Assembly (NCBI RefSeq): GCF_002162835.1
Contig: NZ_MAAX01000071.1
Coordinates: forward strand, 1-63,961
Direction of reading: 5' to 3'
Source: Nonlabens dokdonensis
GTDB lineage: Bacteria; Bacteroidota; Bacteroidia; Flavobacteriales; Flavobacteriaceae
Length of the DNA: 63,961 nt
Under the pieces are notes generated by a model. That model had not been told where the DNA came from. It ran no database searches and worked only from the letters and a program-made list of their open reading frames with translations. Shown here piece after piece: positions 1-63,961 of this stretch. Each line of letters opens with the position of its first letter. Position 1 is the first letter of the stretch. Made by a program: the position numbers and the translations under genes.

Positions 1-63
1 AACTATTCATTTAATGGATGGAATGCGCAATCGGAAGATGGAGAGGTAAGAGTATTGTTTTGA
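1..63 (+). CDS. C-terminal end of an unidentified protein (partial)
   Basis: Frame 1 is open from the window edge for 20 codons and stops at 61-63 (TGA). The tail contains GWNAQSEDGEVRVLF. The gene starts outside the window, so its identity cannot be judged. A dispersed palindrome begins 9 nt after the stop and a weak convergent hairpin follows, which fits a real gene end. Confidence 0.55.
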   Translation, partial: NYSFNGWNAQSEDGEVRVLF

Positions 64-72
64 TTAGATTCA

Positions 73-88
73 CGCTTTCGCGAAAGCG
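73..88. repeat. Highly iterated palindrome, copy 1
   Basis: Exact CGCTTTCGCGAAAGCG, intergenic, 9 nt after the stop of the left-edge gene. It is followed by AGATAAAAACAAA, an A-rich tail shared with several other intergenic copies. Confidence 0.95.
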
Positions 89-99
89 AGATAAAAACA

Positions 100-135
100 A
101 AAGAGCAGCTTTTCTTTCTAGACAAACTGCTCTTT
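100..135. terminator. Possible bidirectional terminator hairpin
   Basis: AAAGAGCAG at 100-108 pairs with CTGCTCTTT at 127-135 around an 18-nt loop, between two convergent genes. The loop is long and the T tracts are weak, so this is tentative. Confidence 0.4.
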
Positions 136-153
136 CTATACAACTAGGTAAGA

Positions 154-1059
154 CTATCTTTTAATAACCTTTCCAGTATTTTTATTGCCTTGATCATCGG
201 TAATGGTATAAAAATAAATGCCATCTATCTCTCTACTTAAGTCAATTTCCTTGGTAAGATCATCTCCGTGAAACACCACTTTTCCTGAAGAATTAGCTAT
301 TGTGAGTTTATAATTTTTGCCTTTTTCAAATCCTGAAAACTTGATTATAGAATTGGTAGGATTTGGATACGTCTTAAATTCTATCTCCTCAAAGTCATAA
401 CCATCTGTACCGCATACTGGACCTCCTTTAAATCTGTGGGTTGTAGTATCACTACATGTTTGTGTTCCGTTAGTTCCTGTAACAGTTATTACAGATTGAA
501 TCACTCCATTTTCACAATCTACTGGAATTAGATCAGTTTGTGGATTCCCCTCAGAATTTAAATATCCTGAAACATTTAAAACAGTGCCGTCTTGAAAAGT
601 TAACTGAATCGAAATGTTGGTTACACTCCAGCCTGGGGCCAAATCCAAAGGTGCCACAAAAACTAAATTTATATCTGTTAGCAAATTCAAATCCTTTGCT
701 GGTCCAACTTCTATTCCACAGGTGTCTACAGGTATAACTGTGAAAGTCTCACATGATTGAATACACTCTCCATTAATAAAACGAGTAAGTCTCACATTTA
801 CACTACCTACGGTTGAAGTCACATTGATGCTTCGAGAAGTATTGGCGCCATCTATTGAAGCTGTGGCATTACAATTTTCAATTGTCCAATAGTAAGCCTG
901 AGCACTTGCGGCAGTGAATGTTCCATTTCCATCATGAGTGATATCGTTTAGTGGATCATCACAATTTGTGCATTGACCGTATGTTATTGAAGTCACTCCT
1001 ATAAAAAGGAATAGGGTCATTAAAAAAGTGTTTTTTAAATACATAATAAAATATTTCAA
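154..1059 (-). CDS. Secreted protein with T9SS type A sorting domain
   Basis: 301 residues. A signal peptide is visible at residues 1 to about 29 (hydrophobic core ending in TYGQ). The middle (about 30-220) is cysteine-containing and beta-rich with no family I recognise. The last 73 residues are a typical Por-secretion C-terminal sorting domain: FKTYPNPTNS, then a KGKNYKLTI...SGKVV strand pattern and a final GKVIKR. Such proteins cross the outer membrane by the type IX system, and the domain is usually cleaved as the protein is anchored or released. The function of the passenger is unknown. The gene is convergent with the gene at the left edge. Confidence 0.85.
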   Translation of the reverse strand: MKYFIMYLKNTFLMTLFLFIGVTSITYGQCTNCDDPLNDITHDGNGTFTAASAQAYYWTIENCNATASIDGANTSRSINVTSTVGSVNVRLTRFINGECIQSCETFTVIPVDTCGIEVGPAKDLNLLTDINLVFVAPLDLAPGWSVTNISIQLTFQDGTVLNVSGYLNSEGNPQTDLIPVDCENGVIQSVITVTGTNGTQTCSDTTTHRFKGGPVCGTDGYDFEEIEFKTYPNPTNSIIKFSGFEKGKNYKLTIANSSGKVVFHGDDLTKEIDLSREIDGIYFYTITDDQGNKNTGKVIKR

Positions 1060-1115
1060 ATTTCCTACTCATTCGCTTTTCGGTTACCGCGGTAGATAAT
1101 TACTTAACTACAGGA

Positions 1116-1123
1116 CAAACTTA
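1116..1123 (-). promoter_or_regulatory. Candidate -7 box TAAGTTTG
   Basis: On the minus strand TAAGTTTG matches the Bacteroidota TAnnTTTG box about 57 nt before the ATG of the T9SS protein gene. No TTG is found at the expected -33 spacing, so support is partial. Confidence 0.35.
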
Positions 1124-1291
1124 TAGGTTAAGCAAGGACCGGTTTGAGCATATTCAAATTAACCAGTGTTGCTTTCATATTTGGTAATTTTGTTTTCAAA
1201 AAAATGAAGTGTCAATATTCTAGACAAACAAAAAAAGTACGTTTTGTAGTCAAGACAATGACACTGTTACCTAAAATAAAGTAATGGTACT

Positions 1292-1323
1292 AAAAAAAGA
1301 CCCAGTGGTAAAACCACTGAGTC
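1292..1323 (-). terminator. Intrinsic terminator of the lipoprotein gene
   Basis: Read on the minus strand, GACTCAGTGG pairs with CCACTGGGTC (one G-T pair) and is followed by seven T. It lies about 50 nt after the stop at 1371. Confidence 0.75.
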
Positions 1324-1370
1324 TAATTAAATAATTTGTAATGCATTAGATAAATTACAAAATGAATTAT

Positions 1371-2192
1371 TTACAATTTGGAAAGGTTAGTATTTCCTAA
1401 ATTAGATAGAAATGTATTTACGTCAAAGTTGACATAGGAATATGGATTTCCATTGGATAAGTTAGGTCTAGATAATACAATTGCACGATTATTATCTACC
1501 GTACTATTGTCTACAATAACTTCTTCTGAGTAAACTGCGCAGCGCTGTGAACGTTTGCCCCTAGGAATATAAATTGTTGGCGTGTCATAAATAAAGGTTC
1601 CTAAATTAGAAGAATTAGCATTTAATGGATGGCCGACTGTATATATATCCTCTGGATTTGGAGAGGCTTGAATTACAATTTCAGTATTGTTAAATATTAA
1701 ATTATTGATTAAAGATAAAACCATTGGAGAAGTTTGAGCACTATCTGTTTCTGGTGCAGGATAGGGAACAGGAGTCTGTCTAGGAGGCCATGGTTGACTG
1801 TCTGGAGTTGTAACTGTCTCAAAAATATCTCTACATCCTTCATAATTTATAATTGCATATTGTGCAAGGTACTTATAGTGTCTTAAAAACATACTAGAAT
1901 TTTGACCTGTAAACAAATCACTCATTAAAACAGAGTTTGTTGAGCTGTTTAGAGAGCTAAATACATAGTTTTTATCGTTACTATCTAATCTCATTAGTTC
2001 TCCAACAATAAAAGAATTCCTAGCTAACATTTCTTTATGGTCTTGATAATTCAATAAGATTCCATTATTTGCTCCTCTTTTTGAAACGTTATCTTCAAGA
2101 GACGCCTTGTTATCAATTTCTTTTATTTCATCCGTTTCACAGGAGAAAATAAATAACAATGCTATAAGCGGTAAGTAAAATTTCTTTTTCAT
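1371..2192 (-). CDS. Putative lipoprotein of unknown function
   Basis: I start the gene at 2192, where MKKKFYLPLIALLFIFSC gives a lipoprotein signal (lipobox IFSC, Cys18). A longer in-frame extension to 2291 has no signal-like sequence. That gives 273 residues. The mature part is acidic near the lipid anchor (ETDEIKEID), contains a proline-rich stretch (PWPPRQTPVPYPAPE, about residues 133-147) and otherwise resembles no family I know. It lies directly downstream of a histidine kinase/LytTR pair on the same strand, 95 nt after the regulator stop, so it may be co-transcribed or a target of that pair (inference). Confidence 0.7.
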   Translation of the reverse strand: MKKKFYLPLIALLFIFSCETDEIKEIDNKASLEDNVSKRGANNGILLNYQDHKEMLARNSFIVGELMRLDSNDKNYVFSSLNSSTNSVLMSDLFTGQNSSMFLRHYKYLAQYAIINYEGCRDIFETVTTPDSQPWPPRQTPVPYPAPETDSAQTSPMVLSLINNLIFNNTEIVIQASPNPEDIYTVGHPLNANSSNLGTFIYDTPTIYIPRGKRSQRCAVYSEEVIVDNSTVDNNRAIVLSRPNLSNGNPYSYVNFDVNTFLSNLGNTNLSKL

Positions 2193-2287
2193 AACAATTT
2201 TTAATATGATAACTAAAATAAAACCTATTTCCTTCAAGAAACTTTTGTTTTCAAATACACAAGAAACACTTTCAAATTTGCAGGAAC

Positions 2288-3046
2288 TCAATTCATTTTT
2301 GACATCACTAGTTTTAAAATAGCATCTTTATTTCTTCCAGAAACTGGAATTTCAATTTTATCTTGAAGAATTATGGTTCCTGATTTTAAAAACTTGGTTA
2401 CGTAATTTGTATTTATAATATAGGATTGCTGACAACGTACAAAATTGAGTTCAGGCAGAAGTTCTACCGCATATTTAAGTGGTTTAGAAATCAATACAGA
2501 AGATTGACCATTAAGATAAAATGTAGTGTAATTGCCCTCAGATTTACAATACATCAACTTATCTAACTTCACTAAATGTATGGTGTCAGAGGTTTTTAAA
2601 ACAATATGTTCTTTTTGTTCTGTCTTATAAAAGTTAGAAGCAACACCAGCCATCATTGTAGAATCAGATTTTGCTTTTGATTTGATATTAGTTAGCGCTT
2701 TATTTAAAGCTTCTTCTAGTTCCTCTTCATCAATGGGTTTCAATAGGTAATCTAAAGCACCAAGCTTAATCGCTTTTATCGCTTTATCGTCAAAACCAGT
2801 TATAAAGATGAGTTCAAAGTTGATGTCATCTAATTGATCTAATAACTCAAAACTAAAACCGTCTTCTAGTTCTATATCTAGTAGAACAATATCAGGTTGA
2901 GTTGACTTAATTAATGCTAATCCTTCTTTGATGGATGTCGCCTCACCTACTACCTTAATTTCTTCATTAAACTCTGCTCTAATCTGTTCTATTAAAAAAT
3001 CACGGATGTATTTTTCGTCGTCTATTGTTATAAGTGTATATGCCAT
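2288..3046 (-). CDS. LytTR-family response regulator
   Basis: 252 residues. Receiver domain at residues 1-120, with the acidic pair IDDE near residue 9, phospho-acceptor Asp in LLDIEL (about residue 57), Thr in ITGFD and Lys in LLKPID. The C-terminal LytTR DNA-binding domain (about 150-250) shows the typical KLMYCKSEGNYTTFYL and FVRCQQSYIIN segments. It follows the TPR histidine kinase gene with a 2-nt gap, so the two form a kinase-regulator operon. The aspartate relay is intact, so phosphorylation by that kinase is expected. The DNA target is not visible. Confidence 0.9.
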   Translation of the reverse strand: MAYTLITIDDEKYIRDFLIEQIRAEFNEEIKVVGEATSIKEGLALIKSTQPDIVLLDIELEDGFSFELLDQLDDINFELIFITGFDDKAIKAIKLGALDYLLKPIDEEELEEALNKALTNIKSKAKSDSTMMAGVASNFYKTEQKEHIVLKTSDTIHLVKLDKLMYCKSEGNYTTFYLNGQSSVLISKPLKYAVELLPELNFVRCQQSYIINTNYVTKFLKSGTIILQDKIEIPVSGRNKDAILKLVMSKMN

Positions 3047-3048
3047 AA

Positions 3049-4797
3049 TTAGTTGGTCGGTATTTGAAATTCAACAACGGTTCCTGTACTATTTTCTTGA
3101 TCGAGAAAACTAATGGAAAGCTCGCTACCTGTAGCTTTTTTAATAAAGTTAGAAATCAACTTTACTGAAGCTGATTTCTTAGATGAATCTTTCTTGATGG
3201 CATAACCAGTTCCGTTATCCATAATCTTACAAAGCAGCACCTTACCTAATTTAGAAGAGTTATTAGACAATTGAATTTCAATCCATCCACGCGACTCTAT
3301 TCCTTTAAATCCGTGCTCGATTGCATTTTCTACAAATGGCTGGATCAACATAGGAGGTATTTTGATCGTACTATCATCAATACCTTCATAAAGTAGTAAT
3401 TGATAATCAAAAAGCTCTGGAAACCTCAATTTTTGTAAATCTAAGTAGTTTTTAAGCACCATTATTTCATCCTCTAAAGGCACGTAATTTTCCATAGAAT
3501 TTTCTAAAACAGTACGTAATAACCTTGAGAATTTAGTAATGAATCGAGCAGCAGATTTTGCATCATTTCTCACTAAATTTTGAATGCTACTCAACACATT
3601 AAATATAAAGTGCGGATTCATTTGCGCTCTTAATAAGCGTTGATGAATTTTCAAATTAGCGATTTCGTGATCCCTTTTCTGTTTAAAAGTAAAAAAGAGG
3701 ATCCCTAGTAAGCCGATTATTAAAATCGAACCAATAAATAAAACTTTGTTTCTAAAGTTGAGCTTTTCAATTTCGGTTTGTTGTTTTTCTTTAAGTAATT
3801 GTTCTGATTTTTGTTTTTCATCGACTAGCAACTCCAGATCTTTAGTAAATCTATTTTGATAAAAAAGATCTTGATCCTTTTGTGTTTTATCAATTAAATC
3901 TTCAATTCGTTCATTTGAAATTTGAAGGGCTCTTGCAAGTCTCAATTCATATTTAAAGACACTGACTCTTATATCATTTTCGACCTTTTCTTGTTTAATA
4001 CTTTTAAAAGAATCAAGATAAACACGAGCTTGCTCATAATCTTCAAGTTCAATATAAGCTTCAGCAATATTGGCATAATCGATAGCAACGGCATTATACT
4101 TGCCATCTTGATCTATTTTCTTATTAAGATTTAAAGATCTTTTGTAGTAATCAATTGCATCTTTAAAATTGCCTTGATAAAATTTTTGAATCCCTATTTT
4201 AATAAACAGTCCTTGCTGTTGACCAAAATCTAAATCATTTCTTTTTTTAAGGTCGTCAAGTATTTTATTTGCTTCTTCAAGTCTACCTAACTTAAAAAGA
4301 ATATCACTTTTCAAAATCAACGCGGTTATAATACTACAACTATTTTTATTGTTTTTTAATAAATTATAATATTCTTCGTTTGATTTTAAAGCCTCATTAT
4401 ATTGACCTGAAGCTAAATAAAGATATTGCTCGATATTTATGATAGTCAAAATATGTTCTTCGACTGGCTTTAAATCTTTCTCTTCGTATTCTTTCAGTAA
4501 AGCTAGTGCATCGCCATATTCATCCTTCATACGATGAATTCCTATCAAACTGATGTAATATTGAAAATAATCACTAGACTTATTAGAATTACAACGGTCG
4601 ATGGCTTCTCTGTAGGCATTCTTAGCTTTTTCTAAATCACCATTTTCATAAAATTTTATTCCTTCCTGATAATACTTTTCAGAAATAGGAATACTATCCG
4701 TTTGTGAGCTAGCTGGGTTCTCGTTATTTAAAACAGACGTAGCCTTATCACAACTGGATAAACATAAAATACCTAAGAAGAATAACAGAAATTTCAA
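3049..4797 (-). CDS. TPR sensor histidine kinase (LytS/His_kinase type) with lipobox
   Basis: 582 residues. The N-terminus MKFLLFFLGILCLSSC reads as a lipoprotein signal (LSSC, Cys16). Tetratricopeptide-like repeats fill about 30-290, a charged coiled coil about 310-345, and a membrane helix (VLFIGSILIIGLLGILFF) about 350-370. The His_kinase domain carries QMNPHFIFN (phospho-His near 393), the N box PFVENAIEHG and the G box DNGTGYAI. The order suggests a periplasmic TPR sensor and a cytoplasmic kinase. The kinase phosphorylates the LytTR regulator encoded 2 nt downstream (inference from operon). A TTG-N20-TAGATTTA promoter lies just upstream. Confidence 0.9.
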   Translation of the reverse strand: MKFLLFFLGILCLSSCDKATSVLNNENPASSQTDSIPISEKYYQEGIKFYENGDLEKAKNAYREAIDRCNSNKSSDYFQYYISLIGIHRMKDEYGDALALLKEYEEKDLKPVEEHILTIINIEQYLYLASGQYNEALKSNEEYYNLLKNNKNSCSIITALILKSDILFKLGRLEEANKILDDLKKRNDLDFGQQQGLFIKIGIQKFYQGNFKDAIDYYKRSLNLNKKIDQDGKYNAVAIDYANIAEAYIELEDYEQARVYLDSFKSIKQEKVENDIRVSVFKYELRLARALQISNERIEDLIDKTQKDQDLFYQNRFTKDLELLVDEKQKSEQLLKEKQQTEIEKLNFRNKVLFIGSILIIGLLGILFFTFKQKRDHEIANLKIHQRLLRAQMNPHFIFNVLSSIQNLVRNDAKSAARFITKFSRLLRTVLENSMENYVPLEDEIMVLKNYLDLQKLRFPELFDYQLLLYEGIDDSTIKIPPMLIQPFVENAIEHGFKGIESRGWIEIQLSNNSSKLGKVLLCKIMDNGTGYAIKKDSSKKSASVKLISNFIKKATGSELSISFLDQENSTGTVVEFQIPTN

Positions 4798-4819
4798 TTT
4801 ATGAGAACGGTTTGATTGG

Positions 4820-4850
4820 TAAATCTACAACGCATCACTATTTATAGCAA
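4820..4850 (-). promoter_or_regulatory. Promoter of the TPR kinase operon
   Basis: On the minus strand TTG (4850-4848), a 20-nt spacer and TAGATTTA (4827-4820) match the Bacteroidota housekeeping promoter with one deviation (final A for G). Transcription would start about 12-15 nt before the ATG. Confidence 0.5.
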
Positions 4851-4899
4851 AATTTGCCTACTGATATAACCTGTGTATTTCATATTCATTTAACAATCC

Positions 4900-4915
4900 C
4901 GCTTTCGCGAAAGTG
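4900..4915. repeat. Highly iterated palindrome, copy 2 (one mismatch)
   Basis: CGCTTTCGCGAAAGTG, 15 of 16 matches (C to T at position 15), intergenic between divergent genes. It is followed by ATAACAAAAG, resembling the tail of other intergenic copies. Confidence 0.85.
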
Positions 4916-5062
4916 ATAACAAAAGTTAGTTTTTTTAGGATGACGAGATAAACTTTCATCTAATCAGAAACTGTTTTCAAGGAATCAACTCTACCACTTA
5001 ACAAAGCCTTGTTTAGAAAACCTTAACATAGTTTCATATTAGATTTTTAATAAAGGGGAATG

Positions 5063-5077
5063 AGGATAATTTATCCT
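5063..5077. repeat. Perfect inverted repeat AGGATAA-T-TTATCCT
   Basis: Seven-base arms around one T, about 30 nt before the preferred start of the barrel-protein gene. It could be an operator or an mRNA leader hairpin. If translation starts at 5060 it is coding. Confidence 0.5.
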
Positions 5078-5107
5078 GTCTACGGACTACCCTTAGAAAA
5101 TCTAATT

Positions 5108-6823
5108 ATGGGTGTTCTTGTTACTAGATTACAAATTTTACCGGTCTTATTTTGTTTTATCCTGACCGTAAGCTACGCACAAAAGGAAGAACAAAAAAAG
5201 TTACCAGTACAATTAACTGGTAGTATAGGTTTTAATTATGACTATTATTCCTTTTATCAAGAGAACTACTCCAGTTTCAGACCTCGATTTCCTGAAAATT
5301 TACTTCGACTTAATGCTCAAATGAGCATCAATTTTGGTAAACATTTTAGCATTCCTATAAGTGTTAACGTTACAAACCAAGAGGTTCTTTACAACTTACC
5401 AAGTGTTCCAGATGAGAGTCCGCTAGATTATATTCAAAATCCAGCAAACAACCTAAGTATCAATCCTAAATATAAATGGGCTCAAGGATTCTTTGGTACG
5501 CAAACACCTCAGTACACACCGTTAACAACAGGAGATATCCCCATGTTTGGTTTAGGAATGGAAATAAATCCTGGTAGTTTTATATTATCTGCTGCCTTTG
5601 GTACATCGCAACGTGCAATAGAACCTGATATTTCTCTCAACATTCCTGGCGCCTATGAGCAAAGTATAACCATGGCTCGCATAGGAGTAGGAAAACTAGA
5701 AGGATCTAAATTTACGGTAAATGTGGTACGTGTAAGGGATCATATAAACTCTGTAACGATCGATCCCATAGGAATTGAACCCATTGAAGGTATAACTGTC
5801 TCACCTTATGCAGAATTTAAGCTATTTAAAAAACTCCAAATTAGAACCGAGACTGCTGGATCTATATTCACCAGCGATCTTTTTAACAATGGTACTATTG
5901 ATGAAGATTATGTTACAGCCGTTGAGGATGTTATCACAATAAATGCCAGTTCTACGGCAGATTTTGCTCACAATTCTCGTATAGACTGGAAAGGAGATAA
6001 ATTTCAAATAGGTGGTGAAGTGCAGTATATCGGGCCAGGATTTTTACCGGTAGGTTATCGATTTGTAGAACGTGATATATTGGATTATAAAGTAAACACT
6101 GGTATGAAACTCTTTAAGGATAAACTTAATCTTACAGGTAGTTTTGGAATACGCACTAATAACTTAAACAATACAAAATTATCTTCTTCTGAACGTGTTA
6201 TTTCAAATGTGAATGTTTTTGCACAAGTAACAGAGTCGTTTTCATTGAATGTGAATTATAGTAATTTTGGTTTTAATAATGATGCCAATATTTTAAACCA
6301 GCGCATTGAATTAATAAATAATTCTATCACGGTTTCTCCTTCTTACACCATTAAAGGTGAGAAATACCTGCATTTAATATCCGGTAATGTCGCATTAAAT
6401 AGTTTTGAGCAATTTGATGTTGTTAGTAACGCTTTCGCGAAAGCGGAAAACTCCACCTACTCTCTCAACTATAATATTTCCTTCTTACAAATACCATTAA
6501 ATATAGGGTTACAGAGCATTTATCTAGAAAATCAATTACCTACCGGAGATTTTAACATGCTCAATTATGGCCTAACAGCTAGTTATAAATTGCTAGATAA
6601 AAAACTTACTCCTTCTATTGGATTCAATTATGCCCATGTAGATGTTCCAGGATTTACAACCGACAATAGAAGTAATTTCAACTTAAAATTAGGTTATAAA
6701 CTCACTAAAAAACTACAGTGTAAACTGCGGTATCGATATACGAATTTTAGTTATGGAAACTCAAGACCAGGAGGATTTCTAGGTCAGAACAGAGTTCAAT
6801 TTTCTATTCAACAACGATTTTAA
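5108..6823 (+). CDS. Outer-membrane beta-barrel-like protein
   Basis: 571 residues from ATG 5108. This start gives a clean signal peptide (LQILPVLFCFILTVSYAQ). An in-frame ATG at 5060 would add 16 residues ahead of it. The body alternates short amphipathic beta strands with polar turns (for example GSIGFNYDYYSF, FSLNVNYSNFGFNN, LGYKLTKKLQCKLRYRY) and ends in phenylalanine (VQFSIQQRF), as outer-membrane barrels do. I do not recognise a named family. It is the first gene of a five-gene operon, 11 nt before the giant exported protein, so a surface or secretion partnership with that protein is plausible. Palindrome copy 3 is embedded in it and encodes NAFAKAE. Confidence 0.75.
   Translation: MGVLVTRLQILPVLFCFILTVSYAQKEEQKKLPVQLTGSIGFNYDYYSFYQENYSSFRPRFPENLLRLNAQMSINFGKHFSIPISVNVTNQEVLYNLPSVPDESPLDYIQNPANNLSINPKYKWAQGFFGTQTPQYTPLTTGDIPMFGLGMEINPGSFILSAAFGTSQRAIEPDISLNIPGAYEQSITMARIGVGKLEGSKFTVNVVRVRDHINSVTIDPIGIEPIEGITVSPYAEFKLFKKLQIRTETAGSIFTSDLFNNGTIDEDYVTAVEDVITINASSTADFAHNSRIDWKGDKFQIGGEVQYIGPGFLPVGYRFVERDILDYKVNTGMKLFKDKLNLTGSFGIRTNNLNNTKLSSSERVISNVNVFAQVTESFSLNVNYSNFGFNNDANILNQRIELINNSITVSPSYTIKGEKYLHLISGNVALNSFEQFDVVSNAFAKAENSTYSLNYNISFLQIPLNIGLQSIYLENQLPTGDFNMLNYGLTASYKLLDKKLTPSIGFNYAHVDVPGFTTDNRSNFNLKLGYKLTKKLQCKLRYRYTNFSYGNSRPGGFLGQNRVQFSIQQRF
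6430..6445. repeat. Highly iterated palindrome, copy 3 (in CDS)
   Basis: Exact CGCTTTCGCGAAAGCG inside the barrel-protein gene, read in the frame that gives AFAKA. Confidence 0.95.
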
Positions 6824-6834
6824 AATACAGGATT

Positions 6835-9800
6835 ATGAAAAATATATTATTAGTGCTAGTATTTATTACTTCCTGCAACTGGACAGAAGCACAGTTACAA
6901 GCAACGCTTAATGTAGATTCAAATCCTACACCAGAATTAAGTGAATGGACTAATCGTAATAACCTAGCGATCCTTACGGTAACTAATCCTTCCGCTGGAT
7001 CTACTATAGATTATCGCATCAAAGTAAGTTTATTACTAGATGGAGATTTAAAAGTAGTGACAGACGATACCGTGCCATTAATGATGGCTGACTTTGGAAC
7101 AGAAACATTCCTCGCAGACGAATTGATCCCTTATAACGCCGTACAATTTGTTGACCCTAGTTTTAGAGATCAATTATCTCGTACAGGTATGTTGCCGCCA
7201 GGTTCTTATAGTTTTTGCGTAGAGTTAGTAGGTAGTGATGGTCGCAGTCTTACGCAACCAGAACAAATATGTCGTCCTATGATCATAACTGATTATCAAA
7301 TGCCAGAATTGTTATCTCCTATCGGTGGTATGGAAATAGATCCTTTATTGATTAATAGCCTGATGTTTCAATGGACACCATTAGTCCCAATACCAGACGC
7401 TATGACTGGTATTACCTATTTAATCGCAGTTAGTGAAGTTCAAGCTGGACAAACTCCTAGCCAAGCTTTTAGTATCAACTACCCTATTATAGAAGAAGAA
7501 GTTACCATAGGAACTCAATTTACATGGCCGCTGGACATTCCTGCACCAGATGAAGACCAGCAGTATGTTTGGGGAATCAAACCTATGACACTTGAAGGCA
7601 ATACCTATAGAGCTCAAAATAATGGATTTGCGGATTATGGAGTTTTCAACATACGAGGCACAGATAATGGAAATTCTACAACTCGTTCCAGCGAGCAAAC
7701 AGTAATAAATTGTAATATAAACCCAGTAGACCTAAGCGATGATTTATTTTTTATTGCAAATAGTAGTCTAACTACACTTGATTTAAATGGATTGAGCGTA
7801 ATGCAAAATAGATTTTGGCTACAAGCAGCTGGAATCATTGATCCTACTAAGTATGAATTGATAACCACTATTAGTTGGGGTTGCAGCCATCAAATGGAAT
7901 TTATCAATTTCAATACTACATCAATATTACACGATTATAATACAACTCAAGACAGCAGCTTTAATATTCCGCCAAGTATAAGCATTAACATGGAATTGCG
8001 TCCATTAATTGCTGGCCTCACTTCCTGTAGTATTGAGGTAGTAAAGGATGTAACAGCAACAACCATATATAATGAAGAATCTTGCAACTTTCCATCTCAA
8101 AGTGATTTTGAAAGAACTATAAGCTTTATAAATTCTACCTCAAGTGCTGATCCTTTGAAAATTGAATTAGCTGATGTAGCTGCATTTACCTCGCTGATAG
8201 AACAAGAGTTTTTAACTCAAGGAACCAACAGAAGTATTGATACTGAGCTATTAATTAATTACGATAATGGAATTCACTCTACACCACAAAATAGCTTCAA
8301 TGGAAGCACTATAAATGTGGATCATACCTATACGATTAATTGCTTTGATGGAAGTGAATATCCTACTGAGGTTTGTTTTACCTATGTTACAGAAAGAAGG
8401 ATCAACGGAGAACGATTTACTTGTGAAAAAACATATTGTATCCAATTACCAGATGAAACCATAATGGCATTAGACGATTTAGGTAATCCTGAAGATGTTG
8501 GTGAACTAGATGACACAGCTGATGTTAATCCAAATGCAGGAGAAACAGATCAACAATGTGAATGCTTAGATGGTAATGTGGTATCCATACCGAATCTTGA
8601 AATAAGACATACTCAAAGTGTTTCAGATGAAAATAATCATGTAGTTTATATTCCAACTGCTCAAGCGGAATTAGATTCTATTATAGAATGTATGACCACA
8701 AAAAAGAATTTTGATGGGATAGAAAATATGGATGGAGATCCTGAATACGGTTTACAATCCCAATTTTTTATTGGGACAATTTCTTATGACTGGCAAACCC
8801 AAAATACTACTGATAATTTTTCAAATATTCATACCTATGAAACTAGTAATGGCGATACCAGTGTCATCCCTACTAGCATAACGGTTACCTTCCATATTGT
8901 AAATACGAATGCAAATATAGATTGCTATTTCACGCAAGAGGTTGCTGTTCCCACTTTAATCAATTCTACCGATGAGACAGAAAACGTTGAAAGCACGGAA
9001 GAAGAAGCAGATTGTGATTGCGATCTTACACCATTAGTGGAGCCCATAATTGAAATTCAACAATTAGAGCCCAATAATTATCCGCGGAAATTAAACCTGA
9101 TTAATGTAACAGCTTTAAGGGATTATTTAATAGGTTGCAAATCTACGTACAATTCAAATCCTGAAGACTATACTATAGAAACAACGATTAACTGGGATAG
9201 TGATCATTCTGAAACTGCTATTCAAGGCAACAATGCGTTTGAACATCAATATAGTGCAATATCCCATGAAATTCCAGAGGAAATTTGTATTACATATACT
9301 ATTAGCCCTAAACATGGGATTGAGAGAGAAACTTGTGTTAAAGAATTTTGTATTCCTGTCCCTCAAAATTTGCAAGACCTGAATCAAGGAGACACCGAAA
9401 CTTCAACTGTTGCTGTAGGTGATATTATTCATGCTGGATTCTCACATGAATTTGAAGTAGAAGTGACAGAAGTTTCTGTAGATTCAACAAATCAGTTAAC
9501 AGGTAAAGGTCATGTTTTTGTCGATTGGATAGCAGCTCGTGTAGCAGTAAAATTTACTGACATTACCGTCGATACTAATAAAAATTTACTGACAGGTAAA
9601 ATTTTAGGCGAAGTTTACGATGCACCAGCACCGGTATATCCGCAGGCATGGGCAGAAGAAATAGTATCTAATAGCTCACTAGCTAATAACACAGCAAACT
9701 CTGTTGCAAACTGGGGAAATGATATCGTAGGAGATGTAATAGACTGGACTAATGATACATCTGGTGACGCCGTAGATTGGGTAAATAACACAGCTGGAAC

Positions 9801-12800
9801 TGCTATTAATGCTCCTAATATCGGACAGCAATCACCGATTCCGACTGGACCATTAAATCAAAATACGTCTCCTGTAAAAATGCCGTTAGGCGTTAATTAT
9901 GCAAATGGAGATCAGTTTGCCATGACAGAAATAGTCTTCAGACCAAATTTGTCGGAATTTAATCTAGTAGCTGCAAAAAACACACCTCCTAGCTGGCAAG
10001 GTCCTGGCGAAGATCCTCAACTTATTGGATTTATCGCAAAGAATATAAAATTTCACCCTACGAATGTTGAAACGCCACCGGGACGTTTAGAATTGTTAGA
10101 AAATGTTACAGTAGGTAACATGAATAACAAAATTACTTTTGAGTTTATTAGTCCTGCAAATAATCCACAAGGTGGTTGTTATATAGAATGGGATGAAAAC
10201 GGTTTCTCTCAATTCGGTATTGAACTAGAGACCACTTTTACTAGAGATTGGTTAGTACCTGTTCCAGATGATGGAAGTTCTCGTACTGCTGCAAATTTTC
10301 AAGCAATTGTTCAAGACTGGAACGATATGGTGTTAACTGGAAACCTAGAAGAGTGTGAAATTGTAGATTCTCAAGGAATGACCATTCTCGCAGGTAATAT
10401 TTCCTTTGACATGTCAGATACCATTAACCCTAATAATCTTCAATCTGCAAGCGATTTTCCTTCTAATTATACGGGAGAAAACACCATCCTGTTCAGAGGT
10501 TTTCACATGGAACAGCTTACTGTAGGAATGCCTACATCATGGCAAACTAATTTAAATGGCGTACCTCAACTTTCCATATATGATATGATTATAAATGATA
10601 CTGGTGTGACTCTAGTTGCTGAGGCAGAAAATGTAGCTGGTTTCAGAGATGCAAGCGTGGCTGACTTAATTGCCAGTATCGATACTGTAAGAGTGGATAT
10701 AAGAAGTAGTTCTTTTCATGATGCTTATGTAAAAGGACGAATAGGACTGCCTGTTAGTAAAGGAGATTCCATTCAAAATCCATTAAAATATAAAGCCTTA
10801 TTTACCACAGCGACTTCACCTTCTTCGTTTCAGTTAACCATTGAACCTACAGGACCGATAAATGCAAACTTATTAAAGGGAACGATGGAGTTAACTCCTA
10901 CTTCAAACATAGTCGCTTTGGTGGATAAGAACAAGAAGACTTTTGACATAGATTTACATGGTAATTTTGTTTGGGATGATGTAAAATTAGGGCCTGTGAA
11001 ACATGTCAATATGGATCTAGGGTTTCAAGGAATTAAGATGAATTACGATTCTAGTTTATCCAGCAATAAATTTGATTTTGAGCCAGGTACTTGGGCATTT
11101 GCGAGTCCGCAAAAATTCTTATCTAATTTTCCAGTGACTATTTCAAATATTGATTTTGAAACTAAAACAAATACAGGTAATCAATTGATTCACGGTGATC
11201 TAAAGTTCGATGTTATTTTTAATCTTACAGAAGATATAGGTGGACAAACGAAAATGGCTGTAGAGGTTGCTATAGAAGATAATCAAGGTAACTCAACGAG
11301 TAAATTCAAACCTACATATATCAGTACTGGAATAGACGATATCTCTATTTATGCTCATTTACCAGCAGTATCTATTGATGGTACCATACAATTTAGAAAC
11401 GATGATGCTGTTTTTGGAAATGGATTTAAAGGAACACTTGAAGCCTCTTTCAAAACGCCAAGTATAGGAATATCTGCCTTAGCAGAGTTTGGCAATACAA
11501 GTTATCAAAACAATGGTACAACCTATAGATACTGGCGTGTTGAGGCAGCTGCAAAATTTTCTCCTGGATTGCCGTTTTTACCAGGTTTATCATTTAACGG
11601 TTTTGGCGGTGGCGCTTACAAAAATATGGAGAGTACTTTAGTCCCGACCGCTGGTGCGGTTCCTGCGCATTACACCTTTTCTCCTAAACCTAGTAATCTT
11701 GGTTTCATGGTAGAGGCGACCATCGCTAACTCTGCAAGTCCAGACTCTTTTAATGCAGATGTTGGTTTAAATGGCCAGTTTTCCCAATCTCAAGGATTAA
11801 TAAATATAGGTTTCACTGGTGATTTTTATATCGGTGGTCCAATAACGCCACAATCTGAAAGAGATAAGGCACAAGTAAAGGGTAGTGTTTTAGCAGACTA
11901 TAATTTTCCAGATAAACACTTTACATTAAATGTAGATGCAAACGTGAATACAGAGAATATTTATACACCATATCCTGCAAACCTTAATGTGGATATAGAC
12001 GGTAGTACTAATTTATGGCATTTTAAATTTGGGCAACCTTCTGCATTAAATACCGTAAATGTCTTCGGGATCTCTTTATATGAATATTTGACATTTGGAA
12101 ATAATATAGAATCTCCAGATGGATTTACTCCAATTTTTAAAAATGGATGGGCAGGAGTTTTTAATGGAGGCCAGCCAGGTATTCCAGTTACTAGTGGTGT
12201 CGATGGGAATTCTGCCTTAGGAAAGGGTTTTGCTTTTGGGATAGGTTTTCAATTTGAAAAGAATATTAACAAAAATATCGTAGGCAGCTATGATATCAAT
12301 CTAGATCTTGCTGCTGGGGCAGAAATTAACCTAAGCATGATGAAAAAACTAGATGTTAATTGTGCTGATTCCAGTAAAGACTTTGGCCTTAATGGATGGC
12401 GTGCTAGAGGATCACTTGGATTTTATGCCTCAGTTGATGCTTATGTTTCTAAAAATTCCAGTAGATGGGATTTGTTAAATGTAAAAGCTGGTGGATGGCT
12501 AGATGGAAAATTCCCTGGACCTACTTACGTTGTAGGCGAGGTACGTGCAGAAGTGAAAATAGGTGGAATTACTAAACGCGTGCACAATATACAAGGAGAT
12601 TGTGGAAGATGTAGAAACGATGGTAATCATGTTAATTACCTACATTCATGGTCACATGGAAAAATTGGTAGGCCATTAAAAACATGTCAACACTGGGAAA
12701 CTATATATTTAGTAAATAGAAGTTTTCAATCTAATTTTGAATGGGGAACAGATTGTAATGGCAGTGTTCCTGTGCCAACTCAATCTTTTGATCAAGAAGA

Positions 12801-13782
12801 TGCCGCTGGAGATCAAGCACAAAGATTGATCACTTACATACATCCTGATCCTCCTACGGTTACTTATAACTTCCCAGTTGATCAGCCTATTGCTATAAAA
12901 TTTGGTTTAAGCCCTGAAGATGAATTTGATGTTGGGGAACAACAAAGTACAGGTGCTGTTGTGAATAGAACTTTTAAACTCGAACGAGAAGTTAAATTAT
13001 ATATTGATGCTCAAGATAACAATACTTTTGTTGAAGTTCCTAGAGCTAGCACGTTTGGAGGGAATGCAAATCCTACTGGATGGATAAAACATGATAATAA
13101 TTTAGGAGAAGAACTTTATGTAGTAGGGACTTTATCTGCTCAGTCAGTAAATGGTACCATTAATCAAAGTCTAGCTCCTATTCAAAATTCAGTGATACCT
13201 TCAGGAAATTCCAATAATGGAACTTCATCAAATAGTGCGATGCAAGTTGCTAACATGTCCCTAGCAACTATGGGAAGTTCGGGACTTAATACCGGAGCTT
13301 TTAGTAATAATACATTAGCGAGTACAAATTCTGGGCCAGCAGTTATGTATCCTGCTCCACCATCTACATCTGGTCCGGCGATCACTCCACCACCATCAGG
13401 TGGAAGTTCTGGACCTGCAAATTATGGAACATTACCACCGGCAGCACCACCAGTTACAAATGACCTACAGGTAAACAAGACTTATAAAATAGTAGTCGTA
13501 GCAACGTTAAAAGAAAAAATCAATAATAATTGGGTCAACGCTACCGATTCTGATGGCAATGCGGTTACAGAGACTAAAGAAAAAACAGTAAGAACTGGAC
13601 CTATGCAAGTTGTAAGTGTTACTGCGAGCGCTACTAATTCTAATATGAATGTAATGGCATCACCTGGCGGCACATCTGGACCAACTACTAATTCTACTCC
13701 ATCTGTATTTTCTAGACCTAGAGCAACAGCGGTAAATAGAAATGTACTCGCTAGAAACAGAGCTATGTTAAGACGTAATTAA
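6835..13782 (+). CDS. Very large exported protein of unknown function (2315 residues)
   Basis: A signal peptide ends near residue 19-20 (WTEAQ). The N-terminal 280 residues resemble from memory the TANFOR-type N-terminal region of large Bacteroidota surface proteins (ITDYQMPELLSP, FQWTPL). Four diverged modules of about 150 residues follow, each opening with a Cys motif: CNINPVDL near 293, CNFPSQ near 417, CECLDG near 575, CDCDLTP near 727, with matching closing segments such as EVCFTYV / EICITYT. The region about 955-1000 has a short ND-type repeat (DIVGDVIDWTNDTSGDAVDW). The middle and C-terminal parts are beta-rich, then a Ser/Asn/Pro/Gly low-complexity stretch (about 2105-2210) and a basic tail (RNRAMLRRN). 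No T9SS sorting domain is seen. It probably acts on the cell surface with the two neighbouring exported proteins. Confidence 0.8.
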   Translation: MKNILLVLVFITSCNWTEAQLQATLNVDSNPTPELSEWTNRNNLAILTVTNPSAGSTIDYRIKVSLLLDGDLKVVTDDTVPLMMADFGTETFLADELIPYNAVQFVDPSFRDQLSRTGMLPPGSYSFCVELVGSDGRSLTQPEQICRPMIITDYQMPELLSPIGGMEIDPLLINSLMFQWTPLVPIPDAMTGITYLIAVSEVQAGQTPSQAFSINYPIIEEEVTIGTQFTWPLDIPAPDEDQQYVWGIKPMTLEGNTYRAQNNGFADYGVFNIRGTDNGNSTTRSSEQTVINCNINPVDLSDDLFFIANSSLTTLDLNGLSVMQNRFWLQAAGIIDPTKYELITTISWGCSHQMEFINFNTTSILHDYNTTQDSSFNIPPSISINMELRPLIAGLTSCSIEVVKDVTATTIYNEESCNFPSQSDFERTISFINSTSSADPLKIELADVAAFTSLIEQEFLTQGTNRSIDTELLINYDNGIHSTPQNSFNGSTINVDHTYTINCFDGSEYPTEVCFTYVTERRINGERFTCEKTYCIQLPDETIMALDDLGNPEDVGELDDTADVNPNAGETDQQCECLDGNVVSIPNLEIRHTQSVSDENNHVVYIPTAQAELDSIIECMTTKKNFDGIENMDGDPEYGLQSQFFIGTISYDWQTQNTTDNFSNIHTYETSNGDTSVIPTSITVTFHIVNTNANIDCYFTQEVAVPTLINSTDETENVESTEEEADCDCDLTPLVEPIIEIQQLEPNNYPRKLNLINVTALRDYLIGCKSTYNSNPEDYTIETTINWDSDHSETAIQGNNAFEHQYSAISHEIPEEICITYTISPKHGIERETCVKEFCIPVPQNLQDLNQGDTETSTVAVGDIIHAGFSHEFEVEVTEVSVDSTNQLTGKGHVFVDWIAARVAVKFTDITVDTNKNLLTGKILGEVYDAPAPVYPQAWAEEIVSNSSLANNTANSVANWGNDIVGDVIDWTNDTSGDAVDWVNNTAGTAINAPNIGQQSPIPTGPLNQNTSPVKMPLGVNYANGDQFAMTEIVFRPNLSEFNLVAAKNTPPSWQGPGEDPQLIGFIAKNIKFHPTNVETPPGRLELLENVTVGNMNNKITFEFISPANNPQGGCYIEWDENGFSQFGIELETTFTRDWLVPVPDDGSSRTAANFQAIVQDWNDMVLTGNLEECEIVDSQGMTILAGNISFDMSDTINPNNLQSASDFPSNYTGENTILFRGFHMEQLTVGMPTSWQTNLNGVPQLSIYDMIINDTGVTLVAEAENVAGFRDASVADLIASIDTVRVDIRSSSFHDAYVKGRIGLPVSKGDSIQNPLKYKALFTTATSPSSFQLTIEPTGPINANLLKGTMELTPTSNIVALVDKNKKTFDIDLHGNFVWDDVKLGPVKHVNMDLGFQGIKMNYDSSLSSNKFDFEPGTWAFASPQKFLSNFPVTISNIDFETKTNTGNQLIHGDLKFDVIFNLTEDIGGQTKMAVEVAIEDNQGNSTSKFKPTYISTGIDDISIYAHLPAVSIDGTIQFRNDDAVFGNGFKGTLEASFKTPSIGISALAEFGNTSYQNNGTTYRYWRVEAAAKFSPGLPFLPGLSFNGFGGGAYKNMESTLVPTAGAVPAHYTFSPKPSNLGFMVEATIANSASPDSFNADVGLNGQFSQSQGLINIGFTGDFYIGGPITPQSERDKAQVKGSVLADYNFPDKHFTLNVDANVNTENIYTPYPANLNVDIDGSTNLWHFKFGQPSALNTVNVFGISLYEYLTFGNNIESPDGFTPIFKNGWAGVFNGGQPGIPVTSGVDGNSALGKGFAFGIGFQFEKNINKNIVGSYDINLDLAAGAEINLSMMKKLDVNCADSSKDFGLNGWRARGSLGFYASVDAYVSKNSSRWDLLNVKAGGWLDGKFPGPTYVVGEVRAEVKIGGITKRVHNIQGDCGRCRNDGNHVNYLHSWSHGKIGRPLKTCQHWETIYLVNRSFQSNFEWGTDCNGSVPVPTQSFDQEDAAGDQAQRLITYIHPDPPTVTYNFPVDQPIAIKFGLSPEDEFDVGEQQSTGAVVNRTFKLEREVKLYIDAQDNNTFVEVPRASTFGGNANPTGWIKHDNNLGEELYVVGTLSAQSVNGTINQSLAPIQNSVIPSGNSNNGTSSNSAMQVANMSLATMGSSGLNTGAFSNNTLASTNSGPAVMYPAPPSTSGPAITPPPSGGSSGPANYGTLPPAAPPVTNDLQVNKTYKIVVVATLKEKINNNWVNATDSDGNAVTETKEKTVRTGPMQVVSVTASATNSNMNVMASPGGTSGPTTNSTPSVFSRPRATAVNRNVLARNRAMLRRN

Positions 13783-13823
13783 AAAGTTCAAAAGATCACA
13801 ATTTTTCAATTAAAGAAAAAACT

Positions 13824-15899
13824 ATGAAAAAAATTATAATATTATTCTTATTTGCGTTGACTTCATTGCCTTGTCTAGCGCAATTTGAAGAAGAATTAAA
13901 TCCATCTAGCACCATCAATGTAATAGGTAGATATGTAGATAACGCCGTTGAATTAATTTATTTTCCTGATAAAAATAAAGCGCTCTATCAAGGTTTGAAA
14001 AAAGGGTTTGTTATTGAAAGAGCAGATTTTAATGAACTCAATGATACTTTAATCTATAAAAAAATTGCAGAGGTTTTTCCTTATCAGGAAAATGAGTGGT
14101 CTAATTTATTAAGTAGCACTACAGAAGATTTGAAAAAAGATGTAACTCTAGCCAAAGAATTCTACGATAAAAGAGATGAAAAACGAGGTGGAAAATTTTC
14201 TTTTGATAAAGGTATTAAAGAAATGCAAGAGCAAAAATTCAAAGAAGATTTTGAATACATCATTTTTGTAATGAATGCTGTAAAAAATAATAAGGTTGCT
14301 CGCGCTTTAGGATTATCCTATACTGACATAACTGCTCAGGAAAATCAACAATACGTTTACCGCATTTCTTTAAAAGAAAAGATTACAGATTATACCGTAG
14401 GTGAAGGTATGTTTCTTATGGAAACCATTAAAGAAAGTCTAAAAACTGAAAGAGACATTTACGTTAAAACTTGGGATAAAAAACTGACTTTCATTTGGGA
14501 TGAGAATGATATGATCACCGGTGCGCACGTGGAACGTAAGAATAATTCGACTGGTGAATTTGAGTTGTTAAACAGCAAGCCAGTCTTGAAGTCAGACCCT
14601 ACTTCTACCAGAAATAGTTATACTGATGAAAATCTCATCAATTATACAGAATATACCTACCGTTTTTATGGTTTCAATCCTTTTGGAGAAAAACAATATT
14701 TTGGAACAGCAACAGGAATGCCAGTCGACTTAACACCACCAGTAAACCCATCCATAATTAGCGGTAAAAACGATCAACCAGAAGAGGTGAATATTAGGTG
14801 GGAAATGCCCGTTATGGAACCAGACTTAAAAGGATTTGTTGTCGCACGATCTATTAAAAACAAAGGTGATTTTAGAGTTTTACATTCTAATTTACTACCT
14901 AAAAATACGACCAGCTATACCGATAAAACGTACAGTAAAGAAAAAGACAATTATTATGTGGTGCAGGCGATAGACACTACAGGTAACATAAGTTCTTCAA
15001 GTCCTTACTTTGTTACTATCATAGATTCTATTCCTCCAGTAAAACCTAGTTTTTTAAAAGGTAAAATAGATTCTTTAGGAATTGTCACTCTTGATATTGA
15101 ACTTAATAAAGAAAGAGATTTAATGGGGTATCGATTATTTAGATCTAATGCTGCAGAGCATGAATTTTCTGTAATTAGTGAAGGTTTTCATGAAAAGGAT
15201 ACCATCTATACAAAAGCAATTACCGTTTTTAAAGATACAGTGACTTTAAAATCACTAACACCGTATATCTATTATAAAATCAAAGCACTCGATTATAATT
15301 TTAATCAGTCCGATTATTCTGATGTATTAAAAGTGAAAAGACCAGATTATATTGCTCCTGAAACACCAGTATTTAAAAATGTAAAAGTTGGTAAAAAATT
15401 CATAGAGTTAGAGTTTATTTTGAGCAGTAGTGAAGATGTCGTGGCACAAACTTTATATAGAAAAACAGATATTAAAGAGCCTTGGGTAAAGTATGCAGAA
15501 TTACAAAATGATCAAAAGAAATATATCGACAAAAAAGTGATAACCGGAGTCAAATATTATTATAGTTTACAGGCGATAGATGACAGTGATAACCGCTCTA
15601 ATTTTTCAATTCCAGTGATGGGAAAACCCTATGATGATGGTATGCGCCCTACTGTGCAAAATTTAAGGTTAATTACAGATAAAGATCAGGTATTATTAGA
15701 ATGGGACTATAAAGAAATGAATGAGCAAACCTATTTTGTAATTTATAAAAAAAATAAAAAAGGACAATTTGTACAGTATAAAAAAAGTGATGTGTTACGC
15801 TTTCGCGAAAGCGAGAAAAACAAAAGCACCTATGCTATTAAAGTTTTTACCACTGATGGTGGCCAGTCCAAATTAAGTGAACAAGTAAGCTTTAAATAG
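13824..15899 (+). CDS. Exported protein with fibronectin type III-like domains
   Basis: 691 residues. Signal peptide MKKIIILFLFALTSLPCLAQ. The first 200 residues are a helical/beta region of no known family. Residues about 205-690 hold roughly five fibronectin type III-like repeats, recognisable by recurring DxTPPVxP / DSIPPVKP / DYIAPETP openings and YxYxIKAxD or YYxVQAxD closings. This is the third gene of the operon, 41 nt after the giant protein gene and 13 nt before the propeller kinase. FnIII arrays usually serve as spacers or protein-binding modules on the cell surface. Palindrome copy 4 near the 3' end encodes LRFRESEK. Confidence 0.75.
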   Translation: MKKIIILFLFALTSLPCLAQFEEELNPSSTINVIGRYVDNAVELIYFPDKNKALYQGLKKGFVIERADFNELNDTLIYKKIAEVFPYQENEWSNLLSSTTEDLKKDVTLAKEFYDKRDEKRGGKFSFDKGIKEMQEQKFKEDFEYIIFVMNAVKNNKVARALGLSYTDITAQENQQYVYRISLKEKITDYTVGEGMFLMETIKESLKTERDIYVKTWDKKLTFIWDENDMITGAHVERKNNSTGEFELLNSKPVLKSDPTSTRNSYTDENLINYTEYTYRFYGFNPFGEKQYFGTATGMPVDLTPPVNPSIISGKNDQPEEVNIRWEMPVMEPDLKGFVVARSIKNKGDFRVLHSNLLPKNTTSYTDKTYSKEKDNYYVVQAIDTTGNISSSSPYFVTIIDSIPPVKPSFLKGKIDSLGIVTLDIELNKERDLMGYRLFRSNAAEHEFSVISEGFHEKDTIYTKAITVFKDTVTLKSLTPYIYYKIKALDYNFNQSDYSDVLKVKRPDYIAPETPVFKNVKVGKKFIELEFILSSSEDVVAQTLYRKTDIKEPWVKYAELQNDQKKYIDKKVITGVKYYYSLQAIDDSDNRSNFSIPVMGKPYDDGMRPTVQNLRLITDKDQVLLEWDYKEMNEQTYFVIYKKNKKGQFVQYKKSDVLRFRESEKNKSTYAIKVFTTDGGQSKLSEQVSFK
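15798..15813. repeat. Highly iterated palindrome, copy 4 (in CDS)
   Basis: Exact CGCTTTCGCGAAAGCG inside the FnIII-like gene, read as RFRES. It is followed by AGAAAAACAAAAG, the same tail as intergenic copies although here it is coding. Confidence 0.95.
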
Positions 15900-15912
15900 T
15901 ACATTAGTATTT

Positions 15913-18744
15913 ATGTTAAGATTTTGGGTTATAATAGCTTTCTTCTGCACCATTAACTGGTGTGCCTCCCAAACGACCATTAACTATTCTGAAAAAGATG
16001 GACTACCTAGTAATCATGTATATAAAATTACACAAGATATACATGGGTTTATATGGATCGCAACTGATGAAGGCCTAGTTAAATTCAACGGGACAGATTT
16101 TAAGACATTCACAACTAAAGATAGATTACCTACAAATGATATCTACAATCTATTTCCTGCTAAGGATGGGAAATTGTGGTATGTAGCAAAAAGTACCAGT
16201 TTAGGGTATATTTTAAATGATATTGTTTTTGATTTCAAAAACGTTAAAGAAAACATAGGAATGAATCCTTTTTTTCCAGGTTTTACAGGAAACGATCTTA
16301 TAGCGTCGAGTTCTAATACCTCTCATATTATAAACAATGATAAAAAATGGGAAAATATGGAGTATAATTCTAATGAAGATTATATAAATCAGGCCTATTT
16401 AATTCATCCTAAATATAAAGGAGTAGTTGTTCTTAAAAACGATATTAACAAGTTAGCAGTTATTACTAATGAGGATAAGTTTATTACTGTTGATGATGGT
16501 AGCTTTAACTATCTGAGTCACTTAAGAATGCAACTTACTGATAGTCTCTTTATAGCGTTTACAAAGCACCATTATGGATTTTTAAATTTAAATAATTTAG
16601 AAACAAAAATTTACTCTTATGAAGACCTTTTAGACACATCTACTATTAAATATTGTCGCATTCATTTAGTAAATAATTCTTTGCAATTGTCTGGGGAAAA
16701 TATAGTAGCCTTATTAGATCAAAATTTAAAAGTAAGTAAGGTGATTAATATTCCTAAAAAATGGAAATCACACTTCTCATTTATCGATCGAGAAAACAAT
16801 GTCTGGTCGGCGTCATTCACAAATGGTATTTTTAAATATTCTATAAAGGAAGAGTCAATTATTAAGGAATTTAGCGATTCTAAAATAAATGATATTAAAC
16901 GTGTAGATGATGATATAATTGCTCTTGTTAGTGGTAAAGGTTTTTATAAATATAACTTAAAAATTAATCGTTTTGTGCCTCACATCTCTACCAGTCATTT
17001 TCTTCATGACGCTCAATATTTAGAAGAATTAAATTGTTCTTACTTTATTACTAGACAAAAAATTTATAGCAATAATCAAGAAAAGAAAACAAGCCAAACC
17101 ACGAATGAAGTATTAAGTGAAATAAGCCGTTCTATGGATTATCATCAAGACTATATCTATAGTCATGTTTCTGGTGGAATAAATAAAATAGACCCTAACA
17201 ATTTAGAAAACAGAAAACTCTTAGAATTAAATAATGTACGTTGTGAAGTGTCATTTCAAGGAAAACTTTTAGTAGGAGTATCCAACGGATTATATGAGCT
17301 TGCGGATGAAGAATTTAAAATAGTCCCATCGCTCTCAAATTTTAAGAAACCTGTTATAGATTTATTACCCATAAATCAAAAATCCATAATATTATGTACT
17401 GGCGGATATGGTGTTTATATTACCGATTTAAACAATATAGAACTATTAGAAGGAAGTGAGTTTCTCAAAACTAACCATCCTTATTTTGAAGATAATCATC
17501 TTTATTTGCCTAGTAATAAAGGAATTTATCATTATGAATATGTAAATGATAAATTCCTACTTAAGAATATATGGAATAATACTAATGGATTGCCTACTAA
17601 CAAAATTAATGGTGTGGAGAAGTTAGGTAATTTACTACTTATAGCTACTAATCAAGGTATAATACATTTTCCTTTAGATTATCAGCCTGAACAAGGTTTA
17701 CTAGACATTTATGTAGAAAACATGGTGTATGCAAATAAAAATTTGAATAAAGGCTCTGAAATCAAATATCAGTCAAAAGGTGATTTACAAGTCGTAGTAA
17801 AATCTATAGATTTCAGAAGTAATTCAAAATTAAATTACGAGTTTCAATTATCACCTACTCAAAAAAATTGGACTGAAACTTCCTCAGCAAATTTGCGGTT
17901 TTCTGACCTGCCTCCAGCAGATTATGAATTAACTCTAAAAAGTGAAGGTATTGTAAACTCCTTTTGCTTTTCGATAAAACCAATGTGGCACCAGTCCTTA
18001 TGGTTTTATATTCTCCTACTTTTAGGCAGTATAACTTTGATAATTTTTACCACTAAAACAGTGACCAAAAATCTTGAGGAAAAGAAGAACAAGGATGCGT
18101 TGCGATCACAACAATTATCAGATCTACAGTTAAAAGCATTACGTTCTCAAATGAACCCACATTTTGTATTCAATTCACTTACTGCAATACAGTATTACAT
18201 AAATGAGAATGATTTTGAAACGTCCGATATTTATTTAGTCAAATTCTCCAGATTAGTTCGAGAATTTTTTGAACTAAGCAAAGAGCAATGGATTAATATT
18301 GAAAGAGAAATTTCATTACTTAAAAACTATCTAGATCTAGAAAAACTACGATTTAAGAACAAATTGAATTATGAAATAATAGTAGATCCCGATTTAAACC
18401 TGAAAGAGAAACTACCTTGTATGCTGTTGCAACCCATTGTAGAAAATGCAGTTAATCATGGTGTCTTTAACAAAGATATTCCTGGTAAAGTAACTATCCG
18501 ATTTAAAAAGTTGAATTCACAGCATATTCAAATTTATGTGCAAGATGACGGAATAGGTTATTCTTTAAATAAAGAAGATCAACGCTATAAATCTTCTACA
18601 GTGTTAGAGGATCGTTTAAGATACCTAAATGACTCTAGAGTATGGGAAATAAAAATTAAGCGTAAATCCTTAACCGCAGATGATAAATATCCTGGCCATA
18701 AAGTGATATTTGACATTAAAAAAAACAGCAATGAAAATCTATAA
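15913..18744 (+). CDS. Two-component-propeller sensor histidine kinase
   Basis: 943 residues. Signal peptide about 1-20 (INWCASQ). Beta-propeller repeats cover about 22-600, with classic openings such as EKDGLPSNHVYKITQDIHGF and WIATDEGLVKFNG and late repeats NGLPTNKINGVEKLGN. A Y_Y_Y-like domain follows about 620-690, then a membrane helix (LWFYILLLLGSITLIIF, about 697-715). The cytoplasmic His_kinase domain has QMNPHFVFNSL, N box QPIVENAVNHG and G box DDGIGYSL. The architecture senses a periplasmic signal and phosphorylates the overlapping LytTR regulator. Its place in the barrel/giant/FnIII operon suggests it senses something handled by those proteins (inference). Confidence 0.93.
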   Translation: MLRFWVIIAFFCTINWCASQTTINYSEKDGLPSNHVYKITQDIHGFIWIATDEGLVKFNGTDFKTFTTKDRLPTNDIYNLFPAKDGKLWYVAKSTSLGYILNDIVFDFKNVKENIGMNPFFPGFTGNDLIASSSNTSHIINNDKKWENMEYNSNEDYINQAYLIHPKYKGVVVLKNDINKLAVITNEDKFITVDDGSFNYLSHLRMQLTDSLFIAFTKHHYGFLNLNNLETKIYSYEDLLDTSTIKYCRIHLVNNSLQLSGENIVALLDQNLKVSKVINIPKKWKSHFSFIDRENNVWSASFTNGIFKYSIKEESIIKEFSDSKINDIKRVDDDIIALVSGKGFYKYNLKINRFVPHISTSHFLHDAQYLEELNCSYFITRQKIYSNNQEKKTSQTTNEVLSEISRSMDYHQDYIYSHVSGGINKIDPNNLENRKLLELNNVRCEVSFQGKLLVGVSNGLYELADEEFKIVPSLSNFKKPVIDLLPINQKSIILCTGGYGVYITDLNNIELLEGSEFLKTNHPYFEDNHLYLPSNKGIYHYEYVNDKFLLKNIWNNTNGLPTNKINGVEKLGNLLLIATNQGIIHFPLDYQPEQGLLDIYVENMVYANKNLNKGSEIKYQSKGDLQVVVKSIDFRSNSKLNYEFQLSPTQKNWTETSSANLRFSDLPPADYELTLKSEGIVNSFCFSIKPMWHQSLWFYILLLLGSITLIIFTTKTVTKNLEEKKNKDALRSQQLSDLQLKALRSQMNPHFVFNSLTAIQYYINENDFETSDIYLVKFSRLVREFFELSKEQWINIEREISLLKNYLDLEKLRFKNKLNYEIIVDPDLNLKEKLPCMLLQPIVENAVNHGVFNKDIPGKVTIRFKKLNSQHIQIYVQDDGIGYSLNKEDQRYKSSTVLEDRLRYLNDSRVWEIKIKRKSLTADDKYPGHKVIFDIKKNSNENL

Positions 18745-19468
18745 AGCGATACTAGTAGATGATGAGCATACTGCACTTCAAAATCTCAAGAATAAAATTG
18801 AAAAGATTAGTAATCAAATAGAGATAACAGCTATTTTTCAAGATCCTATAAAAGCTATAAAATCCATCAATGATCTAGAACCTGACATTTTATTTACAGA
18901 TATACAAATGCCAGGACTTAACGGCTTTGAGTTAATTAATAGGATTGATGAATTAAAATCTCAAGTAATTTTTTGCACCGCTCATGGAGAATACGCATTA
19001 GAAGCAATTAAACTTAACGCTGTCGATTACTTGCTTAAACCTGTAGATAATACAGAGCTTAAAGAGGCCATAGATAAAGCTATTTTAAATATAGAAAAGA
19101 AGCATTCAGATCAAAATGATAATCTAGTAGAACTTCTCAATAAGATTATTGATCGCGACCATAAACTGAAGGTTCCTACGCAAAAAGGTATTTCTTTTAT
19201 TCCTCAAGAAGAAATTATTCATTTAGAAGGTTATGATGGCTATACAAAAATTCATCTAGTAGATGGTAAAACGATCACCAGTTCCTATAGTTTAGGAAAA
19301 TTCAGTAATTACTTAGATGATAATTTCTTCAAGTGCCATAAATCACACATTGTTAATATTAAATCTGTTAGGGCGTTTGAAAACGAGGGTTATGTGGTAA
19401 TCGGTGATGCGTATAGAGTACCGATTACTAAAACTTATAAACAAGCTTTTCTAGATTTATTTAATTAG
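18731..19468 (+). CDS. LytTR-family response regulator
   Basis: 245 residues from ATG 18731 (MKIYKAILVDDE). A start 21 nt upstream is possible but adds a non-homologous stretch. Receiver: VDDE, phospho-Asp in LFTDIQMPG, Thr in FCTAHGEYAL, Lys in LLKPVD. LytTR domain: EIIHLEGYDGYTKIHL and FFKCHKSHIVNI. It overlaps the 3' end of the kinase gene by 14 nt, so the pair is translationally coupled. It ends the five-gene operon; palindrome copy 5 begins 8 nt after its stop. Confidence 0.92.
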   Translation: MKIYKAILVDDEHTALQNLKNKIEKISNQIEITAIFQDPIKAIKSINDLEPDILFTDIQMPGLNGFELINRIDELKSQVIFCTAHGEYALEAIKLNAVDYLLKPVDNTELKEAIDKAILNIEKKHSDQNDNLVELLNKIIDRDHKLKVPTQKGISFIPQEEIIHLEGYDGYTKIHLVDGKTITSSYSLGKFSNYLDDNFFKCHKSHIVNIKSVRAFENEGYVVIGDAYRVPITKTYKQAFLDLFN

Positions 19469-19476
19469 TACTATTG

Positions 19477-19492
19477 CGCTTTCGCGAAAGCG
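19477..19492. repeat. Highly iterated palindrome, copy 5
   Basis: Exact CGCTTTCGCGAAAGCG, 8 nt after the LytTR regulator stop, followed by AGAAAAAAACAAAC. Confidence 0.95.
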
Positions 19493-19534
19493 AGAAAAAA
19501 ACAAACACTGTTAAAAGAATAGCTTTACCTATTT

Positions 19535-19574
19535 AATTAGGAATTATTCCATAATTTTGGAACATTTCCTAATT
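19535..19574 (+). promoter_or_regulatory. Inverted repeat around a -7 box before the nuclease gene
   Basis: AATTAGGAA (19535-19543) and its exact complement TTCCTAATT (19566-19574) flank TAATTTTG (19552-19559), a perfect TAnnTTTG box. The predicted start of transcription falls in the right arm, so a repressor binding here would block initiation. No good TTG is seen at -33. Confidence 0.42.
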
Positions 19575-19583
19575 AGATGACTT

Positions 19584-20999
19584 TTGAATTTTAAAGAACA
19601 ATATTATAGCATTGTAGATATAGAAACTACGGGCAACCGAATGAGCAACAATCGCATGACCGAGATATGCATTGTGCGAATGTTAGGTGATAAAATAGAA
19701 GAAAAGTTTACTACTCTTATCGATCCAGAAAGTCTTATTCCAGACTTTATAACTGGCCTTACTGGTATCGATAATGAAATGGTGGCTAGCGCGCCACTTT
19801 TTTCTGAAGTGGCAGAAGAAATAGATCGCATGACGCGCGATTGTATTTTTGTGGCGCATAACGTCAACTTTGATTACAACATTATACGTAATGAATTCAA
19901 ACGCATAGGATTTGATTTTAAACGTAAGAAGCTTTGCACTGTTAGACTTTCACGAGAACTTATTCCTGGAATGAACTCTTATAGTTTAGGAAAGCTTTGT
20001 AATTCTTTAGGGATTCATCTTGAAAATCGACATCGTGCGGAAGGTGATACAGATGCAACGGTAACGCTATTTCAAAAACTTCTTGAAATAGATGAAGATG
20101 GTGTTGAGTTTGCTAAATTTCTAAAAGGTAGCAGTAAAGAAGGAACCTTTCCACCACATTTGGATCGCAACCTTTTTCACAATTTACCAGATGCGCCTGG
20201 TGTTTACCTTTTTAAAAATCAAGCTCGCAAGGTGATCTATGTCGGGAAAGCGATTAGTTTAAAAAAACGTGTGCTTTCTCATTTTTATTCTAAAACGAGT
20301 AAGTCCTATCTCATGTGTCAAGAGATTCATCACATAGAACATATTCCTACCGGTAATGAACTTGTTGCCTTGCTTCAAGAAGCAGATTTGATACGACATT
20401 ACTACCCAAAATTTAATAGTGCGCAAAAAAAACCTCGTAAGGCTTACCAAATTTTGCATTATAAAAATCAGTTAGGTGTGATTCAATTTGCCGTTGGGCT
20501 GGTAAAATCTTATGACTATTCGGTAGTAACTCATTACAATCGTGCGCATGCCGTAGAACAATTAGAGCAACTCTGTGAAGACTTTAATCTATGTCCTCGT
20601 TACTGTAGTTTTAAAACTCAAGCCGATTGCACTTCTCATTATAAAATAAAAAACTGTAAAGGTGTTTGTAAAAAGGAAGAATTAGTTTCTCTTTACAATA
20701 TAAGAGCCACTCAAGCAATAGCATCTTTGCACAACCAAAATCCGAATTATATCATTAAACAACCTGGACGTACGGCTGAGGAAAGTTGTTTTGTAATGGT
20801 AAAAGATGGTGAATATCAAGGTTATGGTTATGTGGATCAATATGCATCGATTGCTTCCATTTCAGATTGTGAAGATTTTATAGATCGCAAGGTGGCAAAT
20901 TACCATACTAATCAAATCATAAGATCCTATTTAAAAAAGTATGGAGAGCAAAATGTGATTTTTGAAAACAAGAATGAAGAAGCAATGTATAGTAGTTGA
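19584..20999 (+). CDS. DEDDh exonuclease fused to GIY-YIG (UvrC/Cho-like) endonuclease
   Basis: 471 residues. The N-terminal 175 residues are a DnaQ-like 3'-5' exonuclease: Exo I DIETTG, Exo II HNVNFDYNII, Exo IIIepsilon HRAEGDTDAT. The next domain (about 200-285) is a UvrC-type GIY-YIG nuclease: LPDAPGVYLFKNQARKVIYV, GKAISLKKRV, with the Glu in NELVALLQEADLI. A Cys-rich segment follows (CPRYCSFKTQADC...CKGVCKKEE). It probably acts in DNA repair or lesion incision. The start must be TTG 19584: the codon two before it is a stop (TGA), and the next Met would delete DIETTG. Confidence 0.9.
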   Translation: MNFKEQYYSIVDIETTGNRMSNNRMTEICIVRMLGDKIEEKFTTLIDPESLIPDFITGLTGIDNEMVASAPLFSEVAEEIDRMTRDCIFVAHNVNFDYNIIRNEFKRIGFDFKRKKLCTVRLSRELIPGMNSYSLGKLCNSLGIHLENRHRAEGDTDATVTLFQKLLEIDEDGVEFAKFLKGSSKEGTFPPHLDRNLFHNLPDAPGVYLFKNQARKVIYVGKAISLKKRVLSHFYSKTSKSYLMCQEIHHIEHIPTGNELVALLQEADLIRHYYPKFNSAQKKPRKAYQILHYKNQLGVIQFAVGLVKSYDYSVVTHYNRAHAVEQLEQLCEDFNLCPRYCSFKTQADCTSHYKIKNCKGVCKKEELVSLYNIRATQAIASLHNQNPNYIIKQPGRTAEESCFVMVKDGEYQGYGYVDQYASIASISDCEDFIDRKVANYHTNQIIRSYLKKYGEQNVIFENKNEEAMYSS

Positions 21000-21321
21000 T
21001 AAGTAAATTCAGATAGCTTAATTAATCGATTAGCCCCATTCATATTTAATAACTATTTGTTTTAAGACAATCGCTTATTTAAATGAATAGAAAATTAATG
21101 TGTTAATACCTCAAATCGATAAAACACTCCTTCTTTTACTAGAGGTAATTTACTTTTTAAAAACAATAAACCGTAATTTAAATATTTACATAATTTAGAA
21201 ATTATTATTATTATTCACCTCAAATAGTACTGATAACTTAACAAAAGCTGCTAAATAATTAAGAATTATTTAAAATACACTATGCGTGCATAGCTTTATA
21301 TTTACATCAAAAAAAAAGCTC
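21000..21321. other. Intergenic region
   Basis: 322 bp of very AT-rich DNA between the nuclease gene and the 41-codon ORF. The only structure seen is a short palindrome at 21280-21293 and a TATATTTA-like box just after it. Confidence 0.6.
21280..21293. promoter_or_regulatory. Perfect palindrome CTATGC-GT-GCATAG upstream of a small ORF
   Basis: Six-base arms around GT, about 30 nt before the ATG of the 41-codon ORF and next to a TATATTTA box (consensus TAnnTTTG). A regulator site is possible. Confidence 0.35.
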
Positions 21322-21447
21322 ATGGATTTAATAATTTCTCAAAACGGTTACAGCGACTATAAACGTAAAACTATAGAGTCTAATGAGGATCATACTGAGG
21401 ATTCACAAAATCAAAACTCAAACGTCCCGTATCAAAGTTACTTATAG
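21322..21447 (+). CDS. Small ORF, 41 residues, unknown
   Basis: ATG at 21322, TAG at 21445-21447. The product starts MDLIISQNGYSDYKRK and ends NVPYQSYL. It is hydrophilic, with no membrane segment and no cysteine. An intrinsic terminator begins 4 nt after the stop, and a palindrome plus a promoter-like box lie upstream, so the unit looks like a complete small transcript. Codon use is ordinary for the region. It could be a real small protein or a chance reading frame in a small RNA. Confidence 0.4.
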   Translation: MDLIISQNGYSDYKRKTIESNEDHTEDSQNQNSNVPYQSYL

Positions 21448-21450
21448 CGC

Positions 21451-21486
21451 AAAAAAAAATCCGATCTTACGATCGGATTTTTTTTT
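21451..21486. terminator. Strong bidirectional terminator
   Basis: A run of A, then ATCCGATC pairing with GATCGGAT around a 4-nt loop, then a run of T. It serves the 41-codon ORF on the plus strand and the hemerythrin gene on the minus strand, whose stop codon overlaps it. Confidence 0.85.
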
Positions 21487-21928
21487 ATCTCTCTTCTCTT
21501 TCTTTCTCCATAAATTCTTGATAATCTTTAGCAAGTTTATCCTTCTCTTTTTCTGTAAGTGCTTTTCCAGCAAGTTGAAACACTTCTTGCTCTTCTTCAT
21601 CTAAGTGATGCTCTACTTGATGAGCTAGTTCTTTCATGTATACTAGCCACGCGCTGCTACTCATGTCAGTATCTTCTAGTTTTTCAACAAGTTCATCCAT
21701 TTCATGATGCTCAGCAATGCTGTGTCTTGCTTTTTCTTGAGTGAGATCTTCTTCGATTAATGGTACGTAGAAAAAACGCTCTTCAGCATCAGCATGTATA
21801 GCAAGCTCTCTCTTAAGTTTGTTAAACATATTCCTTCTAAGGTCATTATCTCCAGACGTGTTGACTAATTTATCAATTAAAGTTCTCTGGATCTCATGGT
21901 CTTCTCGTAATGCTTCAAAAATATTCAT
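21485..21928 (-). CDS. Hemerythrin HHE cation-binding domain protein
   Basis: 147 residues. The helical bundle carries the metal ligands expected of the family: REDHEIQRTLID near residue 10, HADAEERFFY near 47-56, AEHHEMDELV near 73-77, and HQVEHHLDEEEQEVF near 108-122. Such proteins bind a di-iron centre and are linked to oxygen, NO or peroxide sensing and stress. It is followed upstream on the same strand by a general-stress PNPOx-like gene (22-nt gap), supporting a stress role. Confidence 0.88.
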   Translation of the reverse strand: MNIFEALREDHEIQRTLIDKLVNTSGDNDLRRNMFNKLKRELAIHADAEERFFYVPLIEEDLTQEKARHSIAEHHEMDELVEKLEDTDMSSSAWLVYMKELAHQVEHHLDEEEQEVFQLAGKALTEKEKDKLAKDYQEFMEKEREER

Positions 21929-21950
21929 ATGGTTAGTTTTAAATTAAAAA

Positions 21951-22451
21951 TTATAGTTGTAGACTTCCTGACTCTCCTATTTTTGTCTCGTCTCCTGTTA
22001 CTTTAGTGTAGGCTAGCTTAGCCAGAGTAACAATTGCGTTAGTTTTTGTATCCCAATAATGTCCTTCACTAGGTGAAAATATAAGCACTATAAGTGTAGG
22101 GTCATCCTTGCCTTCAAACCAGTTGTTATCTAGATTATCGTAGTATTTATCAATTAATTCCTTATTCTTAGAGATCACAGTAGATCCATAAACACTTAAA
22201 AACTCTTTTGATGAATTATCAGAAAAAATCAATTGCGTTCTATTATCCTTTTCGATATTTGAGTTGTGCTCACTTGTTGATTTACTAAAGAAAATCACAT
22301 CACCACTATCTAGAATTTTTTTTGATCCCATAGGTATAGCATGAATAGGCGCTTTACCCAGGTTAGTCAGCATCATTGCGGTCTTGATATCTCTAGTCAT
22401 TTCTAGATATTTTTCTCTGGCCTCTTGTTGTATTAGATTTTTAGTACTCAT
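21951..22451 (-). CDS. Pyridoxamine 5'-phosphate oxidase-fold (general stress 26-like) protein
   Basis: 166 residues. The split-barrel flavin/PNPOx fold is recognisable from TAMMLTNLGKAPIHAIPM, IFFSKSTSEHNSNIEKDNR, FLSVYGSTVISKNKELIDK and LIVLIFSPSEGHYWDTKTN. This pattern is that of the general stress protein 26 family, which binds flavins and is usually induced by stress. The catalytic function is unproven. It sits 22 nt upstream of the hemerythrin gene in the same direction. Confidence 0.85.
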   Translation of the reverse strand: MSTKNLIQQEAREKYLEMTRDIKTAMMLTNLGKAPIHAIPMGSKKILDSGDVIFFSKSTSEHNSNIEKDNRTQLIFSDNSSKEFLSVYGSTVISKNKELIDKYYDNLDNNWFEGKDDPTLIVLIFSPSEGHYWDTKTNAIVTLAKLAYTKVTGDETKIGESGSLQL

Positions 22452-22559
22452 TTTTTATTTTCAATTTACTTTAATAAAGTAGGAATTTTACTAATTAAAT
22501 ATGAATTAACTTCTTATTCACATAGCGACTGGTAGTATGGAATAGTGTTTAAATTGTTC

Positions 22560-22575
22560 CGCTTTCGCGAAAGCG
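22560..22575. repeat. Highly iterated palindrome, copy 6
   Basis: Exact CGCTTTCGCGAAAGCG (symmetric to 18 bp with the outer C/G), intergenic, 28 nt after the stop of the BrkB-family gene on the minus strand. On that strand it is followed by GAACAATTTAAACAC. Confidence 0.95.
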
Positions 22576-22603
22576 GTATAATAACCAGCTGCCTGTATAG
22601 TAT

Positions 22604-23602
22604 TTAAGCGTCTACTATATTATTATCATCTGCTTCAAGGATTTCTTCAATATCCTTATCAGTCACTTCACTTCCTTTATCGGTCACGATAAGTTCTTCC
22701 TTGTACTTTAAGGCTTTAGAGTTAGGTGTAATACCGTTCCCATATCTGGTAGCATATACCAAAATAAATTCGGCACCATAGAATAAAATCAGGCAGGAAT
22801 AAGAAACCCAAAGAAGTAGTAAAACAATTAATCCAGCGGCACCGTATGCACTAGCTGGTGAAGACTGTGTGAAATATATCTCTAGTAAAAATTTACCAGT
22901 TTCAAATAAAATACCTGTGAGTAATGCTCCTGGCCATACCAGCTTCCATTTAAGGCGTGCATCAGGCAAGTATCTAAACATGAGCCCGAATAGGAATGAA
23001 ATAATCGTGAGAGAAATTATAAAATTTATGGCTAAGGCTAATTCGCCTAGATATTCTGCAACATTTGCTTGAATCCAGTCTTGTAATACGGCAATTACTG
23101 CAGATAGAATAAAACTGATCATGATTAAAAAACCTAATACTAAAATGAATCCAAAACTTTTTACTCGATCGGTAAGCATTTTCCACCATGGAGTTTTAGG
23201 GTTGATCTTAAGTTTCCATATCTTATTAAGAGCCAGTTGCAATTGATAGAACACTCCTGTAGCTGCAAAAACCAGTGTAACCATACCTATGATATTAGAT
23301 ATCCAGCTTTCATCATCTAATCTTGCTGCTTGCAACATCTCATTTAAATCTGATGCCGCATCATAACCTATTAACGAGGCTAGACCATTAGTTAATCTAC
23401 CTGTAGAAATATCTTCTTTCCATACGGTACTGATAACATTGATCATAATAACCATAAGTCCTGGAAGTGCTAAAATTGCGTAGTAGGCAACACTAGCGCC
23501 TAATTGCCACACATCATCACTGTTCCATTTTTTTGCACTATCCCATAAAAGAGATGGTAAATGCTTCCATTTAAATGATTCTGTTGGTACTGTAGCCTTC
23601 AT
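22604..23602 (-). CDS. YihY/BrkB-family inner-membrane protein
   Basis: 332 residues with about six membrane helices. Family signatures: WQLGASVAYYAILALPGLMV near residue 30-50, FAATGVFYQLQLALNKIWKL near 110-130, and YGAAGLIVLLLLWVSYSC near 255-275. The N-terminal amphipathic region and acidic C-terminal tail (EEILEADDNNIVDA) are cytoplasmic. Despite old names (ribonuclease BN, virulence factor BrkB), the molecular function of the family is not settled. It is a monocistron with palindrome copy 6 after its stop. Confidence 0.9.
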   Translation of the reverse strand: MKATVPTESFKWKHLPSLLWDSAKKWNSDDVWQLGASVAYYAILALPGLMVIMINVISTVWKEDISTGRLTNGLASLIGYDAASDLNEMLQAARLDDESWISNIIGMVTLVFAATGVFYQLQLALNKIWKLKINPKTPWWKMLTDRVKSFGFILVLGFLIMISFILSAVIAVLQDWIQANVAEYLGELALAINFIISLTIISFLFGLMFRYLPDARLKWKLVWPGALLTGILFETGKFLLEIYFTQSSPASAYGAAGLIVLLLLWVSYSCLILFYGAEFILVYATRYGNGITPNSKALKYKEELIVTDKGSEVTDKDIEEILEADDNNIVDA

Positions 23603-23686
23603 ATATCACGAAGTAACTAAGAAATTAACAATAATTCTAGCGGCTTAATTATAGTTTAACTGTTTTAAAGTTATTTTATCTAAATT

Positions 23687-24523
23687 TTATAAAATCAAAA
23701 AGTCAATAGAGGTTCCCATTCTTTTTTGCGAAAGCATAGAAATAGATGCTTTGTCTAATTGTAGTATTCTAGGATATCCACCTGTTGTTTGTGCATCTTT
23801 CATTAAGATAATTAACTGACCACTAGGTGTTAATTGAACGGTTCCTGGCAGTACCGGACTACTTTTTAATTGAAGAAGTAGATTATCTATTTTTTCATTC
23901 AATTGAAATGCCATGCGGTTCCAGTTTTTTGAAATAGTAAAACTTGAATTTAAAAGTAGTTCTTGCTGTTTTCTATTCAATAAGTGGAATTCTAGACCAG
24001 GAAAACATTTCAGAACGGAACTTTTAATTAATTTTTGTGGCTCAATTTTAGATTCTTTTAAATCTTCACTAGATTGATATGAAATAGTGTCTCCTTTTGT
24101 CAATTGTTGTTTTGTAATTCCTTTAAAGTAAGACCTACTTTCTAGAACTTCTGGAACCTCAAAACCACCTGCAATACCTATATAAATAAAGTTACCATCA
24201 ACAGCCGCTCCTATTTCTAATTGGTCACCAGTTTGTATTTTGATACTTTCATATTGCTCTATTGCTATGGAATTTAGTTTTACCGTAGTTTTTGCTCCAG
24301 TGATACAAATAAAAGTAGGTTCAGAAAAGATATAAGTTCCTCCTACTGCTATGATTTCTATAACAGCTGAACTTTTTTCATTCTCCAGACAATCATTTGC
24401 ATAACCAGCAGAAACCTCATCCATAACGCCGCTGTGCGGAACTCCTAAATGACGGTAATATATTCTACCTAGATCTTGAATGGAGCAATAAAATGCTGGT
24501 TTTATAATAGTCATATTACCCAT
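23687..24523 (-). CDS. pxpC: 5-oxoprolinase subunit C (biotin-dependent carboxyltransferase fold)
   Basis: 278 residues, within the usual length for the family. Typical N-terminus MTIIKPAFYCSIQDLGR and PHSGVMDEVSAGYAN; C-terminal LTPSGQLIILMKDAQTTGGY. PxpC works with PxpA and PxpB to hydrolyse 5-oxoproline (pyroglutamate) to glutamate with ATP. It is the last gene of the operon and overlaps pxpB by 8 nt. The start could also be the Met three codons later (24514). Confidence 0.93.
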   Translation of the reverse strand: MGNMTIIKPAFYCSIQDLGRIYYRHLGVPHSGVMDEVSAGYANDCLENEKSSAVIEIIAVGGTYIFSEPTFICITGAKTTVKLNSIAIEQYESIKIQTGDQLEIGAAVDGNFIYIGIAGGFEVPEVLESRSYFKGITKQQLTKGDTISYQSSEDLKESKIEPQKLIKSSVLKCFPGLEFHLLNRKQQELLLNSSFTISKNWNRMAFQLNEKIDNLLLQLKSSPVLPGTVQLTPSGQLIILMKDAQTTGGYPRILQLDKASISMLSQKRMGTSIDFLIL

Positions 24524-25223
24524 CTATCTGAAAGCTTTTTAGGGTCACACTTTCATTTGCTATTTGGTTTTTCATCGAGCTGTGTTCTTCTTTTGAAATA
24601 GCATAAAACTGCACGCGATCTCCTGCCACAAGCAAACTAGGTTGATCATTTCTTATATCAAACATAGGCAACGGACAATTACCTAAAATGTGCCATCCTG
24701 CTGGACTTTGGGATGGATAAATTCCACAATATTCATTAGAAATAGCAACTGTTCCCACAGCTACTTGTAAAGCTGGTGTAAATTTACGATGCAATTGAAG
24801 ACTTGAATCCAAGCCTTTTAAATAAGGGAATCCCGGTAAAAAGCCTATAAAATCAACTGTGAAAATTGTTTCTTGGTGTTTAGAAATAATCTCTTCTTTA
24901 GAAAATTCACTCAAAGAATCAACTAATTCGTTTTCTAGCTCATAATAAATAGGCAACCTCCAGGAAATTCCATTTGCCTCATATGTTTTTATGTCAGTCA
25001 GAAATTTCTTTAATTGATCAATAACATTGCTATGATGGATTTTCTTTTTCCACAATAATAATATGGAATATGCGCCATGATTAACGATTATATCAGTAAA
25101 CACCTTTTTAACTTCCATTTCAAAAGCAGATCGTTGAGGAATAATATCTATCGTATTCTCGTTCCAACTTACTAAAACAGAATTCTCATTGTAATTATGA
25201 AAGATGACCTCGCTTTTACCCAA
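24516..25223 (-). CDS. pxpB: 5-oxoprolinase subunit B (KipI-like, ATP-dependent)
   Basis: 235 residues. Signature of the PxpB/KipI family: EIISKHQETIFTVDFIGFLP followed by GFPYLKGLDSSLQLHRK, and VAISNEYCGIYPSQSPAGWH with ILGNCP. It forms the PxpBC complex that works with PxpA on 5-oxoproline. It overlaps pxpA and pxpC by 8 nt each, so translation is coupled. Confidence 0.93.
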   Translation of the reverse strand: MGKSEVIFHNYNENSVLVSWNENTIDIIPQRSAFEMEVKKVFTDIIVNHGAYSILLLWKKKIHHSNVIDQLKKFLTDIKTYEANGISWRLPIYYELENELVDSLSEFSKEEIISKHQETIFTVDFIGFLPGFPYLKGLDSSLQLHRKFTPALQVAVGTVAISNEYCGIYPSQSPAGWHILGNCPLPMFDIRNDQPSLLVAGDRVQFYAISKEEHSSMKNQIANESVTLKSFQIDG

Positions 25224-25947
25224 TGCTGATATGATTTGATTTCAATTGCGCTACTAATTGCGTTAAGTCTTTAGTCAATTCCAAATTATCTCCATGAATA
25301 CAAATCGTATCTATGCACAAGTTGGTTTCGATACCTTTATTAGACGTTACCTTTTGCTCTTTTACCATCTGCTCTATTTGTCGTGCAGCGGTTTGATAAT
25401 TAGTAATCAAAGCTTCAGGTTCAGTTCTGGAAACTAATTTACCATCATCATAAAGACGATCTGCAAAACCTTCTTTCCAATATGGAATTCCATTTAACTG
25501 ACATTTTTGTTCTAGAATAGACTGAGGCGCCACATAAAGAATGGTTTCCGGATAAAACTCTAGCATCAATTCTACTAACCAGTCAGAAAAATCTTCTCTG
25601 TTTGCAGTCGCATGATACAACGCACCGTGCATTTTTATGTGATGCATCTTCACTCCTTCCTCTTTAGCTGTTTCTTGAAAAAGATGTATTTGTTGAGTTA
25701 CGCTTTCGCGAAAGCGAGATCTAGAAATATCCCTAAACACACGACCAAAATTCTCGTGATCTTCAAATGATGGATGCGCACCAGCTTTCACGTTATGTTT
25801 CAGAGCCAATTGTAAAGTACGAGCAATGGAATTTTCATCGCCATAATGACCACCACAAGCGATATTGCACGAACTGATGTGTGACATAAGCATCGCATCA
25901 TTCTTCATTCCTTCACCGAGATCACAATTTAAATCGATCGTTATCAT
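25216..25947 (-). CDS. pxpA: 5-oxoprolinase subunit A (LamB/YcsF family)
   Basis: 243 residues. The family signature MITIDLNCDLGEG opens the protein, followed by SSCNIACGGHYGDENS, KAGAHPSFEDHENFGR, KMHGALYH and DTICIHGDN. PxpA is the substrate-handling subunit of ATP-dependent 5-oxoprolinase. It overlaps the Nramp-like gene by 4 nt. Palindrome copy 7 is embedded here and encodes SRFRESVTQ. Confidence 0.95.
   Translation of the reverse strand: MITIDLNCDLGEGMKNDAMLMSHISSCNIACGGHYGDENSIARTLQLALKHNVKAGAHPSFEDHENFGRVFRDISRSRFRESVTQQIHLFQETAKEEGVKMHHIKMHGALYHATANREDFSDWLVELMLEFYPETILYVAPQSILEQKCQLNGIPYWKEGFADRLYDDGKLVSRTEPEALITNYQTAARQIEQMVKEQKVTSNKGIETNLCIDTICIHGDNLELTKDLTQLVAQLKSNHISIG
25701..25716. 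repeat. Highly iterated palindrome, copy 7 (in CDS)
   Basis: Exact CGCTTTCGCGAAAGCG inside pxpA, read as RFRES on the minus strand. Confidence 0.95.
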
Positions 25948-27140
25948 AGTATTCCGAAGACTTTAAAAAGTGTTTTTGCTCCTAATCCTATGGCAATTAA
26001 TATCACTATAAATGCAATAATGTTTTGCCATAAGTTATTTGAAAACGACCCTAATAACTTTTGATTCACCAGCCAAAGCAGTAAAATCGCAATAATAGGA
26101 AGTAGCAATCCGTTTGCGATTTGTGCAAATGTGATGATGTCTAGCGGTTTTAATCCTATACTTGAAAATACGATTCCAACGATGAGAATAAACATCCACA
26201 CCGCTCTAAACGACCAGCTTTTCATATTTCCTTTCCAGCCTAGACAACCTTTAACTACGTAGGCGGCTGCAAGAGGTGCTGTAATTGCACTCGTGATTCC
26301 TGCAGCTAGAATTCCAATAGAAAATACGTAAGTTGCCCAAGATCCATAAATAGGTTCTAGAGCAGTAGCAAGCGCTGCGCCGTTAGAAACCTGTTGACCT
26401 TGCAATGCGGTTGCTGCAATTATAATAGACATAGAAACCAGTCCTCCAAGGACAACACTTATAATTGTATCCTTGCGTACAGCACTCAAATCTGTTCTAT
26501 TATTCCACTTTTCACTGACTAGCGAGGCGTGTAAAAACAAGTTATAAGGAACTACTGTCGTACCTATCAAACCTACGATGGTGAGAATGTTATTGCTATT
26601 AATTTCGGGAGTTAAAAGTCCTTTAAAAATTTCTGTGATATCAGGACCTATAGCTACAGCTGTCGCGATAAATGAAACACCCATAATAACTACTAACGAT
26701 ATGAGCACTTTTTCTAATACTTTATAATTACCATAAAAGAGTAATCCAAAAGCGATCAAACCCAACAACAATGGAAAATACCATTGCTCGCCAAAAATAA
26801 TTTGCAGCCCCAATACGCCACCGCTTAAATTTCCAGCTTCATAAGCGGTATTACCTACCACGATAGCTGCAAGAACTAATATAATAAGCGTGATTCTTAT
26901 GATCTTATTAGAGATCGCACCACGTAAGATTTCTGGTAATCCTTTGCCAGTAATCAATCCCAAACGCGCTGCCATTTCTTGCAAAATGATAGTAGCAAAA
27001 ATAGAAAGCAACATTGCCCATAATAGGCTGTAACCATAGTTTGCTCCTGCCAGCGTGCAAATAGTGACCGTTCCAGGCCCTACAAATGCTGCTGCAATTA
27101 AAGTTGCAGGACCTATATTTTTAAATAGCTTATTCAGCAT
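25944..27140 (-). CDS. Nramp-family transporter with altered metal-site residues
   Basis: About 398 residues from ATG 27140 (MLNKLFKNIGPATL), which overlaps the preceding gene by 11 nt. About 11 membrane helices with the Nramp/LeuT-like layout. In helix 1 the usual DPGN is GPGT (FVGPGTVTIC), and in helix 6 the usual MPHN is VPYN (TTVVPYNLFLH). The Asp, Asn and Met that normally hold Mn/Fe are therefore absent. It sits between DUF2891 and pxpA, so I infer transport of something other than Mn2+/Fe2+, possibly linked to 5-oxoproline. Annotation pipelines will call it a divalent metal transporter. Confidence 0.85.
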   Translation of the reverse strand: MLNKLFKNIGPATLIAAAFVGPGTVTICTLAGANYGYSLLWAMLLSIFATIILQEMAARLGLITGKGLPEILRGAISNKIIRITLIILVLAAIVVGNTAYEAGNLSGGVLGLQIIFGEQWYFPLLLGLIAFGLLFYGNYKVLEKVLISLVVIMGVSFIATAVAIGPDITEIFKGLLTPEINSNNILTIVGLIGTTVVPYNLFLHASLVSEKWNNRTDLSAVRKDTIISVVLGGLVSMSIIIAATALQGQQVSNGAALATALEPIYGSWATYVFSIGILAAGITSAITAPLAAAYVVKGCLGWKGNMKSWSFRAVWMFILIVGIVFSSIGLKPLDIITFAQIANGLLLPIIAILLLWLVNQKLLGSFSNNLWQNIIAFIVILIAIGLGAKTLFKVFGIL

Positions 27141-28263
27141 TTGACGCATTTTGCAATGCATAAATAGCAAAACTTCCTAACCAATGTCCGCCGGCATAAT
27201 CATCTGCCACTAGATTGGGTAAGGTGTTTGTGATATGGGCATCGGCTATTTCAGTGAGGTTGTTGTATTCTGGATATTGAGCTGCAAGTCCATAAAGTAC
27301 CCAAGCACGACTCAGGTTCAAGCCATCGATGTGAACTAGTTTTCCATCGCTACGATCTGATACTTTTCCTATCTCGACATCTAATTTGCCGCTCTCGATT
27401 CCAGGTAAAAAATCGTTTACCCATGCATGAAATTCTTCAGCAGTTAAAACACGTCGCATGATATCTATTTCTTCAAGACAAGGTGATAAAAAATCATAGC
27501 CGCTAGGTTCCCAAGAAATCGGACAACTGGCATCATTGCTATAAAATTCTTTTGCTTTAATTTCTATAATTGATTGAAGAGCTTCGTTTTGTGCATGAAC
27601 TGCATAATCATAAGCAAATGCCATCCCAAAAGCTGTATTTGAATGCTCTCCTACTCTTATGGCATAATTCAATTTAGGTAAGTATTCCACATATCGCTGT
27701 GCGATCACATCAGTAAGAGGTTGTAAAATCTCAGCAAATTCTTTCCCTTCTTTTGAATCCCAAGTATCTAATTCTTGCTGTAATTTGAGTAACCACGCCC
27801 AACCATAAGTTCGTTCAAAAGTTTTGTTATCCTTAGTGTTTAAATACGCAATTTCTACTTTAATATTATCAGCTGTGAGGTTGCGGTTTATTTTTTCAAG
27901 TAACTCCTCACGAGCTTCTAACTCCGGAAATTGTTTTAATAAAGTCACCGCGCTCCAGTAACCATGAACTGCACTATGCCAATCAAAACAGCCGTAAAAA
28001 ACAGGATGTTGTACGCTTGGGCGCTTTTGATCTTCCGGACTTGCAGTAACATGTCCCATTTTATTAGGATATTCGGTCTCGATGCAATGCAAAGGCAGTT
28101 GCGCTAAATTATTTGCTTGTTCTAGGGTGAGTTGAGGTGTTGAGATTTGATCTCCAACTACCTCAATTTGCTTTTCATTATTCTCAGGAAAAGATTCTGA
28201 ATCTACAGTTTCTTTGCTACTTAAAAGAGTAAGTATAGAAAGTGCATAAATAACGTATTTCAT
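27130..28263 (-). CDS. DUF2891 family protein
   Basis: 377 residues. Short N-terminal hydrophobic segment (MKYVIYALSILTLLSS), likely a signal sequence. The conserved DUF2891 core is visible: HPVFYGCFDWHSAVHGYWSA near residue 85-105, EHSNTAFGMAFAYDYA near 205-220, SWEPSGYDFLSPCLEEIDIM near 250-270, and AGGHWLGSFAIYAL near the end. The fold is probably an alpha/alpha barrel like some glycosidases; no activity is known to me. It is the first gene of the pxp operon and overlaps the transporter gene by 11 nt, suggesting a periplasmic role in making or releasing the transported compound. Confidence 0.85.
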   Translation of the reverse strand: MKYVIYALSILTLLSSKETVDSESFPENNEKQIEVVGDQISTPQLTLEQANNLAQLPLHCIETEYPNKMGHVTASPEDQKRPSVQHPVFYGCFDWHSAVHGYWSAVTLLKQFPELEAREELLEKINRNLTADNIKVEIAYLNTKDNKTFERTYGWAWLLKLQQELDTWDSKEGKEFAEILQPLTDVIAQRYVEYLPKLNYAIRVGEHSNTAFGMAFAYDYAVHAQNEALQSIIEIKAKEFYSNDASCPISWEPSGYDFLSPCLEEIDIMRRVLTAEEFHAWVNDFLPGIESGKLDVEIGKVSDRSDGKLVHIDGLNLSRAWVLYGLAAQYPEYNNLTEIADAHITNTLPNLVADDYAGGHWLGSFAIYALQNASNAE

Positions 28264-28324
28264 ATGTAAAGATTGTTAAGTCTCTAAATATAATAGTTTG
28301 TCATGGAACTTTTGTGGATTGTTC

Positions 28325-28340
28325 CGCTTTCGCGAAAGCG
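28325..28340. repeat. Highly iterated palindrome, copy 8
   Basis: Exact CGCTTTCGCGAAAGCG, 14 nt after the stop of the TrkH gene (minus strand). On that strand it is followed by GAACAATCCACAAAAG. Confidence 0.95.
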
Positions 28341-28354
28341 AGATACCATAAGAT

Positions 28355-29710
28355 TTAAACTGCAATATCACCTTCTAAAAAATGTGGCTCTTCAGTCTTA
28401 ATAGATTTAGACCAGATTGCTAATCCAAAGGTTAAAACTCCTAATCGGCCTATGAACATAATGAGAACAATAATTGCTTTTCCCCAAATAGAAAGATCAC
28501 CGGTAATTCCCATGCTCAGTCCTACGGTTCCTAATGCCGAACTTACTTCAAATAAGGTTTTTTCTAAACCAAAATTATCTGAAAATGTCAAGGCTAATGT
28601 AAATAGAAAAATGAGCGATGTATAAAAAATAAAGGATGAAGTTGCAATGTACAGCCGTTCAAATGGAATCTTTCGGCCTAAAAACGTAATGTTTTTAGAA
28701 CCTTGAAGCCTACTTTTCATAATAGAAAAAACAGCTGTAAGTGTCGTTATTTTAATTCCTCCTGCAGTTCCTGATGGTGATGCACCTACATACATGAGAA
28801 AAATGGTAACTAGAATAATCGGTAAAGAATAAGCTCCAAAATCTACTGTATTGAAACCAACGGTAGTCATTGCTGACATCGTCTGGAAAAAGGCTGCATA
28901 AAGTCTTTCTGAGCCTGACAATGCGGTAATGGTCGGTTCAAAAAGGTACATAAATAAAAAGCCTGTGCTTAATAAGAATGCAAAACCTATGAAAATAATT
29001 TTGGAAGTAAAGCTTAATTGATGCGTACGATCTTTAATCCACATTACTAAATCAGTAACTACTATAAATCCTAAAGAACCAGCGATAGCTAGAAAAGCAA
29101 TTATAAAGTTTACAAAACCATCATCTACATACTCCGTAAAACCACTATTGAAAAGGCTAAAACCAGCAGTACAAAAAGCACTGACACTATGAAAAACCGC
29201 ATTCCAGATCGCCTCTCCTACTGGCATTCCATCGGAATAAAATGCCATAAAAAATAAAATTGCACCTATAGTTTCCATTACTAAAGTGAAAATGACAACA
29301 GATTTTAAAAAATCTTTGATCTTTATAGTGGTAGGTAAGGTAAACTCTGTATTAAGAAGTCTTTTATGCCAGTGGGTTATTCGCCTAGTTGTGGAAAGAA
29401 GCATAAAAGTGGTAAAAGTTAAGTAGCCTATTCCGCCCAGTTGAAATAGTGACATGACTACAAATTGTCCAGCAAAATTATAAGAATCAAAAACACTAAC
29501 AGTGACTAATCCTGTCGTAGAAACTGCACTTGTAGCAATAAATAAATTATCGATTAAAGAAGTATCTGTTTTTTGCAACCATGGTAGAGACAGTAAAATG
29601 AAACCAACTAAAACATAAGTTAGAAAACCATAAAATAAGTTTTGCTGAGGACTTAACCCTAATTTGAATTTGCGGTATCTTAAATTGAATTTTTTGAAAT
29701 AGGTTTTCAT
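28355..29710 (-). CDS. TrkH/KtrB-family potassium uptake channel subunit
   Basis: 451 residues with four pore-loop repeats, each ending in a selectivity-filter Gly: AVSTTGLVTV near 61-70, AFCTAGFSLF near 181-190, AMTTVGFNTVDF near 290-300, and ALGTVGLSMGI near 400-410. It conducts K+ (or Na+/K+) across the inner membrane. Its usual regulatory partner TrkA/KtrA is not encoded in this window. Confidence 0.92.
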   Translation of the reverse strand: MKTYFKKFNLRYRKFKLGLSPQQNLFYGFLTYVLVGFILLSLPWLQKTDTSLIDNLFIATSAVSTTGLVTVSVFDSYNFAGQFVVMSLFQLGGIGYLTFTTFMLLSTTRRITHWHKRLLNTEFTLPTTIKIKDFLKSVVIFTLVMETIGAILFFMAFYSDGMPVGEAIWNAVFHSVSAFCTAGFSLFNSGFTEYVDDGFVNFIIAFLAIAGSLGFIVVTDLVMWIKDRTHQLSFTSKIIFIGFAFLLSTGFLFMYLFEPTITALSGSERLYAAFFQTMSAMTTVGFNTVDFGAYSLPIILVTIFLMYVGASPSGTAGGIKITTLTAVFSIMKSRLQGSKNITFLGRKIPFERLYIATSSFIFYTSLIFLFTLALTFSDNFGLEKTLFEVSSALGTVGLSMGITGDLSIWGKAIIVLIMFIGRLGVLTFGLAIWSKSIKTEEPHFLEGDIAV

Positions 29711-29788
29711 CTGTTGAAATTAACAATACAAAAATTGCTGAATTCTACATCATTAAAGTTAAAAATAAGCTATAATTATGATGGATCG

Positions 29789-31459
29789 CTACATCTTCTC
29801 CAGCAACACTACTCCATTCTTAACCATAACAGTAACTTTTCCATTCACCACAGGCAATTTCTTGATGGTGTAAGCATTGCGTAGACGTTTTGCTTTAGGA
29901 AAGACTTTTGTAACATCTATCTCCATCAATCCATCTGGCAATCCGGCTCCTATGAGAACAATATCTTCATGACCGTTTTTATTATAGAATCGAGCCGCCA
30001 GTGTTCCTTCTCCTTCATGAGCAAGGGAAAAATGCTCGCCTGCGCCTACAGACTTGTGCTCGTTTCTAAATTTACCTAATTGCTGCCAGTGCTTTAAAAC
30101 CTCTCGATTCCCTTTATCAAAATCCATTACTGATCTTAAAGTCGCGTCTCCTACAGTTCCTTCCACCACTAATGATCTTGCATTTTCATCTCCATAGTAA
30201 ATTTGTGACATACCTGGCGATAACATCAACTTTGTAGCAGATTCCATCGCTCGTTCTCTTCTAGGATCAAATGGTTGTCCATCATCATGAGAGCTGATGT
30301 AATTCATAAAATAAGCTGGATCATTTGGTTTTTCTGTCAACAAGTTTTTTCTAATGCTATCGTATTGTTTAAAGAGCTTTTGATAATCTTCATTTGCAAA
30401 ATACTTGAATCCAAAATCGATCATTGCATCATAACCAGAATCAAAGTAATCGACGTCACCACTTGAAAAACCATAAGACCTACCATTCACAGCAGAATAG
30501 CCATAAAGTTCTCCAAGGATAAAGAAATTATCATCATGAATGGTTTTAGTAGGATTGTTCTCTTTCCACTGCTCGTAAGCTAGTCTTGCTTGTTCATTAA
30601 AAGTTGCCCAGACGGATTCTTCTACATGCTTAACGGTGTCTATTCTAAAACCATCAACACCAGTTTCACGGGCATAATCGGTCACCCATTTTATTAAGTA
30701 ATTTACAGGAGTTCTTTTCAATCCTGATTTGGAGAAAAACGCATCTAATTCTTTAATTTCTTGCTCATATCTTCCTTCTTCTTTCCATTTTGCCACGAGA
30801 TGTTCTGGCAAGTCGACCTCTTCTGTACTTTCTGTTTTAATATCAGGTAAATTGTTAGTTAACGTACAAGTAACAGCAGTTGCTTGATCTTGATAAGAAC
30901 ATCCAGGACCAGTACGTACCCATTCTTCGGGCCATACAGGATCTTGATCAGTTACCGGACCAGTATGATTAATTACCACGTCTAGTAAAATTCTGATATC
31001 CTTTTCATGTGCCTTTTCTACTAAGGTTTTAAACTCTTCCATAGTTCCATAAGATGGTTCTACTGCTGTCCAGTCTTTTGCCCAATACCCATGAAAGGCG
31101 TAAGTAAATCCGGTTCCTTCATCTACTCCACCGTGAATTTGTTCCCATATAGGTGTCAACCATATCGCGTTTACCCCTAAATCCGTAAAATAACCTTCAT
31201 CTATTTTTTCAATAATCCCTGCAAAATCGCCACCTTCAAAACCTCTTAACTTTCCAGTTTCTTGAGATCGATCGATGATTTTATCGTTAGAAGCATCTCC
31301 GTTATTAAACCTATCGGTAAGCAAGAAGTAAACGTTTGCAGCACTCCAGTCAAAGTATGCTTGCTCTTTTTCAATAACCCTTTCTATAGGTTGCTTTTCG
31401 TTTTCCTTACAAGAAACGATAGCTATTGCGATAAATAATAAATAAAGGAAATTTTTCAT
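29789..31459 (-). CDS. Alpha-amylase family (GH13) lipoprotein
   Basis: 556 residues. A lipoprotein signal (LLFIAIAIVSC, Cys17) places it in a membrane. GH13 motifs: LLDVVINHTG (region I, near 159), GFRIDTVKH (region II, nucleophile Asp near 272), FILGELYG (region III, acid Glu near 317) and NYISSHDDGQ (region IV, Asp near 391). A beta-sandwich C domain closes the protein. The expected activity is on alpha-glucans or maltooligosaccharides. No SusCD partners or other glycan genes lie near it in the window. Confidence 0.92.
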   Translation of the reverse strand: MKNFLYLLFIAIAIVSCKENEKQPIERVIEKEQAYFDWSAANVYFLLTDRFNNGDASNDKIIDRSQETGKLRGFEGGDFAGIIEKIDEGYFTDLGVNAIWLTPIWEQIHGGVDEGTGFTYAFHGYWAKDWTAVEPSYGTMEEFKTLVEKAHEKDIRILLDVVINHTGPVTDQDPVWPEEWVRTGPGCSYQDQATAVTCTLTNNLPDIKTESTEEVDLPEHLVAKWKEEGRYEQEIKELDAFFSKSGLKRTPVNYLIKWVTDYARETGVDGFRIDTVKHVEESVWATFNEQARLAYEQWKENNPTKTIHDDNFFILGELYGYSAVNGRSYGFSSGDVDYFDSGYDAMIDFGFKYFANEDYQKLFKQYDSIRKNLLTEKPNDPAYFMNYISSHDDGQPFDPRRERAMESATKLMLSPGMSQIYYGDENARSLVVEGTVGDATLRSVMDFDKGNREVLKHWQQLGKFRNEHKSVGAGEHFSLAHEGEGTLAARFYNKNGHEDIVLIGAGLPDGLMEIDVTKVFPKAKRLRNAYTIKKLPVVNGKVTVMVKNGVVLLEKM

Positions 31460-31592
31460 AAAGAGGTAATTTGAACGTAAAAATAAAATAAGAAGTTCAT
31501 TTTATACCATCATAGAATCCTAATATCATACAACGTTTTCGTTGTGCCGCTTATGTAGTAATTTTACGTTTCTACAAACGACTGAAATACTA

Positions 31593-32465
31593 ATGGAAAA
31601 ATACGTAGACGTTTTTATCAATTCCTTTAATGGATATGCATCCTACTTATGGAAAGAAATCATGAATCCCTCGTGGACCAATTATTTTTATTGGTTACTA
31701 GCGGTTTCGGTATTAGTATTTGCTTTAGAAATCTGGTTGCCTTGGAGAAAGAATCAGAAAGTAATGCGTAAAGATTTTTGGTTAGATTTATTTTACCTCT
31801 TTTTTAATTTCTTTTTGTTCTCTTTAATCGGTTACAATGCAGTTTCTGACGTCTTTGTAGAATTATTTAATGATGGTCTTGCAAGTATAGGCATCACAAA
31901 TCTAGTAGCTATTGAAGTAAGTAGTTTTCCGTTTTGGGTGCAGTTATTAATCATGTTTGTTATAGCAGATTTTATCCAGTGGAACATTCATAGATTGCTG
32001 CACAGAGTTCCTTTTTTATGGGAATTTCACAAAGTACATCATAGTGTGAAAGAAATGGGATTTGCCGCGCAGTTCCGTTTTCATTTTATGGAGACCATTG
32101 TTTATAAAGCGCTGCAATATTTACCGCTTGCAATGATAGGTTTTGGGATCAATCAGTTTATTGTAATCCATATGATTGCTGTATTAATTGGACATTTGAA
32201 TCATGCCAATTTAAACTGGGATTACGGACCTTTTAAATATATCTTAAACAACCCCAAAATGCACCTATGGCATCACGCAAGAAAGTTACCAGAAGGTGCT
32301 AAATACGGTGTCAATTATGGCCTTTCTCTCAGCGTTTGGGATTACCTATTTGGTACAGCGCATATTCCCTACCATCAAGCCGAATTAGAATTAGGGTTTC
32401 CAGGCGATGAAGATTATCCTGATGATTTTGGCAGTCAGTTGTTAGAGCCATTTAAAAAAGATTGA
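31593..32465 (+). CDS. Fatty acid hydroxylase / sterol desaturase family protein
   Basis: 290 residues from ATG 31593 (MEKYVDVFINSF); a longer reading to 31542 lacks family sequence. About four to five membrane helices. The di-iron histidine clusters are present: HRLLHRVPFLWEFHKVHHS near 138-156, HLNHANLNW and HLWHHARKLPEG near 210-235. The family hydroxylates or desaturates lipids such as carotenoids, sterols or fatty acids at the membrane; the substrate is unknown. Palindrome copy 9 starts 10 nt after its stop. Confidence 0.88.
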   Translation: MEKYVDVFINSFNGYASYLWKEIMNPSWTNYFYWLLAVSVLVFALEIWLPWRKNQKVMRKDFWLDLFYLFFNFFLFSLIGYNAVSDVFVELFNDGLASIGITNLVAIEVSSFPFWVQLLIMFVIADFIQWNIHRLLHRVPFLWEFHKVHHSVKEMGFAAQFRFHFMETIVYKALQYLPLAMIGFGINQFIVIHMIAVLIGHLNHANLNWDYGPFKYILNNPKMHLWHHARKLPEGAKYGVNYGLSLSVWDYLFGTAHIPYHQAELELGFPGDEDYPDDFGSQLLEPFKKD

Positions 32466-32475
32466 TCATTTTCTC

Positions 32476-32491
32476 GCTTTCGCGAAAGCGG
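32476..32491. repeat. Highly iterated palindrome, copy 9
   Basis: Exact CGCTTTCGCGAAAGCG, midway between two convergent genes: 10 nt after the stop at 32465 and 10 nt from the stop at 32502. Confidence 0.95.
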
Positions 32492-32501
32492 AATAATTTA
32501 A

Positions 32502-32984
32502 TCAATCCACATAAGCGCCAGGACTAAATGTTACCTTTCTTAGACCTATCAAATCAGCCAGTTTTTCTGTTTCTTGATGTGCTTTTTCTTTATCCTTTAA
32601 TTGCTGTAGTAACAATTTTTGATAATGACTTTTACTAAGCAAAGTAATTCTATAAACCATTTCGCGTGAAGAAGCGCTTACTAAAGTCGTATGACTACTT
32701 ACACTAGTTTTTTCTGTAATTTCTAAAACCGTAATGTGCGGAAACTTATCAAAGGATTGCCATTTACCAAATTTTATAAAGAAAAAGCTGTTGTACTCTT
32801 TTAGTTTGTTATTAGTAACGTCTATTAAAACACCTTTAGTAGAAAACACAATGGCAAATCCTATTAATGCAATAAAAATAACCTGAAGACCATTTGTAAC
32901 GATTCCTATAATACCTATTACAAAAATAAGTACACCTAAAATTCTAGTCATAGGTGGGAAGAAATGGGCTACTTTAAAATTCAT
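32502..32984 (-). CDS. Small membrane protein of unknown function
   Basis: 160 residues. Two adjacent membrane helices (about 12-50: ILGVLIFVIGIIGIV and LQVIFIALIGFAIVF) are followed by a soluble beta-rich part (GVLIDVTNNKLKEYN, ITVLEITEKTSV) that resembles the PH-like domains attached to small bacterial membrane proteins. It lies 2 nt after the SDR gene, so the two are co-transcribed. No function assigned. Confidence 0.75.
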   Translation of the reverse strand: MNFKVAHFFPPMTRILGVLIFVIGIIGIVTNGLQVIFIALIGFAIVFSTKGVLIDVTNNKLKEYNSFFFIKFGKWQSFDKFPHITVLEITEKTSVSSHTTLVSASSREMVYRITLLSKSHYQKLLLQQLKDKEKAHQETEKLADLIGLRKVTFSPGAYVD

Positions 32985-32986
32985 AC

Positions 32987-33790
32987 TTATAGGCCATAAT
33001 GTTTCTTCAACATGTTCTCATACATTTTCTCAGGCAATATTTTCTTGAGCACAATAGAAAACTTTTGCAAAAAGCTTCCTACTTTATAATGAATGCCAGG
33101 GTTTTCTTTTTGTAAAATCTCGTAAATCTTTGTGGCAACTTTAATGGGATCTTGTCCATCGTCTACGTGCTCGTCAATTAGCTTTAAAGTATGCGCATAA
33201 CCAGCTTCATAATCAGACCCAGAAACTACTGGTGCATGAAATCTTCCTGCAGCGATATTAGTAGCAAAATCTCCTGGCGCTACGTTGCTAAAGTGAATGT
33301 TTAAATGCGCACATTCCATACGGTAGGCCTCAGTAGCGATTTCTAATGCTCCTTTGCTAGCACTGTAAATACCTCTATAAGGTAATCCCATATAACCTGC
33401 GATACTGGTAATATTAATGACACGACCACTTTTTTGAGCTCTCATTTGAGGTAAAACAGCTTGCAAAACGCGCAACGGACCATAGAAATTAGTTTCCATA
33501 GCGTTTTTTACCTCATCAATAGGAGTTTCCTCCATAGGTCCCGTAATTCCTACGCCTGCATTATTGATAAGAATATCTATCTGACCTTCTTTTTGAATTA
33601 AAGTATCTACAGCTTTTTGAATAGATGCCTGATCTTGAACATCTAGCGCAAGCAGCGCCACTGGACTATCTGGATAACGAGATGGATTTCTACTGGTACC
33701 GTAAACGGTGTAATTTTTATCTTGAAGAAATAAGGCGATTGCTTTTCCTATACCAGAAGAACCACCAGTAACTAGAACTACTTTTTTCAT
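32987..33790 (-). CDS. SDR-family NAD(P)-dependent oxidoreductase
   Basis: 267 residues. Classical short-chain dehydrogenase: TGGSSGIGKA cofactor loop near residue 8-17, LLALDVQDQ (Asp binding adenine), NNAGVG near 87, catalytic Ser in NITSIAGYMG near 138 and YSASKG near 152-157. The C-terminal lipophilic tail (KILPEKMYENMLKKHYGL) suggests membrane association. The substrate cannot be told from sequence. Confidence 0.9.
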   Translation of the reverse strand: MKKVVLVTGGSSGIGKAIALFLQDKNYTVYGTSRNPSRYPDSPVALLALDVQDQASIQKAVDTLIQKEGQIDILINNAGVGITGPMEETPIDEVKNAMETNFYGPLRVLQAVLPQMRAQKSGRVINITSIAGYMGLPYRGIYSASKGALEIATEAYRMECAHLNIHFSNVAPGDFATNIAAGRFHAPVVSGSDYEAGYAHTLKLIDEHVDDGQDPIKVATKIYEILQKENPGIHYKVGSFLQKFSIVLKKILPEKMYENMLKKHYGL

Positions 33791-33832
33791 AAACTCTTTT
33801 AAATCAGTTGATTAGATTTCACTAAAAGGCAT

Positions 33833-33935
33833 AAAAAAAGGCAAGCTACCTACATCACACCGCTACGACCGCTTACCTTTGCTGCGTTCCCGCCCTGGAG
33901 GAGTTCAGCAGGAGCTGGTTGTGTAGGACTTGCCC
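33833..33935 (-). ncRNA. ffs: Bacterial signal recognition particle RNA (4.5S, small type)
   Basis: Read on the minus strand the RNA starts GGGCAAGTCC and ends with GCTTGCC followed by seven T. Its tip carries the conserved SRP loop region: CAGGGCGGGAACGCAGCAA matches the family CAGG..GGAA..AGCA pattern that binds Ffh. The two ends form a long helix (GGCAAG/CTTGCC, CTACA/TGTAG). A near-perfect promoter lies 4 nt upstream. It is about 100 nt, the size of the small SRP RNA. Confidence 0.92.
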
Positions 33936-33939
33936 GGTG

Positions 33940-33969
33940 CAAATATACAGTCTAGTTTTACTTACACAA
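33940..33969 (-). promoter_or_regulatory. Promoter of the SRP RNA
   Basis: On the minus strand TTG (33969-33967), 19-nt spacer, TATATTTG (33947-33940): an exact match to the Bacteroidota sigma-A consensus. The RNA's first G is 5 nt beyond the box. Confidence 0.85.
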
Positions 33970-34022
33970 AGGTTTTTACCATGCTTTTTTATAGCTATCT
34001 TTCGCCTTGATAAAATCATATT

Positions 34023-35072
34023 ATGAAATTGAAGTATTCTTTTTTATTACTGATTGCAGCACTCTCATTATCAGGCTGCAAAACCGACATAGAAACGTTT
34101 AAAGAAAATTACAAACTAGAAATTACCAATTCAAAATTGAACTGGACCGAAGAGGATACAGTAGTAATATCTTTGGTAGATGCAGCATCTATAGGTGTCG
34201 ATAGTGTCATATGGACTCAAAATGCTGCTTTTATAAAAGGTGGTGATGAGGTCTCGCTTTCGCGAAAGCTGAAAAATCAACCTTATGGTAACCTAACTTT
34301 TAAGGCTACAGTTTATAAAAATGGTATGAATACCACGGTAGCTACCAAAGTTAAAAGAATGCCTAAAGAGAAAGTGAAAATATATAAGTACAAGGTGATC
34401 AATACGTATGACCACGATACTGCTTCCTATACTCAAGGATTAGAATTTTATGGCGATTCTCTATATGAAAGCACAGGTCAATTTCGTGAAAGTGATCTAA
34501 GAATAACGAGTGTTGAAACTGGTGAGACTTTAAAGAAAATCGATCTACCTGCAAGCCAGTTTGGAGAAGGAATGACCATTTTAAATGATAAAGTATATCA
34601 GCTCACCTGGCAAAGTAAAGTAGGTTATGTCTATGATTTAGGTCTTAATAAACTAGACGAATTCAAGTACAATCTAAGTAAAGAAGGTTGGGGACTTACT
34701 AATGACGGAACGTATTTATATAAAAGCGATGGAAGTTCTAAAATCTGGAAAATTGATCCTAATACATACGAAGAGCTAAGTTACATTGAAGTAGTGACTA
34801 ACGATCGTATTGTATCAAAAATCAATGAATTAGAATGGATAGATGGTAAGATTTATGCAAATGTTTATACCACTAACGTAATTATGGTAATCAATCCAGA
34901 AAACGGAAAAGTGGAAAAAGCTATAAACATGAGTCATATCGTTAAAGAAATACCGAATTATTCTGAAAATGAAAATGTATTAAATGGTATTGCTTACGAC
35001 AAAAAGAACGACCGTCTATTTATTACTGGTAAGAGATGGCCTAAGATGTTTGAAATAGAAATTACTCAGTAG
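34023..35072 (+). CDS. Glutaminyl-peptide cyclotransferase, lipoprotein
   Basis: 349 residues. Lipoprotein signal with lipobox LSGC (Cys19). The C-terminal 230 residues are a five-bladed propeller of the glutamine cyclotransferase family: HDTASYTQGLEFYGDSLYES, GEGMTILNDKVYQLTW, EGWGLTNDGTYLYKSDGS, INELEWIDGKIYANVY and VLNGIAYDKKNDRLFITGK. It converts N-terminal glutamine of exported proteins to pyroglutamate. Notably the window also encodes PxpABC, which degrades free 5-oxoproline. Palindrome copy 10 is embedded near residue 80. Confidence 0.92.
   Translation: MKLKYSFLLLIAALSLSGCKTDIETFKENYKLEITNSKLNWTEEDTVVISLVDAASIGVDSVIWTQNAAFIKGGDEVSLSRKLKNQPYGNLTFKATVYKNGMNTTVATKVKRMPKEKVKIYKYKVINTYDHDTASYTQGLEFYGDSLYESTGQFRESDLRITSVETGETLKKIDLPASQFGEGMTILNDKVYQLTWQSKVGYVYDLGLNKLDEFKYNLSKEGWGLTNDGTYLYKSDGSSKIWKIDPNTYEELSYIEVVTNDRIVSKINELEWIDGKIYANVYTTNVIMVINPENGKVEKAINMSHIVKEIPNYSENENVLNGIAYDKKNDRLFITGKRWPKMFEIEITQ
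34255..34270. repeat. Highly iterated palindrome, copy 10 (in CDS, one mismatch)
   Basis: CGCTTTCGCGAAAGCT, 15 of 16 matches, in the glutaminyl cyclase gene. Read in the third frame, giving LSRKL, in the non-conserved domain before the propeller. Confidence 0.85.
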
Positions 35073-35479
35073 TGATTGATACTAAATTACCAGTTTTTGA
35101 AAAAAAACGAACTGTTAAGGCTTCAGAAATAGATGATCTCAACCATGTCAACAATGTGGTTTATGTACAATGGGCGGCTGATGTGGCAAGTGAACACTGG
35201 CAAACCGTAGGAACATCAGAAATGCTAGACACCTATGGCTGGATCATGCTTAAGCACTGTATTGAGTATAAAAAAGCAGCGGTTCTAGGAGATGAAATTC
35301 TTTTACGTACTCAAGTAGGTAGAGCAACAAACGTACGTTATCAACGTTTTATAGAAATATATAATGCGAGCAGCATGGATTTACTTGCAAAAACAACTTC
35401 AGACTGGTGCGCGATAGACAAAACTGGAAAACCTGTTAAAATATCTCAAGAGATAAGAGACTTATTTGAAACTTTATGA
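35072..35479 (+). CDS. Acyl-CoA thioesterase (4HBT / hotdog fold)
   Basis: 135 residues. The start is GTG 35072, whose G is the last base of the preceding TAG. Hotdog features: KASEIDDLNHVNNVVYVQWA (the active-site D..NHVNN of YbgC-like thioesterases) near residue 15-33, and YKKAAVLGDEILLRTQVGR. It likely hydrolyses acyl-CoA or acyl-ACP thioesters. It is translationally coupled to both neighbours (1-nt and 4-nt overlaps), though their functions look unrelated. Confidence 0.88.
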   Translation: MIDTKLPVFEKKRTVKASEIDDLNHVNNVVYVQWAADVASEHWQTVGTSEMLDTYGWIMLKHCIEYKKAAVLGDEILLRTQVGRATNVRYQRFIEIYNASSMDLLAKTTSDWCAIDKTGKPVKISQEIRDLFETL

Positions 35480-37017
35480 AATATATAGTTACTGCTTTAC
35501 TTTGCTTCATCACTTTTGTACTTATTTCTTCTTGTAGAAATGATTTTGAATTTTCTGCAAGTACAGGAGATTTGACGTTTTCTCAGGATACAATTTATTT
35601 AGACACCGTTTTTTCATCTATAGGTTCCAGTACTAGAACTTTTAAAGTCTATAATAACAGTAGCGACGATATTGTTATACCTAGAGTAGCACTTGCTCAA
35701 GGCACTAATTCTAAATACCGTATCTCAGTCGATGGTGTACCAGGACAAGTTTTTGAAGATGTAGAATTACTTGCAAAAGACTCCATGTTTGTATTTGTAG
35801 AAACTACGGTTGATATTATGGATTTCACTTCAGACACTGAGTTTTTATATGAAGACACGATTGAATTTGACTCTGGTGGAAACCTGCAAAAAGTAGAATT
35901 AGTAACTTTAATACAAGATGCTGTGTTCCTTTTCCCAGAAAGAGACGCTATGGGAATTCAAGAAACGATACTTCTCGATACTGATGCTGACGGAAATGAG
36001 TTAAGAATATCTGGGTTTTTCTTAGATGACAGTGAACTAAATTTTACTAATGAAAAACCTTATGTTATTTATGGTTTTGCTGGAGTGGCATCTAACAAAA
36101 CACTAACAATTGATCCTGGAGCTAGACTGCATTTTCATAATCAAAGCGGTATTATAGTTGCAAATGAGGCTACCTTAAAAGTAAATGGAGCACTTTCCAT
36201 GACAGAAGAACTAGAAAATGAAGTGATTTTTGAAGGTGATCGTTTAGAACCTGCGTATGATGATGTTGCTGGACAATGGGCTGCCATATGGTTAACTAGT
36301 GGAAGTAAAGATCACGAGATTAATTATGCTACCATAAAAAATGCCAGCGTGGGAATTATTATGGACAATAACAATCCAGCTTCTAATGGTGCCACTTTAA
36401 AAATTAATAATTCGCAAATTTTGAACTGTTCTAATTCTGCCTTGATAGGAACAACTGCTTCCATAGAAGCAAGCAACTCTATTTTTCATAATTCAGGTCA
36501 GTCTACTATTATCGCTCGTTTTGGTGGTTCCTATAACTTTAATAATTGTACTATTTCCAATTATTGGAATGGCAGTTTCAGACAAGATGCTACTTTATTT
36601 CTTTCTAACACCATACCCAATACAGACTTTACAGCAGATTTACTCGCTGCTAATTTTACAAATTGTATTATTTATGGTGATCGCAATATCGAGCTAGCAC
36701 TTTTAGATGATGGGATTTCTGCTTTTAATTTTAAGTTTGAGAACTCCTTAATCCGTTTTAATGATATCTCAAATAATTTTGACAGTTTACCTAATTACGA
36801 CTTTAATAATGTCAACTTTTATCAAGAATGTATTCTAAATATGGATCCACTATTTGAAGATGTAGATGCTTTTAAACTAAGAATTGATGATACAGGTGGT
36901 GCCAATGGTATCGCAAACCCAACAACAGATACTACTTTAGATATTTCTGGAGTTACAAGAGACCTTACTGATCCAGATGCTGGTGCTTTTGAAAGTACCG
37001 ATCTTTCTGGAGAATAA
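35476..37017 (+). CDS. Putative lipoprotein with beta-helix-like repeats
   Basis: 513 residues. Lipobox ISSC (Cys20). An N-terminal beta-sandwich (about 30-160; FKVYNNSSDDIVIPRVAL resembles the Ig-like region found in choice-of-anchor proteins) precedes a right-handed beta-helix-type region (about 190-420) with rung-like segments INYATIKNASVGIIM, LKINNSQILNCSNSALIG, IEASNSIFHNSGQSTIIA and NFTNCIIYGD. The C-terminus DPDAGAFES is typical of such proteins. It may bind or process surface polysaccharide, but no catalytic residues can be assigned. It overlaps the thioesterase gene by 4 nt. Confidence 0.78.
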   Translation: MKYIVTALLCFITFVLISSCRNDFEFSASTGDLTFSQDTIYLDTVFSSIGSSTRTFKVYNNSSDDIVIPRVALAQGTNSKYRISVDGVPGQVFEDVELLAKDSMFVFVETTVDIMDFTSDTEFLYEDTIEFDSGGNLQKVELVTLIQDAVFLFPERDAMGIQETILLDTDADGNELRISGFFLDDSELNFTNEKPYVIYGFAGVASNKTLTIDPGARLHFHNQSGIIVANEATLKVNGALSMTEELENEVIFEGDRLEPAYDDVAGQWAAIWLTSGSKDHEINYATIKNASVGIIMDNNNPASNGATLKINNSQILNCSNSALIGTTASIEASNSIFHNSGQSTIIARFGGSYNFNNCTISNYWNGSFRQDATLFLSNTIPNTDFTADLLAANFTNCIIYGDRNIELALLDDGISAFNFKFENSLIRFNDISNNFDSLPNYDFNNVNFYQECILNMDPLFEDVDAFKLRIDDTGGANGIANPTTDTTLDISGVTRDLTDPDAGAFESTDLSGE

Positions 37018-37039
37018 AATTACCATACATAATAATCAT

Positions 37040-37074
37040 AAAAAAAGAGCTTATCTGTAACAGATAAGCTCTTT
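37040..37074 (-). terminator. Terminator of htpG
   Basis: AAAGAGCTTATCTG (37044-37057) pairs perfectly with CAGATAAGCTCTTT (37061-37074) around a 3-nt loop. On the minus strand the stem runs into seven T. It also lies after the plus-strand gene ending at 37017, where the T tract is weak. Confidence 0.82.
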
Positions 37075-37096
37075 ACTCTTATAGGATAAACACCTC

Positions 37097-38986
37097 TTAT
37101 TTAATCAGCTCATAACTTCTAGAAACAAATTCTGTTAGCTTTTCACCTTTCAGTAAACCTTGAGATAATTTGGCAAGATCAACAGCTTGCTGTATCAATC
37201 CAGATTTTTTCTCTTCATCTTTTTCATTAAAGATAGATTGTACTAGGTCACTGTTACCATTAACAACAAGATTGTACATATCTGGCATATTACCGAAGCC
37301 CATCATACCACCGCCACCGGTTGCTTGCATCTCTTTCATACGACGCATAAATTCTGGTTGTGTAATCATAAATGGAGCTGCGTCACTGCTCATCGCTTCT
37401 ACTTGTACGGTGTAGCTTGTGTCTGCAATTGTTTCAGTGATTGTCTTTTGAAGTGCTTCTTTTTCTTCGTCAGAAAGTTTTGAAATCTGCTCTTCTTCTT
37501 TCTTTATCAAATTATCTACATGATCTGCATCTACTCTTACAAAAGAGATATTCTCTTTAGAAGATTCTAATTTTTGCATTAAATGCGATACAATCGGTGA
37601 ATCTAGCAACAACACCTCATAACCTTTTTTCTTTGCTGCAGCAGTATAAGAGTGTTGTTCTTCTTTGTTAGATGCATAAAGAATCACCGTTTTATCATCC
37701 TTATCGGTTTGAGCTGGTTTAATTTTTTCTACTAACTCATCCCATAAATAATAATCGCCATCTACAGTTGGGTACAAGGCAAACTTATCTGCTTTATCAA
37801 AGAATTTATCTTCACTCAACATTCCATATTCAATCACGATTTTAATATCGTTCCATTTCTCTTCAAAAGCTTTTCTATCTTCATTAAAAAGACTTTTCAG
37901 CTTATCTGCCACTTTACGCGTGATGTAGCTAGAGATCTTCTTTACAGCACCATCTGCTTGTAGGTATGAACGAGAAACATTTAATGGAATATCAGGTGAA
38001 TCAATTACACCACGCAACATAGTCAAGAATTCTGGAACGATTCCCTCTACATTATCCGTAACAAAAACTTGATTTTGATACAATTGTATGCGATCCTTTT
38101 GCACATTTAGATCTTGTGTCATCTTAGGGAAATATAATATTCCCGTTAAGTTGAAAGGATAATCTACATTTAAGTGAATATTAAATAACGGCTCCTCAAA
38201 TTGCATAGGATACAACTCACGGTAGAAATTTTTATAATCTTGATCTTCTAAATCTGCTGGTTGCTTTGTCCATGCTGGATCAGGATTATTAATAATATTA
38301 TCTACTTCTTGAGTAGGTGCTGGATCTTCTTCTTTTGCTCCTTCAGGCTTTTCTAAAGTTTCTGTTTTAGTACCAAACTTAATCGGCACTGGCATGAACT
38401 TGTTGTATTTATTCAGTAACTCATTAATACGACTTTCTTCTAGAAACTCAGTTTCGTCATCTGAGATATGTAAAATAATTTCCGTACCAAAGTTTTCTTT
38501 CTCTGCTGGCTCGATAGTATAATTAGGCGATCCATCACAAGTCCAGTGCACCGCTGGTTCATCTTTAAATGACTTAGTGATAATCTCTACTTGATCTGCG
38601 ACCATAAAAGCAGAATAGAAACCTAAACCAAAATGCCCTATAATACCACTATCCTTTGCGGTGTCTTTATATTTCTCTAGGAATTCTTCAGCTCCAGAAA
38701 AAGCTACCTCGTTGATGTACTTTTGCACCTCATCTTCGGTCATTCCTAGACCTTGATCAATAATATGAAGTTTTTTACCTTCTTTATCGATTTTAATTTC
38801 AATTTTTTGATCTCCTAATTCCACACTTGCCTCTCCTATTCTAGCAAGGTGTTGTAATTTAAGAGTCGCATCAGTTGCGTTAGAAACGAGTTCTCTCAAG
38901 AAAATCTCGTGATCGCTGTATAAAAACTTCTTAATAAGCGGGAAAATATTTTCTACCGCTACGTTAATGGTTCCTTTTTGTGACAT
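37097..38986 (-). CDS. htpG: Molecular chaperone HtpG (Hsp90)
   Basis: 629 residues, normal length. GHKL ATPase motifs: ELVSNATDATLKL near residue 34, HIIDQGLGMTEDEV near 75-90, GHFGLGFYSAFMVADQ near 117-132 and FGTEIILHI near 166. The middle-domain catalytic loop includes SRSYLQAD. It is an ATP-dependent cytoplasmic chaperone. The gene stands alone, with palindrome copy 11 36 nt before its start. Confidence 0.97.
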   Translation of the reverse strand: MSQKGTINVAVENIFPLIKKFLYSDHEIFLRELVSNATDATLKLQHLARIGEASVELGDQKIEIKIDKEGKKLHIIDQGLGMTEDEVQKYINEVAFSGAEEFLEKYKDTAKDSGIIGHFGLGFYSAFMVADQVEIITKSFKDEPAVHWTCDGSPNYTIEPAEKENFGTEIILHISDDETEFLEESRINELLNKYNKFMPVPIKFGTKTETLEKPEGAKEEDPAPTQEVDNIINNPDPAWTKQPADLEDQDYKNFYRELYPMQFEEPLFNIHLNVDYPFNLTGILYFPKMTQDLNVQKDRIQLYQNQVFVTDNVEGIVPEFLTMLRGVIDSPDIPLNVSRSYLQADGAVKKISSYITRKVADKLKSLFNEDRKAFEEKWNDIKIVIEYGMLSEDKFFDKADKFALYPTVDGDYYLWDELVEKIKPAQTDKDDKTVILYASNKEEQHSYTAAAKKKGYEVLLLDSPIVSHLMQKLESSKENISFVRVDADHVDNLIKKEEEQISKLSDEEKEALQKTITETIADTSYTVQVEAMSSDAAPFMITQPEFMRRMKEMQATGGGGMMGFGNMPDMYNLVVNGNSDLVQSIFNEKDEEKKSGLIQQAVDLAKLSQGLLKGEKLTEFVSRSYELIK

Positions 38987-39022
38987 AATATTATTTTGTT
39001 CTATTTATAAGGTTAAATATTC

Positions 39023-39038
39023 CGCTTTCGCGAAAGCG
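39023..39038. repeat. Highly iterated palindrome, copy 11
   Basis: Exact CGCTTTCGCGAAAGCG, intergenic, 36 nt before the htpG start. It is one of only two intergenic copies not near a stop codon. Confidence 0.95.
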
Positions 39039-39357
39039 GACTTCTCAATAACATTTCCACCATTTCAAGCCTTATACCAATTAAAGAATAGTGACAAGCT
39101 GGCAGCAATTTATTTGTTTAAAACTACCGATGATAGATTCAAATCTACCGATATTCAAATGCAGCTTTAGTAAACTTTTTATACTATTCATATTTGCACT
39201 GTTCATTGAAAGTTAAGAAATACAATTTTAGGGGAAGGAGCCGCGGCGAGAAATTGCCCGGCTTTTCTTTCCTTTAATTTAGACATGAATTGGTGAATAT
39301 TTTTTAAAATTCAAAAGCTTATCGTTTCAAAGCTACCAATCATGGAATGACACTTTT

Positions 39358-39507
39358 ATGAATTGGCAAAAACTAGAACTTTTGTCAGTAATTATGGATA
39401 ACGTGGTAACAGCGCTCCATGATATTTCTCCTTCACTCATATTGATCTACGAGATCAATTTCAGGTCGAGCCCGAAAAGCCTGTTTCAACGAGTAGGGAC
39501 CAATTAA
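39358..39507 (+). CDS. Possible 49-residue protein leading the DUF2589 operon
   Basis: ATG 39358 to TAA 39507, ending 12 nt before the DUF2589 start. The product starts MNWQKLELLSVIMDNVVTA and ends LFQRVGTN; no membrane helix. It occupies DNA that also folds into hairpins, so it may be a chance frame in a leader RNA. Nothing identifies it. Confidence 0.25.
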   Translation: MNWQKLELLSVIMDNVVTALHDISPSLILIYEINFRSSPKSLFQRVGTN

Positions 39508-39519
39508 AAAATATTTATT

Positions 39520-40428
39520 ATGGCAAATAGTCCATCAAATTACAACCCAGGTCAAGAATTATCTGACCTAAACTTTTCATCTCTTATTGGAGGTCCGTTA
39601 GGAGCAATAGTAGATGCTCAGAGTAAAGCCGCATTATCTACTGTAGATTTTGTGAAAAGTGTAGGATTCACTCCAGATAGTGAAGATGAAACAACTGGAG
39701 AAATTACACCAGGAGAGCCTATTTATGTGAGTTTTAAATATCCTAAAATGGTACAACCTTATCAACCAGGAGTTGTCGATAAACTTGACGATATTACCAT
39801 AAAAACTGGTGGAAGTGATTACGAAGTAGGCGATGTATTGAGCGTCTCAGGTTTATCTGTTACAGTTGCCACAATAGACTCTGGAGGTGCAATATTGACA
39901 ATTTCATATAGTGCCGATGGAACGAATAATATCACAGCAGCTACTGATGTCCCTGGAATAGGAGGTGCAGGAACTGGTGGTGAATTTGATATTACTACCG
40001 AAGATATTTCTTCTGTTCCAGCTGTTTTTGAAGAGATGAAGTTAGAAGTTCCTATTCTAACGATGATGCCTATTCCTTTTATCCGCGTTGAGGAAGGTAA
40101 TATAGACTTCAATGCAAAAATTACCAGTATGGAATATAGTCGCGTGGGAACTCAGTTTAAATTTGGAACCAGTGCCTCAATGACTAATAAGAATACGAAT
40201 AAGAATTATTCCTTTGCTGGTTCTTTTAACTTCAATGAAAACGTTAATACTGTAAATCTTAAGACCAATATATCTTACCAACGCAATACTCGTCAAGGAA
40301 GTAAAGTGGATAAGACCTTTCACATGGGTGTAAAAATTAAAGTGGTACAAGACGAGATGCCTGAAGGAATGGAAAAATTACTAAACATTCTAGAAGGAGC
40401 AATTGTAGCGCAACCTTCTGGAAACTAA
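39520..40428 (+). CDS. DUF2589 family protein with an inserted GGSxYxxGD domain
   Basis: 302 residues, no signal peptide, so cytoplasmic. The N-terminus (ELSDLNFSSLIGGPLGAIVD AQSKAALSTVDFVKS) and the later segment EVPILTMMPIPFIRVEEGNI DFNAKI (about 174-200) are those of DUF2589. Between them, about residues 88-165, lies an insertion DITIKTGGSDYEVGDVLSV...GGAILTISY...GGAGTGGEFDI resembling the glycine-rich GGSGYxxGD modules of phage tail and adhesin proteins. The C-terminal part (KFGTSASMTNKNTNKNYSF, TNISYQRNTRQGS) looks like a beta-strand self-assembly region. First firm gene of a seven-gene operon; function unknown. Confidence 0.75.
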   Translation: MANSPSNYNPGQELSDLNFSSLIGGPLGAIVDAQSKAALSTVDFVKSVGFTPDSEDETTGEITPGEPIYVSFKYPKMVQPYQPGVVDKLDDITIKTGGSDYEVGDVLSVSGLSVTVATIDSGGAILTISYSADGTNNITAATDVPGIGGAGTGGEFDITTEDISSVPAVFEEMKLEVPILTMMPIPFIRVEEGNIDFNAKITSMEYSRVGTQFKFGTSASMTNKNTNKNYSFAGSFNFNENVNTVNLKTNISYQRNTRQGSKVDKTFHMGVKIKVVQDEMPEGMEKLLNILEGAIVAQPSGN

Positions 40429-40440
40429 AACCAACCAACT

Positions 40441-41142
40441 ATGGTAAAGCTTAAAGATTATTTAGGAACATTAATCTCTGGCGTGAACCAAGCGCGTGTA
40501 ATGGCAGACGTTGAGTCTGCCAAGATCGCGCAGGCTTATGCAAGTGATAACATTTTAAAACACTTCCCTATCCCTAGATTTAGGGCGCAAGATGTGGAAC
40601 TAGATATACCTGTAGCTATAGATAGTTTTGATGAGCAGGCTGTAGAGGATTATCAACCTATTGATAATAAATCATTTAACAGCAGCACTTACCAAAGTAT
40701 GAAAGATGCTGCAAAAGTATCTTCCTTTTCACGAGAGACCTCAAGATTTTTGAACTCAGAGATTGCAAAAAAATCAAAAGAATTAGAAAAGGAAATGAAA
40801 GCAAACGAATCAAAGGAAATCGCCTTTTTAAAATACGAAGAAAAGATGACAGCTGCTTTTACTGATGCTATTGAGATGGATAAAGTTTCTGTAAACGAGC
40901 GTGAAGATATGATTAATAAATACCGTCAAATTCTCAAAAATAAAGTCTATGAAGATGTGAAAACAAGACAAGTAACTAACACATTAGAAAATGCTCAAGT
41001 AATTGTCGAGGCGTCCAAATTAAGAGACATACCTAATGAAAATATTGTACGAATCAAGTTAAAACTATTTGAAGACGGCATGGAATGGCATACCTCTGAA
41101 GATGAAAATGGAGATAGAACCTCTGTATTAACACCAGAATAA
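40441..41142 (+). CDS. DUF2589-operon protein of unknown function
   Basis: 233 residues, cytoplasmic. The opening KLKDYLGTLISGVNQARVMA resembles in style the start of the preceding DUF2589 protein (amphipathic N-terminal helix, then ESAKIAQAYASDNILKHFPI and PRFRAQDVELDIPVAI). The middle is a charged coiled coil (about 95-150, KKSKELEKEMKANESKE) and the end is acidic. Possibly a partner or paralogue of the DUF2589 protein. It begins 12 nt after that gene. Confidence 0.65.
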   Translation: MVKLKDYLGTLISGVNQARVMADVESAKIAQAYASDNILKHFPIPRFRAQDVELDIPVAIDSFDEQAVEDYQPIDNKSFNSSTYQSMKDAAKVSSFSRETSRFLNSEIAKKSKELEKEMKANESKEIAFLKYEEKMTAAFTDAIEMDKVSVNEREDMINKYRQILKNKVYEDVKTRQVTNTLENAQVIVEASKLRDIPNENIVRIKLKLFEDGMEWHTSEDENGDRTSVLTPE

Positions 41143-41147
41143 TAATA

Positions 41148-41693
41148 ATGAGAAAATCAGTTATAGAACCAGCGTCCCAAATTAAGGAGGAACTATTTAA
41201 AGTATCTCTATTTGTTGATAAATTCCAAACACAACATATTGAGATAATTGATTTATGGATGACATTCATAAAAAATCTAGAGGACATGCTCAAAAAGTAC
41301 GGTTATAGAGAAACAGCTGAGATTTCAGGATATCGTGCTGCAATCTTGAATAATATGAACTCAATTGATAAAAAAAAACGAACAAGCTCAAAAGTAAAAC
41401 GTCAGGCTGCTCTTGCAACAGTACAACCTATACAACAATTGTTGAGCGACAAACTCAATGAATTGGAGCAAAAAATTGAAACAGTAAGAGCAATGATCAA
41501 ACAAATCATGATACCTGCTAAGGACGCTGGAATGATTAATTACGATAAGAATAATGACTTTACAGCTTACCTAGAATCATTACTTGCTCAGTTCAAATCT
41601 CATGAACAGCTAGCACCTGGAATCAACAGCGCTATTGCAAGCATTGGTAAATATGATGTGCTTAAAATTATTGCTGAAGAAATAGAATTTTAA
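41148..41693 (+). CDS. Alpha-helical coiled-coil protein of unknown function
   Basis: 181 residues, no signal peptide. Predicted almost entirely helical: FVDKFQTQHIEIIDLWMTFI, KVKRQAALATVQPIQQLLSD and KLNELEQKIETVRAMIKQIM. A Lys-rich loop (DKKKRTSSKVKR) lies near residue 70. It starts 5 nt after the preceding gene and 50 nt before a lipoprotein gene. No family recognised. Confidence 0.65.
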   Translation: MRKSVIEPASQIKEELFKVSLFVDKFQTQHIEIIDLWMTFIKNLEDMLKKYGYRETAEISGYRAAILNNMNSIDKKKRTSSKVKRQAALATVQPIQQLLSDKLNELEQKIETVRAMIKQIMIPAKDAGMINYDKNNDFTAYLESLLAQFKSHEQLAPGINSAIASIGKYDVLKIIAEEIEF

Positions 41694-41743
41694 CTTTAAA
41701 TAGAATCCTTAAATTACACACTCTAATCTTTAAATCAACCCAA

Positions 41744-42280
41744 ATGAAAAAAATTATTTTTAAAACAATTGCAGTAATAGCAGTTATGCTAGCTGTTACA
41801 TCTTGTGTAGAAAACAATTGTGAAACACTTACACCAGAACAAATTGCTGAAAACTGGGAAAATACTTCCGGACGTATCAATCACAAAGAGGCTAACGAGT
41901 TAGAAGAAAACTACGTAAGATTTTTATACCAAGGTTCTCGAGACTCACTTCTTACTGAGTCTGGTGAAGTTTATCAAGACACTAGAGAAGTATGGTTTGA
42001 CATAGAAGAACTCAAAAACTACATTAACTACGTGGAACAATATGGAAAGGACAAAAAGTATGATAATTTAGGAATACGTGTTTACTTAGGTTCTAAAGCA
42101 CCTCAAAAAAATGGAAAAGCACAAACGACTGTCTTCTTTTATGGAACAGGTCGTTTTGCTGGAGTTAAAAAATTACAAGGTGACGATGGAGGTGCCATTG
42201 TAGAACCTAACCTACCTGGAGCTGATGGGCTAAATAAAGGAAACTCTGGAATGCCACCTAATGGATTACAATACCCATAA
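41744..42280 (+). CDS. Putative lipoprotein of the DUF2589 operon
   Basis: 178 residues. Signal with lipobox VTSC (Cys22). The mature protein (CETLTPEQIAENWENTSGRI, EVWFDIEELKNYINYVEQYG, LGIRVYLGSKAP, TTVFFYGTG) shows a compact alpha/beta domain that I have no name for. The tail is Gly/Pro/Asn-rich (EPNLPGADGLNKGNSGMPPN). It sits between the cytoplasmic DUF2589-type genes and a 7-TM protein (3-nt gap), so it may be the outer sensing partner of the following signalling module (inference). Confidence 0.7.
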   Translation: MKKIIFKTIAVIAVMLAVTSCVENNCETLTPEQIAENWENTSGRINHKEANELEENYVRFLYQGSRDSLLTESGEVYQDTREVWFDIEELKNYINYVEQYGKDKKYDNLGIRVYLGSKAPQKNGKAQTTVFFYGTGRFAGVKKLQGDDGGAIVEPNLPGADGLNKGNSGMPPNGLQYP

Positions 42281-42283
42281 AAT

Positions 42284-42928
42284 ATGGTTTATGATTATAC
42301 ATATTACTATACCTCTTTGACAATTATTTATTTATTAATTGTTCTAGCTACATATGTATGCATCAATAATTGGCATCACCTTAAAAAAACCAAGGAATGG
42401 ATTTTTCTACCATTCTTTGGTTTTACTATTATAATTGAAATAATTAGTGAATATTATGTGGAGGTATTAAATAGCAGCCCTGCATACCTTTTAGATATTT
42501 ATACACTCCTATCAATTATTTTTGCTATCTACTGGTTTTATAGTTATCTTAAATTAAAGGCCTTAGCAAGTATAAGCATCATAATCGTGGTTGTAAGTTA
42601 CCTGCTTAATCTTTATGATGTTAGCATCTATAATAATGAATTACCAGCATTGGCAATAGCTTCTGCATTAATAATAACGGTAAATGTTTTTATATTCTTT
42701 AATCAAATCTTATTGAAGAATAACATTAATAAGTTCAAATTACACAGGCCATTTTGGATAGCATTGGGTTTGTTTGTTTGGCACATTAACTCTATGCCAT
42801 TTGTTCTATTTTTACCTAATCTCAATAGATTAACATGGCAAGTAAGTGGTGTCTTAGTATTTATAAATGTAATCATGTACGGCTGTTTCATTTATGGTTT
42901 GCGCATAAAACAAACGTATGATGACTAA
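42284..42928 (+). CDS. Seven-helix membrane protein, probable sensor module
   Basis: 214 residues made of about seven membrane helices with short loops: SLTIIYLLIVLATYVCI, WIFLPFFGFTIIIEIIS, YLLDIYTLLSIIFAIYWFY, SISIIIVVVSYLLNL, LAIASALIITVNVFIFF, FWIALGLFVWHINSMPF and VSGVLVFINVIMYGCF. It contains no soluble domain. Its 3' end overlaps the histidine kinase gene by 11 nt, and that kinase has only one membrane helix and no input domain. I infer that this protein supplies the sensing part. Confidence 0.75.
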   Translation: MVYDYTYYYTSLTIIYLLIVLATYVCINNWHHLKKTKEWIFLPFFGFTIIIEIISEYYVEVLNSSPAYLLDIYTLLSIIFAIYWFYSYLKLKALASISIIIVVVSYLLNLYDVSIYNNELPALAIASALIITVNVFIFFNQILLKNNINKFKLHRPFWIALGLFVWHINSMPFVLFLPNLNRLTWQVSGVLVFINVIMYGCFIYGLRIKQTYDD

Positions 42929-43718
42929 TTACAATTATTTTATAGGCATTTTTATTTTTATGTTAGTGATCACCATTGGCATAATTTCTCTATTTCTAAC
43001 ATTCAACAAGAGAAAGAATCAGTTACTACAAGAAAAGCTAGAAGAAAGACTAGCAGCACAAAAAAGACAACATAAAAGTGAGTTAAATGCTTTACGCAGT
43101 CAGCTCAATCCTCATTTTGTGCACAATAGTTTAAATGCCATTCAGTACTACATACAACGTAATGAGGTAGAAATTTCAGAGCATTATCTGACTAAGTTTT
43201 CAAAACTCATGAGGCTTTTTTTTGATTATTCTCGTAAAAAACAAATTACCCTAGAAGAAGAGATCTCATTTTTAAATAAATACCTAGAAATTGAGAAAAT
43301 GAGATTTGAAGAAAAACTGAATTACAAAATAACTATTGACCCAGAATTAGACACAGATAATACGGTGATCCCTACCATGCTATTACAACCTATGGTAGAG
43401 AATTCAGTTAATCATGGTATTTTTCACAAACCTGAACCAGGATTTATAGAAATATCTTTTGAAAAAGACAGTACTAAAAATGGATATAACTTACATATCA
43501 TTGATGATGGAATAGGTTTAAAAAAATCTAAAGAGCTCCATGCACAACATAAAACAACTACTAAGGCGCATAGCAGTGAGGTTATTAAAGAAAGGATTTC
43601 AATTCTTAACGATAGCAAAGAATGGCATATAAGCTATGACATAGTTGACCGATCCCAAAAAAGCTCTACCACTGGAACGGCAATTTGTATGACTTTTAAA
43701 AACCTAGCAGAACAATGA
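42918..43718 (+). CDS. LytS-type histidine kinase without sensor domain
   Basis: 266 residues. One N-terminal membrane helix (YFIGIFIFMLVITIGIISLF, about 6-28), a linker coiled coil, then the His_kinase domain: RSQLNPHFVHNSLNAIQYYI (phospho-His near 60; VHN replaces the usual VFN or IFN), N box QPMVENSVNHG and G box DDGIGLKK. It overlaps the 7-TM gene by 11 nt and the regulator gene by 4 nt. The kinase core is closest in this window to that of the propeller kinase. Confidence 0.9.
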   Translation: MMTNYNYFIGIFIFMLVITIGIISLFLTFNKRKNQLLQEKLEERLAAQKRQHKSELNALRSQLNPHFVHNSLNAIQYYIQRNEVEISEHYLTKFSKLMRLFFDYSRKKQITLEEEISFLNKYLEIEKMRFEEKLNYKITIDPELDTDNTVIPTMLLQPMVENSVNHGIFHKPEPGFIEISFEKDSTKNGYNLHIIDDGIGLKKSKELHAQHKTTTKAHSSEVIKERISILNDSKEWHISYDIVDRSQKSSTTGTAICMTFKNLAEQ

Positions 43719-44458
43719 GTATCAAAACAATAATTATAGACGACGAGCCTAAAGCGATTGCTATACTTGCCGATAAAATCAAAAGATTCTGTCCAGAATT
43801 AGAGGTAGTAGCATCTATTAGCAAACCTCAAGATGCATTTGATTCTATAAATGAATACCAGCCCGATCTCGTGTTTATAGATATAGCGATGCCTGGCATG
43901 ACTGGATTTGATATTTTACAACAGTTTACACATCCTAATTTTGAAATAATTTTTGCCACCGCTTTTGATCAGTATGCCCTTGATGCCATAAAGCACTGTG
44001 CTATAGGTTACCTAGTAAAACCTATAGATAACGAAGATTTAGTAGAGGCTGTTGTCAATGCTACTCGTAATATAGAGGATAAAAATGCCTTAGAAAAAAA
44101 TAAGCTGCTTATTGAAAACTTGGGCGTTCAAAAATTTCAAAAGAAAAAAATTGTAATCCCATCTACCGAAGGACTTGAATTTGTGAAAGTAAAAACTATT
44201 AGTCATTTTGAAGGCGTAGATGGTTATACAAAAATTCATTTATCAAATAGAAAGGCTATGCTTAGTTCTCACAGTATAGGTCATTTTAAAAAATTATTGA
44301 ACATAGAAGATTTTTACCACGTTCATAAGTCATATGTCATTAATATGTCCTTTGTAGAACGCTATTTAAACGATGGGTATGTAGTACTTCAAGGTGACAT
44401 AAGTATACCAGTGAGTAGAGCTAAGCGAGCTGAATTTCTCAATCAATTAAAACAATAA
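43715..44458 (+). CDS. LytTR-family response regulator
   Basis: 247 residues. Receiver: IIDDEP, phospho-Asp in LVFIDIAMPG, Thr in IFATAFDQYAL, Lys in LVKPID. LytTR domain: TISHFEGVDGYTKIHL and FYHVHKSYVINM. It overlaps the kinase gene by 4 nt (ATGA) and closes the operon. It may control its own DUF2589 operon (inference). Confidence 0.93.
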   Translation: MSIKTIIIDDEPKAIAILADKIKRFCPELEVVASISKPQDAFDSINEYQPDLVFIDIAMPGMTGFDILQQFTHPNFEIIFATAFDQYALDAIKHCAIGYLVKPIDNEDLVEAVVNATRNIEDKNALEKNKLLIENLGVQKFQKKKIVIPSTEGLEFVKVKTISHFEGVDGYTKIHLSNRKAMLSSHSIGHFKKLLNIEDFYHVHKSYVINMSFVERYLNDGYVVLQGDISIPVSRAKRAEFLNQLKQ

Positions 44459-44491
44459 ACCGTTGTTTAACTAATAGGCTAAGTATAGTCT

Positions 44492-44507
44492 CGCTTTCGC
44501 GAAAGCG
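44492..44507. repeat. Highly iterated palindrome, copy 12
   Basis: Exact CGCTTTCGCGAAAGCG, 33 nt after the LytTR stop, symmetric for 22 bp with flanking TCT/AGA, then ATCAAAAACAAC. Confidence 0.95.
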
Positions 44508-44553
44508 AGATCAAAAACAACAGTTATAACAATATATAAAGTATAAGAAGTTT

Positions 44554-44561
44554 TAATTTTG
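44554..44561 (+). promoter_or_regulatory. Candidate -7 box TAATTTTG
   Basis: Perfect TAnnTTTG match 17 nt before the GTG start of the methyltransferase gene; no TTG at -33. Confidence 0.4.
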
Positions 44562-44578
44562 CTTAAAAATACAATTAG

Positions 44579-45307
44579 GTGGACAAGCATTCTGATTTAT
44601 ACGGCAAGGCGCTCATTGACTTTAATAACGGTAATTATACAGAAGATTTACACGTGCTTAGTCCTACCATGGAAGATGATGTTTTACCACTTCCCTATTT
44701 ATTTAGATTATATGAAGAAATGCCTCCTATTGAAAAAAAGGCATTGTCGTTATGTAAAGGGAACGTTCTAGACGTAGGCGCTGGCGCTGGATCGCATAGC
44801 GTTTATTTAGAGAGCAAAAAATTTAATATTACCGCTTTAGACCAAAGTGATGGTGCTATAAAAGTGCTCCATCAAAGACTTCAAAAACCTAATTCTACAA
44901 TTATAAAAGAAAACATCTGGCAACACAACGGTCGTTATGATACCATTTTGTTGCTGATGAATGGCACTGGAATATTTGAAAAATTAGAGAAAGTACCGCT
45001 ATGTCTAGAATTGCTTAAAAATATGCTATCTGAAAATGGACAAATTCTTTTAGACAGTTCTGATTTAAAATTTCTTTTTGAAGATCCAGAAGATGGAGGT
45101 TTATGGGTAGATTCTAGTAAAGAATATTACGGAGAAGTGAGCTTTTCATTACAATATAAAAAAGTAGAGTCAGAATTATTTGACTGGCTGTATATGGATT
45201 TTGAACTTCTTAAAAGTTATGCTGTTGCTGCAGGATTTCAAATAGAATGTGTTTATAAAGGCGACCATCATGATTACCTAGCAAGATTAACTATTGCAAT
45301 AGGATAA
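44579..45307 (+). CDS. SAM-dependent methyltransferase
   Basis: 242 residues, GTG start at 44579. Class I methyltransferase: motif I VLDVGAGAGSHSVYL near residue 65-80, ITALDQSDGAIKVL (acidic residue binding SAM ribose) near 86-99, and YDTILLLMNGTGIFEKLE near 121-138. The substrate is unknown. Monocistronic, with its own -7 box. Confidence 0.87.
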   Translation: MDKHSDLYGKALIDFNNGNYTEDLHVLSPTMEDDVLPLPYLFRLYEEMPPIEKKALSLCKGNVLDVGAGAGSHSVYLESKKFNITALDQSDGAIKVLHQRLQKPNSTIIKENIWQHNGRYDTILLLMNGTGIFEKLEKVPLCLELLKNMLSENGQILLDSSDLKFLFEDPEDGGLWVDSSKEYYGEVSFSLQYKKVESELFDWLYMDFELLKSYAVAAGFQIECVYKGDHHDYLARLTIAIG

Positions 45308-45388
45308 TTATACTTGTTAAATTTGAAATAAATCAACTGCTGCGTTACGCATCATCTACTATCTTTAAGACTAAAAGAAGTAGGAATT

Positions 45389-46168
45389 ATGAAAACAGCA
45401 TTAATTACAGGAGCTAGCAGCGGTATAGGAAAAGAATTAGCAAACATCCATGCTAGCAACGGCGGTAATTTAGTAATTGTTGCTAGAAGCGAGGAAGAAC
45501 TTAACGAACTTAAATCAAAGCTTGAATCTCAACATAAGGTAAACGTCCATGTGATCGTAAAAGATCTCACGGCACCAGATGCTACACAAGAAGTTTATGA
45601 CGAGATCAAAGAAGCTGGGATTGAAATTGATTATCTAATAAATAATGCTGGTTTTGGCGGTATAGGTAAATTTCATGAGCGAGACTGGTCCAGCGATCAG
45701 AATATGATTTTATTAAACGTTATGGCGCTCACTCATTTGTGTAGGCTTTTTACGCCTGATTTTGTAAATCGCAACTCAGGTAAAATTCTTAATGTTTCTT
45801 CTACAGCGAGCTTGATGCCTGGTCCTATGCAAGCGGTTTATTTTGCTACAAAAGCTTTTGTTAGATCGTTGAGCAATGCAATTTCTCAAGAATTATCTGA
45901 GACTAATGCAACTGTAACTAATTTAATGCCTGGAGCTACAGAAACCGATTTTGGTAAGACCTCTGGAATGGATAAAACATCCTTATTTGATCAAACTGCT
46001 AGTGCTAAAGATGTGGCTCAAGCAGGTTATGACGCGATGCTTAACGGTGATATGGACATCAAAACTGGTTTGAGTTTTTCTCAAAAAGCCATGCTCGCAA
46101 CTATTCCTTTTACACCTAAAAAAGTATTACTTAAGATGGTGGAAAAAATGCAGCAGCCTAAAGATTAA
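45389..46168 (+). CDS. SDR-family NAD(P)-dependent oxidoreductase
   Basis: 259 residues. Classical SDR: TGASSGIGKE near residue 7-16, VKDLTAPD, NNAGFGG near 87, catalytic Ser in NVSSTASLMPG near 137, and YFATKAFVR (YxxxK) near 150. It resembles the DltE/YqjQ-like group of SDRs with unknown substrate. The stop codon abuts that of the convergent DNA glycosylase gene with no spacer. Confidence 0.9.
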   Translation: MKTALITGASSGIGKELANIHASNGGNLVIVARSEEELNELKSKLESQHKVNVHVIVKDLTAPDATQEVYDEIKEAGIEIDYLINNAGFGGIGKFHERDWSSDQNMILLNVMALTHLCRLFTPDFVNRNSGKILNVSSTASLMPGPMQAVYFATKAFVRSLSNAISQELSETNATVTNLMPGATETDFGKTSGMDKTSLFDQTASAKDVAQAGYDAMLNGDMDIKTGLSFSQKAMLATIPFTPKKVLLKMVEKMQQPKD

Positions 46169-46771
46169 TTATCTTTTACTTACAAATTTAGAAGTGTTTA
46201 AATAAAATCGCCAGGGAAGATCTTTGTCTTCATCTGCATAATCAATACCTATTCTTTTGCTTGTGGTGATCTCGCTTTCGCGAAAGCGGAATTCTTCATT
46301 CTCTTCGATCCAGACTTTATCTCCTGTTAAAGCAGCTCCATAATGAGATTTGTTTAACGCAAAAGCTTTACTGAAATTTCCTGGTCCAGAGGTAAGTGTT
46401 TTATCTAGCTTCTCCTTTTTACGACGTCGCAGCATCACTTCTACTCCATCAAGTGGCTCTACGGCTCTAATTAAAATCGCATCTGCATTATCTTTTGAGT
46501 TAGTAATGATGTTAAATAAGTGATGAATACCGTAGCATAAGTAAACATAGGCTACACCACCAGGTTCATACATGATTTTTGTACGGTCAGTAAATCTGCC
46601 TAAATGAGCATGACAAGCTTTATCGTCATAACCGCGATAAGCTTCTGTCTCGGTAATAATACCAGAGGTTAGTTCATCATTAATATTTGAAACGATCTTT
46701 TTTCCTATCAGATCTTTTGCAATGCTTACCACATCATTTTGTTGATAATAGGAAAAAGGTAATTTTGCCAT
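46169..46771 (-). CDS. 3-methyladenine (alkylpurine) DNA glycosylase, AAG/MPG family
   Basis: 200 residues. Family motifs: AKDLIGKKIV, SGIITETEAYRGYDDKACHA (catalytic Glu in ETEAY), RTKIMYEPGGVAYVYLCYGI, ILIRAVEPLDGVE and LTSGPGNFSKAF. It excises alkylated and deaminated purines in base excision repair. Palindrome copy 13 encodes FRFRESEI near residue 165. Confidence 0.94.
   Translation of the reverse strand: MAKLPFSYYQQNDVVSIAKDLIGKKIVSNINDELTSGIITETEAYRGYDDKACHAHLGRFTDRTKIMYEPGGVAYVYLCYGIHHLFNIITNSKDNADAILIRAVEPLDGVEVMLRRRKKEKLDKTLTSGPGNFSKAFALNKSHYGAALTGDKVWIEENEEFRFRESEITTSKRIGIDYADEDKDLPWRFYLNTSKFVSKR
46273..46288. repeat. Highly iterated palindrome, copy 13 (in CDS)
   Basis: Exact CGCTTTCGCGAAAGCG inside the alkylpurine glycosylase gene, read as RFRES on the minus strand. 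Confidence 0.95.
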
Positions 46772-46840
46772 GTGGTTTTTTAGTTAAATATAAAACATGC
46801 AAGGGATACGAGATCAAGGTTTAATAAGGTCTTAATACTT

Positions 46841-46848
46841 TACCTTTG
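46841..46848 (+). promoter_or_regulatory. -7 box TACCTTTG of the DEAD helicase gene
   Basis: Perfect TAnnTTTG match 18 nt before the ATG; the -33 element is not clear. Confidence 0.45.
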
Positions 46849-46866
46849 TAGCTAGAATATTTTTTT

Positions 46867-48006
46867 ATGTCTTTTGAAAAATTAGGTCTCGATCCTGCCC
46901 TATTAAAATCCCTTAATGATCAACGATTACTGGAACCTACTCCTATTCAGGAACAGGTTATACCTCATATTTTAAAAGGAAAAGATGTTTTAGGAATTGC
47001 CAAAACTGGTTCTGGTAAAACAGCTGGTTATGCGCTACCATTATTGCAAAATTTAAAAGGAATCACCTCTAAAAACAGACACATTAGTGCGCTGGTAATG
47101 GTACCTACTCGAGAACTTGCCGTACAAGTAAGTGACGTGATCAAAACATTTTCTAAAGCACTAGACAAGCCATTAATCACTATGCCTATTTATGGTGGTG
47201 TGAGCATCAATCCACAAATGATGCAAATGAATACAGTAGATGTACTTGTTGCTACACCAGGACGTTTGATTGAACTGGTAGAATCAAATGCCGTGATTCT
47301 TAAAGAGTGTAAAATCCTAGTACTAGATGAAGCAGATAAGATGCTTTCCATGGGATTTAAAGAAGAAATGGATGCAGTATTGTATCATTTGCCTAAGAAA
47401 AAGCAAAACCTTTTATTTTCTGCTACACTAAGTAATGAAGTTAAAAACATTCAAGAAGGATTACTTCATGATCCTGTAGTGGTTGAAATTGAGGAAGAAG
47501 AACAAGATTACTCGCTCATAAAGCAACTAGGTTATCGAGTTACACCAGAGAAAAAAGGAGTGTTATTGAGACATTTAATCGAAGAACATGACATGCAGCA
47601 AGTTTTGATATTTTGTTCTTCTACTTATCAAGTGGAGCATGTAAATGATAAGCTCAACACAAACGGAATCAAATCCAAAGCGATTCATGGTAAAAAATCT
47701 CAAGGAGTTAGAAACAAAAACTTAGCCGACTTTAAAAATAGTAAAGAGACTGGTGTCCGTTGTCTAGTAACTACAGACCTTCTTTCTCGTGGTATTGACA
47801 TAGAATTCTTACCATACGTGATTAACTACGAATTGCCTCGATCTCCTAAAGATTACATTCATAGAATAGGTAGAACTGGTCGTGCAGAAAATCCTGGAAC
47901 AGCCATATCTTTAGTCACAAAAGAGGAGTCCAATCATGCACGTGTTATTCAAAAGAAGACCAAATTAAAAATTTGGATGGAAGATTTGCCGGAGTGGAAT
48001 TCTTAG
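46867..48006 (+). CDS. DEAD-box RNA helicase
   Basis: 379 residues, just the helicase core. Motifs: Q motif PTPIQEQVIP, I AKTGSGKTAG, Ia PTRELAV, II DEAD (VLDEADKML), III SATLS, V TTDLLSRGID, VI HRIGRTGRA. It lacks the basic C-terminal extension of RhlE or the RNA-binding domain of DbpA, so its specific partner cannot be told. It unwinds or remodels RNA, probably in ribosome assembly or decay. Confidence 0.93.
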   Translation: MSFEKLGLDPALLKSLNDQRLLEPTPIQEQVIPHILKGKDVLGIAKTGSGKTAGYALPLLQNLKGITSKNRHISALVMVPTRELAVQVSDVIKTFSKALDKPLITMPIYGGVSINPQMMQMNTVDVLVATPGRLIELVESNAVILKECKILVLDEADKMLSMGFKEEMDAVLYHLPKKKQNLLFSATLSNEVKNIQEGLLHDPVVVEIEEEEQDYSLIKQLGYRVTPEKKGVLLRHLIEEHDMQQVLIFCSSTYQVEHVNDKLNTNGIKSKAIHGKKSQGVRNKNLADFKNSKETGVRCLVTTDLLSRGIDIEFLPYVINYELPRSPKDYIHRIGRTGRAENPGTAISLVTKEESNHARVIQKKTKLKIWMEDLPEWNS

Positions 48007-48122
48007 GAAACTGAACTTGAAATCGAACTTGAAGAAAAGTTTAAATAGTGCCAAAATAAATATTTGGTACATCAAATTATAACAACTTATTTTTCAGGTA
48101 TAACTTTTGATACTATTGAAGA

Positions 48123-48863
48123 ATGAAAAAGCTATCTCAACTTTTTATAATCTTAATATCGCTTTCTAGTATTTCATGCAAACGAGAAGAAATAACTATT
48201 GACAAAAATGACTTTGACTATTGTGCTTATTTATTGAAAGATAATGACAAGGTCCCAACTTTTCAATTCCCATTAAACTCGACAGCAAACGAAGTTATTG
48301 AAGTGATCGATAACTACACTCAACAAGATTGTTTTGATACCTTTCATTTTAACTATAAAGTAGCTGGATATGAAATTCAAAGTGTGGCATTACAATACTG
48401 TCATGAATCGCCGCCAATATCTGACCCAATCATATTTGTAATAAGAATAAATGATAAGGGCATGTTATTAAAGAACAATTCTGGAATGGTTAAGATAGAT
48501 TCAGTTAAAAAGCAAACAAGGTATTTTCTTGATAAAATAGAAAGAGAACATAAACGTTTTCTTTTACGCTATGAAATTGATAAAAACGTAGATAAAACAA
48601 TTACCGAAAAAATATTGAAAGATATAATATCAGCTTATCTAAAATTTGCCAAGGACTTGTATCAAAAAGAAAACAATTTACATATTAGCAAAGCGACTAG
48701 GAAACAATTGAATGACTTTAAAAGTAAAAATGCGATGAGGATTTTGTTTTACAGTTGGGATCATTTTGAAATTCCGCCACCACCGCCAGCTCAAAAATCG
48801 CTTAAAATTCATCAAAAAGACACTATTGACTATGATTTTGATACTGCGCTAAGTGAAAAATAA
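48123..48863 (+). CDS. Putative lipoprotein of unknown function
   Basis: 246 residues. Lipobox SISC (Cys20). The mature part is charged and helical with a Cys pair (FDYCAYLL and TQQDCFDTF). A short polyproline run EIPPPPPAQKS lies near residue 220. No known family. It stands alone; the following 218 bp (48864-49081) contain no feature I can support. Confidence 0.65.
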   Translation: MKKLSQLFIILISLSSISCKREEITIDKNDFDYCAYLLKDNDKVPTFQFPLNSTANEVIEVIDNYTQQDCFDTFHFNYKVAGYEIQSVALQYCHESPPISDPIIFVIRINDKGMLLKNNSGMVKIDSVKKQTRYFLDKIEREHKRFLLRYEIDKNVDKTITEKILKDIISAYLKFAKDLYQKENNLHISKATRKQLNDFKSKNAMRILFYSWDHFEIPPPPPAQKSLKIHQKDTIDYDFDTALSEK

Positions 48864-49081
48864 TCTTCAATAACATTTCGAAAGGATCTGGCAGATCCTG
48901 AACAAATTTGGAGATCACTATATTTATTCATTCAGAAATACCGAGCCAAATTTTTCAGGAAGACAAATCCAGTTGAACAAATCTGTAGAAGTGTCTCGTC
49001 TGTCTCTCTACTCACATTTAAGAGCAAAGCGAATAAATGAAACTGACTACTGCCACTGAAAACTGACACTGTGACTAAGAA

Positions 49082-49459
49082 CTACTCTTCCTTTTTAAAT
49101 TCCAGACTCAAACTATTCACACAATGCCTGATACCACTAGGCGTAGGTCCATCGTTAAAAACGTGTCCTAGATGACTGCCACAATTAGAACACATAATCT
49201 CAGTTCTTATCATTCCATGAGTTGTATCCCTTTTGCGCTCTATTGCTCCTTCTATCTCATCATCAAATGATGGCCAGCCGCAACCAGAATCAAACTTTTG
49301 ATCAGATTTAAAAAGATCATTTCCACAAGCAGCACAGCTGTAAACACCATCTTCATAATGTGTGTTATACTCTCCAGTAAACGGTCGTTCTGTCCCTTTT
49401 TCTCTTAGAACATAGTACTGTTCTGGCGTCAATTTTTCTTTATATTCTTTTTCAGTCAT
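49082..49459 (-). CDS. msrB: Peptide-methionine (R)-S-oxide reductase MsrB (cytoplasmic)
   Basis: 125 residues. Motifs: YYVLREKGTERPFTGEY, zinc-site CAACG and CSNCGSHLGHVF, FDSGCGWPSF, and the catalytic Cys in RHCVNSLSLEF. It reduces methionine-R-sulfoxide in proteins. No signal peptide, so cytoplasmic. A second, exported MsrB is encoded just upstream on the same strand. Confidence 0.95.
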   Translation of the reverse strand: MTEKEYKEKLTPEQYYVLREKGTERPFTGEYNTHYEDGVYSCAACGNDLFKSDQKFDSGCGWPSFDDEIEGAIERKRDTTHGMIRTEIMCSNCGSHLGHVFNDGPTPSGIRHCVNSLSLEFKKEE

Positions 49460-49495
49460 CTTTATTATTATTTGTCAAATTACTGTTTGAAGCTC

Positions 49496-49511
49496 CGCTT
49501 TCGCGAAAGCG
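49496..49511. repeat. Highly iterated palindrome, copy 14
   Basis: Exact CGCTTTCGCGAAAGCG between the two msrB genes, 61 nt after the stop of the exported one and 36 nt before the start of the cytoplasmic one. Confidence 0.95.
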
Positions 49512-49515
49512 GAAC

Positions 49516-49545
49516 AAAAAAAGCTCCTAATATAAGTCAGGAGCT
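49516..49545 (-). terminator. Terminator of the exported msrB
   Basis: On the minus strand AGCTCCT (49545-49539) pairs with AGGAGCT (49528-49522) and runs into a T tract. It separates the two msrB genes, so they are probably independent units. Confidence 0.75.
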
Positions 49546-49572
49546 CGTTATAATTCTTACGTTGTTGAGCAA

Positions 49573-50106
49573 CTATTTTCTCAACGCTGGTAATTCTTCT
49601 CCTTTTGAGACAAAATTTAAAGCAACTCCATTAATGCAATGGCGTTTACCTGTTGTTTTTTTAGGTCCGTCATTAAATTCGTGTCCTAAATGCGATCCAC
49701 AAGTATTGCATTTTAATTCAGTACGGGCATAACCTATTTTATAGTCTACATCTCGTTCTACTTGTCCTTCGATAGCACGGTCATAACTAGGCCATCCGGT
49801 TCCTGAATCAAATTTATGCTCGTTCTCATAAACAGGCGCATAGCATGCTGCACAAACCAAGGTTCCTGGAGCGTATTGTTTATTCAGCGGACTTGTGTGT
49901 GGACGCTCTGTTCCAGCTTCTCTTAAAACATTGTATTCTTGAGAAGTCAATAGCTTTTTCCACTCTTCAGCAGTTTTAGTTACCTCATATTTTTTTTCTT
50001 GTTGCATTTCTTCATCAGAAGAATTCATTGCTAGTTCCTTTGAAGTATTTCCACAAGAAACAAATAACAAAGCAATTAAGCTTATTCCTATAAATCTAAT
50101 CATCAT
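49573..50106 (-). CDS. msrB: Peptide-methionine (R)-S-oxide reductase MsrB, lipoprotein form
   Basis: About 177 residues from ATG 50106 (or 50103); a longer reading to 50157 would bury the signal. Lipobox LFVSC (FVSCGNTSKE). MsrB domain: YNVLREAGTERPHTSPLN, CAACY and CNTCGSHLGHEF, FDSGTGWPSY, and catalytic Cys in RHCINGVALNF. In place of the usual CG in the first metal pair it has CAACYAPVY, but all four zinc Cys are present. It repairs oxidised methionine in envelope proteins. Confidence 0.93.
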   Translation of the reverse strand: MMIRFIGISLIALLFVSCGNTSKELAMNSSDEEMQQEKKYEVTKTAEEWKKLLTSQEYNVLREAGTERPHTSPLNKQYAPGTLVCAACYAPVYENEHKFDSGTGWPSYDRAIEGQVERDVDYKIGYARTELKCNTCGSHLGHEFNDGPKKTTGKRHCINGVALNFVSKGEELPALRK

Positions 50107-50372
50107 ATTTTTCTTTGTTGTAAAATTAAGGTGTATAACCGCTCTTAGGTGTTGCAATTCTGTTAAGTATTATATCAATTGTTTCACAAAATTGTTGATA
50201 ATAAGGTTTTAGGTAATTAGATGAAATTGAAATAAATTTTGAATGCAAACACAAAAGCGGGATTAATTCTGTAAAATAAAATGAACACCGTAGGCGACAA
50301 AATAAATCCACAGCGATGCGTTTCATTTTAAATGATTTTGCTTTCATTTTACAGCCGTTTTACAGTTCCTTT

Positions 50373-50380
50373 TATTTTTG
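50373..50380 (+). promoter_or_regulatory. Candidate -7 box TATTTTTG of purE
   Basis: TAnnTTTG match 16 nt before the purE ATG; no -33 TTG at a normal distance. Confidence 0.35.
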
Positions 50381-50396
50381 TTTGTAACTTTACCTC

Positions 50397-50891
50397 ATGA
50401 ATAAAAAAGTAGCTATAATCATGGGTTCTACGAGCGATCTACCTGTGATGGAAGACGCCATAGACGTATTAAAAAAACTAGAAATTGAAATCCAAGTGGA
50501 CGTGGTGAGTGCCCATCGCACGCCGGAGAAAATGTTTGAATTTGGTAAAACAGCTCATGAAAACGGTATTGCTGTTATTATTGCTGGTGCTGGTGGAGCA
50601 GCCCATTTACCTGGTATGGTAGCTAGTTTATCGCCGCTACCGGTAATAGGTGTACCTGTAAAGTCTTCTAATTCTATTGATGGATGGGATAGTGTTCTAT
50701 CTATTTTACAAATGCCTGGTGGCGTTCCTGTCGCTACAGTTGCGCTTAATGGAGCTAAGAATGCTGGTATTCTTGCTGCGCAAATTATAGGAGCTACTCA
50801 AGAAGATGTACGCGCGAGAATAATTTCTTATAAACTAGGTCTTAAAGAAAAGGTGACTCAAGCTGCAGCGCAAATGCGTGAGAATGTCTAG
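50397..50891 (+). CDS. purE: N5-carboxyaminoimidazole ribonucleotide mutase (class I PurE)
   Basis: 164 residues. Motifs: IMGSTSDLPVMEDA near residue 8, VVSAHRTPEKM near 39, AGAGGAAHLPGMVASL near 67, LPVIGVPVKS and GGVPVATVALNGAKNAG. It converts N5-CAIR to CAIR in purine synthesis. Its usual partner PurK is not encoded next to it in this window. The next gene starts inside its last codons. Confidence 0.96.
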   Translation: MNKKVAIIMGSTSDLPVMEDAIDVLKKLEIEIQVDVVSAHRTPEKMFEFGKTAHENGIAVIIAGAGGAAHLPGMVASLSPLPVIGVPVKSSNSIDGWDSVLSILQMPGGVPVATVALNGAKNAGILAAQIIGATQEDVRARIISYKLGLKEKVTQAAAQMRENV

Positions 50892-51123
50892 AATATATCA
50901 GCTTTCTTCCCTACTTATTATCGCTTTAACCATTCTATGGTTTACTTATGAAATGATGCTGCGACATTCGGTACAATGGCATTTCTTGACCGCTGGCGGA
51001 ATCAACTTTCTAGCTGCCGTAATAATCAACCGGCAGTTCACACAAAAGAGGTATAATTATCTAGGCATCATTCATGTGGTATTTATGGTACTGCTTTTTG
51101 GCTATGGTTATTTCTTCATTTAA
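50884..51123 (+). CDS. Small membrane protein of unknown function
   Basis: 79 residues from ATG 50884, which overlaps the purE stop by 8 nt (a GTG at 50878 is an alternative). Three short membrane helices: LSSLLIIALTILWFTYEMML, WHFLTAGGINFLAAVII and YLGIIHVVFMVLLFGYGYFF. Coupling to purE suggests expression with purine genes; no function known. Confidence 0.7.
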   Translation: MSRIYQLSSLLIIALTILWFTYEMMLRHSVQWHFLTAGGINFLAAVIINRQFTQKRYNYLGIIHVVFMVLLFGYGYFFI

Positions 51124-51206
51124 TTAATTTGTTTAAGTTTAATGATCAAAAGTTTAACAAAATTGTGATAACTCTTTGATTCTTGACGATTATTTTTACA
51201 TTGAAT

Positions 51207-53252
51207 ATGAATACAAACACAAATCCTTTATTAGTAAATTTTGAAACCTTTCAAGACACAGCACCTTTTTCATTGATCAAGGAATCTCATTATGAGTCCG
51301 CTTTCGCGAAAGCGATAGAAGAGGCAAGAAAGGAAATAAACGCGATCACCGAGAACGCTGCACAGCCTAATTTTGAAAATACGATAGAGGCTTTAGACGC
51401 ATCGGGAGAGTTATTAGGTCGTATTTCTAGCATATTTTTTAATTTAAACAGTGCCGAAACTAACGATGAGATTCAAAGAATCGCAAGAGAAGTAAGTCCA
51501 AAGTTGTCCGATTTTGGTAATGATGTAACCTTAAACGAGGAGTTATTTGCGCGTGTAAAAGTGGTTTATGAGAATAGAACTGCTTTAGATTTAACCGAAG
51601 AACAAAAAACTCTTTTAGAAAAGCAATACAAGCGTTTTTCTCGTAACGGAGCCAACTTAGACGAAGATAAAAAGAAGCGATTGAGAGCAATCGATAGTGA
51701 ATTATCACAGTTGACTCTTGCTTTTGGCGAGAATGTTCTTGCAGCTACAAATGCTTATGAGTTGCACTTAGAAGATGACTCCAGACTATCTGGACTACCT
51801 GAAAGTGCAAAAGAAGCTGCTGCAGAAACAGCAAAGGCAAAGAATAAAGAAGGATACGTTTTCACACTTGATTACCCAAGTTACATTCCGTTTATGACCT
51901 ATGTAGACGATAGAGCGCTGCGCGAGGAGCTATCTAAAGCCTTCGGTGCCAAGTCATACAAAGATGAATATGACAATCAAGAAAACGTTCTAAAAATCGC
52001 TCAATTGCGTTATGAAAGAGCGCAATTATTGGGTTATGAAACTCATGCGCATTTTATTCTGGAAGAGCGCATGGCCAAAACTCCAGAAACAGTAAATAAT
52101 TTCTCTCAAGAAATATTAGAGAAAGCAAAACCAGCAGCTCAAAGAGAATTTGATGAGTTGCAAGAATTTGCAAGAAATTATAGCGATAATCCAGTAGAGT
52201 CCTTAAAAAAATGGGACGCAGCTTATTATTCTGAAAAGTTAAAGCAAAAGCTGTACAGTCTTGATGATGAACTACTGAAACCTTATTTTAAATTAGAAAA
52301 CGTAATTAACGGAGTTTTTGAGATTGCCAGTCGTTTGTACGGTTTGAGCTTTGAAGAAACACAAGAAATAGATAAGTACCATCCAGATGTGCTTACCTAT
52401 GTGGTTAAAAATGAAGATGGCTCGTTAAATTCTATTTTCTATGCCGACTTTTTTCCACGTAAAGGAAAGCGCAACGGTGCATGGATGACTTCTTTTAAAA
52501 ATCAATGGCACGAGCAAGACGTTAACGTAAGACCTCATATTTCTAATGTTTGTAATTTTACTAAACCTACAGCAACAAAACCTTCTTTACTTACTTTCAA
52601 CGAGGTAACAACCTTATTTCATGAATTTGGTCATGCTTTGCATGGTATGCTGGCTGATACAAAGTATAGAAGCCTATCTGGGACATCTGTTTTTTGGGAT
52701 TTTGTAGAGTTACCTAGTCAGGTGCTAGAAAATTGGTGTTATGAAAAAGAAGCACTAGAGATTTTTGCAAGACATTATGAGACAGATGAAGTGATTCCGT
52801 TAGAATATATTGAAAAAATAAAAGCGGCTGCAAATTTTCAAGAAGGCTTGCAAACATTGCGACAACTTAGCTTTGGAATGATGGATATGAGCTGGCATGG
52901 AATAGATCCTACGGCCATAACAGATGTGAAAGCACATGAAAGAAAGATTTTTAATCAAACAGATTTGTATCCAGATGTAGAAAGCAGTTGTATGAGTACT
53001 TCTTTTGCACATATCTTTCAAGGTGGCTACAGTGCTGGATATTATAGTTATAAATGGGCAGAGGTACTTGATGCTGATGCTTTTGAACTGTTTAAGCAAA
53101 ATGGAATATTTGATAGACCTACTGCAAAGAAATTTAGAGAACATATTCTTTCAAAAGGAGGAACTGAAGATCCAATGCTTTTATATACACGCTTTCGCGG
53201 AAGCGAACCTAAAATAGACGCTTTATTAAAAAGAGCTGGATTGGTAGCATAA
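51207..53252 (+). CDS. M3-family metallopeptidase (peptidyl-dipeptidase Dcp/oligopeptidase A-like)
   Basis: 681 residues from ATG 51207; a TTG 24 nt upstream is less likely. Zinc motif HEFGHALHGM near residue 471, with the distal Glu in FVELPSQVLENW and the substrate-binding YSYKWAEVLDADAF and GGYSAGYY near the end. Cytoplasmic, cleaving short peptides or dipeptides from C-termini. Two palindrome copies (15 and 16) are embedded, at the start (SAFAKAI) and the end (TRFRGSEP). Confidence 0.93.
   Translation: MNTNTNPLLVNFETFQDTAPFSLIKESHYESAFAKAIEEARKEINAITENAAQPNFENTIEALDASGELLGRISSIFFNLNSAETNDEIQRIAREVSPKLSDFGNDVTLNEELFARVKVVYENRTALDLTEEQKTLLEKQYKRFSRNGANLDEDKKKRLRAIDSELSQLTLAFGENVLAATNAYELHLEDDSRLSGLPESAKEAAAETAKAKNKEGYVFTLDYPSYIPFMTYVDDRALREELSKAFGAKSYKDEYDNQENVLKIAQLRYERAQLLGYETHAHFILEERMAKTPETVNNFSQEILEKAKPAAQREFDELQEFARNYSDNPVESLKKWDAAYYSEKLKQKLYSLDDELLKPYFKLENVINGVFEIASRLYGLSFEETQEIDKYHPDVLTYVVKNEDGSLNSIFYADFFPRKGKRNGAWMTSFKNQWHEQDVNVRPHISNVCNFTKPTATKPSLLTFNEVTTLFHEFGHALHGMLADTKYRSLSGTSVFWDFVELPSQVLENWCYEKEALEIFARHYETDEVIPLEYIEKIKAAANFQEGLQTLRQLSFGMMDMSWHGIDPTAITDVKAHERKIFNQTDLYPDVESSCMSTSFAHIFQGGYSAGYYSYKWAEVLDADAFELFKQNGIFDRPTAKKFREHILSKGGTEDPMLLYTRFRGSEPKIDALLKRAGLVA
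51299..51314. repeat. Highly iterated palindrome, copy 15 (in CDS)
   Basis: Exact CGCTTTCGCGAAAGCG near the start of the M3 peptidase gene, read as AFAKA. Confidence 0.95.
53190..53205. repeat. Highly iterated palindrome, copy 16 (in CDS, one mismatch)
   Basis: CGCTTTCGCGGAAGCG, 15 of 16 matches, near the end of the M3 peptidase gene, read as RFRGS. Confidence 0.85.
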
Positions 53253-53295
53253 TGAACGCAGAATAACGAAATTTTAGAAACTAGATAAAACGAAA

Positions 53296-53859
53296 ATGCC
53301 AGAAGTAAAACTAATACCAGAAAAATGGGTCGATCGCTACGGTGATTACCTCTTCAACTTTACCATAAGTAGGGTCAACGATCCTATAATGGCACAAGAT
53401 CTGGTATCTGAAACTTTTCTGGCTGGTTTAAAAAGTGCACACCGTTTTAAGGGTAATTCTACAGAACGTACGTGGTTAATATCTATTCTTAAAAGAAAAA
53501 TTATAGATTATTACCGTAAAATAAACTCTAATAAAGGTAAAGCCGAAGTACGCATGAGCTATCTGCCTAGCAGTGATCAAGATGGCGACTGGATGGAAGA
53601 ACGTGCAGAAGACCTGCGCAATCCTAATGTAGAAGATGTAATTGAACAACGAGAACTAGGCGAGGCACTTGAAGAATGTATTGCTTGTTTACCTGAGCGA
53701 TATGCCACTATATTTGTGCAAAAAACCATAGACAATTTGGAAACCGAAACCATATGTAAGGAACATGATATCACGGCGTCCAATCTTTGGGTAATCATTC
53801 ACAGAGCTCGAGTACAGCTTATGGAATGTTTAAATAAAAAATGGCACAAGAATAGTTAA
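53296..53859 (+). CDS. ECF-type RNA polymerase sigma factor
   Basis: 187 residues. Region 2: YGDYLFNFTISRVNDPIMAQ DLVSETFLAGL and FKGNSTERTWLISILKRKII DYYRK (about 13-75). Region 4: ALEECIACLPERYATIFVQK and ITASNLWVIIHRARVQLMEC (about 115-178). The final Cys (ECLNKKWH) is common in sigma factors with redox-type anti-sigma partners. The next gene, 4 nt on, encodes a small HxxxCxxC protein that may be its anti-sigma. Confidence 0.92.
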   Translation: MPEVKLIPEKWVDRYGDYLFNFTISRVNDPIMAQDLVSETFLAGLKSAHRFKGNSTERTWLISILKRKIIDYYRKINSNKGKAEVRMSYLPSSDQDGDWMEERAEDLRNPNVEDVIEQRELGEALEECIACLPERYATIFVQKTIDNLETETICKEHDITASNLWVIIHRARVQLMECLNKKWHKNS

Positions 53860-53863
53860 TCTA

Positions 53864-54109
53864 ATGAGTAAATTTTTCATCAACTGCGACCAGGCTAGCA
53901 TTTTAAGTACTCGTGAACAATACGGCGATTTAAATCCTAAAGAAATATTTAGACATAAACTTCACAGAGGTCATTGTTTTAAATGTCGCTCTTTTCATAA
54001 AAACAACGCAAAATTTCAACGCACGTTAAAAGGATTGAGATGGGTTTCCTTAGGAATTGAACAAAAAAAACTTATTAAAAAGGCTTTAAAAGAAGCCATG
54101 AGTAAATAA
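53864..54109 (+). CDS. Small zinc-motif protein, probable anti-sigma factor
   Basis: 81 residues, no membrane segment. It carries HRGHCFKC (HxxxCxxC, the zinc motif of ZAS-type anti-sigma factors) near residue 34, preceded by NCDQASILSTREQYGDL, which resembles the start of zf-HC2 domains. Encoded 4 nt after the ECF sigma gene and followed by a terminator, so the pair is a two-gene operon. I infer a soluble, redox- or zinc-responsive anti-sigma factor. Confidence 0.75.
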   Translation: MSKFFINCDQASILSTREQYGDLNPKEIFRHKLHRGHCFKCRSFHKNNAKFQRTLKGLRWVSLGIEQKKLIKKALKEAMSK

Positions 54110-54125
54110 TATTCAATGAAATTTT

Positions 54126-54151
54126 AAAAAGAGCCTTTTAGCTCTTTTTTT
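54126..54151. terminator. Bidirectional terminator after the sigma/anti-sigma pair
   Basis: AAAAAGAGC (54126-54134) pairs with GCTCTTTTT (54141-54149) around CTTTTA, continuing in T. It separates convergent genes. Confidence 0.8.
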
Positions 54152-54162
54152 ATGTTTTAAAA

Positions 54163-55014
54163 TTAAAGTAAGTAGTATAGTCCTAACCACAAAATAGGTA
54201 TCGCTTCCACAAAAAAACTGGCATAATAATCAGATTTGAATTTATCTGAAAACCAGATGGCGGTTGCTACTAAGACTACAATGAAGTAGTTAATCAGAAA
54301 TTCATGATCAATTAAAAATCCAAATTGAACGTACTCTATAACGATGTAAATAACGCATATAGAAATTCCAATAATTTTTGTATTGAGAACACCGATAAGT
54401 TGAGGCAATGTTTTTAAAGACACTGCATCATACTTTAAATCTCTTATTTCAAAAGGTATACATAACGCAATTATTAGAATAAAAAGTTGAAACATATCTA
54501 TGATATACAGATAAAAGACAGAATCAATTACTGGCGTCACATCACATCCGTATGCATAGGCAAAATCTACATAACTTGATTTCAGTGGAATAAGGCAAAT
54601 TAAAATAATCCATGAAACAGCAACTGTTATTAACTTAATAATTGGTATTTGTCTCCAATTACGATGCTTAAATAACGGAAACGCATAGAGTAAAGAATAT
54701 GAAAACGCCAATAGTACCATTAATACAGTCCATAAATTATCATTAATCAACAGATAAATCGCAATTAATGAAGCTAACGAAGTAAGTATCAAAATTCTAT
54801 TTTTGAATCTAAAACTCTCCTTTTTCAATACTAGAATCGCATATTTTATTAAATTATACCCTATCAGGACACCGCAAAATATCAAACCGATAATTGAAAC
54901 ATCAATGGTGTTAAAGTTCCAATAATTGAAAACCACAAACAACGCCACAAAGCAAACTGCCACATGCAAACTACTGCGTATATAAAAGTCTAAAATGCTT
55001 TTCAAAAACCTCAT
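54163..55014 (-). CDS. UbiA-like polytopic membrane protein
   Basis: 283 residues, about eight or nine membrane helices. Weak resemblance to the UbiA prenyltransferase superfamily: FCGVLIGYNLIKYAI in the first half (where UbiA has NDxxDxxxD, here only a remnant) and CIPFEIRDLKYDAVSLKTLP near residue 185-205, which fits the second DxxxD-type motif (EIRDLKYD). The first acidic motif is missing, so enzymatic activity is uncertain. Divergent from gcvP. A -7 box lies only 4 nt before the ATG. Confidence 0.65.
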   Translation of the reverse strand: MRFLKSILDFYIRSSLHVAVCFVALFVVFNYWNFNTIDVSIIGLIFCGVLIGYNLIKYAILVLKKESFRFKNRILILTSLASLIAIYLLINDNLWTVLMVLLAFSYSLLYAFPLFKHRNWRQIPIIKLITVAVSWIILICLIPLKSSYVDFAYAYGCDVTPVIDSVFYLYIIDMFQLFILIIALCIPFEIRDLKYDAVSLKTLPQLIGVLNTKIIGISICVIYIVIEYVQFGFLIDHEFLINYFIVVLVATAIWFSDKFKSDYYASFFVEAIPILWLGLYYLL

Positions 55015-55018
55015 TGTT

Positions 55019-55026
55019 CAAATTTA
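55019..55026 (-). promoter_or_regulatory. -7 box TAAATTTG directly before the UbiA-like gene
   Basis: Perfect TAnnTTTG on the minus strand, ending 4 nt before ATG 55014. If used, transcription would start at or next to the start codon (leaderless mRNA). Confidence 0.4.
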
Positions 55027-55087
55027 CACTGCATAGTTAATAACTCGCTTAAAAAGGTTGAAAAATTGAATCAAATTATACAAACGC

Positions 55088-55121
55088 TTGTTAGTTTAAA
55101 TACCTTAAACGACTACTTTTG
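55088..55121 (+). promoter_or_regulatory. Promoter of gcvP
   Basis: TTG (55088-55090), 23-nt spacer, TACTTTTG (55114-55121). The predicted start is about 45-50 nt before ATG 55173, which supports 55173 over an earlier reading from 55119. Confidence 0.6.
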
Positions 55122-55172
55122 CAACGAATTCAAGCAGAATTCAATATCTTAAATATAGACCACATAAGTACT

Positions 55173-58010
55173 ATGAATACAGATCGTTTTGCCCTTAGAC
55201 ATATCGGACCACGCAAGGCAGACCTTGCACCTATGTTAGAAACCATAGGAGTTGATTCTATTGATCAACTTGTTTATGAAACCGTTCCTGCAAACATTCG
55301 TTTGAAGCAAGATTTACAGTTAGATCCTGCGATGAGCGAGTATGAATTCCTAAGTCATATCAATAAACTAGGTGCAAAGAATAAACAATTCAGATCTTAT
55401 ATAGGTCTAGGATATAACCAGCCTATCACACCAGCTGTAATCCAAAGAAATATCTTAGAAAATCCAGGATGGTATACTGCATACACGCCTTATCAAGCCG
55501 AGATTGCTCAAGGACGTCTAGAAGCTTTATTGAATTACCAGACGATGGTGACCGATTTAACAGGAATGGAGCTGTCCAACGCTTCATTACTTGATGAGTC
55601 TACCGCTGCTGCGGAGGCAATGACATTACTTTTTTCAGTTCGTGAACGTGCACAGAAAAAGGAGAACATCGTTAAGTTTTTTGTAGATCAAGATACTTTG
55701 CCACAAACTAAAGAATTATTAAAAACACGTGCGATTCCGTTAGGGATTGAGTTGGTAGAAGGAAATCCGCAGGAGATAGACATGAGCGCAGGATACTATG
55801 GTATTCTGTTACAATATCCTGGTGCGAGTGGAAATGTGGTGGATTATACCGCTTTTGCGAAAACGTGCAAAGAAAACAACATCCGTATAGCCGTAGCTGC
55901 AGATATTATGTCTTTAGTGTTGCTCGAGGCTCCTGGACATTGGGGCGCAGACGTGGTTGTGGGAACTACACAGCGTTTTGGAATTCCGTTAGGATATGGT
56001 GGACCTCACGCAGCATATTTTGCGACACGTGAAGAATTTAAAAGACAAATTCCTGGACGTATCATAGGTGTTACTAAAGATACTGATGGAAAACGTGCAC
56101 TGCGCATGGCGTTACAAACGCGTGAGCAGCACATAAAAAGAGATAAAGCGACTTCAAATATTTGTACTGCACAGGTATTACTTGCCGTTATGGCTGGTAT
56201 GTATGGTGTGTATCACGGGCCACGTGGTTTGAAGTTTATTGCAAATAAATTACACGCACAAACTGCTACCCTTGCAGATGCCGTTGAGAAACTAGGGATT
56301 TACCAGACTAACGAGAACTTCTTTGACACATTAAGTTTCAAAGTAGATGCTGAAGCTGTGAAGAAAGAAGCACTAGAACTAGAAATCAACTTCTATTATC
56401 CAGATGCAAACACTGTTCAAGTTTCTTTGAACGAGACTACTTCCCTAGCAGACTTGAATGATATTGTTTCCGCTTTCGCGAAAGCGGTATCTAAAGACTT
56501 CTCTCCTATCACAGAGTTGATCGAGAAAACACACCTAGGAGAAGGACGCCAGACGGATTTCATGACCTATGAGGTATTCAACTCTTACCATTCTGAAACA
56601 GAATTAATGCGTTACATCAAGAAATTAGAGCGCAAAGATTTGGCTTTAAACCACTCGATGATTGCCTTAGGTTCTTGTACCATGAAATTGAATGCCGCAG
56701 CAGAAATGTTGCCACTTTCAAATCCGCAATGGGGAAATATTCACCCATTTGTGCCACTAGATCAAGCGCAAGGATATCAAGAAATGTTGACGAAACTAGA
56801 AATACAGTTGAATGAATGTACAGGTTTTGCTGGGACATCTTTACAACCTAATTCTGGTGCGCAGGGAGAATTTGCTGGATTAATGGCGATACGAGCTTAC
56901 CACCAAAGTCGTGGAGATCATCACAGAAACATTTGTTTAATTCCATCAAGTGCTCATGGTACTAATCCTGCAAGTGCGGTAATGGCTGGAATGAAAGTAG
57001 TAGTTACCAAAGCCCTAGATAACGGAAACATAGACGTCGATGATTTACGTGAAAAGGCAGAGAAATATAAAGACAATTTGAGTGCGTTAATGGTAACTTA
57101 TCCATCGACTCATGGAGTTTATGAAAGTGCCATTAAAGAAATCACAGGCTTGATTCATGAAAATGGTGGCCAAGTGTATATGGATGGTGCAAACATGAAT
57201 GCGCAAGTAGGGTTAACAAACCCAGGAAACATAGGTGCTGACGTTTGTCACTTGAACCTACACAAGACATTTGCCATACCTCATGGAGGTGGTGGACCTG
57301 GTGTAGGACCTATTTGTGTGGCACCTCAATTGGTTCCATTCTTACCTACTAATCCTATTATCCCGACTGGTGGCGATCAAGCGATTACACCTATCAGTGC
57401 AGCGCCGTTCGGTAGTGCGCTGGCTTGTTTAATTTCTTATGGTTATATCTGTATGTTAGGTGCTGATGGATTAAAACGCTCTACAGAATATGCTATTGTA
57501 AATGCAAACTATATCAAGGAACGTCTAGAAGGTAGTTTTTCTTGTCTATATGTAGGTGAAAAAGGACGCGCTGCTCACGAGATGATCATAGACTGTCGCC
57601 CATTTAAAGAGCACGGAATTGAAGTAGTAGATATAGCAAAACGACTAATGGATTATGGTTTTCACGCTCCTACAGTGTCATTCCCAGTAAACGGGACAAT
57701 GATGATAGAACCTACAGAATCAGAATCTAAAGAAGAAATAGACCGTTTTTGCGACGCCATGATTTCTATAAGAAAAGAGATTGCTGAGACAAGCAAAGAC
57801 GAACCGAATAACTTGTTAAAGAACGCGCCGCATACCTTGCAAATGATTACTAGTGATGATTGGGATTTACCATACACAAGGCAACAAGCTGCATATCCGC
57901 TGGATTATGTGTCTGACAATAAATTCTGGCCTACCGTGCGTCGCGCAGATGATGCTTATGGCGATCGTAATTTAATGTGTACTTGCGCTCCTATGGAAGA
58001 GTATTTGTAG
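55173..58010 (+). CDS. gcvP: Glycine dehydrogenase (decarboxylating), P protein
   Basis: 945 residues from ATG 55173 (MNTDRFALRHIGPRKADLAP), the usual length of the fused homodimeric P protein. The PLP lysine lies in HLNLHKTFAIPHGGGGPGVG near residue 697. Other conserved parts: YIGLGYNQPITPAVIQRNIL, ENPGWYTAYTPYQAEIAQGR, MLNAAAEM-type segment CTMKLNAAAEMLPLSNP, and PSSAHGTNPASAVMAGMKVV. It decarboxylates glycine in the glycine cleavage system. Palindrome copy 17 encodes SAFAKAVS, and a two-mismatch copy lies at 55850-55865 (TAFAKTC). Confidence 0.97.
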   Translation: MNTDRFALRHIGPRKADLAPMLETIGVDSIDQLVYETVPANIRLKQDLQLDPAMSEYEFLSHINKLGAKNKQFRSYIGLGYNQPITPAVIQRNILENPGWYTAYTPYQAEIAQGRLEALLNYQTMVTDLTGMELSNASLLDESTAAAEAMTLLFSVRERAQKKENIVKFFVDQDTLPQTKELLKTRAIPLGIELVEGNPQEIDMSAGYYGILLQYPGASGNVVDYTAFAKTCKENNIRIAVAADIMSLVLLEAPGHWGADVVVGTTQRFGIPLGYGGPHAAYFATREEFKRQIPGRIIGVTKDTDGKRALRMALQTREQHIKRDKATSNICTAQVLLAVMAGMYGVYHGPRGLKFIANKLHAQTATLADAVEKLGIYQTNENFFDTLSFKVDAEAVKKEALELEINFYYPDANTVQVSLNETTSLADLNDIVSAFAKAVSKDFSPITELIEKTHLGEGRQTDFMTYEVFNSYHSETELMRYIKKLERKDLALNHSMIALGSCTMKLNAAAEMLPLSNPQWGNIHPFVPLDQAQGYQEMLTKLEIQLNECTGFAGTSLQPNSGAQGEFAGLMAIRAYHQSRGDHHRNICLIPSSAHGTNPASAVMAGMKVVVTKALDNGNIDVDDLREKAEKYKDNLSALMVTYPSTHGVYESAIKEITGLIHENGGQVYMDGANMNAQVGLTNPGNIGADVCHLNLHKTFAIPHGGGGPGVGPICVAPQLVPFLPTNPIIPTGGDQAITPISAAPFGSALACLISYGYICMLGADGLKRSTEYAIVNANYIKERLEGSFSCLYVGEKGRAAHEMIIDCRPFKEHGIEVVDIAKRLMDYGFHAPTVSFPVNGTMMIEPTESESKEEIDRFCDAMISIRKEIAETSKDEPNNLLKNAPHTLQMITSDDWDLPYTRQQAAYPLDYVSDNKFWPTVRRADDAYGDRNLMCTCAPMEEYL
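55850..55865. repeat. Degenerate palindrome in gcvP (two mismatches)
   Basis: CGCTTTTGCGAAAACG, 14 of 16 matches, read as AFAKT in frame. Either a decayed copy or chance similarity of the same peptide. Confidence 0.4.
56471..56486. repeat. Highly iterated palindrome, copy 17 (in CDS)
   Basis: Exact CGCTTTCGCGAAAGCG inside gcvP, read as AFAKA between the two halves of the protein. Confidence 0.95.
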
Positions 58011-58110
58011 AAATTTGAACATCTGATTTTCCGCACTTGATGCGGAATCTGATGGTTCATAACTCAGTGTTAGTTAAACGTTCTCAACTCTCGCTCAAAC
58101 TGACATCACA

Positions 58111-58143
58111 AACCGAATCAGCTTAATTGTTGATTCGGTTTTT
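58111..58143 (+). terminator. Terminator of gcvP
   Basis: AACCGAATCA pairs with TGATTCGGTT and runs into a five-T tract. A second perfect hairpin (TTCCGCA-N5-TGCGGAA, 58030-58048) lies 20 nt after the stop without a T tract. Confidence 0.8.
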
Positions 58144-58188
58144 ATCGTCTTAGATTTTTTATATCTTTATTTTTACATTGTTCACATC

Positions 58189-59775
58189 ATGAAGAGCTAC
58201 CTACTCATTGTAATATTTCTGTCTTTCGTTTTAAATAGTTCTTCTCAAAACACTAATTTATCAAACGGCAATGTTTTTGACGGTGAACCTTATGTGGCGG
58301 TCAACCCTAATGATGCAAATAATATTGTAGTCGCGTGGATGGGTTGGGTAAATCTGGCTAATCAATTTCAAATAAAAATTAAATCTAGTTTTGATGCAGG
58401 AAATACGTGGAGTAATACAACATTAATTCCTCATGTAGTAAGTGGTTACTCTTCTGCAGATCCTGCTATTGCTTTTAATAATACAGGAGAGGTATTTATA
58501 AGCTATATAGATTTTACGGGAACTGCTCCACCAGTTACTGGAGGCGTTTATCTTGTAAAATCAACTGATGGCGGACTCTCATGGGGCAATCCAGTAAATG
58601 TAGTAGACACAACTTTTGATGGTACAAAATGGCCTATCGATAGACCTTGGATTGCTATTGATTGCTCAAGCGGAAGCACACAAGGTACTATTTATGTGAC
58701 TAGCATGAATTTGAATCGTACTAATGCACCATTTAACCCATATGTATCTATCTCTACAGATAATGGAACTACATTTTCTACTTCCTATTTAGATGCACCA
58801 GGCTGGCTGGCTGGAAGTGCTAATAATTTACCTATGCCTTCACCAGCAGTAAGTAGCACAGGTGTATTTTATGCTAGCTACCCATCATTTGTAACTTCTC
58901 AGAGTCCATTTGCCAGACTTCTTTTAGCAAGTTCTAATAATGCAGGAACTACATTTTCACATCAAGCCGTAGATAATATTATCAACCTTATACCATTAAC
59001 TAATTTTCCAGATGCTAAAAAAGCAGGACTTTTACTTAGTAATCCAGCAAACTCAAATCATCTAGCGGTCATAGGATTAAGAACTACAAATGGTGATCTA
59101 GACGTTTTTCTTACAGAATCTTTTGATGCTGGTGCGACTTGGAGCGCTCCTACTCGAGTAAATGACGATCCTATCGCAAACAATAGAATGCAAGATCTTG
59201 TTTGGGGAGATTTTGATAATGATGGAGATTTAATAATCACATGGAGAGATAGAAGAAATGGTAGCGACGGTACCTACACTGCTGATTCTGAAATTTACGC
59301 AGCTTATAGGCCTAATAACAGCACTCAATTTGAGCCTAACTTTAGATTATCGAGTTTATTGATTCCTTATGATCCTATATTAACGAGTTCTGGAAATGAT
59401 TTTATGTCGATACAATTAGAAAATGATGTGTTAAGTGCCGTATGGGGTGATCCTAGAAATGGTGATTTAAACATTTGGTTTCAAAAAACAGATACTCAAG
59501 GAAACGTGCTTTCTCTTCAAGAAATATCTTCTGATCAATCAAGGGAAATTAAGATTTTTCCTAATCCTGCTAACTCCTTTTTAAATATTCAAAGTAAAGA
59601 AATACTTGAAGTATCCCTTTTTGATTTAAAAGGAAAAAGAATCTTCAAGACTTTAAATGATATGAAAGCAAACCAAGTACAAATAGCGACTGATGGTTTT
59701 TCTAACGGAACATATATATTGCAAATCAGAACCTTGACTAGTAGATTGTATAGAAAAGTCGTGGTTAAGAATTAA
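58189..59775 (+). CDS. Sialidase-like (BNR/Asp-box) protein with T9SS sorting domain
   Basis: 528 residues. Signal peptide MKSYLLIVIFLSFVLNSSSQ. Asp boxes: SFDAGNTWS near residue 67, STDGGLSWG near 125, SFDAGATWS near 308, plus a degenerate SSNNAGTTF near 245, as in six-bladed sialidase/exo-alpha-type propellers. The C-terminal 75 residues are a T9SS type A sorting domain (KIFPNPANSFLNI...GTYILQI...KVVVKN). No catalytic set for sialidase is evident, so the role may be binding or another hydrolysis. Its stop overlaps the end of a convergent broken gene. Confidence 0.85.
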   Translation: MKSYLLIVIFLSFVLNSSSQNTNLSNGNVFDGEPYVAVNPNDANNIVVAWMGWVNLANQFQIKIKSSFDAGNTWSNTTLIPHVVSGYSSADPAIAFNNTGEVFISYIDFTGTAPPVTGGVYLVKSTDGGLSWGNPVNVVDTTFDGTKWPIDRPWIAIDCSSGSTQGTIYVTSMNLNRTNAPFNPYVSISTDNGTTFSTSYLDAPGWLAGSANNLPMPSPAVSSTGVFYASYPSFVTSQSPFARLLLASSNNAGTTFSHQAVDNIINLIPLTNFPDAKKAGLLLSNPANSNHLAVIGLRTTNGDLDVFLTESFDAGATWSAPTRVNDDPIANNRMQDLVWGDFDNDGDLIITWRDRRNGSDGTYTADSEIYAAYRPNNSTQFEPNFRLSSLLIPYDPILTSSGNDFMSIQLENDVLSAVWGDPRNGDLNIWFQKTDTQGNVLSLQEISSDQSREIKIFPNPANSFLNIQSKEILEVSLFDLKGKRIFKTLNDMKANQVQIATDGFSNGTYILQIRTLTSRLYRKVVVKN

Positions 59776-60117
59776 AACTTAAAAATATACTTAGGGAAAA
59801 AGACTTTGAGAGTAAAACCTAAGGCTATGATAACTCCATAATTTATCATTAAAACGTCTAAATAATAAGCTCCTAATATGATGGTAAAAATACCATAGAA
59901 CAGTATAATTAACTCAAAAAGCCTCTTTCGACAAATTTTAAATCCGTCGATAAAACCTTTAGCAAAGAGTCCTTTAAAAAATTGTGGTAATTATTGATTT
60001 GAACAGAAATACTATTATAAAACCAAATAATTTTATAAGAACGTAAAAATTAGTTACAGAAAGCGGCAATCTATCACTAGTGTCATAATTCTTTACCTCA
60101 ATTAAATTCATCAACAT
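59772..60117 (-). pseudogene. Membrane protein gene split by a frameshift
   Basis: Two reading frames on the minus strand join into one plausible small membrane protein. The first part starts at ATG 60117 (or 60111): MLMNLIEVKNYDTSDRLPLS, then VTNFYVLIKLFGFIIVFLFK, and stops just inside a run of six T. The second continues in the neighbouring frame as KGLFAKGFIDGFKICRKRLF, ELIILFYGIFTIILGAYYLD, and ends VFFPKYIFKF at 59772. Removing one T from the run (plus strand A6 at 59976-59981) restores a single ORF of about 115 residues with roughly three membrane helices. It is a pseudogene, a phase-variable gene, a frameshifting site or a sequencing error. No family recognised. Confidence 0.6.
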
Positions 60118-60304
60118 ATTTTATAAAATTATAAGTGATTCATGCCTTTTATTATTCATTGCATTATAAAATTCATAATAAACTAAACAATTCATTAGAT
60201 GATTCTTAAAGATTTAAAAAGAAGATCATATTCGGCTGTTAATTATTAGGAATGAATCACATAAATCACTTTTTTTGTTGTCCCTAAGATTGAAAAGAAG
60301 TTGC

Positions 60305-61363
60305 ATGAGAGCAAAAATTACCGGAGTAGGAAGTCACATTCCTGATGTTGTGAGAAAAAATGAAGAGTTCATGAATCATGAATTCTTAAATAATGATGGA
60401 AGCTCTTTCGGAAGTGATAACGCTACCATCATCAAAAAATTTGTAGCTATAACTGGAATAGAAGAACGCAGGTATATGAGCGATGATCTCCTTACCAGTG
60501 ATATTGCAACCTTAGCTGCAGAGAAAGCAATAGCAGATGCTAAATGTGATCCTGAATCAATAGACTTCATAATCGTTGCACACAATTATGGCGATGTAAA
60601 ACCAGATGGAGGATCTAGCGATATGGTTCCAAGTCTTGCTAGCCGTGTAAAAAACAAACTAAAGATTAAAAGTCCCAAATGCGTAGCATATGATGTACTC
60701 TTCGGTTGTCCAGGCTGGATTCTAGGAGTCACTCAAGCAGACTCTTTCATAAAATCAGGTCTTGCAAAAAAAGTACTTGTCATCGGTGCTGAAGCGTTAT
60801 CGCGAGTTGTAGATCCACACGACAGGGATTCTATGATTTATTCTGATGGTGCTGGAGCTGTAATTGTTGAACCTAGCCATGATGATCATGGAATATTAGG
60901 ACAATCTACTGCTACATTTACAGAAGAAGAGGCATTCTTTATTTTTAATGAAACTTCATATAATAAAGAGTTACAAGATAAGACTCAGTATATAAAAATG
61001 TACGGTCGCCGCATTTATAATTTTGCTCTCTCTAAAGTTCCTGAAGGAATGAAAGCCGCTATGGATCAAGCAGGAGTGGATATTAAAGATTTGAAAAAAA
61101 TCTTTATTCATCAGGCAAATGAGAAAATGGACGAAGCTATCGTTGAGCGTTTCTACAAGCTTTATGACATGGAAGTACCGAAGGATATCATGCCTATGAT
61201 CATTCACAAATTTGGTAACAGCTCTGTTGCTACGGTTCCTACAGTTATGGATCTAGTGGTAAGAAATCAAATGCCACAGCACAAAGTAGAAAAAGGAGAT
61301 GTAGTAATGTTTGCTAGTGTAGGTGCTGGAATGAATATCAATGCTATAGTCTACAGGTATTAG
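60305..61363 (+). CDS. Beta-ketoacyl-ACP synthase III family protein (FabH-like)
   Basis: 352 residues from ATG 60305 (MRAKITGVGSHIPDVV); a TTG at 60275 adds ten unrelated residues. Thiolase-fold catalytic triad: Cys in VLFGCPGWILGV (residue 135), His in IFIHQANEKM (269), Asn in HKFGNSSVATVP (305). Compared with typical FabH (about 320 residues) it has insertions near the N-terminus (MNHEFLNNDGSSFGSDNATI). It condenses acyl-CoA with malonyl-ACP, either for fatty acid initiation or a specialised lipid. Confidence 0.92.
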   Translation: MRAKITGVGSHIPDVVRKNEEFMNHEFLNNDGSSFGSDNATIIKKFVAITGIEERRYMSDDLLTSDIATLAAEKAIADAKCDPESIDFIIVAHNYGDVKPDGGSSDMVPSLASRVKNKLKIKSPKCVAYDVLFGCPGWILGVTQADSFIKSGLAKKVLVIGAEALSRVVDPHDRDSMIYSDGAGAVIVEPSHDDHGILGQSTATFTEEEAFFIFNETSYNKELQDKTQYIKMYGRRIYNFALSKVPEGMKAAMDQAGVDIKDLKKIFIHQANEKMDEAIVERFYKLYDMEVPKDIMPMIIHKFGNSSVATVPTVMDLVVRNQMPQHKVEKGDVVMFASVGAGMNINAIVYRY

Positions 61364-61457
61364 GTGATTAGGTGAAATTATTAAACCAAATCAATCCACC
61401 TTAAATTCAGCGATATTTAAGCTTTTTTCAGGTCGTTTTAAAACTTTCATTTTATAG

Positions 61458-62183
61458 CTATTCAATGACTTCCATATCTATAAAAATATCTTCTTTAGGC
61501 CAGTCGCTTTCGTCTCTCGGTACTCTAGCAATCTCATCTGCGATGTTAATTCCTTTTGTTACTTTACCAAAAACAGTATGCTCACCGTCTAAATGAGGTG
61601 ATCTACTCAAAGTAATAAAAAAGTCAAATGGATTATGCCAGTCTTCTGGATTATTCTCCCATTGTTTGGCACTACTTAAGGAACCACGTTCATGAACAAT
61701 ACCAGGTATGAAATGAGGTGCAAGTTTATAATTTCCAGCACTAGCTCTTTTTAAGGAAGGTAACTTTTCATCACTATTACCACCTTGAACTACAAAATCC
61801 TCTACTACACGGTGAATAAAAGTACCATTAAAATATGCATTTTTAGTGAGGTAAATAAAACTAGCACGATACAGCGGCGTCTCTTCAAATAACTCCATTT
61901 CTATATCACCATAAGAAGTCATAAGTCTGACTTTAGTTTCTGGATTTTCCTTTCCATATCTAGTAAAAAATGGCACTACACTATCTTGCGGGATGTACGC
62001 TAGAAGTGTATCACCATCTGCAGATAGTTGTCTTTTATAGGTTTTTTCAAGAATACGTTGTTCTCTTGTCTTTCTAACTACCGTATCTGTCTTTTTAACT
62101 GACTCGTTATTTTGAATTTGTGGAGTATCTTTACACGATAAGAGTGTTAATAAAGACAAGAAAATTAAAATACGTGACTTCAT
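61458..62183 (-). CDS. Cyclophilin-type peptidyl-prolyl isomerase, lipoprotein
   Basis: 241 residues from ATG 62183 (MKSRILIFLSLLTLLSC, lipobox LLSC, Cys17). The cyclophilin domain covers about 85-240: YGDIEMELFEETPLYRASFI, FNGTFIHRVVEDFVVQGG and EHTVFGKVTKGINIADEIA. It catalyses cis-trans isomerisation of proline bonds in exported proteins. Its start overlaps the divergent NUDIX gene start by 10 nt. Confidence 0.93.
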   Translation of the reverse strand: MKSRILIFLSLLTLLSCKDTPQIQNNESVKKTDTVVRKTREQRILEKTYKRQLSADGDTLLAYIPQDSVVPFFTRYGKENPETKVRLMTSYGDIEMELFEETPLYRASFIYLTKNAYFNGTFIHRVVEDFVVQGGNSDEKLPSLKRASAGNYKLAPHFIPGIVHERGSLSSAKQWENNPEDWHNPFDFFITLSRSPHLDGEHTVFGKVTKGINIADEIARVPRDESDWPKEDIFIDMEVIE

Positions 62184-62821
62184 TTCAGGAATTTTTAGAT
62201 AGAATTTCAAAGCTAAAGAATTTACCGCTTCCAGGGCTACAATCGCAGCTTAAAATGGCTGCTGTAGAACGTCTAGACGAAATGCGGCACAGTGCTATGA
62301 AAGCACAAAATCATAAAGAAGCTTCTGTTATGATGCTCGTATATCCTAAAAATGACATCCCACATTTTGTGCTTATAGAACGCGCTCAAACTAAAGGTAA
62401 ACATAGCGGTCAGATTGCTTTTCCGGGCGGCAGAAAGGAAAAAACCGATGTTGACAACAGTTACACCGCTCTAAGAGAAACTGAAGAAGAAATAGGGATA
62501 TCCATAGAGCATCAACATTTAATTACCTCATTGACATCTCTATACATCCCACCCAGTAATTACATGGTTTATCCTTATCTCGCTTTCGCGAAAGCGGAAT
62601 TACAATTCAAAGCGCAACCCAGCGAGGTAAAATCGATTATAGAAATAGAGCTAGCAGAATTGCTCAAAGATCAAAATGTGAGTAAAACGGTCTTATCAAC
62701 TAGTTATATGAAGGAAGTAAGTGTGCCGTGCTTTTATTTTGGCGATGTGATGGTTTGGGGTGCAACGGCAATGATGTTGCAAGAAATCAAAGACTATTTT
62801 CTTCAAGCCAGTGGCAACTGA
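62174..62821 (+). CDS. NUDIX hydrolase, CoA pyrophosphatase type
   Basis: 215 residues. I place the start at GTG 62174 (VTSFQEFLDRISKLKN); a reading from 62120 adds residues that lie opposite the cyclophilin signal peptide. The NUDIX box is GGRKEKTDVDNSYTALRE followed by TEEEIGI, preceded by the CoA-specific SGQIAFPGG. It hydrolyses CoA or its derivatives, possibly for CoA turnover. Palindrome copy 18 encodes LAFAKAEL. Confidence 0.9.
   Translation: MTSFQEFLDRISKLKNLPLPGLQSQLKMAAVERLDEMRHSAMKAQNHKEASVMMLVYPKNDIPHFVLIERAQTKGKHSGQIAFPGGRKEKTDVDNSYTALRETEEEIGISIEHQHLITSLTSLYIPPSNYMVYPYLAFAKAELQFKAQPSEVKSIIEIELAELLKDQNVSKTVLSTSYMKEVSVPCFYFGDVMVWGATAMMLQEIKDYFLQASGN
62581..62596. repeat. Highly iterated palindrome, copy 18 (in CDS)
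   Basis: Exact CGCTTTCGCGAAAGCG inside the NUDIX gene, read as AFAKA. Confidence 0.95.
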
Positions 62822-62878
62822 GCGAGGTAGTTTAAGCTGCTATCATTATATTTGTCATTCCCCAAAACTGAAAACTAA

Positions 62879-63682
62879 ATGGGATTATTTAAAGAAAATC
62901 CTTTCGGTCATATTTTATTTTTAAAAAAATGGCTCATACGTATTGCTGGTGTCTTATCTCATAGAAGATACAGAGGCTTTAATGAGATGGAGATAGAAGG
63001 AAGCGATTTTATAAGGAATCTACCAGAAACTGGCGTTTTATTTGTATCAAATCATCAAACATACTTTGCTGATGTGGTAAGTATGTTTCATGTTTTTAAT
63101 GCTTCTTTAAAAGGACGTGATGACAGTATAAAAAATGTAGGATATCTATGGAGTCCTAAACTTAATATTTACTATGTAGCTGCTAAGGAAACGATGCAAA
63201 GTGGTTTACTACCTAAAATATTTGCTTATGCAGGCGCTATCACTGTAGAAAGAACCTGGCGTGCCAAGGGAGAAGAAGTAAATCGTGCTGTAAATCCAGA
63301 CGATACTAAAAATATAGGAATCGCTCTAGATGATGGTTGGGTAATTACTTTCCCGCAGGGAACCACTAAACCATTCAAGCCTATAAGAAAAGGAACTGCT
63401 CATATTATTAAACAGTATAAACCTATTGTGGTGCCTATAGTTATTGATGGTTTCCGCAGGAGCTTTGATAAAAAAGGTTTACGTATTAAAAAACGTAATA
63501 TCCTTCAATCCATGGTCATTAAGGAACCGCTTGAAATAGACTACGAAAATGATAGTGTTGAAAAGATAGTAGAGCAAATAGAGTTTGCGATAGAACAGCA
63601 CCCTTCATTCTTAAAAGTAATTCCAATAGAAGAAATCGAGGCTCAAGAAGAGCTTAACGAGATGCGTCGATGGGATTACTAG
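62879..63682 (+). CDS. PlsC-family glycerolipid acyltransferase, divergent motifs
   Basis: 267 residues. Acyltransferase motif 1 is SNHQTYFADVVSMF near residue 58-71 (spacing H-x5-D instead of H-x4-D), motif 3 is FPQGTTKPF near 159-167 (Gln and Thr where FPEGTR is usual), and motif 4 PIVVPIVIDGFRRSF. It probably transfers an acyl group to lysophosphatidic acid or a related lipid at the membrane. The changed motifs may mark a Bacteroidota subgroup. Confidence 0.85.
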   Translation: MGLFKENPFGHILFLKKWLIRIAGVLSHRRYRGFNEMEIEGSDFIRNLPETGVLFVSNHQTYFADVVSMFHVFNASLKGRDDSIKNVGYLWSPKLNIYYVAAKETMQSGLLPKIFAYAGAITVERTWRAKGEEVNRAVNPDDTKNIGIALDDGWVITFPQGTTKPFKPIRKGTAHIIKQYKPIVVPIVIDGFRRSFDKKGLRIKKRNILQSMVIKEPLEIDYENDSVEKIVEQIEFAIEQHPSFLKVIPIEEIEAQEELNEMRRWDY

Positions 63683-63748
63683 AAATATTGAGTACGAGTT
63701 GATAACATTTTTAAAGGTAGCAATCTTTACCATCATATGTACTTGTTG

Positions 63749-63961
63749 CTATTTCAAATTAATATCTGCTATGCTTTTAATTCTGTTGCGTTCTAAGAAA
63801 GCGTCGATGGTTTCAAAATGCTCAATTACTCGTTGCTCTTTAAATTCAAATACTTTTTCTGATAGTCCTTGAAGAAAATCACGATCGTGAGAAACGAGAA
63901 TTAAAGTACCATCATATGTAGAAAGTGCTTCTTTTAGAACATCTTTTGATTTTAAGTCCAA
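63749..63961 (-). CDS. C-terminal end of an ABC-F family ATP-binding protein (partial)
   Basis: 71 codons run in from the right edge. The visible part matches the end of the second ATPase domain of ABC-F proteins: LDLKSKDVLKEALSTYDGTL right after the Walker B region, then the switch ILVSHDRDFLQGLSEKVFEF and a tail FLERNRIKSIADINLK. The rest, including the signature motif, lies outside the window. These proteins act on the ribosome. Confidence 0.88.
   Translation of the reverse strand: MDLKSKDVLKEALSTYDGTLILVSHDRDFLQGLSEKVFEFKEQRVIEHFETIDAFLERNRIKSIADINLK

Follow-up and report, generated by a model that had tools for sequence, protein, structure and literature searches.

A 16-bp palindrome iterated across the genomes of Nonlabens and two further genera is the core of a symmetric, quasi-regularly spaced element

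The DNA uptake sequences USS and DUS occur in many hundreds of copies, consist of a core with flanks, fall into dialects and are not palindromic, and REP/BIME elements and other extragenic palindromes are repeated palindromes. HIP1 (GCGATCGC) of cyanobacteria is an 8-bp palindrome iterated genome-wide; methyltransferases of its internal sequences are known, and its function is described as unsettled in PMC4390886. The sites parS and NBS are long palindromes with the consensus TGTTTCACGTGAAACA or TATTTCCCGGGAAATA, in which four bases separate TTTC from GAAA; NBS is dispersed over the chromosome, and Noc is confined to Firmicutes according to a figure legend (PMC7383237).

The motif analysed here, CGCTTTCGCGAAAGCG, was found in a stretch of 63,961 nt from Nonlabens dokdonensis (the whole of it is called the window) and recurs in a clade of three genera. 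It resembles HIP1 as a genome-wide iterated palindrome, but it has a 16-bp core within an element of about 52 bp, is neither GCGATCGC nor a derivative of it and contains no GATC; HIP1 is accompanied by orphan methyltransferases, whereas neither of the two methylase families tested is conserved in the clade. Unlike parS and NBS, from whose consensus the core departs, the motif has a TTTC-GAAA gap of two bases and hundreds of sites, with no large empty region in chromosome samples in which ter was not located, and the clade carries no extra ParB/Noc. It differs from USS and DUS in being palindromic, in the strong spacing of its copies and in the frequent lack of a pilus platform match in its hosts. 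Compared with REP/BIME, its half-sites are nearly independent, half of its copies lie in genes and its coding sites change by substitution.

Copies in the window and in the genome

A recount of the window agreed with the 15 exact and three one-mismatch copies given in a preliminary description; all listed coordinates but one were correct, the copy placed at 32476 starting at 32475. A further copy with two mismatches was detected at 55850. The sites are as follows, with compared genomes given by their handles.

73..88, exact copy, intergenic
4900..4915, one-mismatch copy, intergenic
6430..6445, exact copy, in ORF 5060-6823 (plus strand), peptide NAFAKA
15798..15813, exact copy, in ORF 13824-15899 (plus strand), peptide RFRESE
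19477..19492, exact copy, intergenic
22560..22575, exact copy, intergenic; G400 has an exact copy at most 3 nt from the aligned place
25701..25716, exact copy, in ORF 25216-25947 (minus strand), peptide RFRESV; exact in G400
28325..28340, exact copy, intergenic
32475..32490, exact copy, intergenic
34255..34270, one-mismatch copy, in ORF 34023-35072 (plus strand), peptide SLSRKL; identical variant in G400
39023..39038, exact copy, intergenic, upstream of an ORF presumed to be htpG-like; exact in G400
44492..44507, exact copy, intergenic; exact in G400
46273..46288, exact copy, in ORF 46169-46771 (minus strand), peptide RFRESE; exact in G400 and four other aligned Nonlabens
49496..49511, exact copy, between two ORFs that we take to be MsrB-like, overlapping a mechanically called 86-aa ORF on the other strand; exact in G400
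51299..51314, exact copy, in M3-peptidase-like ORF 51183-53252 (plus strand), peptide SAFAKA; one mismatch in G400
53190..53205, one-mismatch copy over the conserved peptide RFRGSE; exact in none of 29 aligned loci
55850..55865, two-mismatch copy, in gcvP-like ORF 55119-58010 (plus strand); exact in five other aligned Nonlabens
56471..56486, exact copy, in the same gcvP-like ORF (plus strand), peptide SAFAKA
62581..62596, exact copy, in NUDIX-like ORF 62120-62821 (plus strand), peptide LAFAKA; one mismatch in G400

The expected number of exact copies in the window was 0.01 (100 dinucleotide shuffles), and the total of 19 exact and imperfect copies was reached in 0 of the 100 shuffles. The initial statement that far less than one copy is expected per 64 kb stands, as does that of a GC-rich sequence in AT-rich DNA (10 of 16 positions, against 35% G+C in the window). 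The draft genome of 3.04 Mb contained 602 exact copies and none of a reversed control 16-mer, and the motif is thus not limited to the window. In 244 kb of the same genome, 54 copies were observed, far above the prediction of Markov models of orders 2 to 5 (at most 0.04); the figure of 9 from the order-6 model reflects the fact that a model of this order has absorbed parts of the motif itself. The preliminary reading of a HIP1-like, genome-wide palindrome with no tie to a gene class was borne out by these 602 copies and by all 41 genomes of two genera. Neither the exact 16-mer nor its inner 14-mer appears in any paper of the open PMC library that was searched, and a search of the window for known RNA families returned SRP RNA alone, away from every site.

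Extent, spacing and conservation of the element

One group of flank sets, which contained orthologous copies, was left out of the flank analysis. The sets used showed that the 16-mer forms the centre of a larger symmetric element, about 52 bp long. Between +3 and about +18 the sequence was G-poor on the 3' side and C-poor on the 5' side; G made up 1-14% of positions +3 to +18 against a background of 17-18% (Nonlabens and G416), and this depletion was similar in coding and intergenic sites up to +15. The 5' flank of each strand was T- and G-rich as well as C-poor, and no sequence common to the copies was found beyond about 30 bp. The flanks form genus dialects, RRA following the core in Nonlabens and TAA in G416 of g206, and the flank code of G190 was weak, with +6 to +8 and +10 among the positions near background. 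Covariation between left and right flanks was small (maximum |z| 2.2 over 12 positions and two sets), and matches above z 2 were limited to the adjacent positions +1 (2.0) and +2 (2.2) of G416, where a weak palindromic extension is possible. Such near independence of the two flanks argues against a hairpin or cruciform function.

The copies, described at first as dispersed, were found to be spaced non-randomly, with strong repulsion. In G000, G400 and G416, with mechanical ORF calls and a null model weighting intergenic DNA, 9 gaps of 0-1000 bp were observed against 48.6 expected and 91 gaps of 3-6 kb against 47.7; G000 and G400 overlap in an orthologous region, which makes the counts partly dependent on each other. 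Sites repel each other below about 1.5 kb and favour distances of 3-6 kb, and the spacing is quasi-regular. The coefficient of variation was low in the window with all gaps included (P 0.0025); in G416 and G397 the P value was 0.0000 with gaps above 16 kb dropped, and 0.21 and 0.11, respectively, with all gaps. The deficit of short gaps holds whether or not long gaps are dropped. In one 18-kb region, where 59 of 70 sites could be mapped and the other 11 were dropped, no compensation of lost sites by neighbours was seen, but the sample was too small to be telling, with 8 distinct positions of which three fell in a single intergenic region.

Convergent, divergent and tandem intergenic regions contained 0.19-0.21 sites each, and with all classes hit equally a promoter or terminator role was rejected. 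When two complete chromosomes were sampled in 36 spread stretches of 20 kb, all but one of the stretches held at least one exact copy, and the sites were accordingly rejected as macrodomain sites.

As judged from alignments, the sites are conserved at the DNA level beyond neighbouring control stretches. At a flank identity of 65-70%, exactness was retained at 42% of 547 aligned positions, while for 3187 control 16-mers the rounded figure was 0%; 51% of the same positions carried at least four mismatches or an indel. The site at 56471..56486 recurs without mismatch at the corresponding codons of 12 of 19 other Nonlabens, of 6 of 10 g206 genomes and of G190, and is therefore probably ancestral to the clade. 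The copy at 53190..53205, exact in none of the aligned loci, is for this reason probably not a working site.

About half of the sites lie inside genes. Where coding sites were examined, most clade members without the site were ungapped over the 16 positions and showed related codons, as at 51299..51314, and these coding sites arise by substitution; indels were seen in the alignments of intergenic sites. The commonest reading frame encodes AFAKA, a peptide found 79 times in 312,201 clade residues, 77 of them through motif codons, and 0 times in 459,938 non-clade residues, all drawn from loci around gcvP; the orthologous region shared by G000 and G400 also enters the AFAKA counts.

Distribution among genomes and search for a partner protein

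The motif is abundant in one group of three genera with a sharp boundary. All 23 Nonlabens genomes examined and all 18 of g206, which is possibly Dokdonia, were enriched, with 138-737 copies each, and the single genome of the third genus, g190 (G190), contained 153; the remaining family genomes sampled had 0-13. With one mismatch allowed, 377-925 sites per genome were counted in 12 clade genomes. The inner 12-mer was enriched only in g1, g206 and g190 among 235 genera and was absent from 1.52 Mb comprising 79 named non-Nonlabens loci. Nonlabens, g206 and g190 clustered in a GcvP tree, read without support values on a limited set of relatives after one too-short g206 locus was dropped. The 79 non-Nonlabens loci (L026-L104, each 4-23 kb long) contained no comparable iterated palindrome, in a scan that weaker motifs would escape; 16 of the loci were flagged, solely for oligomers of 8 to 14 nt occurring 2-9 times, such as TTCGCGAA, present five times in L049.

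The motif was absent from two Nonlabens phages and scarce in three accessory stretches examined. Between 1 and 13 copies were present in 42 other family genomes, and regions taken from 15 of them held 40 copies, some 33 of which lay in metal-efflux, heavy-metal-ATPase or transfer-like genes. The motif thus also flags DNA that probably departed from the clade into other genomes of the family.

Among the ParB/Noc paralogue, the C5 and N4/N6 methylases and the pilus platform, nothing was associated with the whole clade except an ordinary single ParB. One ParB match was found in 12 of 13 clade genomes, two in the thirteenth and one in 16 of 20 controls, and a dedicated ParB/Noc paralogue was rejected on the single ParB of the 12 genomes. 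Ten parB loci of 3.5 kb each, seven of clade genomes and three of controls, contained no parS within two mismatches; scanning of other clade loci gave one two-mismatch match. The single ParB of the clade may itself read the element with a new specificity. The C5 methylase family PF00145 was present in 5 of 13 clade genomes and PF01555 (N4/N6 methylase) in 6 at any score and 5 above the cut-off; G405, G421, G422 and G432 had neither and retained the motif. The pilus platform PF00482 was matched in 8 of 32 clade genomes, leaving 24 without a match, and in 10 of 48 others.

Candidate functions

The reading that we tentatively prefer, at somewhat short of even confidence, is that the sites are recognition elements for a putative protein organising the whole chromosome. 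A dedicated DNA-binding protein, dimeric or larger, would occupy each site, having been gained or re-targeted in the ancestor of the clade. Its task would be chromosome-wide structure, for instance the anchoring or bridging of DNA at intervals of a few kb, which could serve compaction, loop control, segregation or nucleoid occlusion, and sites would repel because a second site near an existing one would add nothing. Against this reading, the site-specific organisers of chromosomes known so far use far fewer sites, the flank code of G190 is weak, G416 shows slight left-right matches at +1 and +2, and no binding protein was found among the families searched (ParB, two methylase families and PF00482). 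Selecting hundreds of loci site by site is also demanding, and molecular drive would maintain sites more easily.

A rival reading is a DNA uptake or self-recognition sequence like USS of Pasteurellaceae or DUS of Neisseriaceae, in which transformation would favour fragments bearing the site, and biased uptake with recombination would spread and perfect it. The genome-wide excess of hundreds of copies, the strong core with extended, weaker A-rich flanks, the genus dialects and the pattern in phages and accessory stretches all suit this explanation, but the palindromic form does not, nor does the lack of a pilus platform match in most clade genomes, although a machine of another type is conceivable. 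Natural competence with preference for its own DNA is reported for Riemerella columbina, placed in Flavobacteriaceae (PMC7965970), and even spacing of uptake sequences was observed by Karlin, as told in PMC1939737. However, 23% of the USS10 sites of H. influenzae lie at most 100 bp from another (PMC7811141), unlike the mutually repelling clade sites, and we consider an uptake function unlikely. A HIP1-like site kept through modification by an orphan methyltransferase is less probable still: the motif is palindromic, dispersed and genome-wide as HIP1 is, and C>T (17) and C>A (14) are the most frequent changes of the outermost C in three genomes taken together, which is at best a weak hint, but the patchy methylases and the four genomes that keep the motif with neither speak against it, and a 52-bp flank code would be unexpected for such an enzyme.

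RecA prefers T/G-rich, C-poor DNA, and the 5' flanks would suit its loading at a Chi-like recombination or repair signal, which would also fit the strand-asymmetric flanks and the spacing of a few kb. Known Chi sites are only 5-8 nt long and non-palindromic, and repulsion is not predicted, which makes this proposal improbable. High copy number and palindromic form would likewise be expected of a mobile or REP-type repeat spread by insertion; with nothing common beyond about 30 bp, half of the sites in genes and the mostly ungapped substitutions of the coding sites examined, where the gain of copies by insertion that marks REP/MITE repeats is contradicted, we regard this origin as extremely improbable. 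From the roles proposed at the outset, a chromosome-organising protein is thus left as the best, and HIP1-style methylation (two families) and type IV pilus uptake are weakened.

A more specific form of the organiser reading, possible but rather doubtful, is a bacterial chromosome ruler, in which a putative protein would recognise a symmetric 52-bp site at intervals of 3-6 kb throughout the chromosome, the spacing being actively kept. Since the clade boundary is sharp and several genomes are single contigs, the binder can be sought by pull-down or gene-content comparison. Signals this dense and exact usually betray a basic genome process, and this one is a maintained sequence long enough to alter proteins, many of which contain AFAKA encoded by it. 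If true, the ruler would add a third kind of architecture spanning the genome to ParB/Noc/MatP-type sites and to nucleoid proteins that bind without specificity.

Abundance and taxonomic spread of the palindrome

The recount of the window revealed 15 exact copies of the 16-bp palindrome, three with one mismatch, and one with two mismatches, against 0.01 copies expected in the shuffled window. The exact and one-mismatch copies of the preliminary description were all found again, but its position 32476 should read 32475. The whole genome (3.04 Mb, 214 contigs) contained 602 exact copies, far outside the window alone, and 741 with at most one mismatch, while the reversed control gave 0. Markov models of order 2-5 built on 244 kb predicted at most 0.04 copies and the order-6 model 9, as against 54 seen, confirming the excess that had been proposed from the window.

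Exact copies occurred in 48 of 397 family genomes, of which six were enriched (four Nonlabens, G206, and G190) and 42 had 1-13 copies. All 23 Nonlabens genomes (180-737 copies) and all 18 genomes of the genus g206 (138-711) were rich, so the iteration extends to related Flavobacteriaceae. G190 carried 153 exact copies and 377 with at most one mismatch, the outermost base being altered in 32 of the 37 one-mismatch places listed; at this threshold, 12 genomes of the clade (Nonlabens, g206, and G190) had 377-925 copies each. In a phylum sample of 296 genomes, nine had a match and the own genome alone was enriched. The inner 12-mer gave the same clade boundary: the sampled clade members had 720, 586, 917, and 445 copies, each remaining genome of the 239 scanned had 0-19, and 1.52 Mb from 79 named loci of other genera had 0. 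The own genome belongs to Nonlabens, its closest named GcvP being that of N. xylanidelens (93%), and a GcvP tree, read without support values and omitting one g206 locus that was too short, grouped g206, G190, and Nonlabens. The simple reading is that the motif may have originated once and then descended vertically.

Of the 42 low-copy genomes, 15 were sampled in 20 regions, which contained 40 stray copies. Judged from the frames, about 33 of these lay in genes for RND pumps, outer-membrane efflux, membrane fusion, or heavy-metal ATPases or in conjugation-like genes, in some cases at conserved distances. Comparison of ten frames with Pfam confirmed AcrB-type pump, OEP, HMA ATPase, and CusB-type domains, with further matches to DUF1501, TonB receptor, AbiEii, and FUR. 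The sole match of a transfer-like frame was DUF4138, which we take to be linked to TraN. We infer that the stray copies mark mobile islands that had passed through the clade. G051, G076, and G287, the top non-clade genomes with 11-13 exact copies each, may carry islands or remnants. In viral contigs, 41 stretches matched the motif. Two Nonlabens phages of about 35.7 kb each had no copy and also lacked TCGCGA, possibly reflecting avoidance.

Architecture and conservation of the element

The flanks of 193 exact sites from the own genome, G400 (Nonlabens), and G416 (g206) were analyzed. Changes in the core were tolerated chiefly at the outermost base. On the 3' side, C was preferred to G, which fell to 1-14% from +3 to +18 outward of the core (background, 17-18%) and to 11% or less at all of these positions except +13. 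Nonlabens preferred A at +3 (85%) and +9 (74%), and G416 preferred T, A, and A at +1 to +3 (68, 79, and 72%). The code to +15 was present in intergenic sites taken alone and, somewhat weaker at +7 and +13, in coding sites; it was weaker in G190 (42 sites of the 12-mer). The left and right flanks of one site varied nearly independently, the top positive scores being z 2.0 at +1 and z 2.2 at +2, both in G416. This near-independence argues against a hairpin and, together with the flank code, points to a symmetric element of about 52 bp read by a putative dimer or larger complex.

With the motif masked ahead of alignment, and with related species pairs that are not independent, 42% of 547 aligned positions were exact at 65-70% flank identity versus 0% (rounded) of 3187 control 16-mers, and 88% of 34 versus 39% of 204 at 90-95%. 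Aligned sites were mostly either exact or gone, and those inside genes changed by substitution. The aligned clade members lacking the site at 51299 mostly showed related codons, ungapped over the 16 positions and PAFEEA-like in several g206 genomes. At the GcvP site, 12 of 19 other Nonlabens, 6 of 10 g206 genomes, and G190 carried an exact copy over the same codons. The peptide AFAKA occurred 79 times in 312,201 clade residues, 77 via motif codons, versus 0 in 459,938 non-clade residues; in the same sets, RFRES occurred 18 (17 via the motif) versus 0 times and LSRK 32 (26) versus 5 times.

Placement and spacing of the sites

Among 240 sites of the 14-mer core in 1.04 Mb, 122 lay in genes although genes made up 90% of bases, giving a ninefold higher intergenic density. 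Convergent, divergent, and tandem intergenic regions were equally hit (0.19-0.21 sites each). Under a null that preserves the intergenic preference, short gaps were depleted and gaps of 3-6 kb were in excess.

Gaps between neighboring sites, seen versus expected
0-500 bp: 5 versus 29.6
500-1000 bp: 4 versus 19.0
1000-1500 bp: 10 versus 17.4
3-4 kb: 43 versus 19.9
4-6 kb: 48 versus 27.8

Spread 20-kb samples held 0-5 exact copies in the first complete chromosome (16 samples, one empty) and 1-6 in the second (20 samples). Of two long gaps, the one in G397 contained a Wadjet system together with an Rhs-repeat frame, and the one in G416, of which one piece was scanned, contained giant repeat proteins; the empty sample corresponded to a peptide synthetase (G400). 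None contained an exact copy; the inner 12-mer occurred once in each of the four gap loci. The G397 loci L266 and L267, with 0 exact copies, comprised Wadjet JetABCD, the Rhs-repeat frame, and a T2SSF gene adjoining a prepilin-like frame. Another G400 sample (L230, at 2.00 Mb), with 22.5% G+C against about 35% for the chromosome, still held three sites. Features of the window were as follows.

2288-4797, 15913-19468, and 42918-44458: three sets of ORFs, presumably histidine-kinase-like and LytTR-like response-regulator
6835-13782: secreted-looking ORF of 2315 aa, occupying most of the largest site-free gap (6430-15798)
33835-33942, minus strand: Bacteroidales small SRP RNA (101 bits), between two ORFs
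39520-41693: three small adjoining ORFs, which we take to be DUF2589-like
49082-49459 and 49573-50157 (minus strand): neighboring ORFs, presumably MsrB-like, with a site between

Candidate partners and possible role

Of 13 clade genomes, 5 had a C5 methylase, 6 had an N4/N6 methylase when every score was accepted (5 above the cut-off), and four had neither; the pilus platform PF00482 was found in 8 of 32 clade genomes. Each being patchy, all three were rejected as clade-wide partners. Ordinary ParB, with one copy in 12 of 13 genomes and two in G401, was the sole clade-wide protein among the candidates tested. Ten parB loci, seven from the clade and three from controls, contained no parS with up to two mismatches. 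Four Nonlabens parB loci (L285, L287, L289, and L293) alike had a one-mismatch motif copy at position 1424. Within the open PMC literature, no paper was found for the 16-mer or its 14-mer, and searches for the 10-mer, judged by title or abstract, and for Nonlabens with palindromes returned nothing on such an element.

A DNA uptake sequence would account for the motif excess and the dialects, but it appears unlikely since it leaves the repulsion between sites unexplained: in Haemophilus influenzae, according to the excerpted text of PMC7811141, 23% of USS10 sites lie within 100 bp of another, whereas short gaps are depleted in the clade. Karlin's view, as told in the excerpted text of Bakkali (2007; PMC1939737), relates even spacing to replication, repair, or compaction, and the same text holds uptake sequences to be less even than compaction would require. 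A methylase-linked role is more doubtful still; the C5 and N4/N6 families are not conserved in the 13 clade genomes, and another family would be required.

A dedicated structural protein would explain why the element has dimer symmetry and a long footprint, why it is widely distributed, and why its sites repel one another, and we tentatively favor this reading at somewhat less than even confidence. This putative protein would bind each element and, once bound, would serve a structural task over the whole chromosome.
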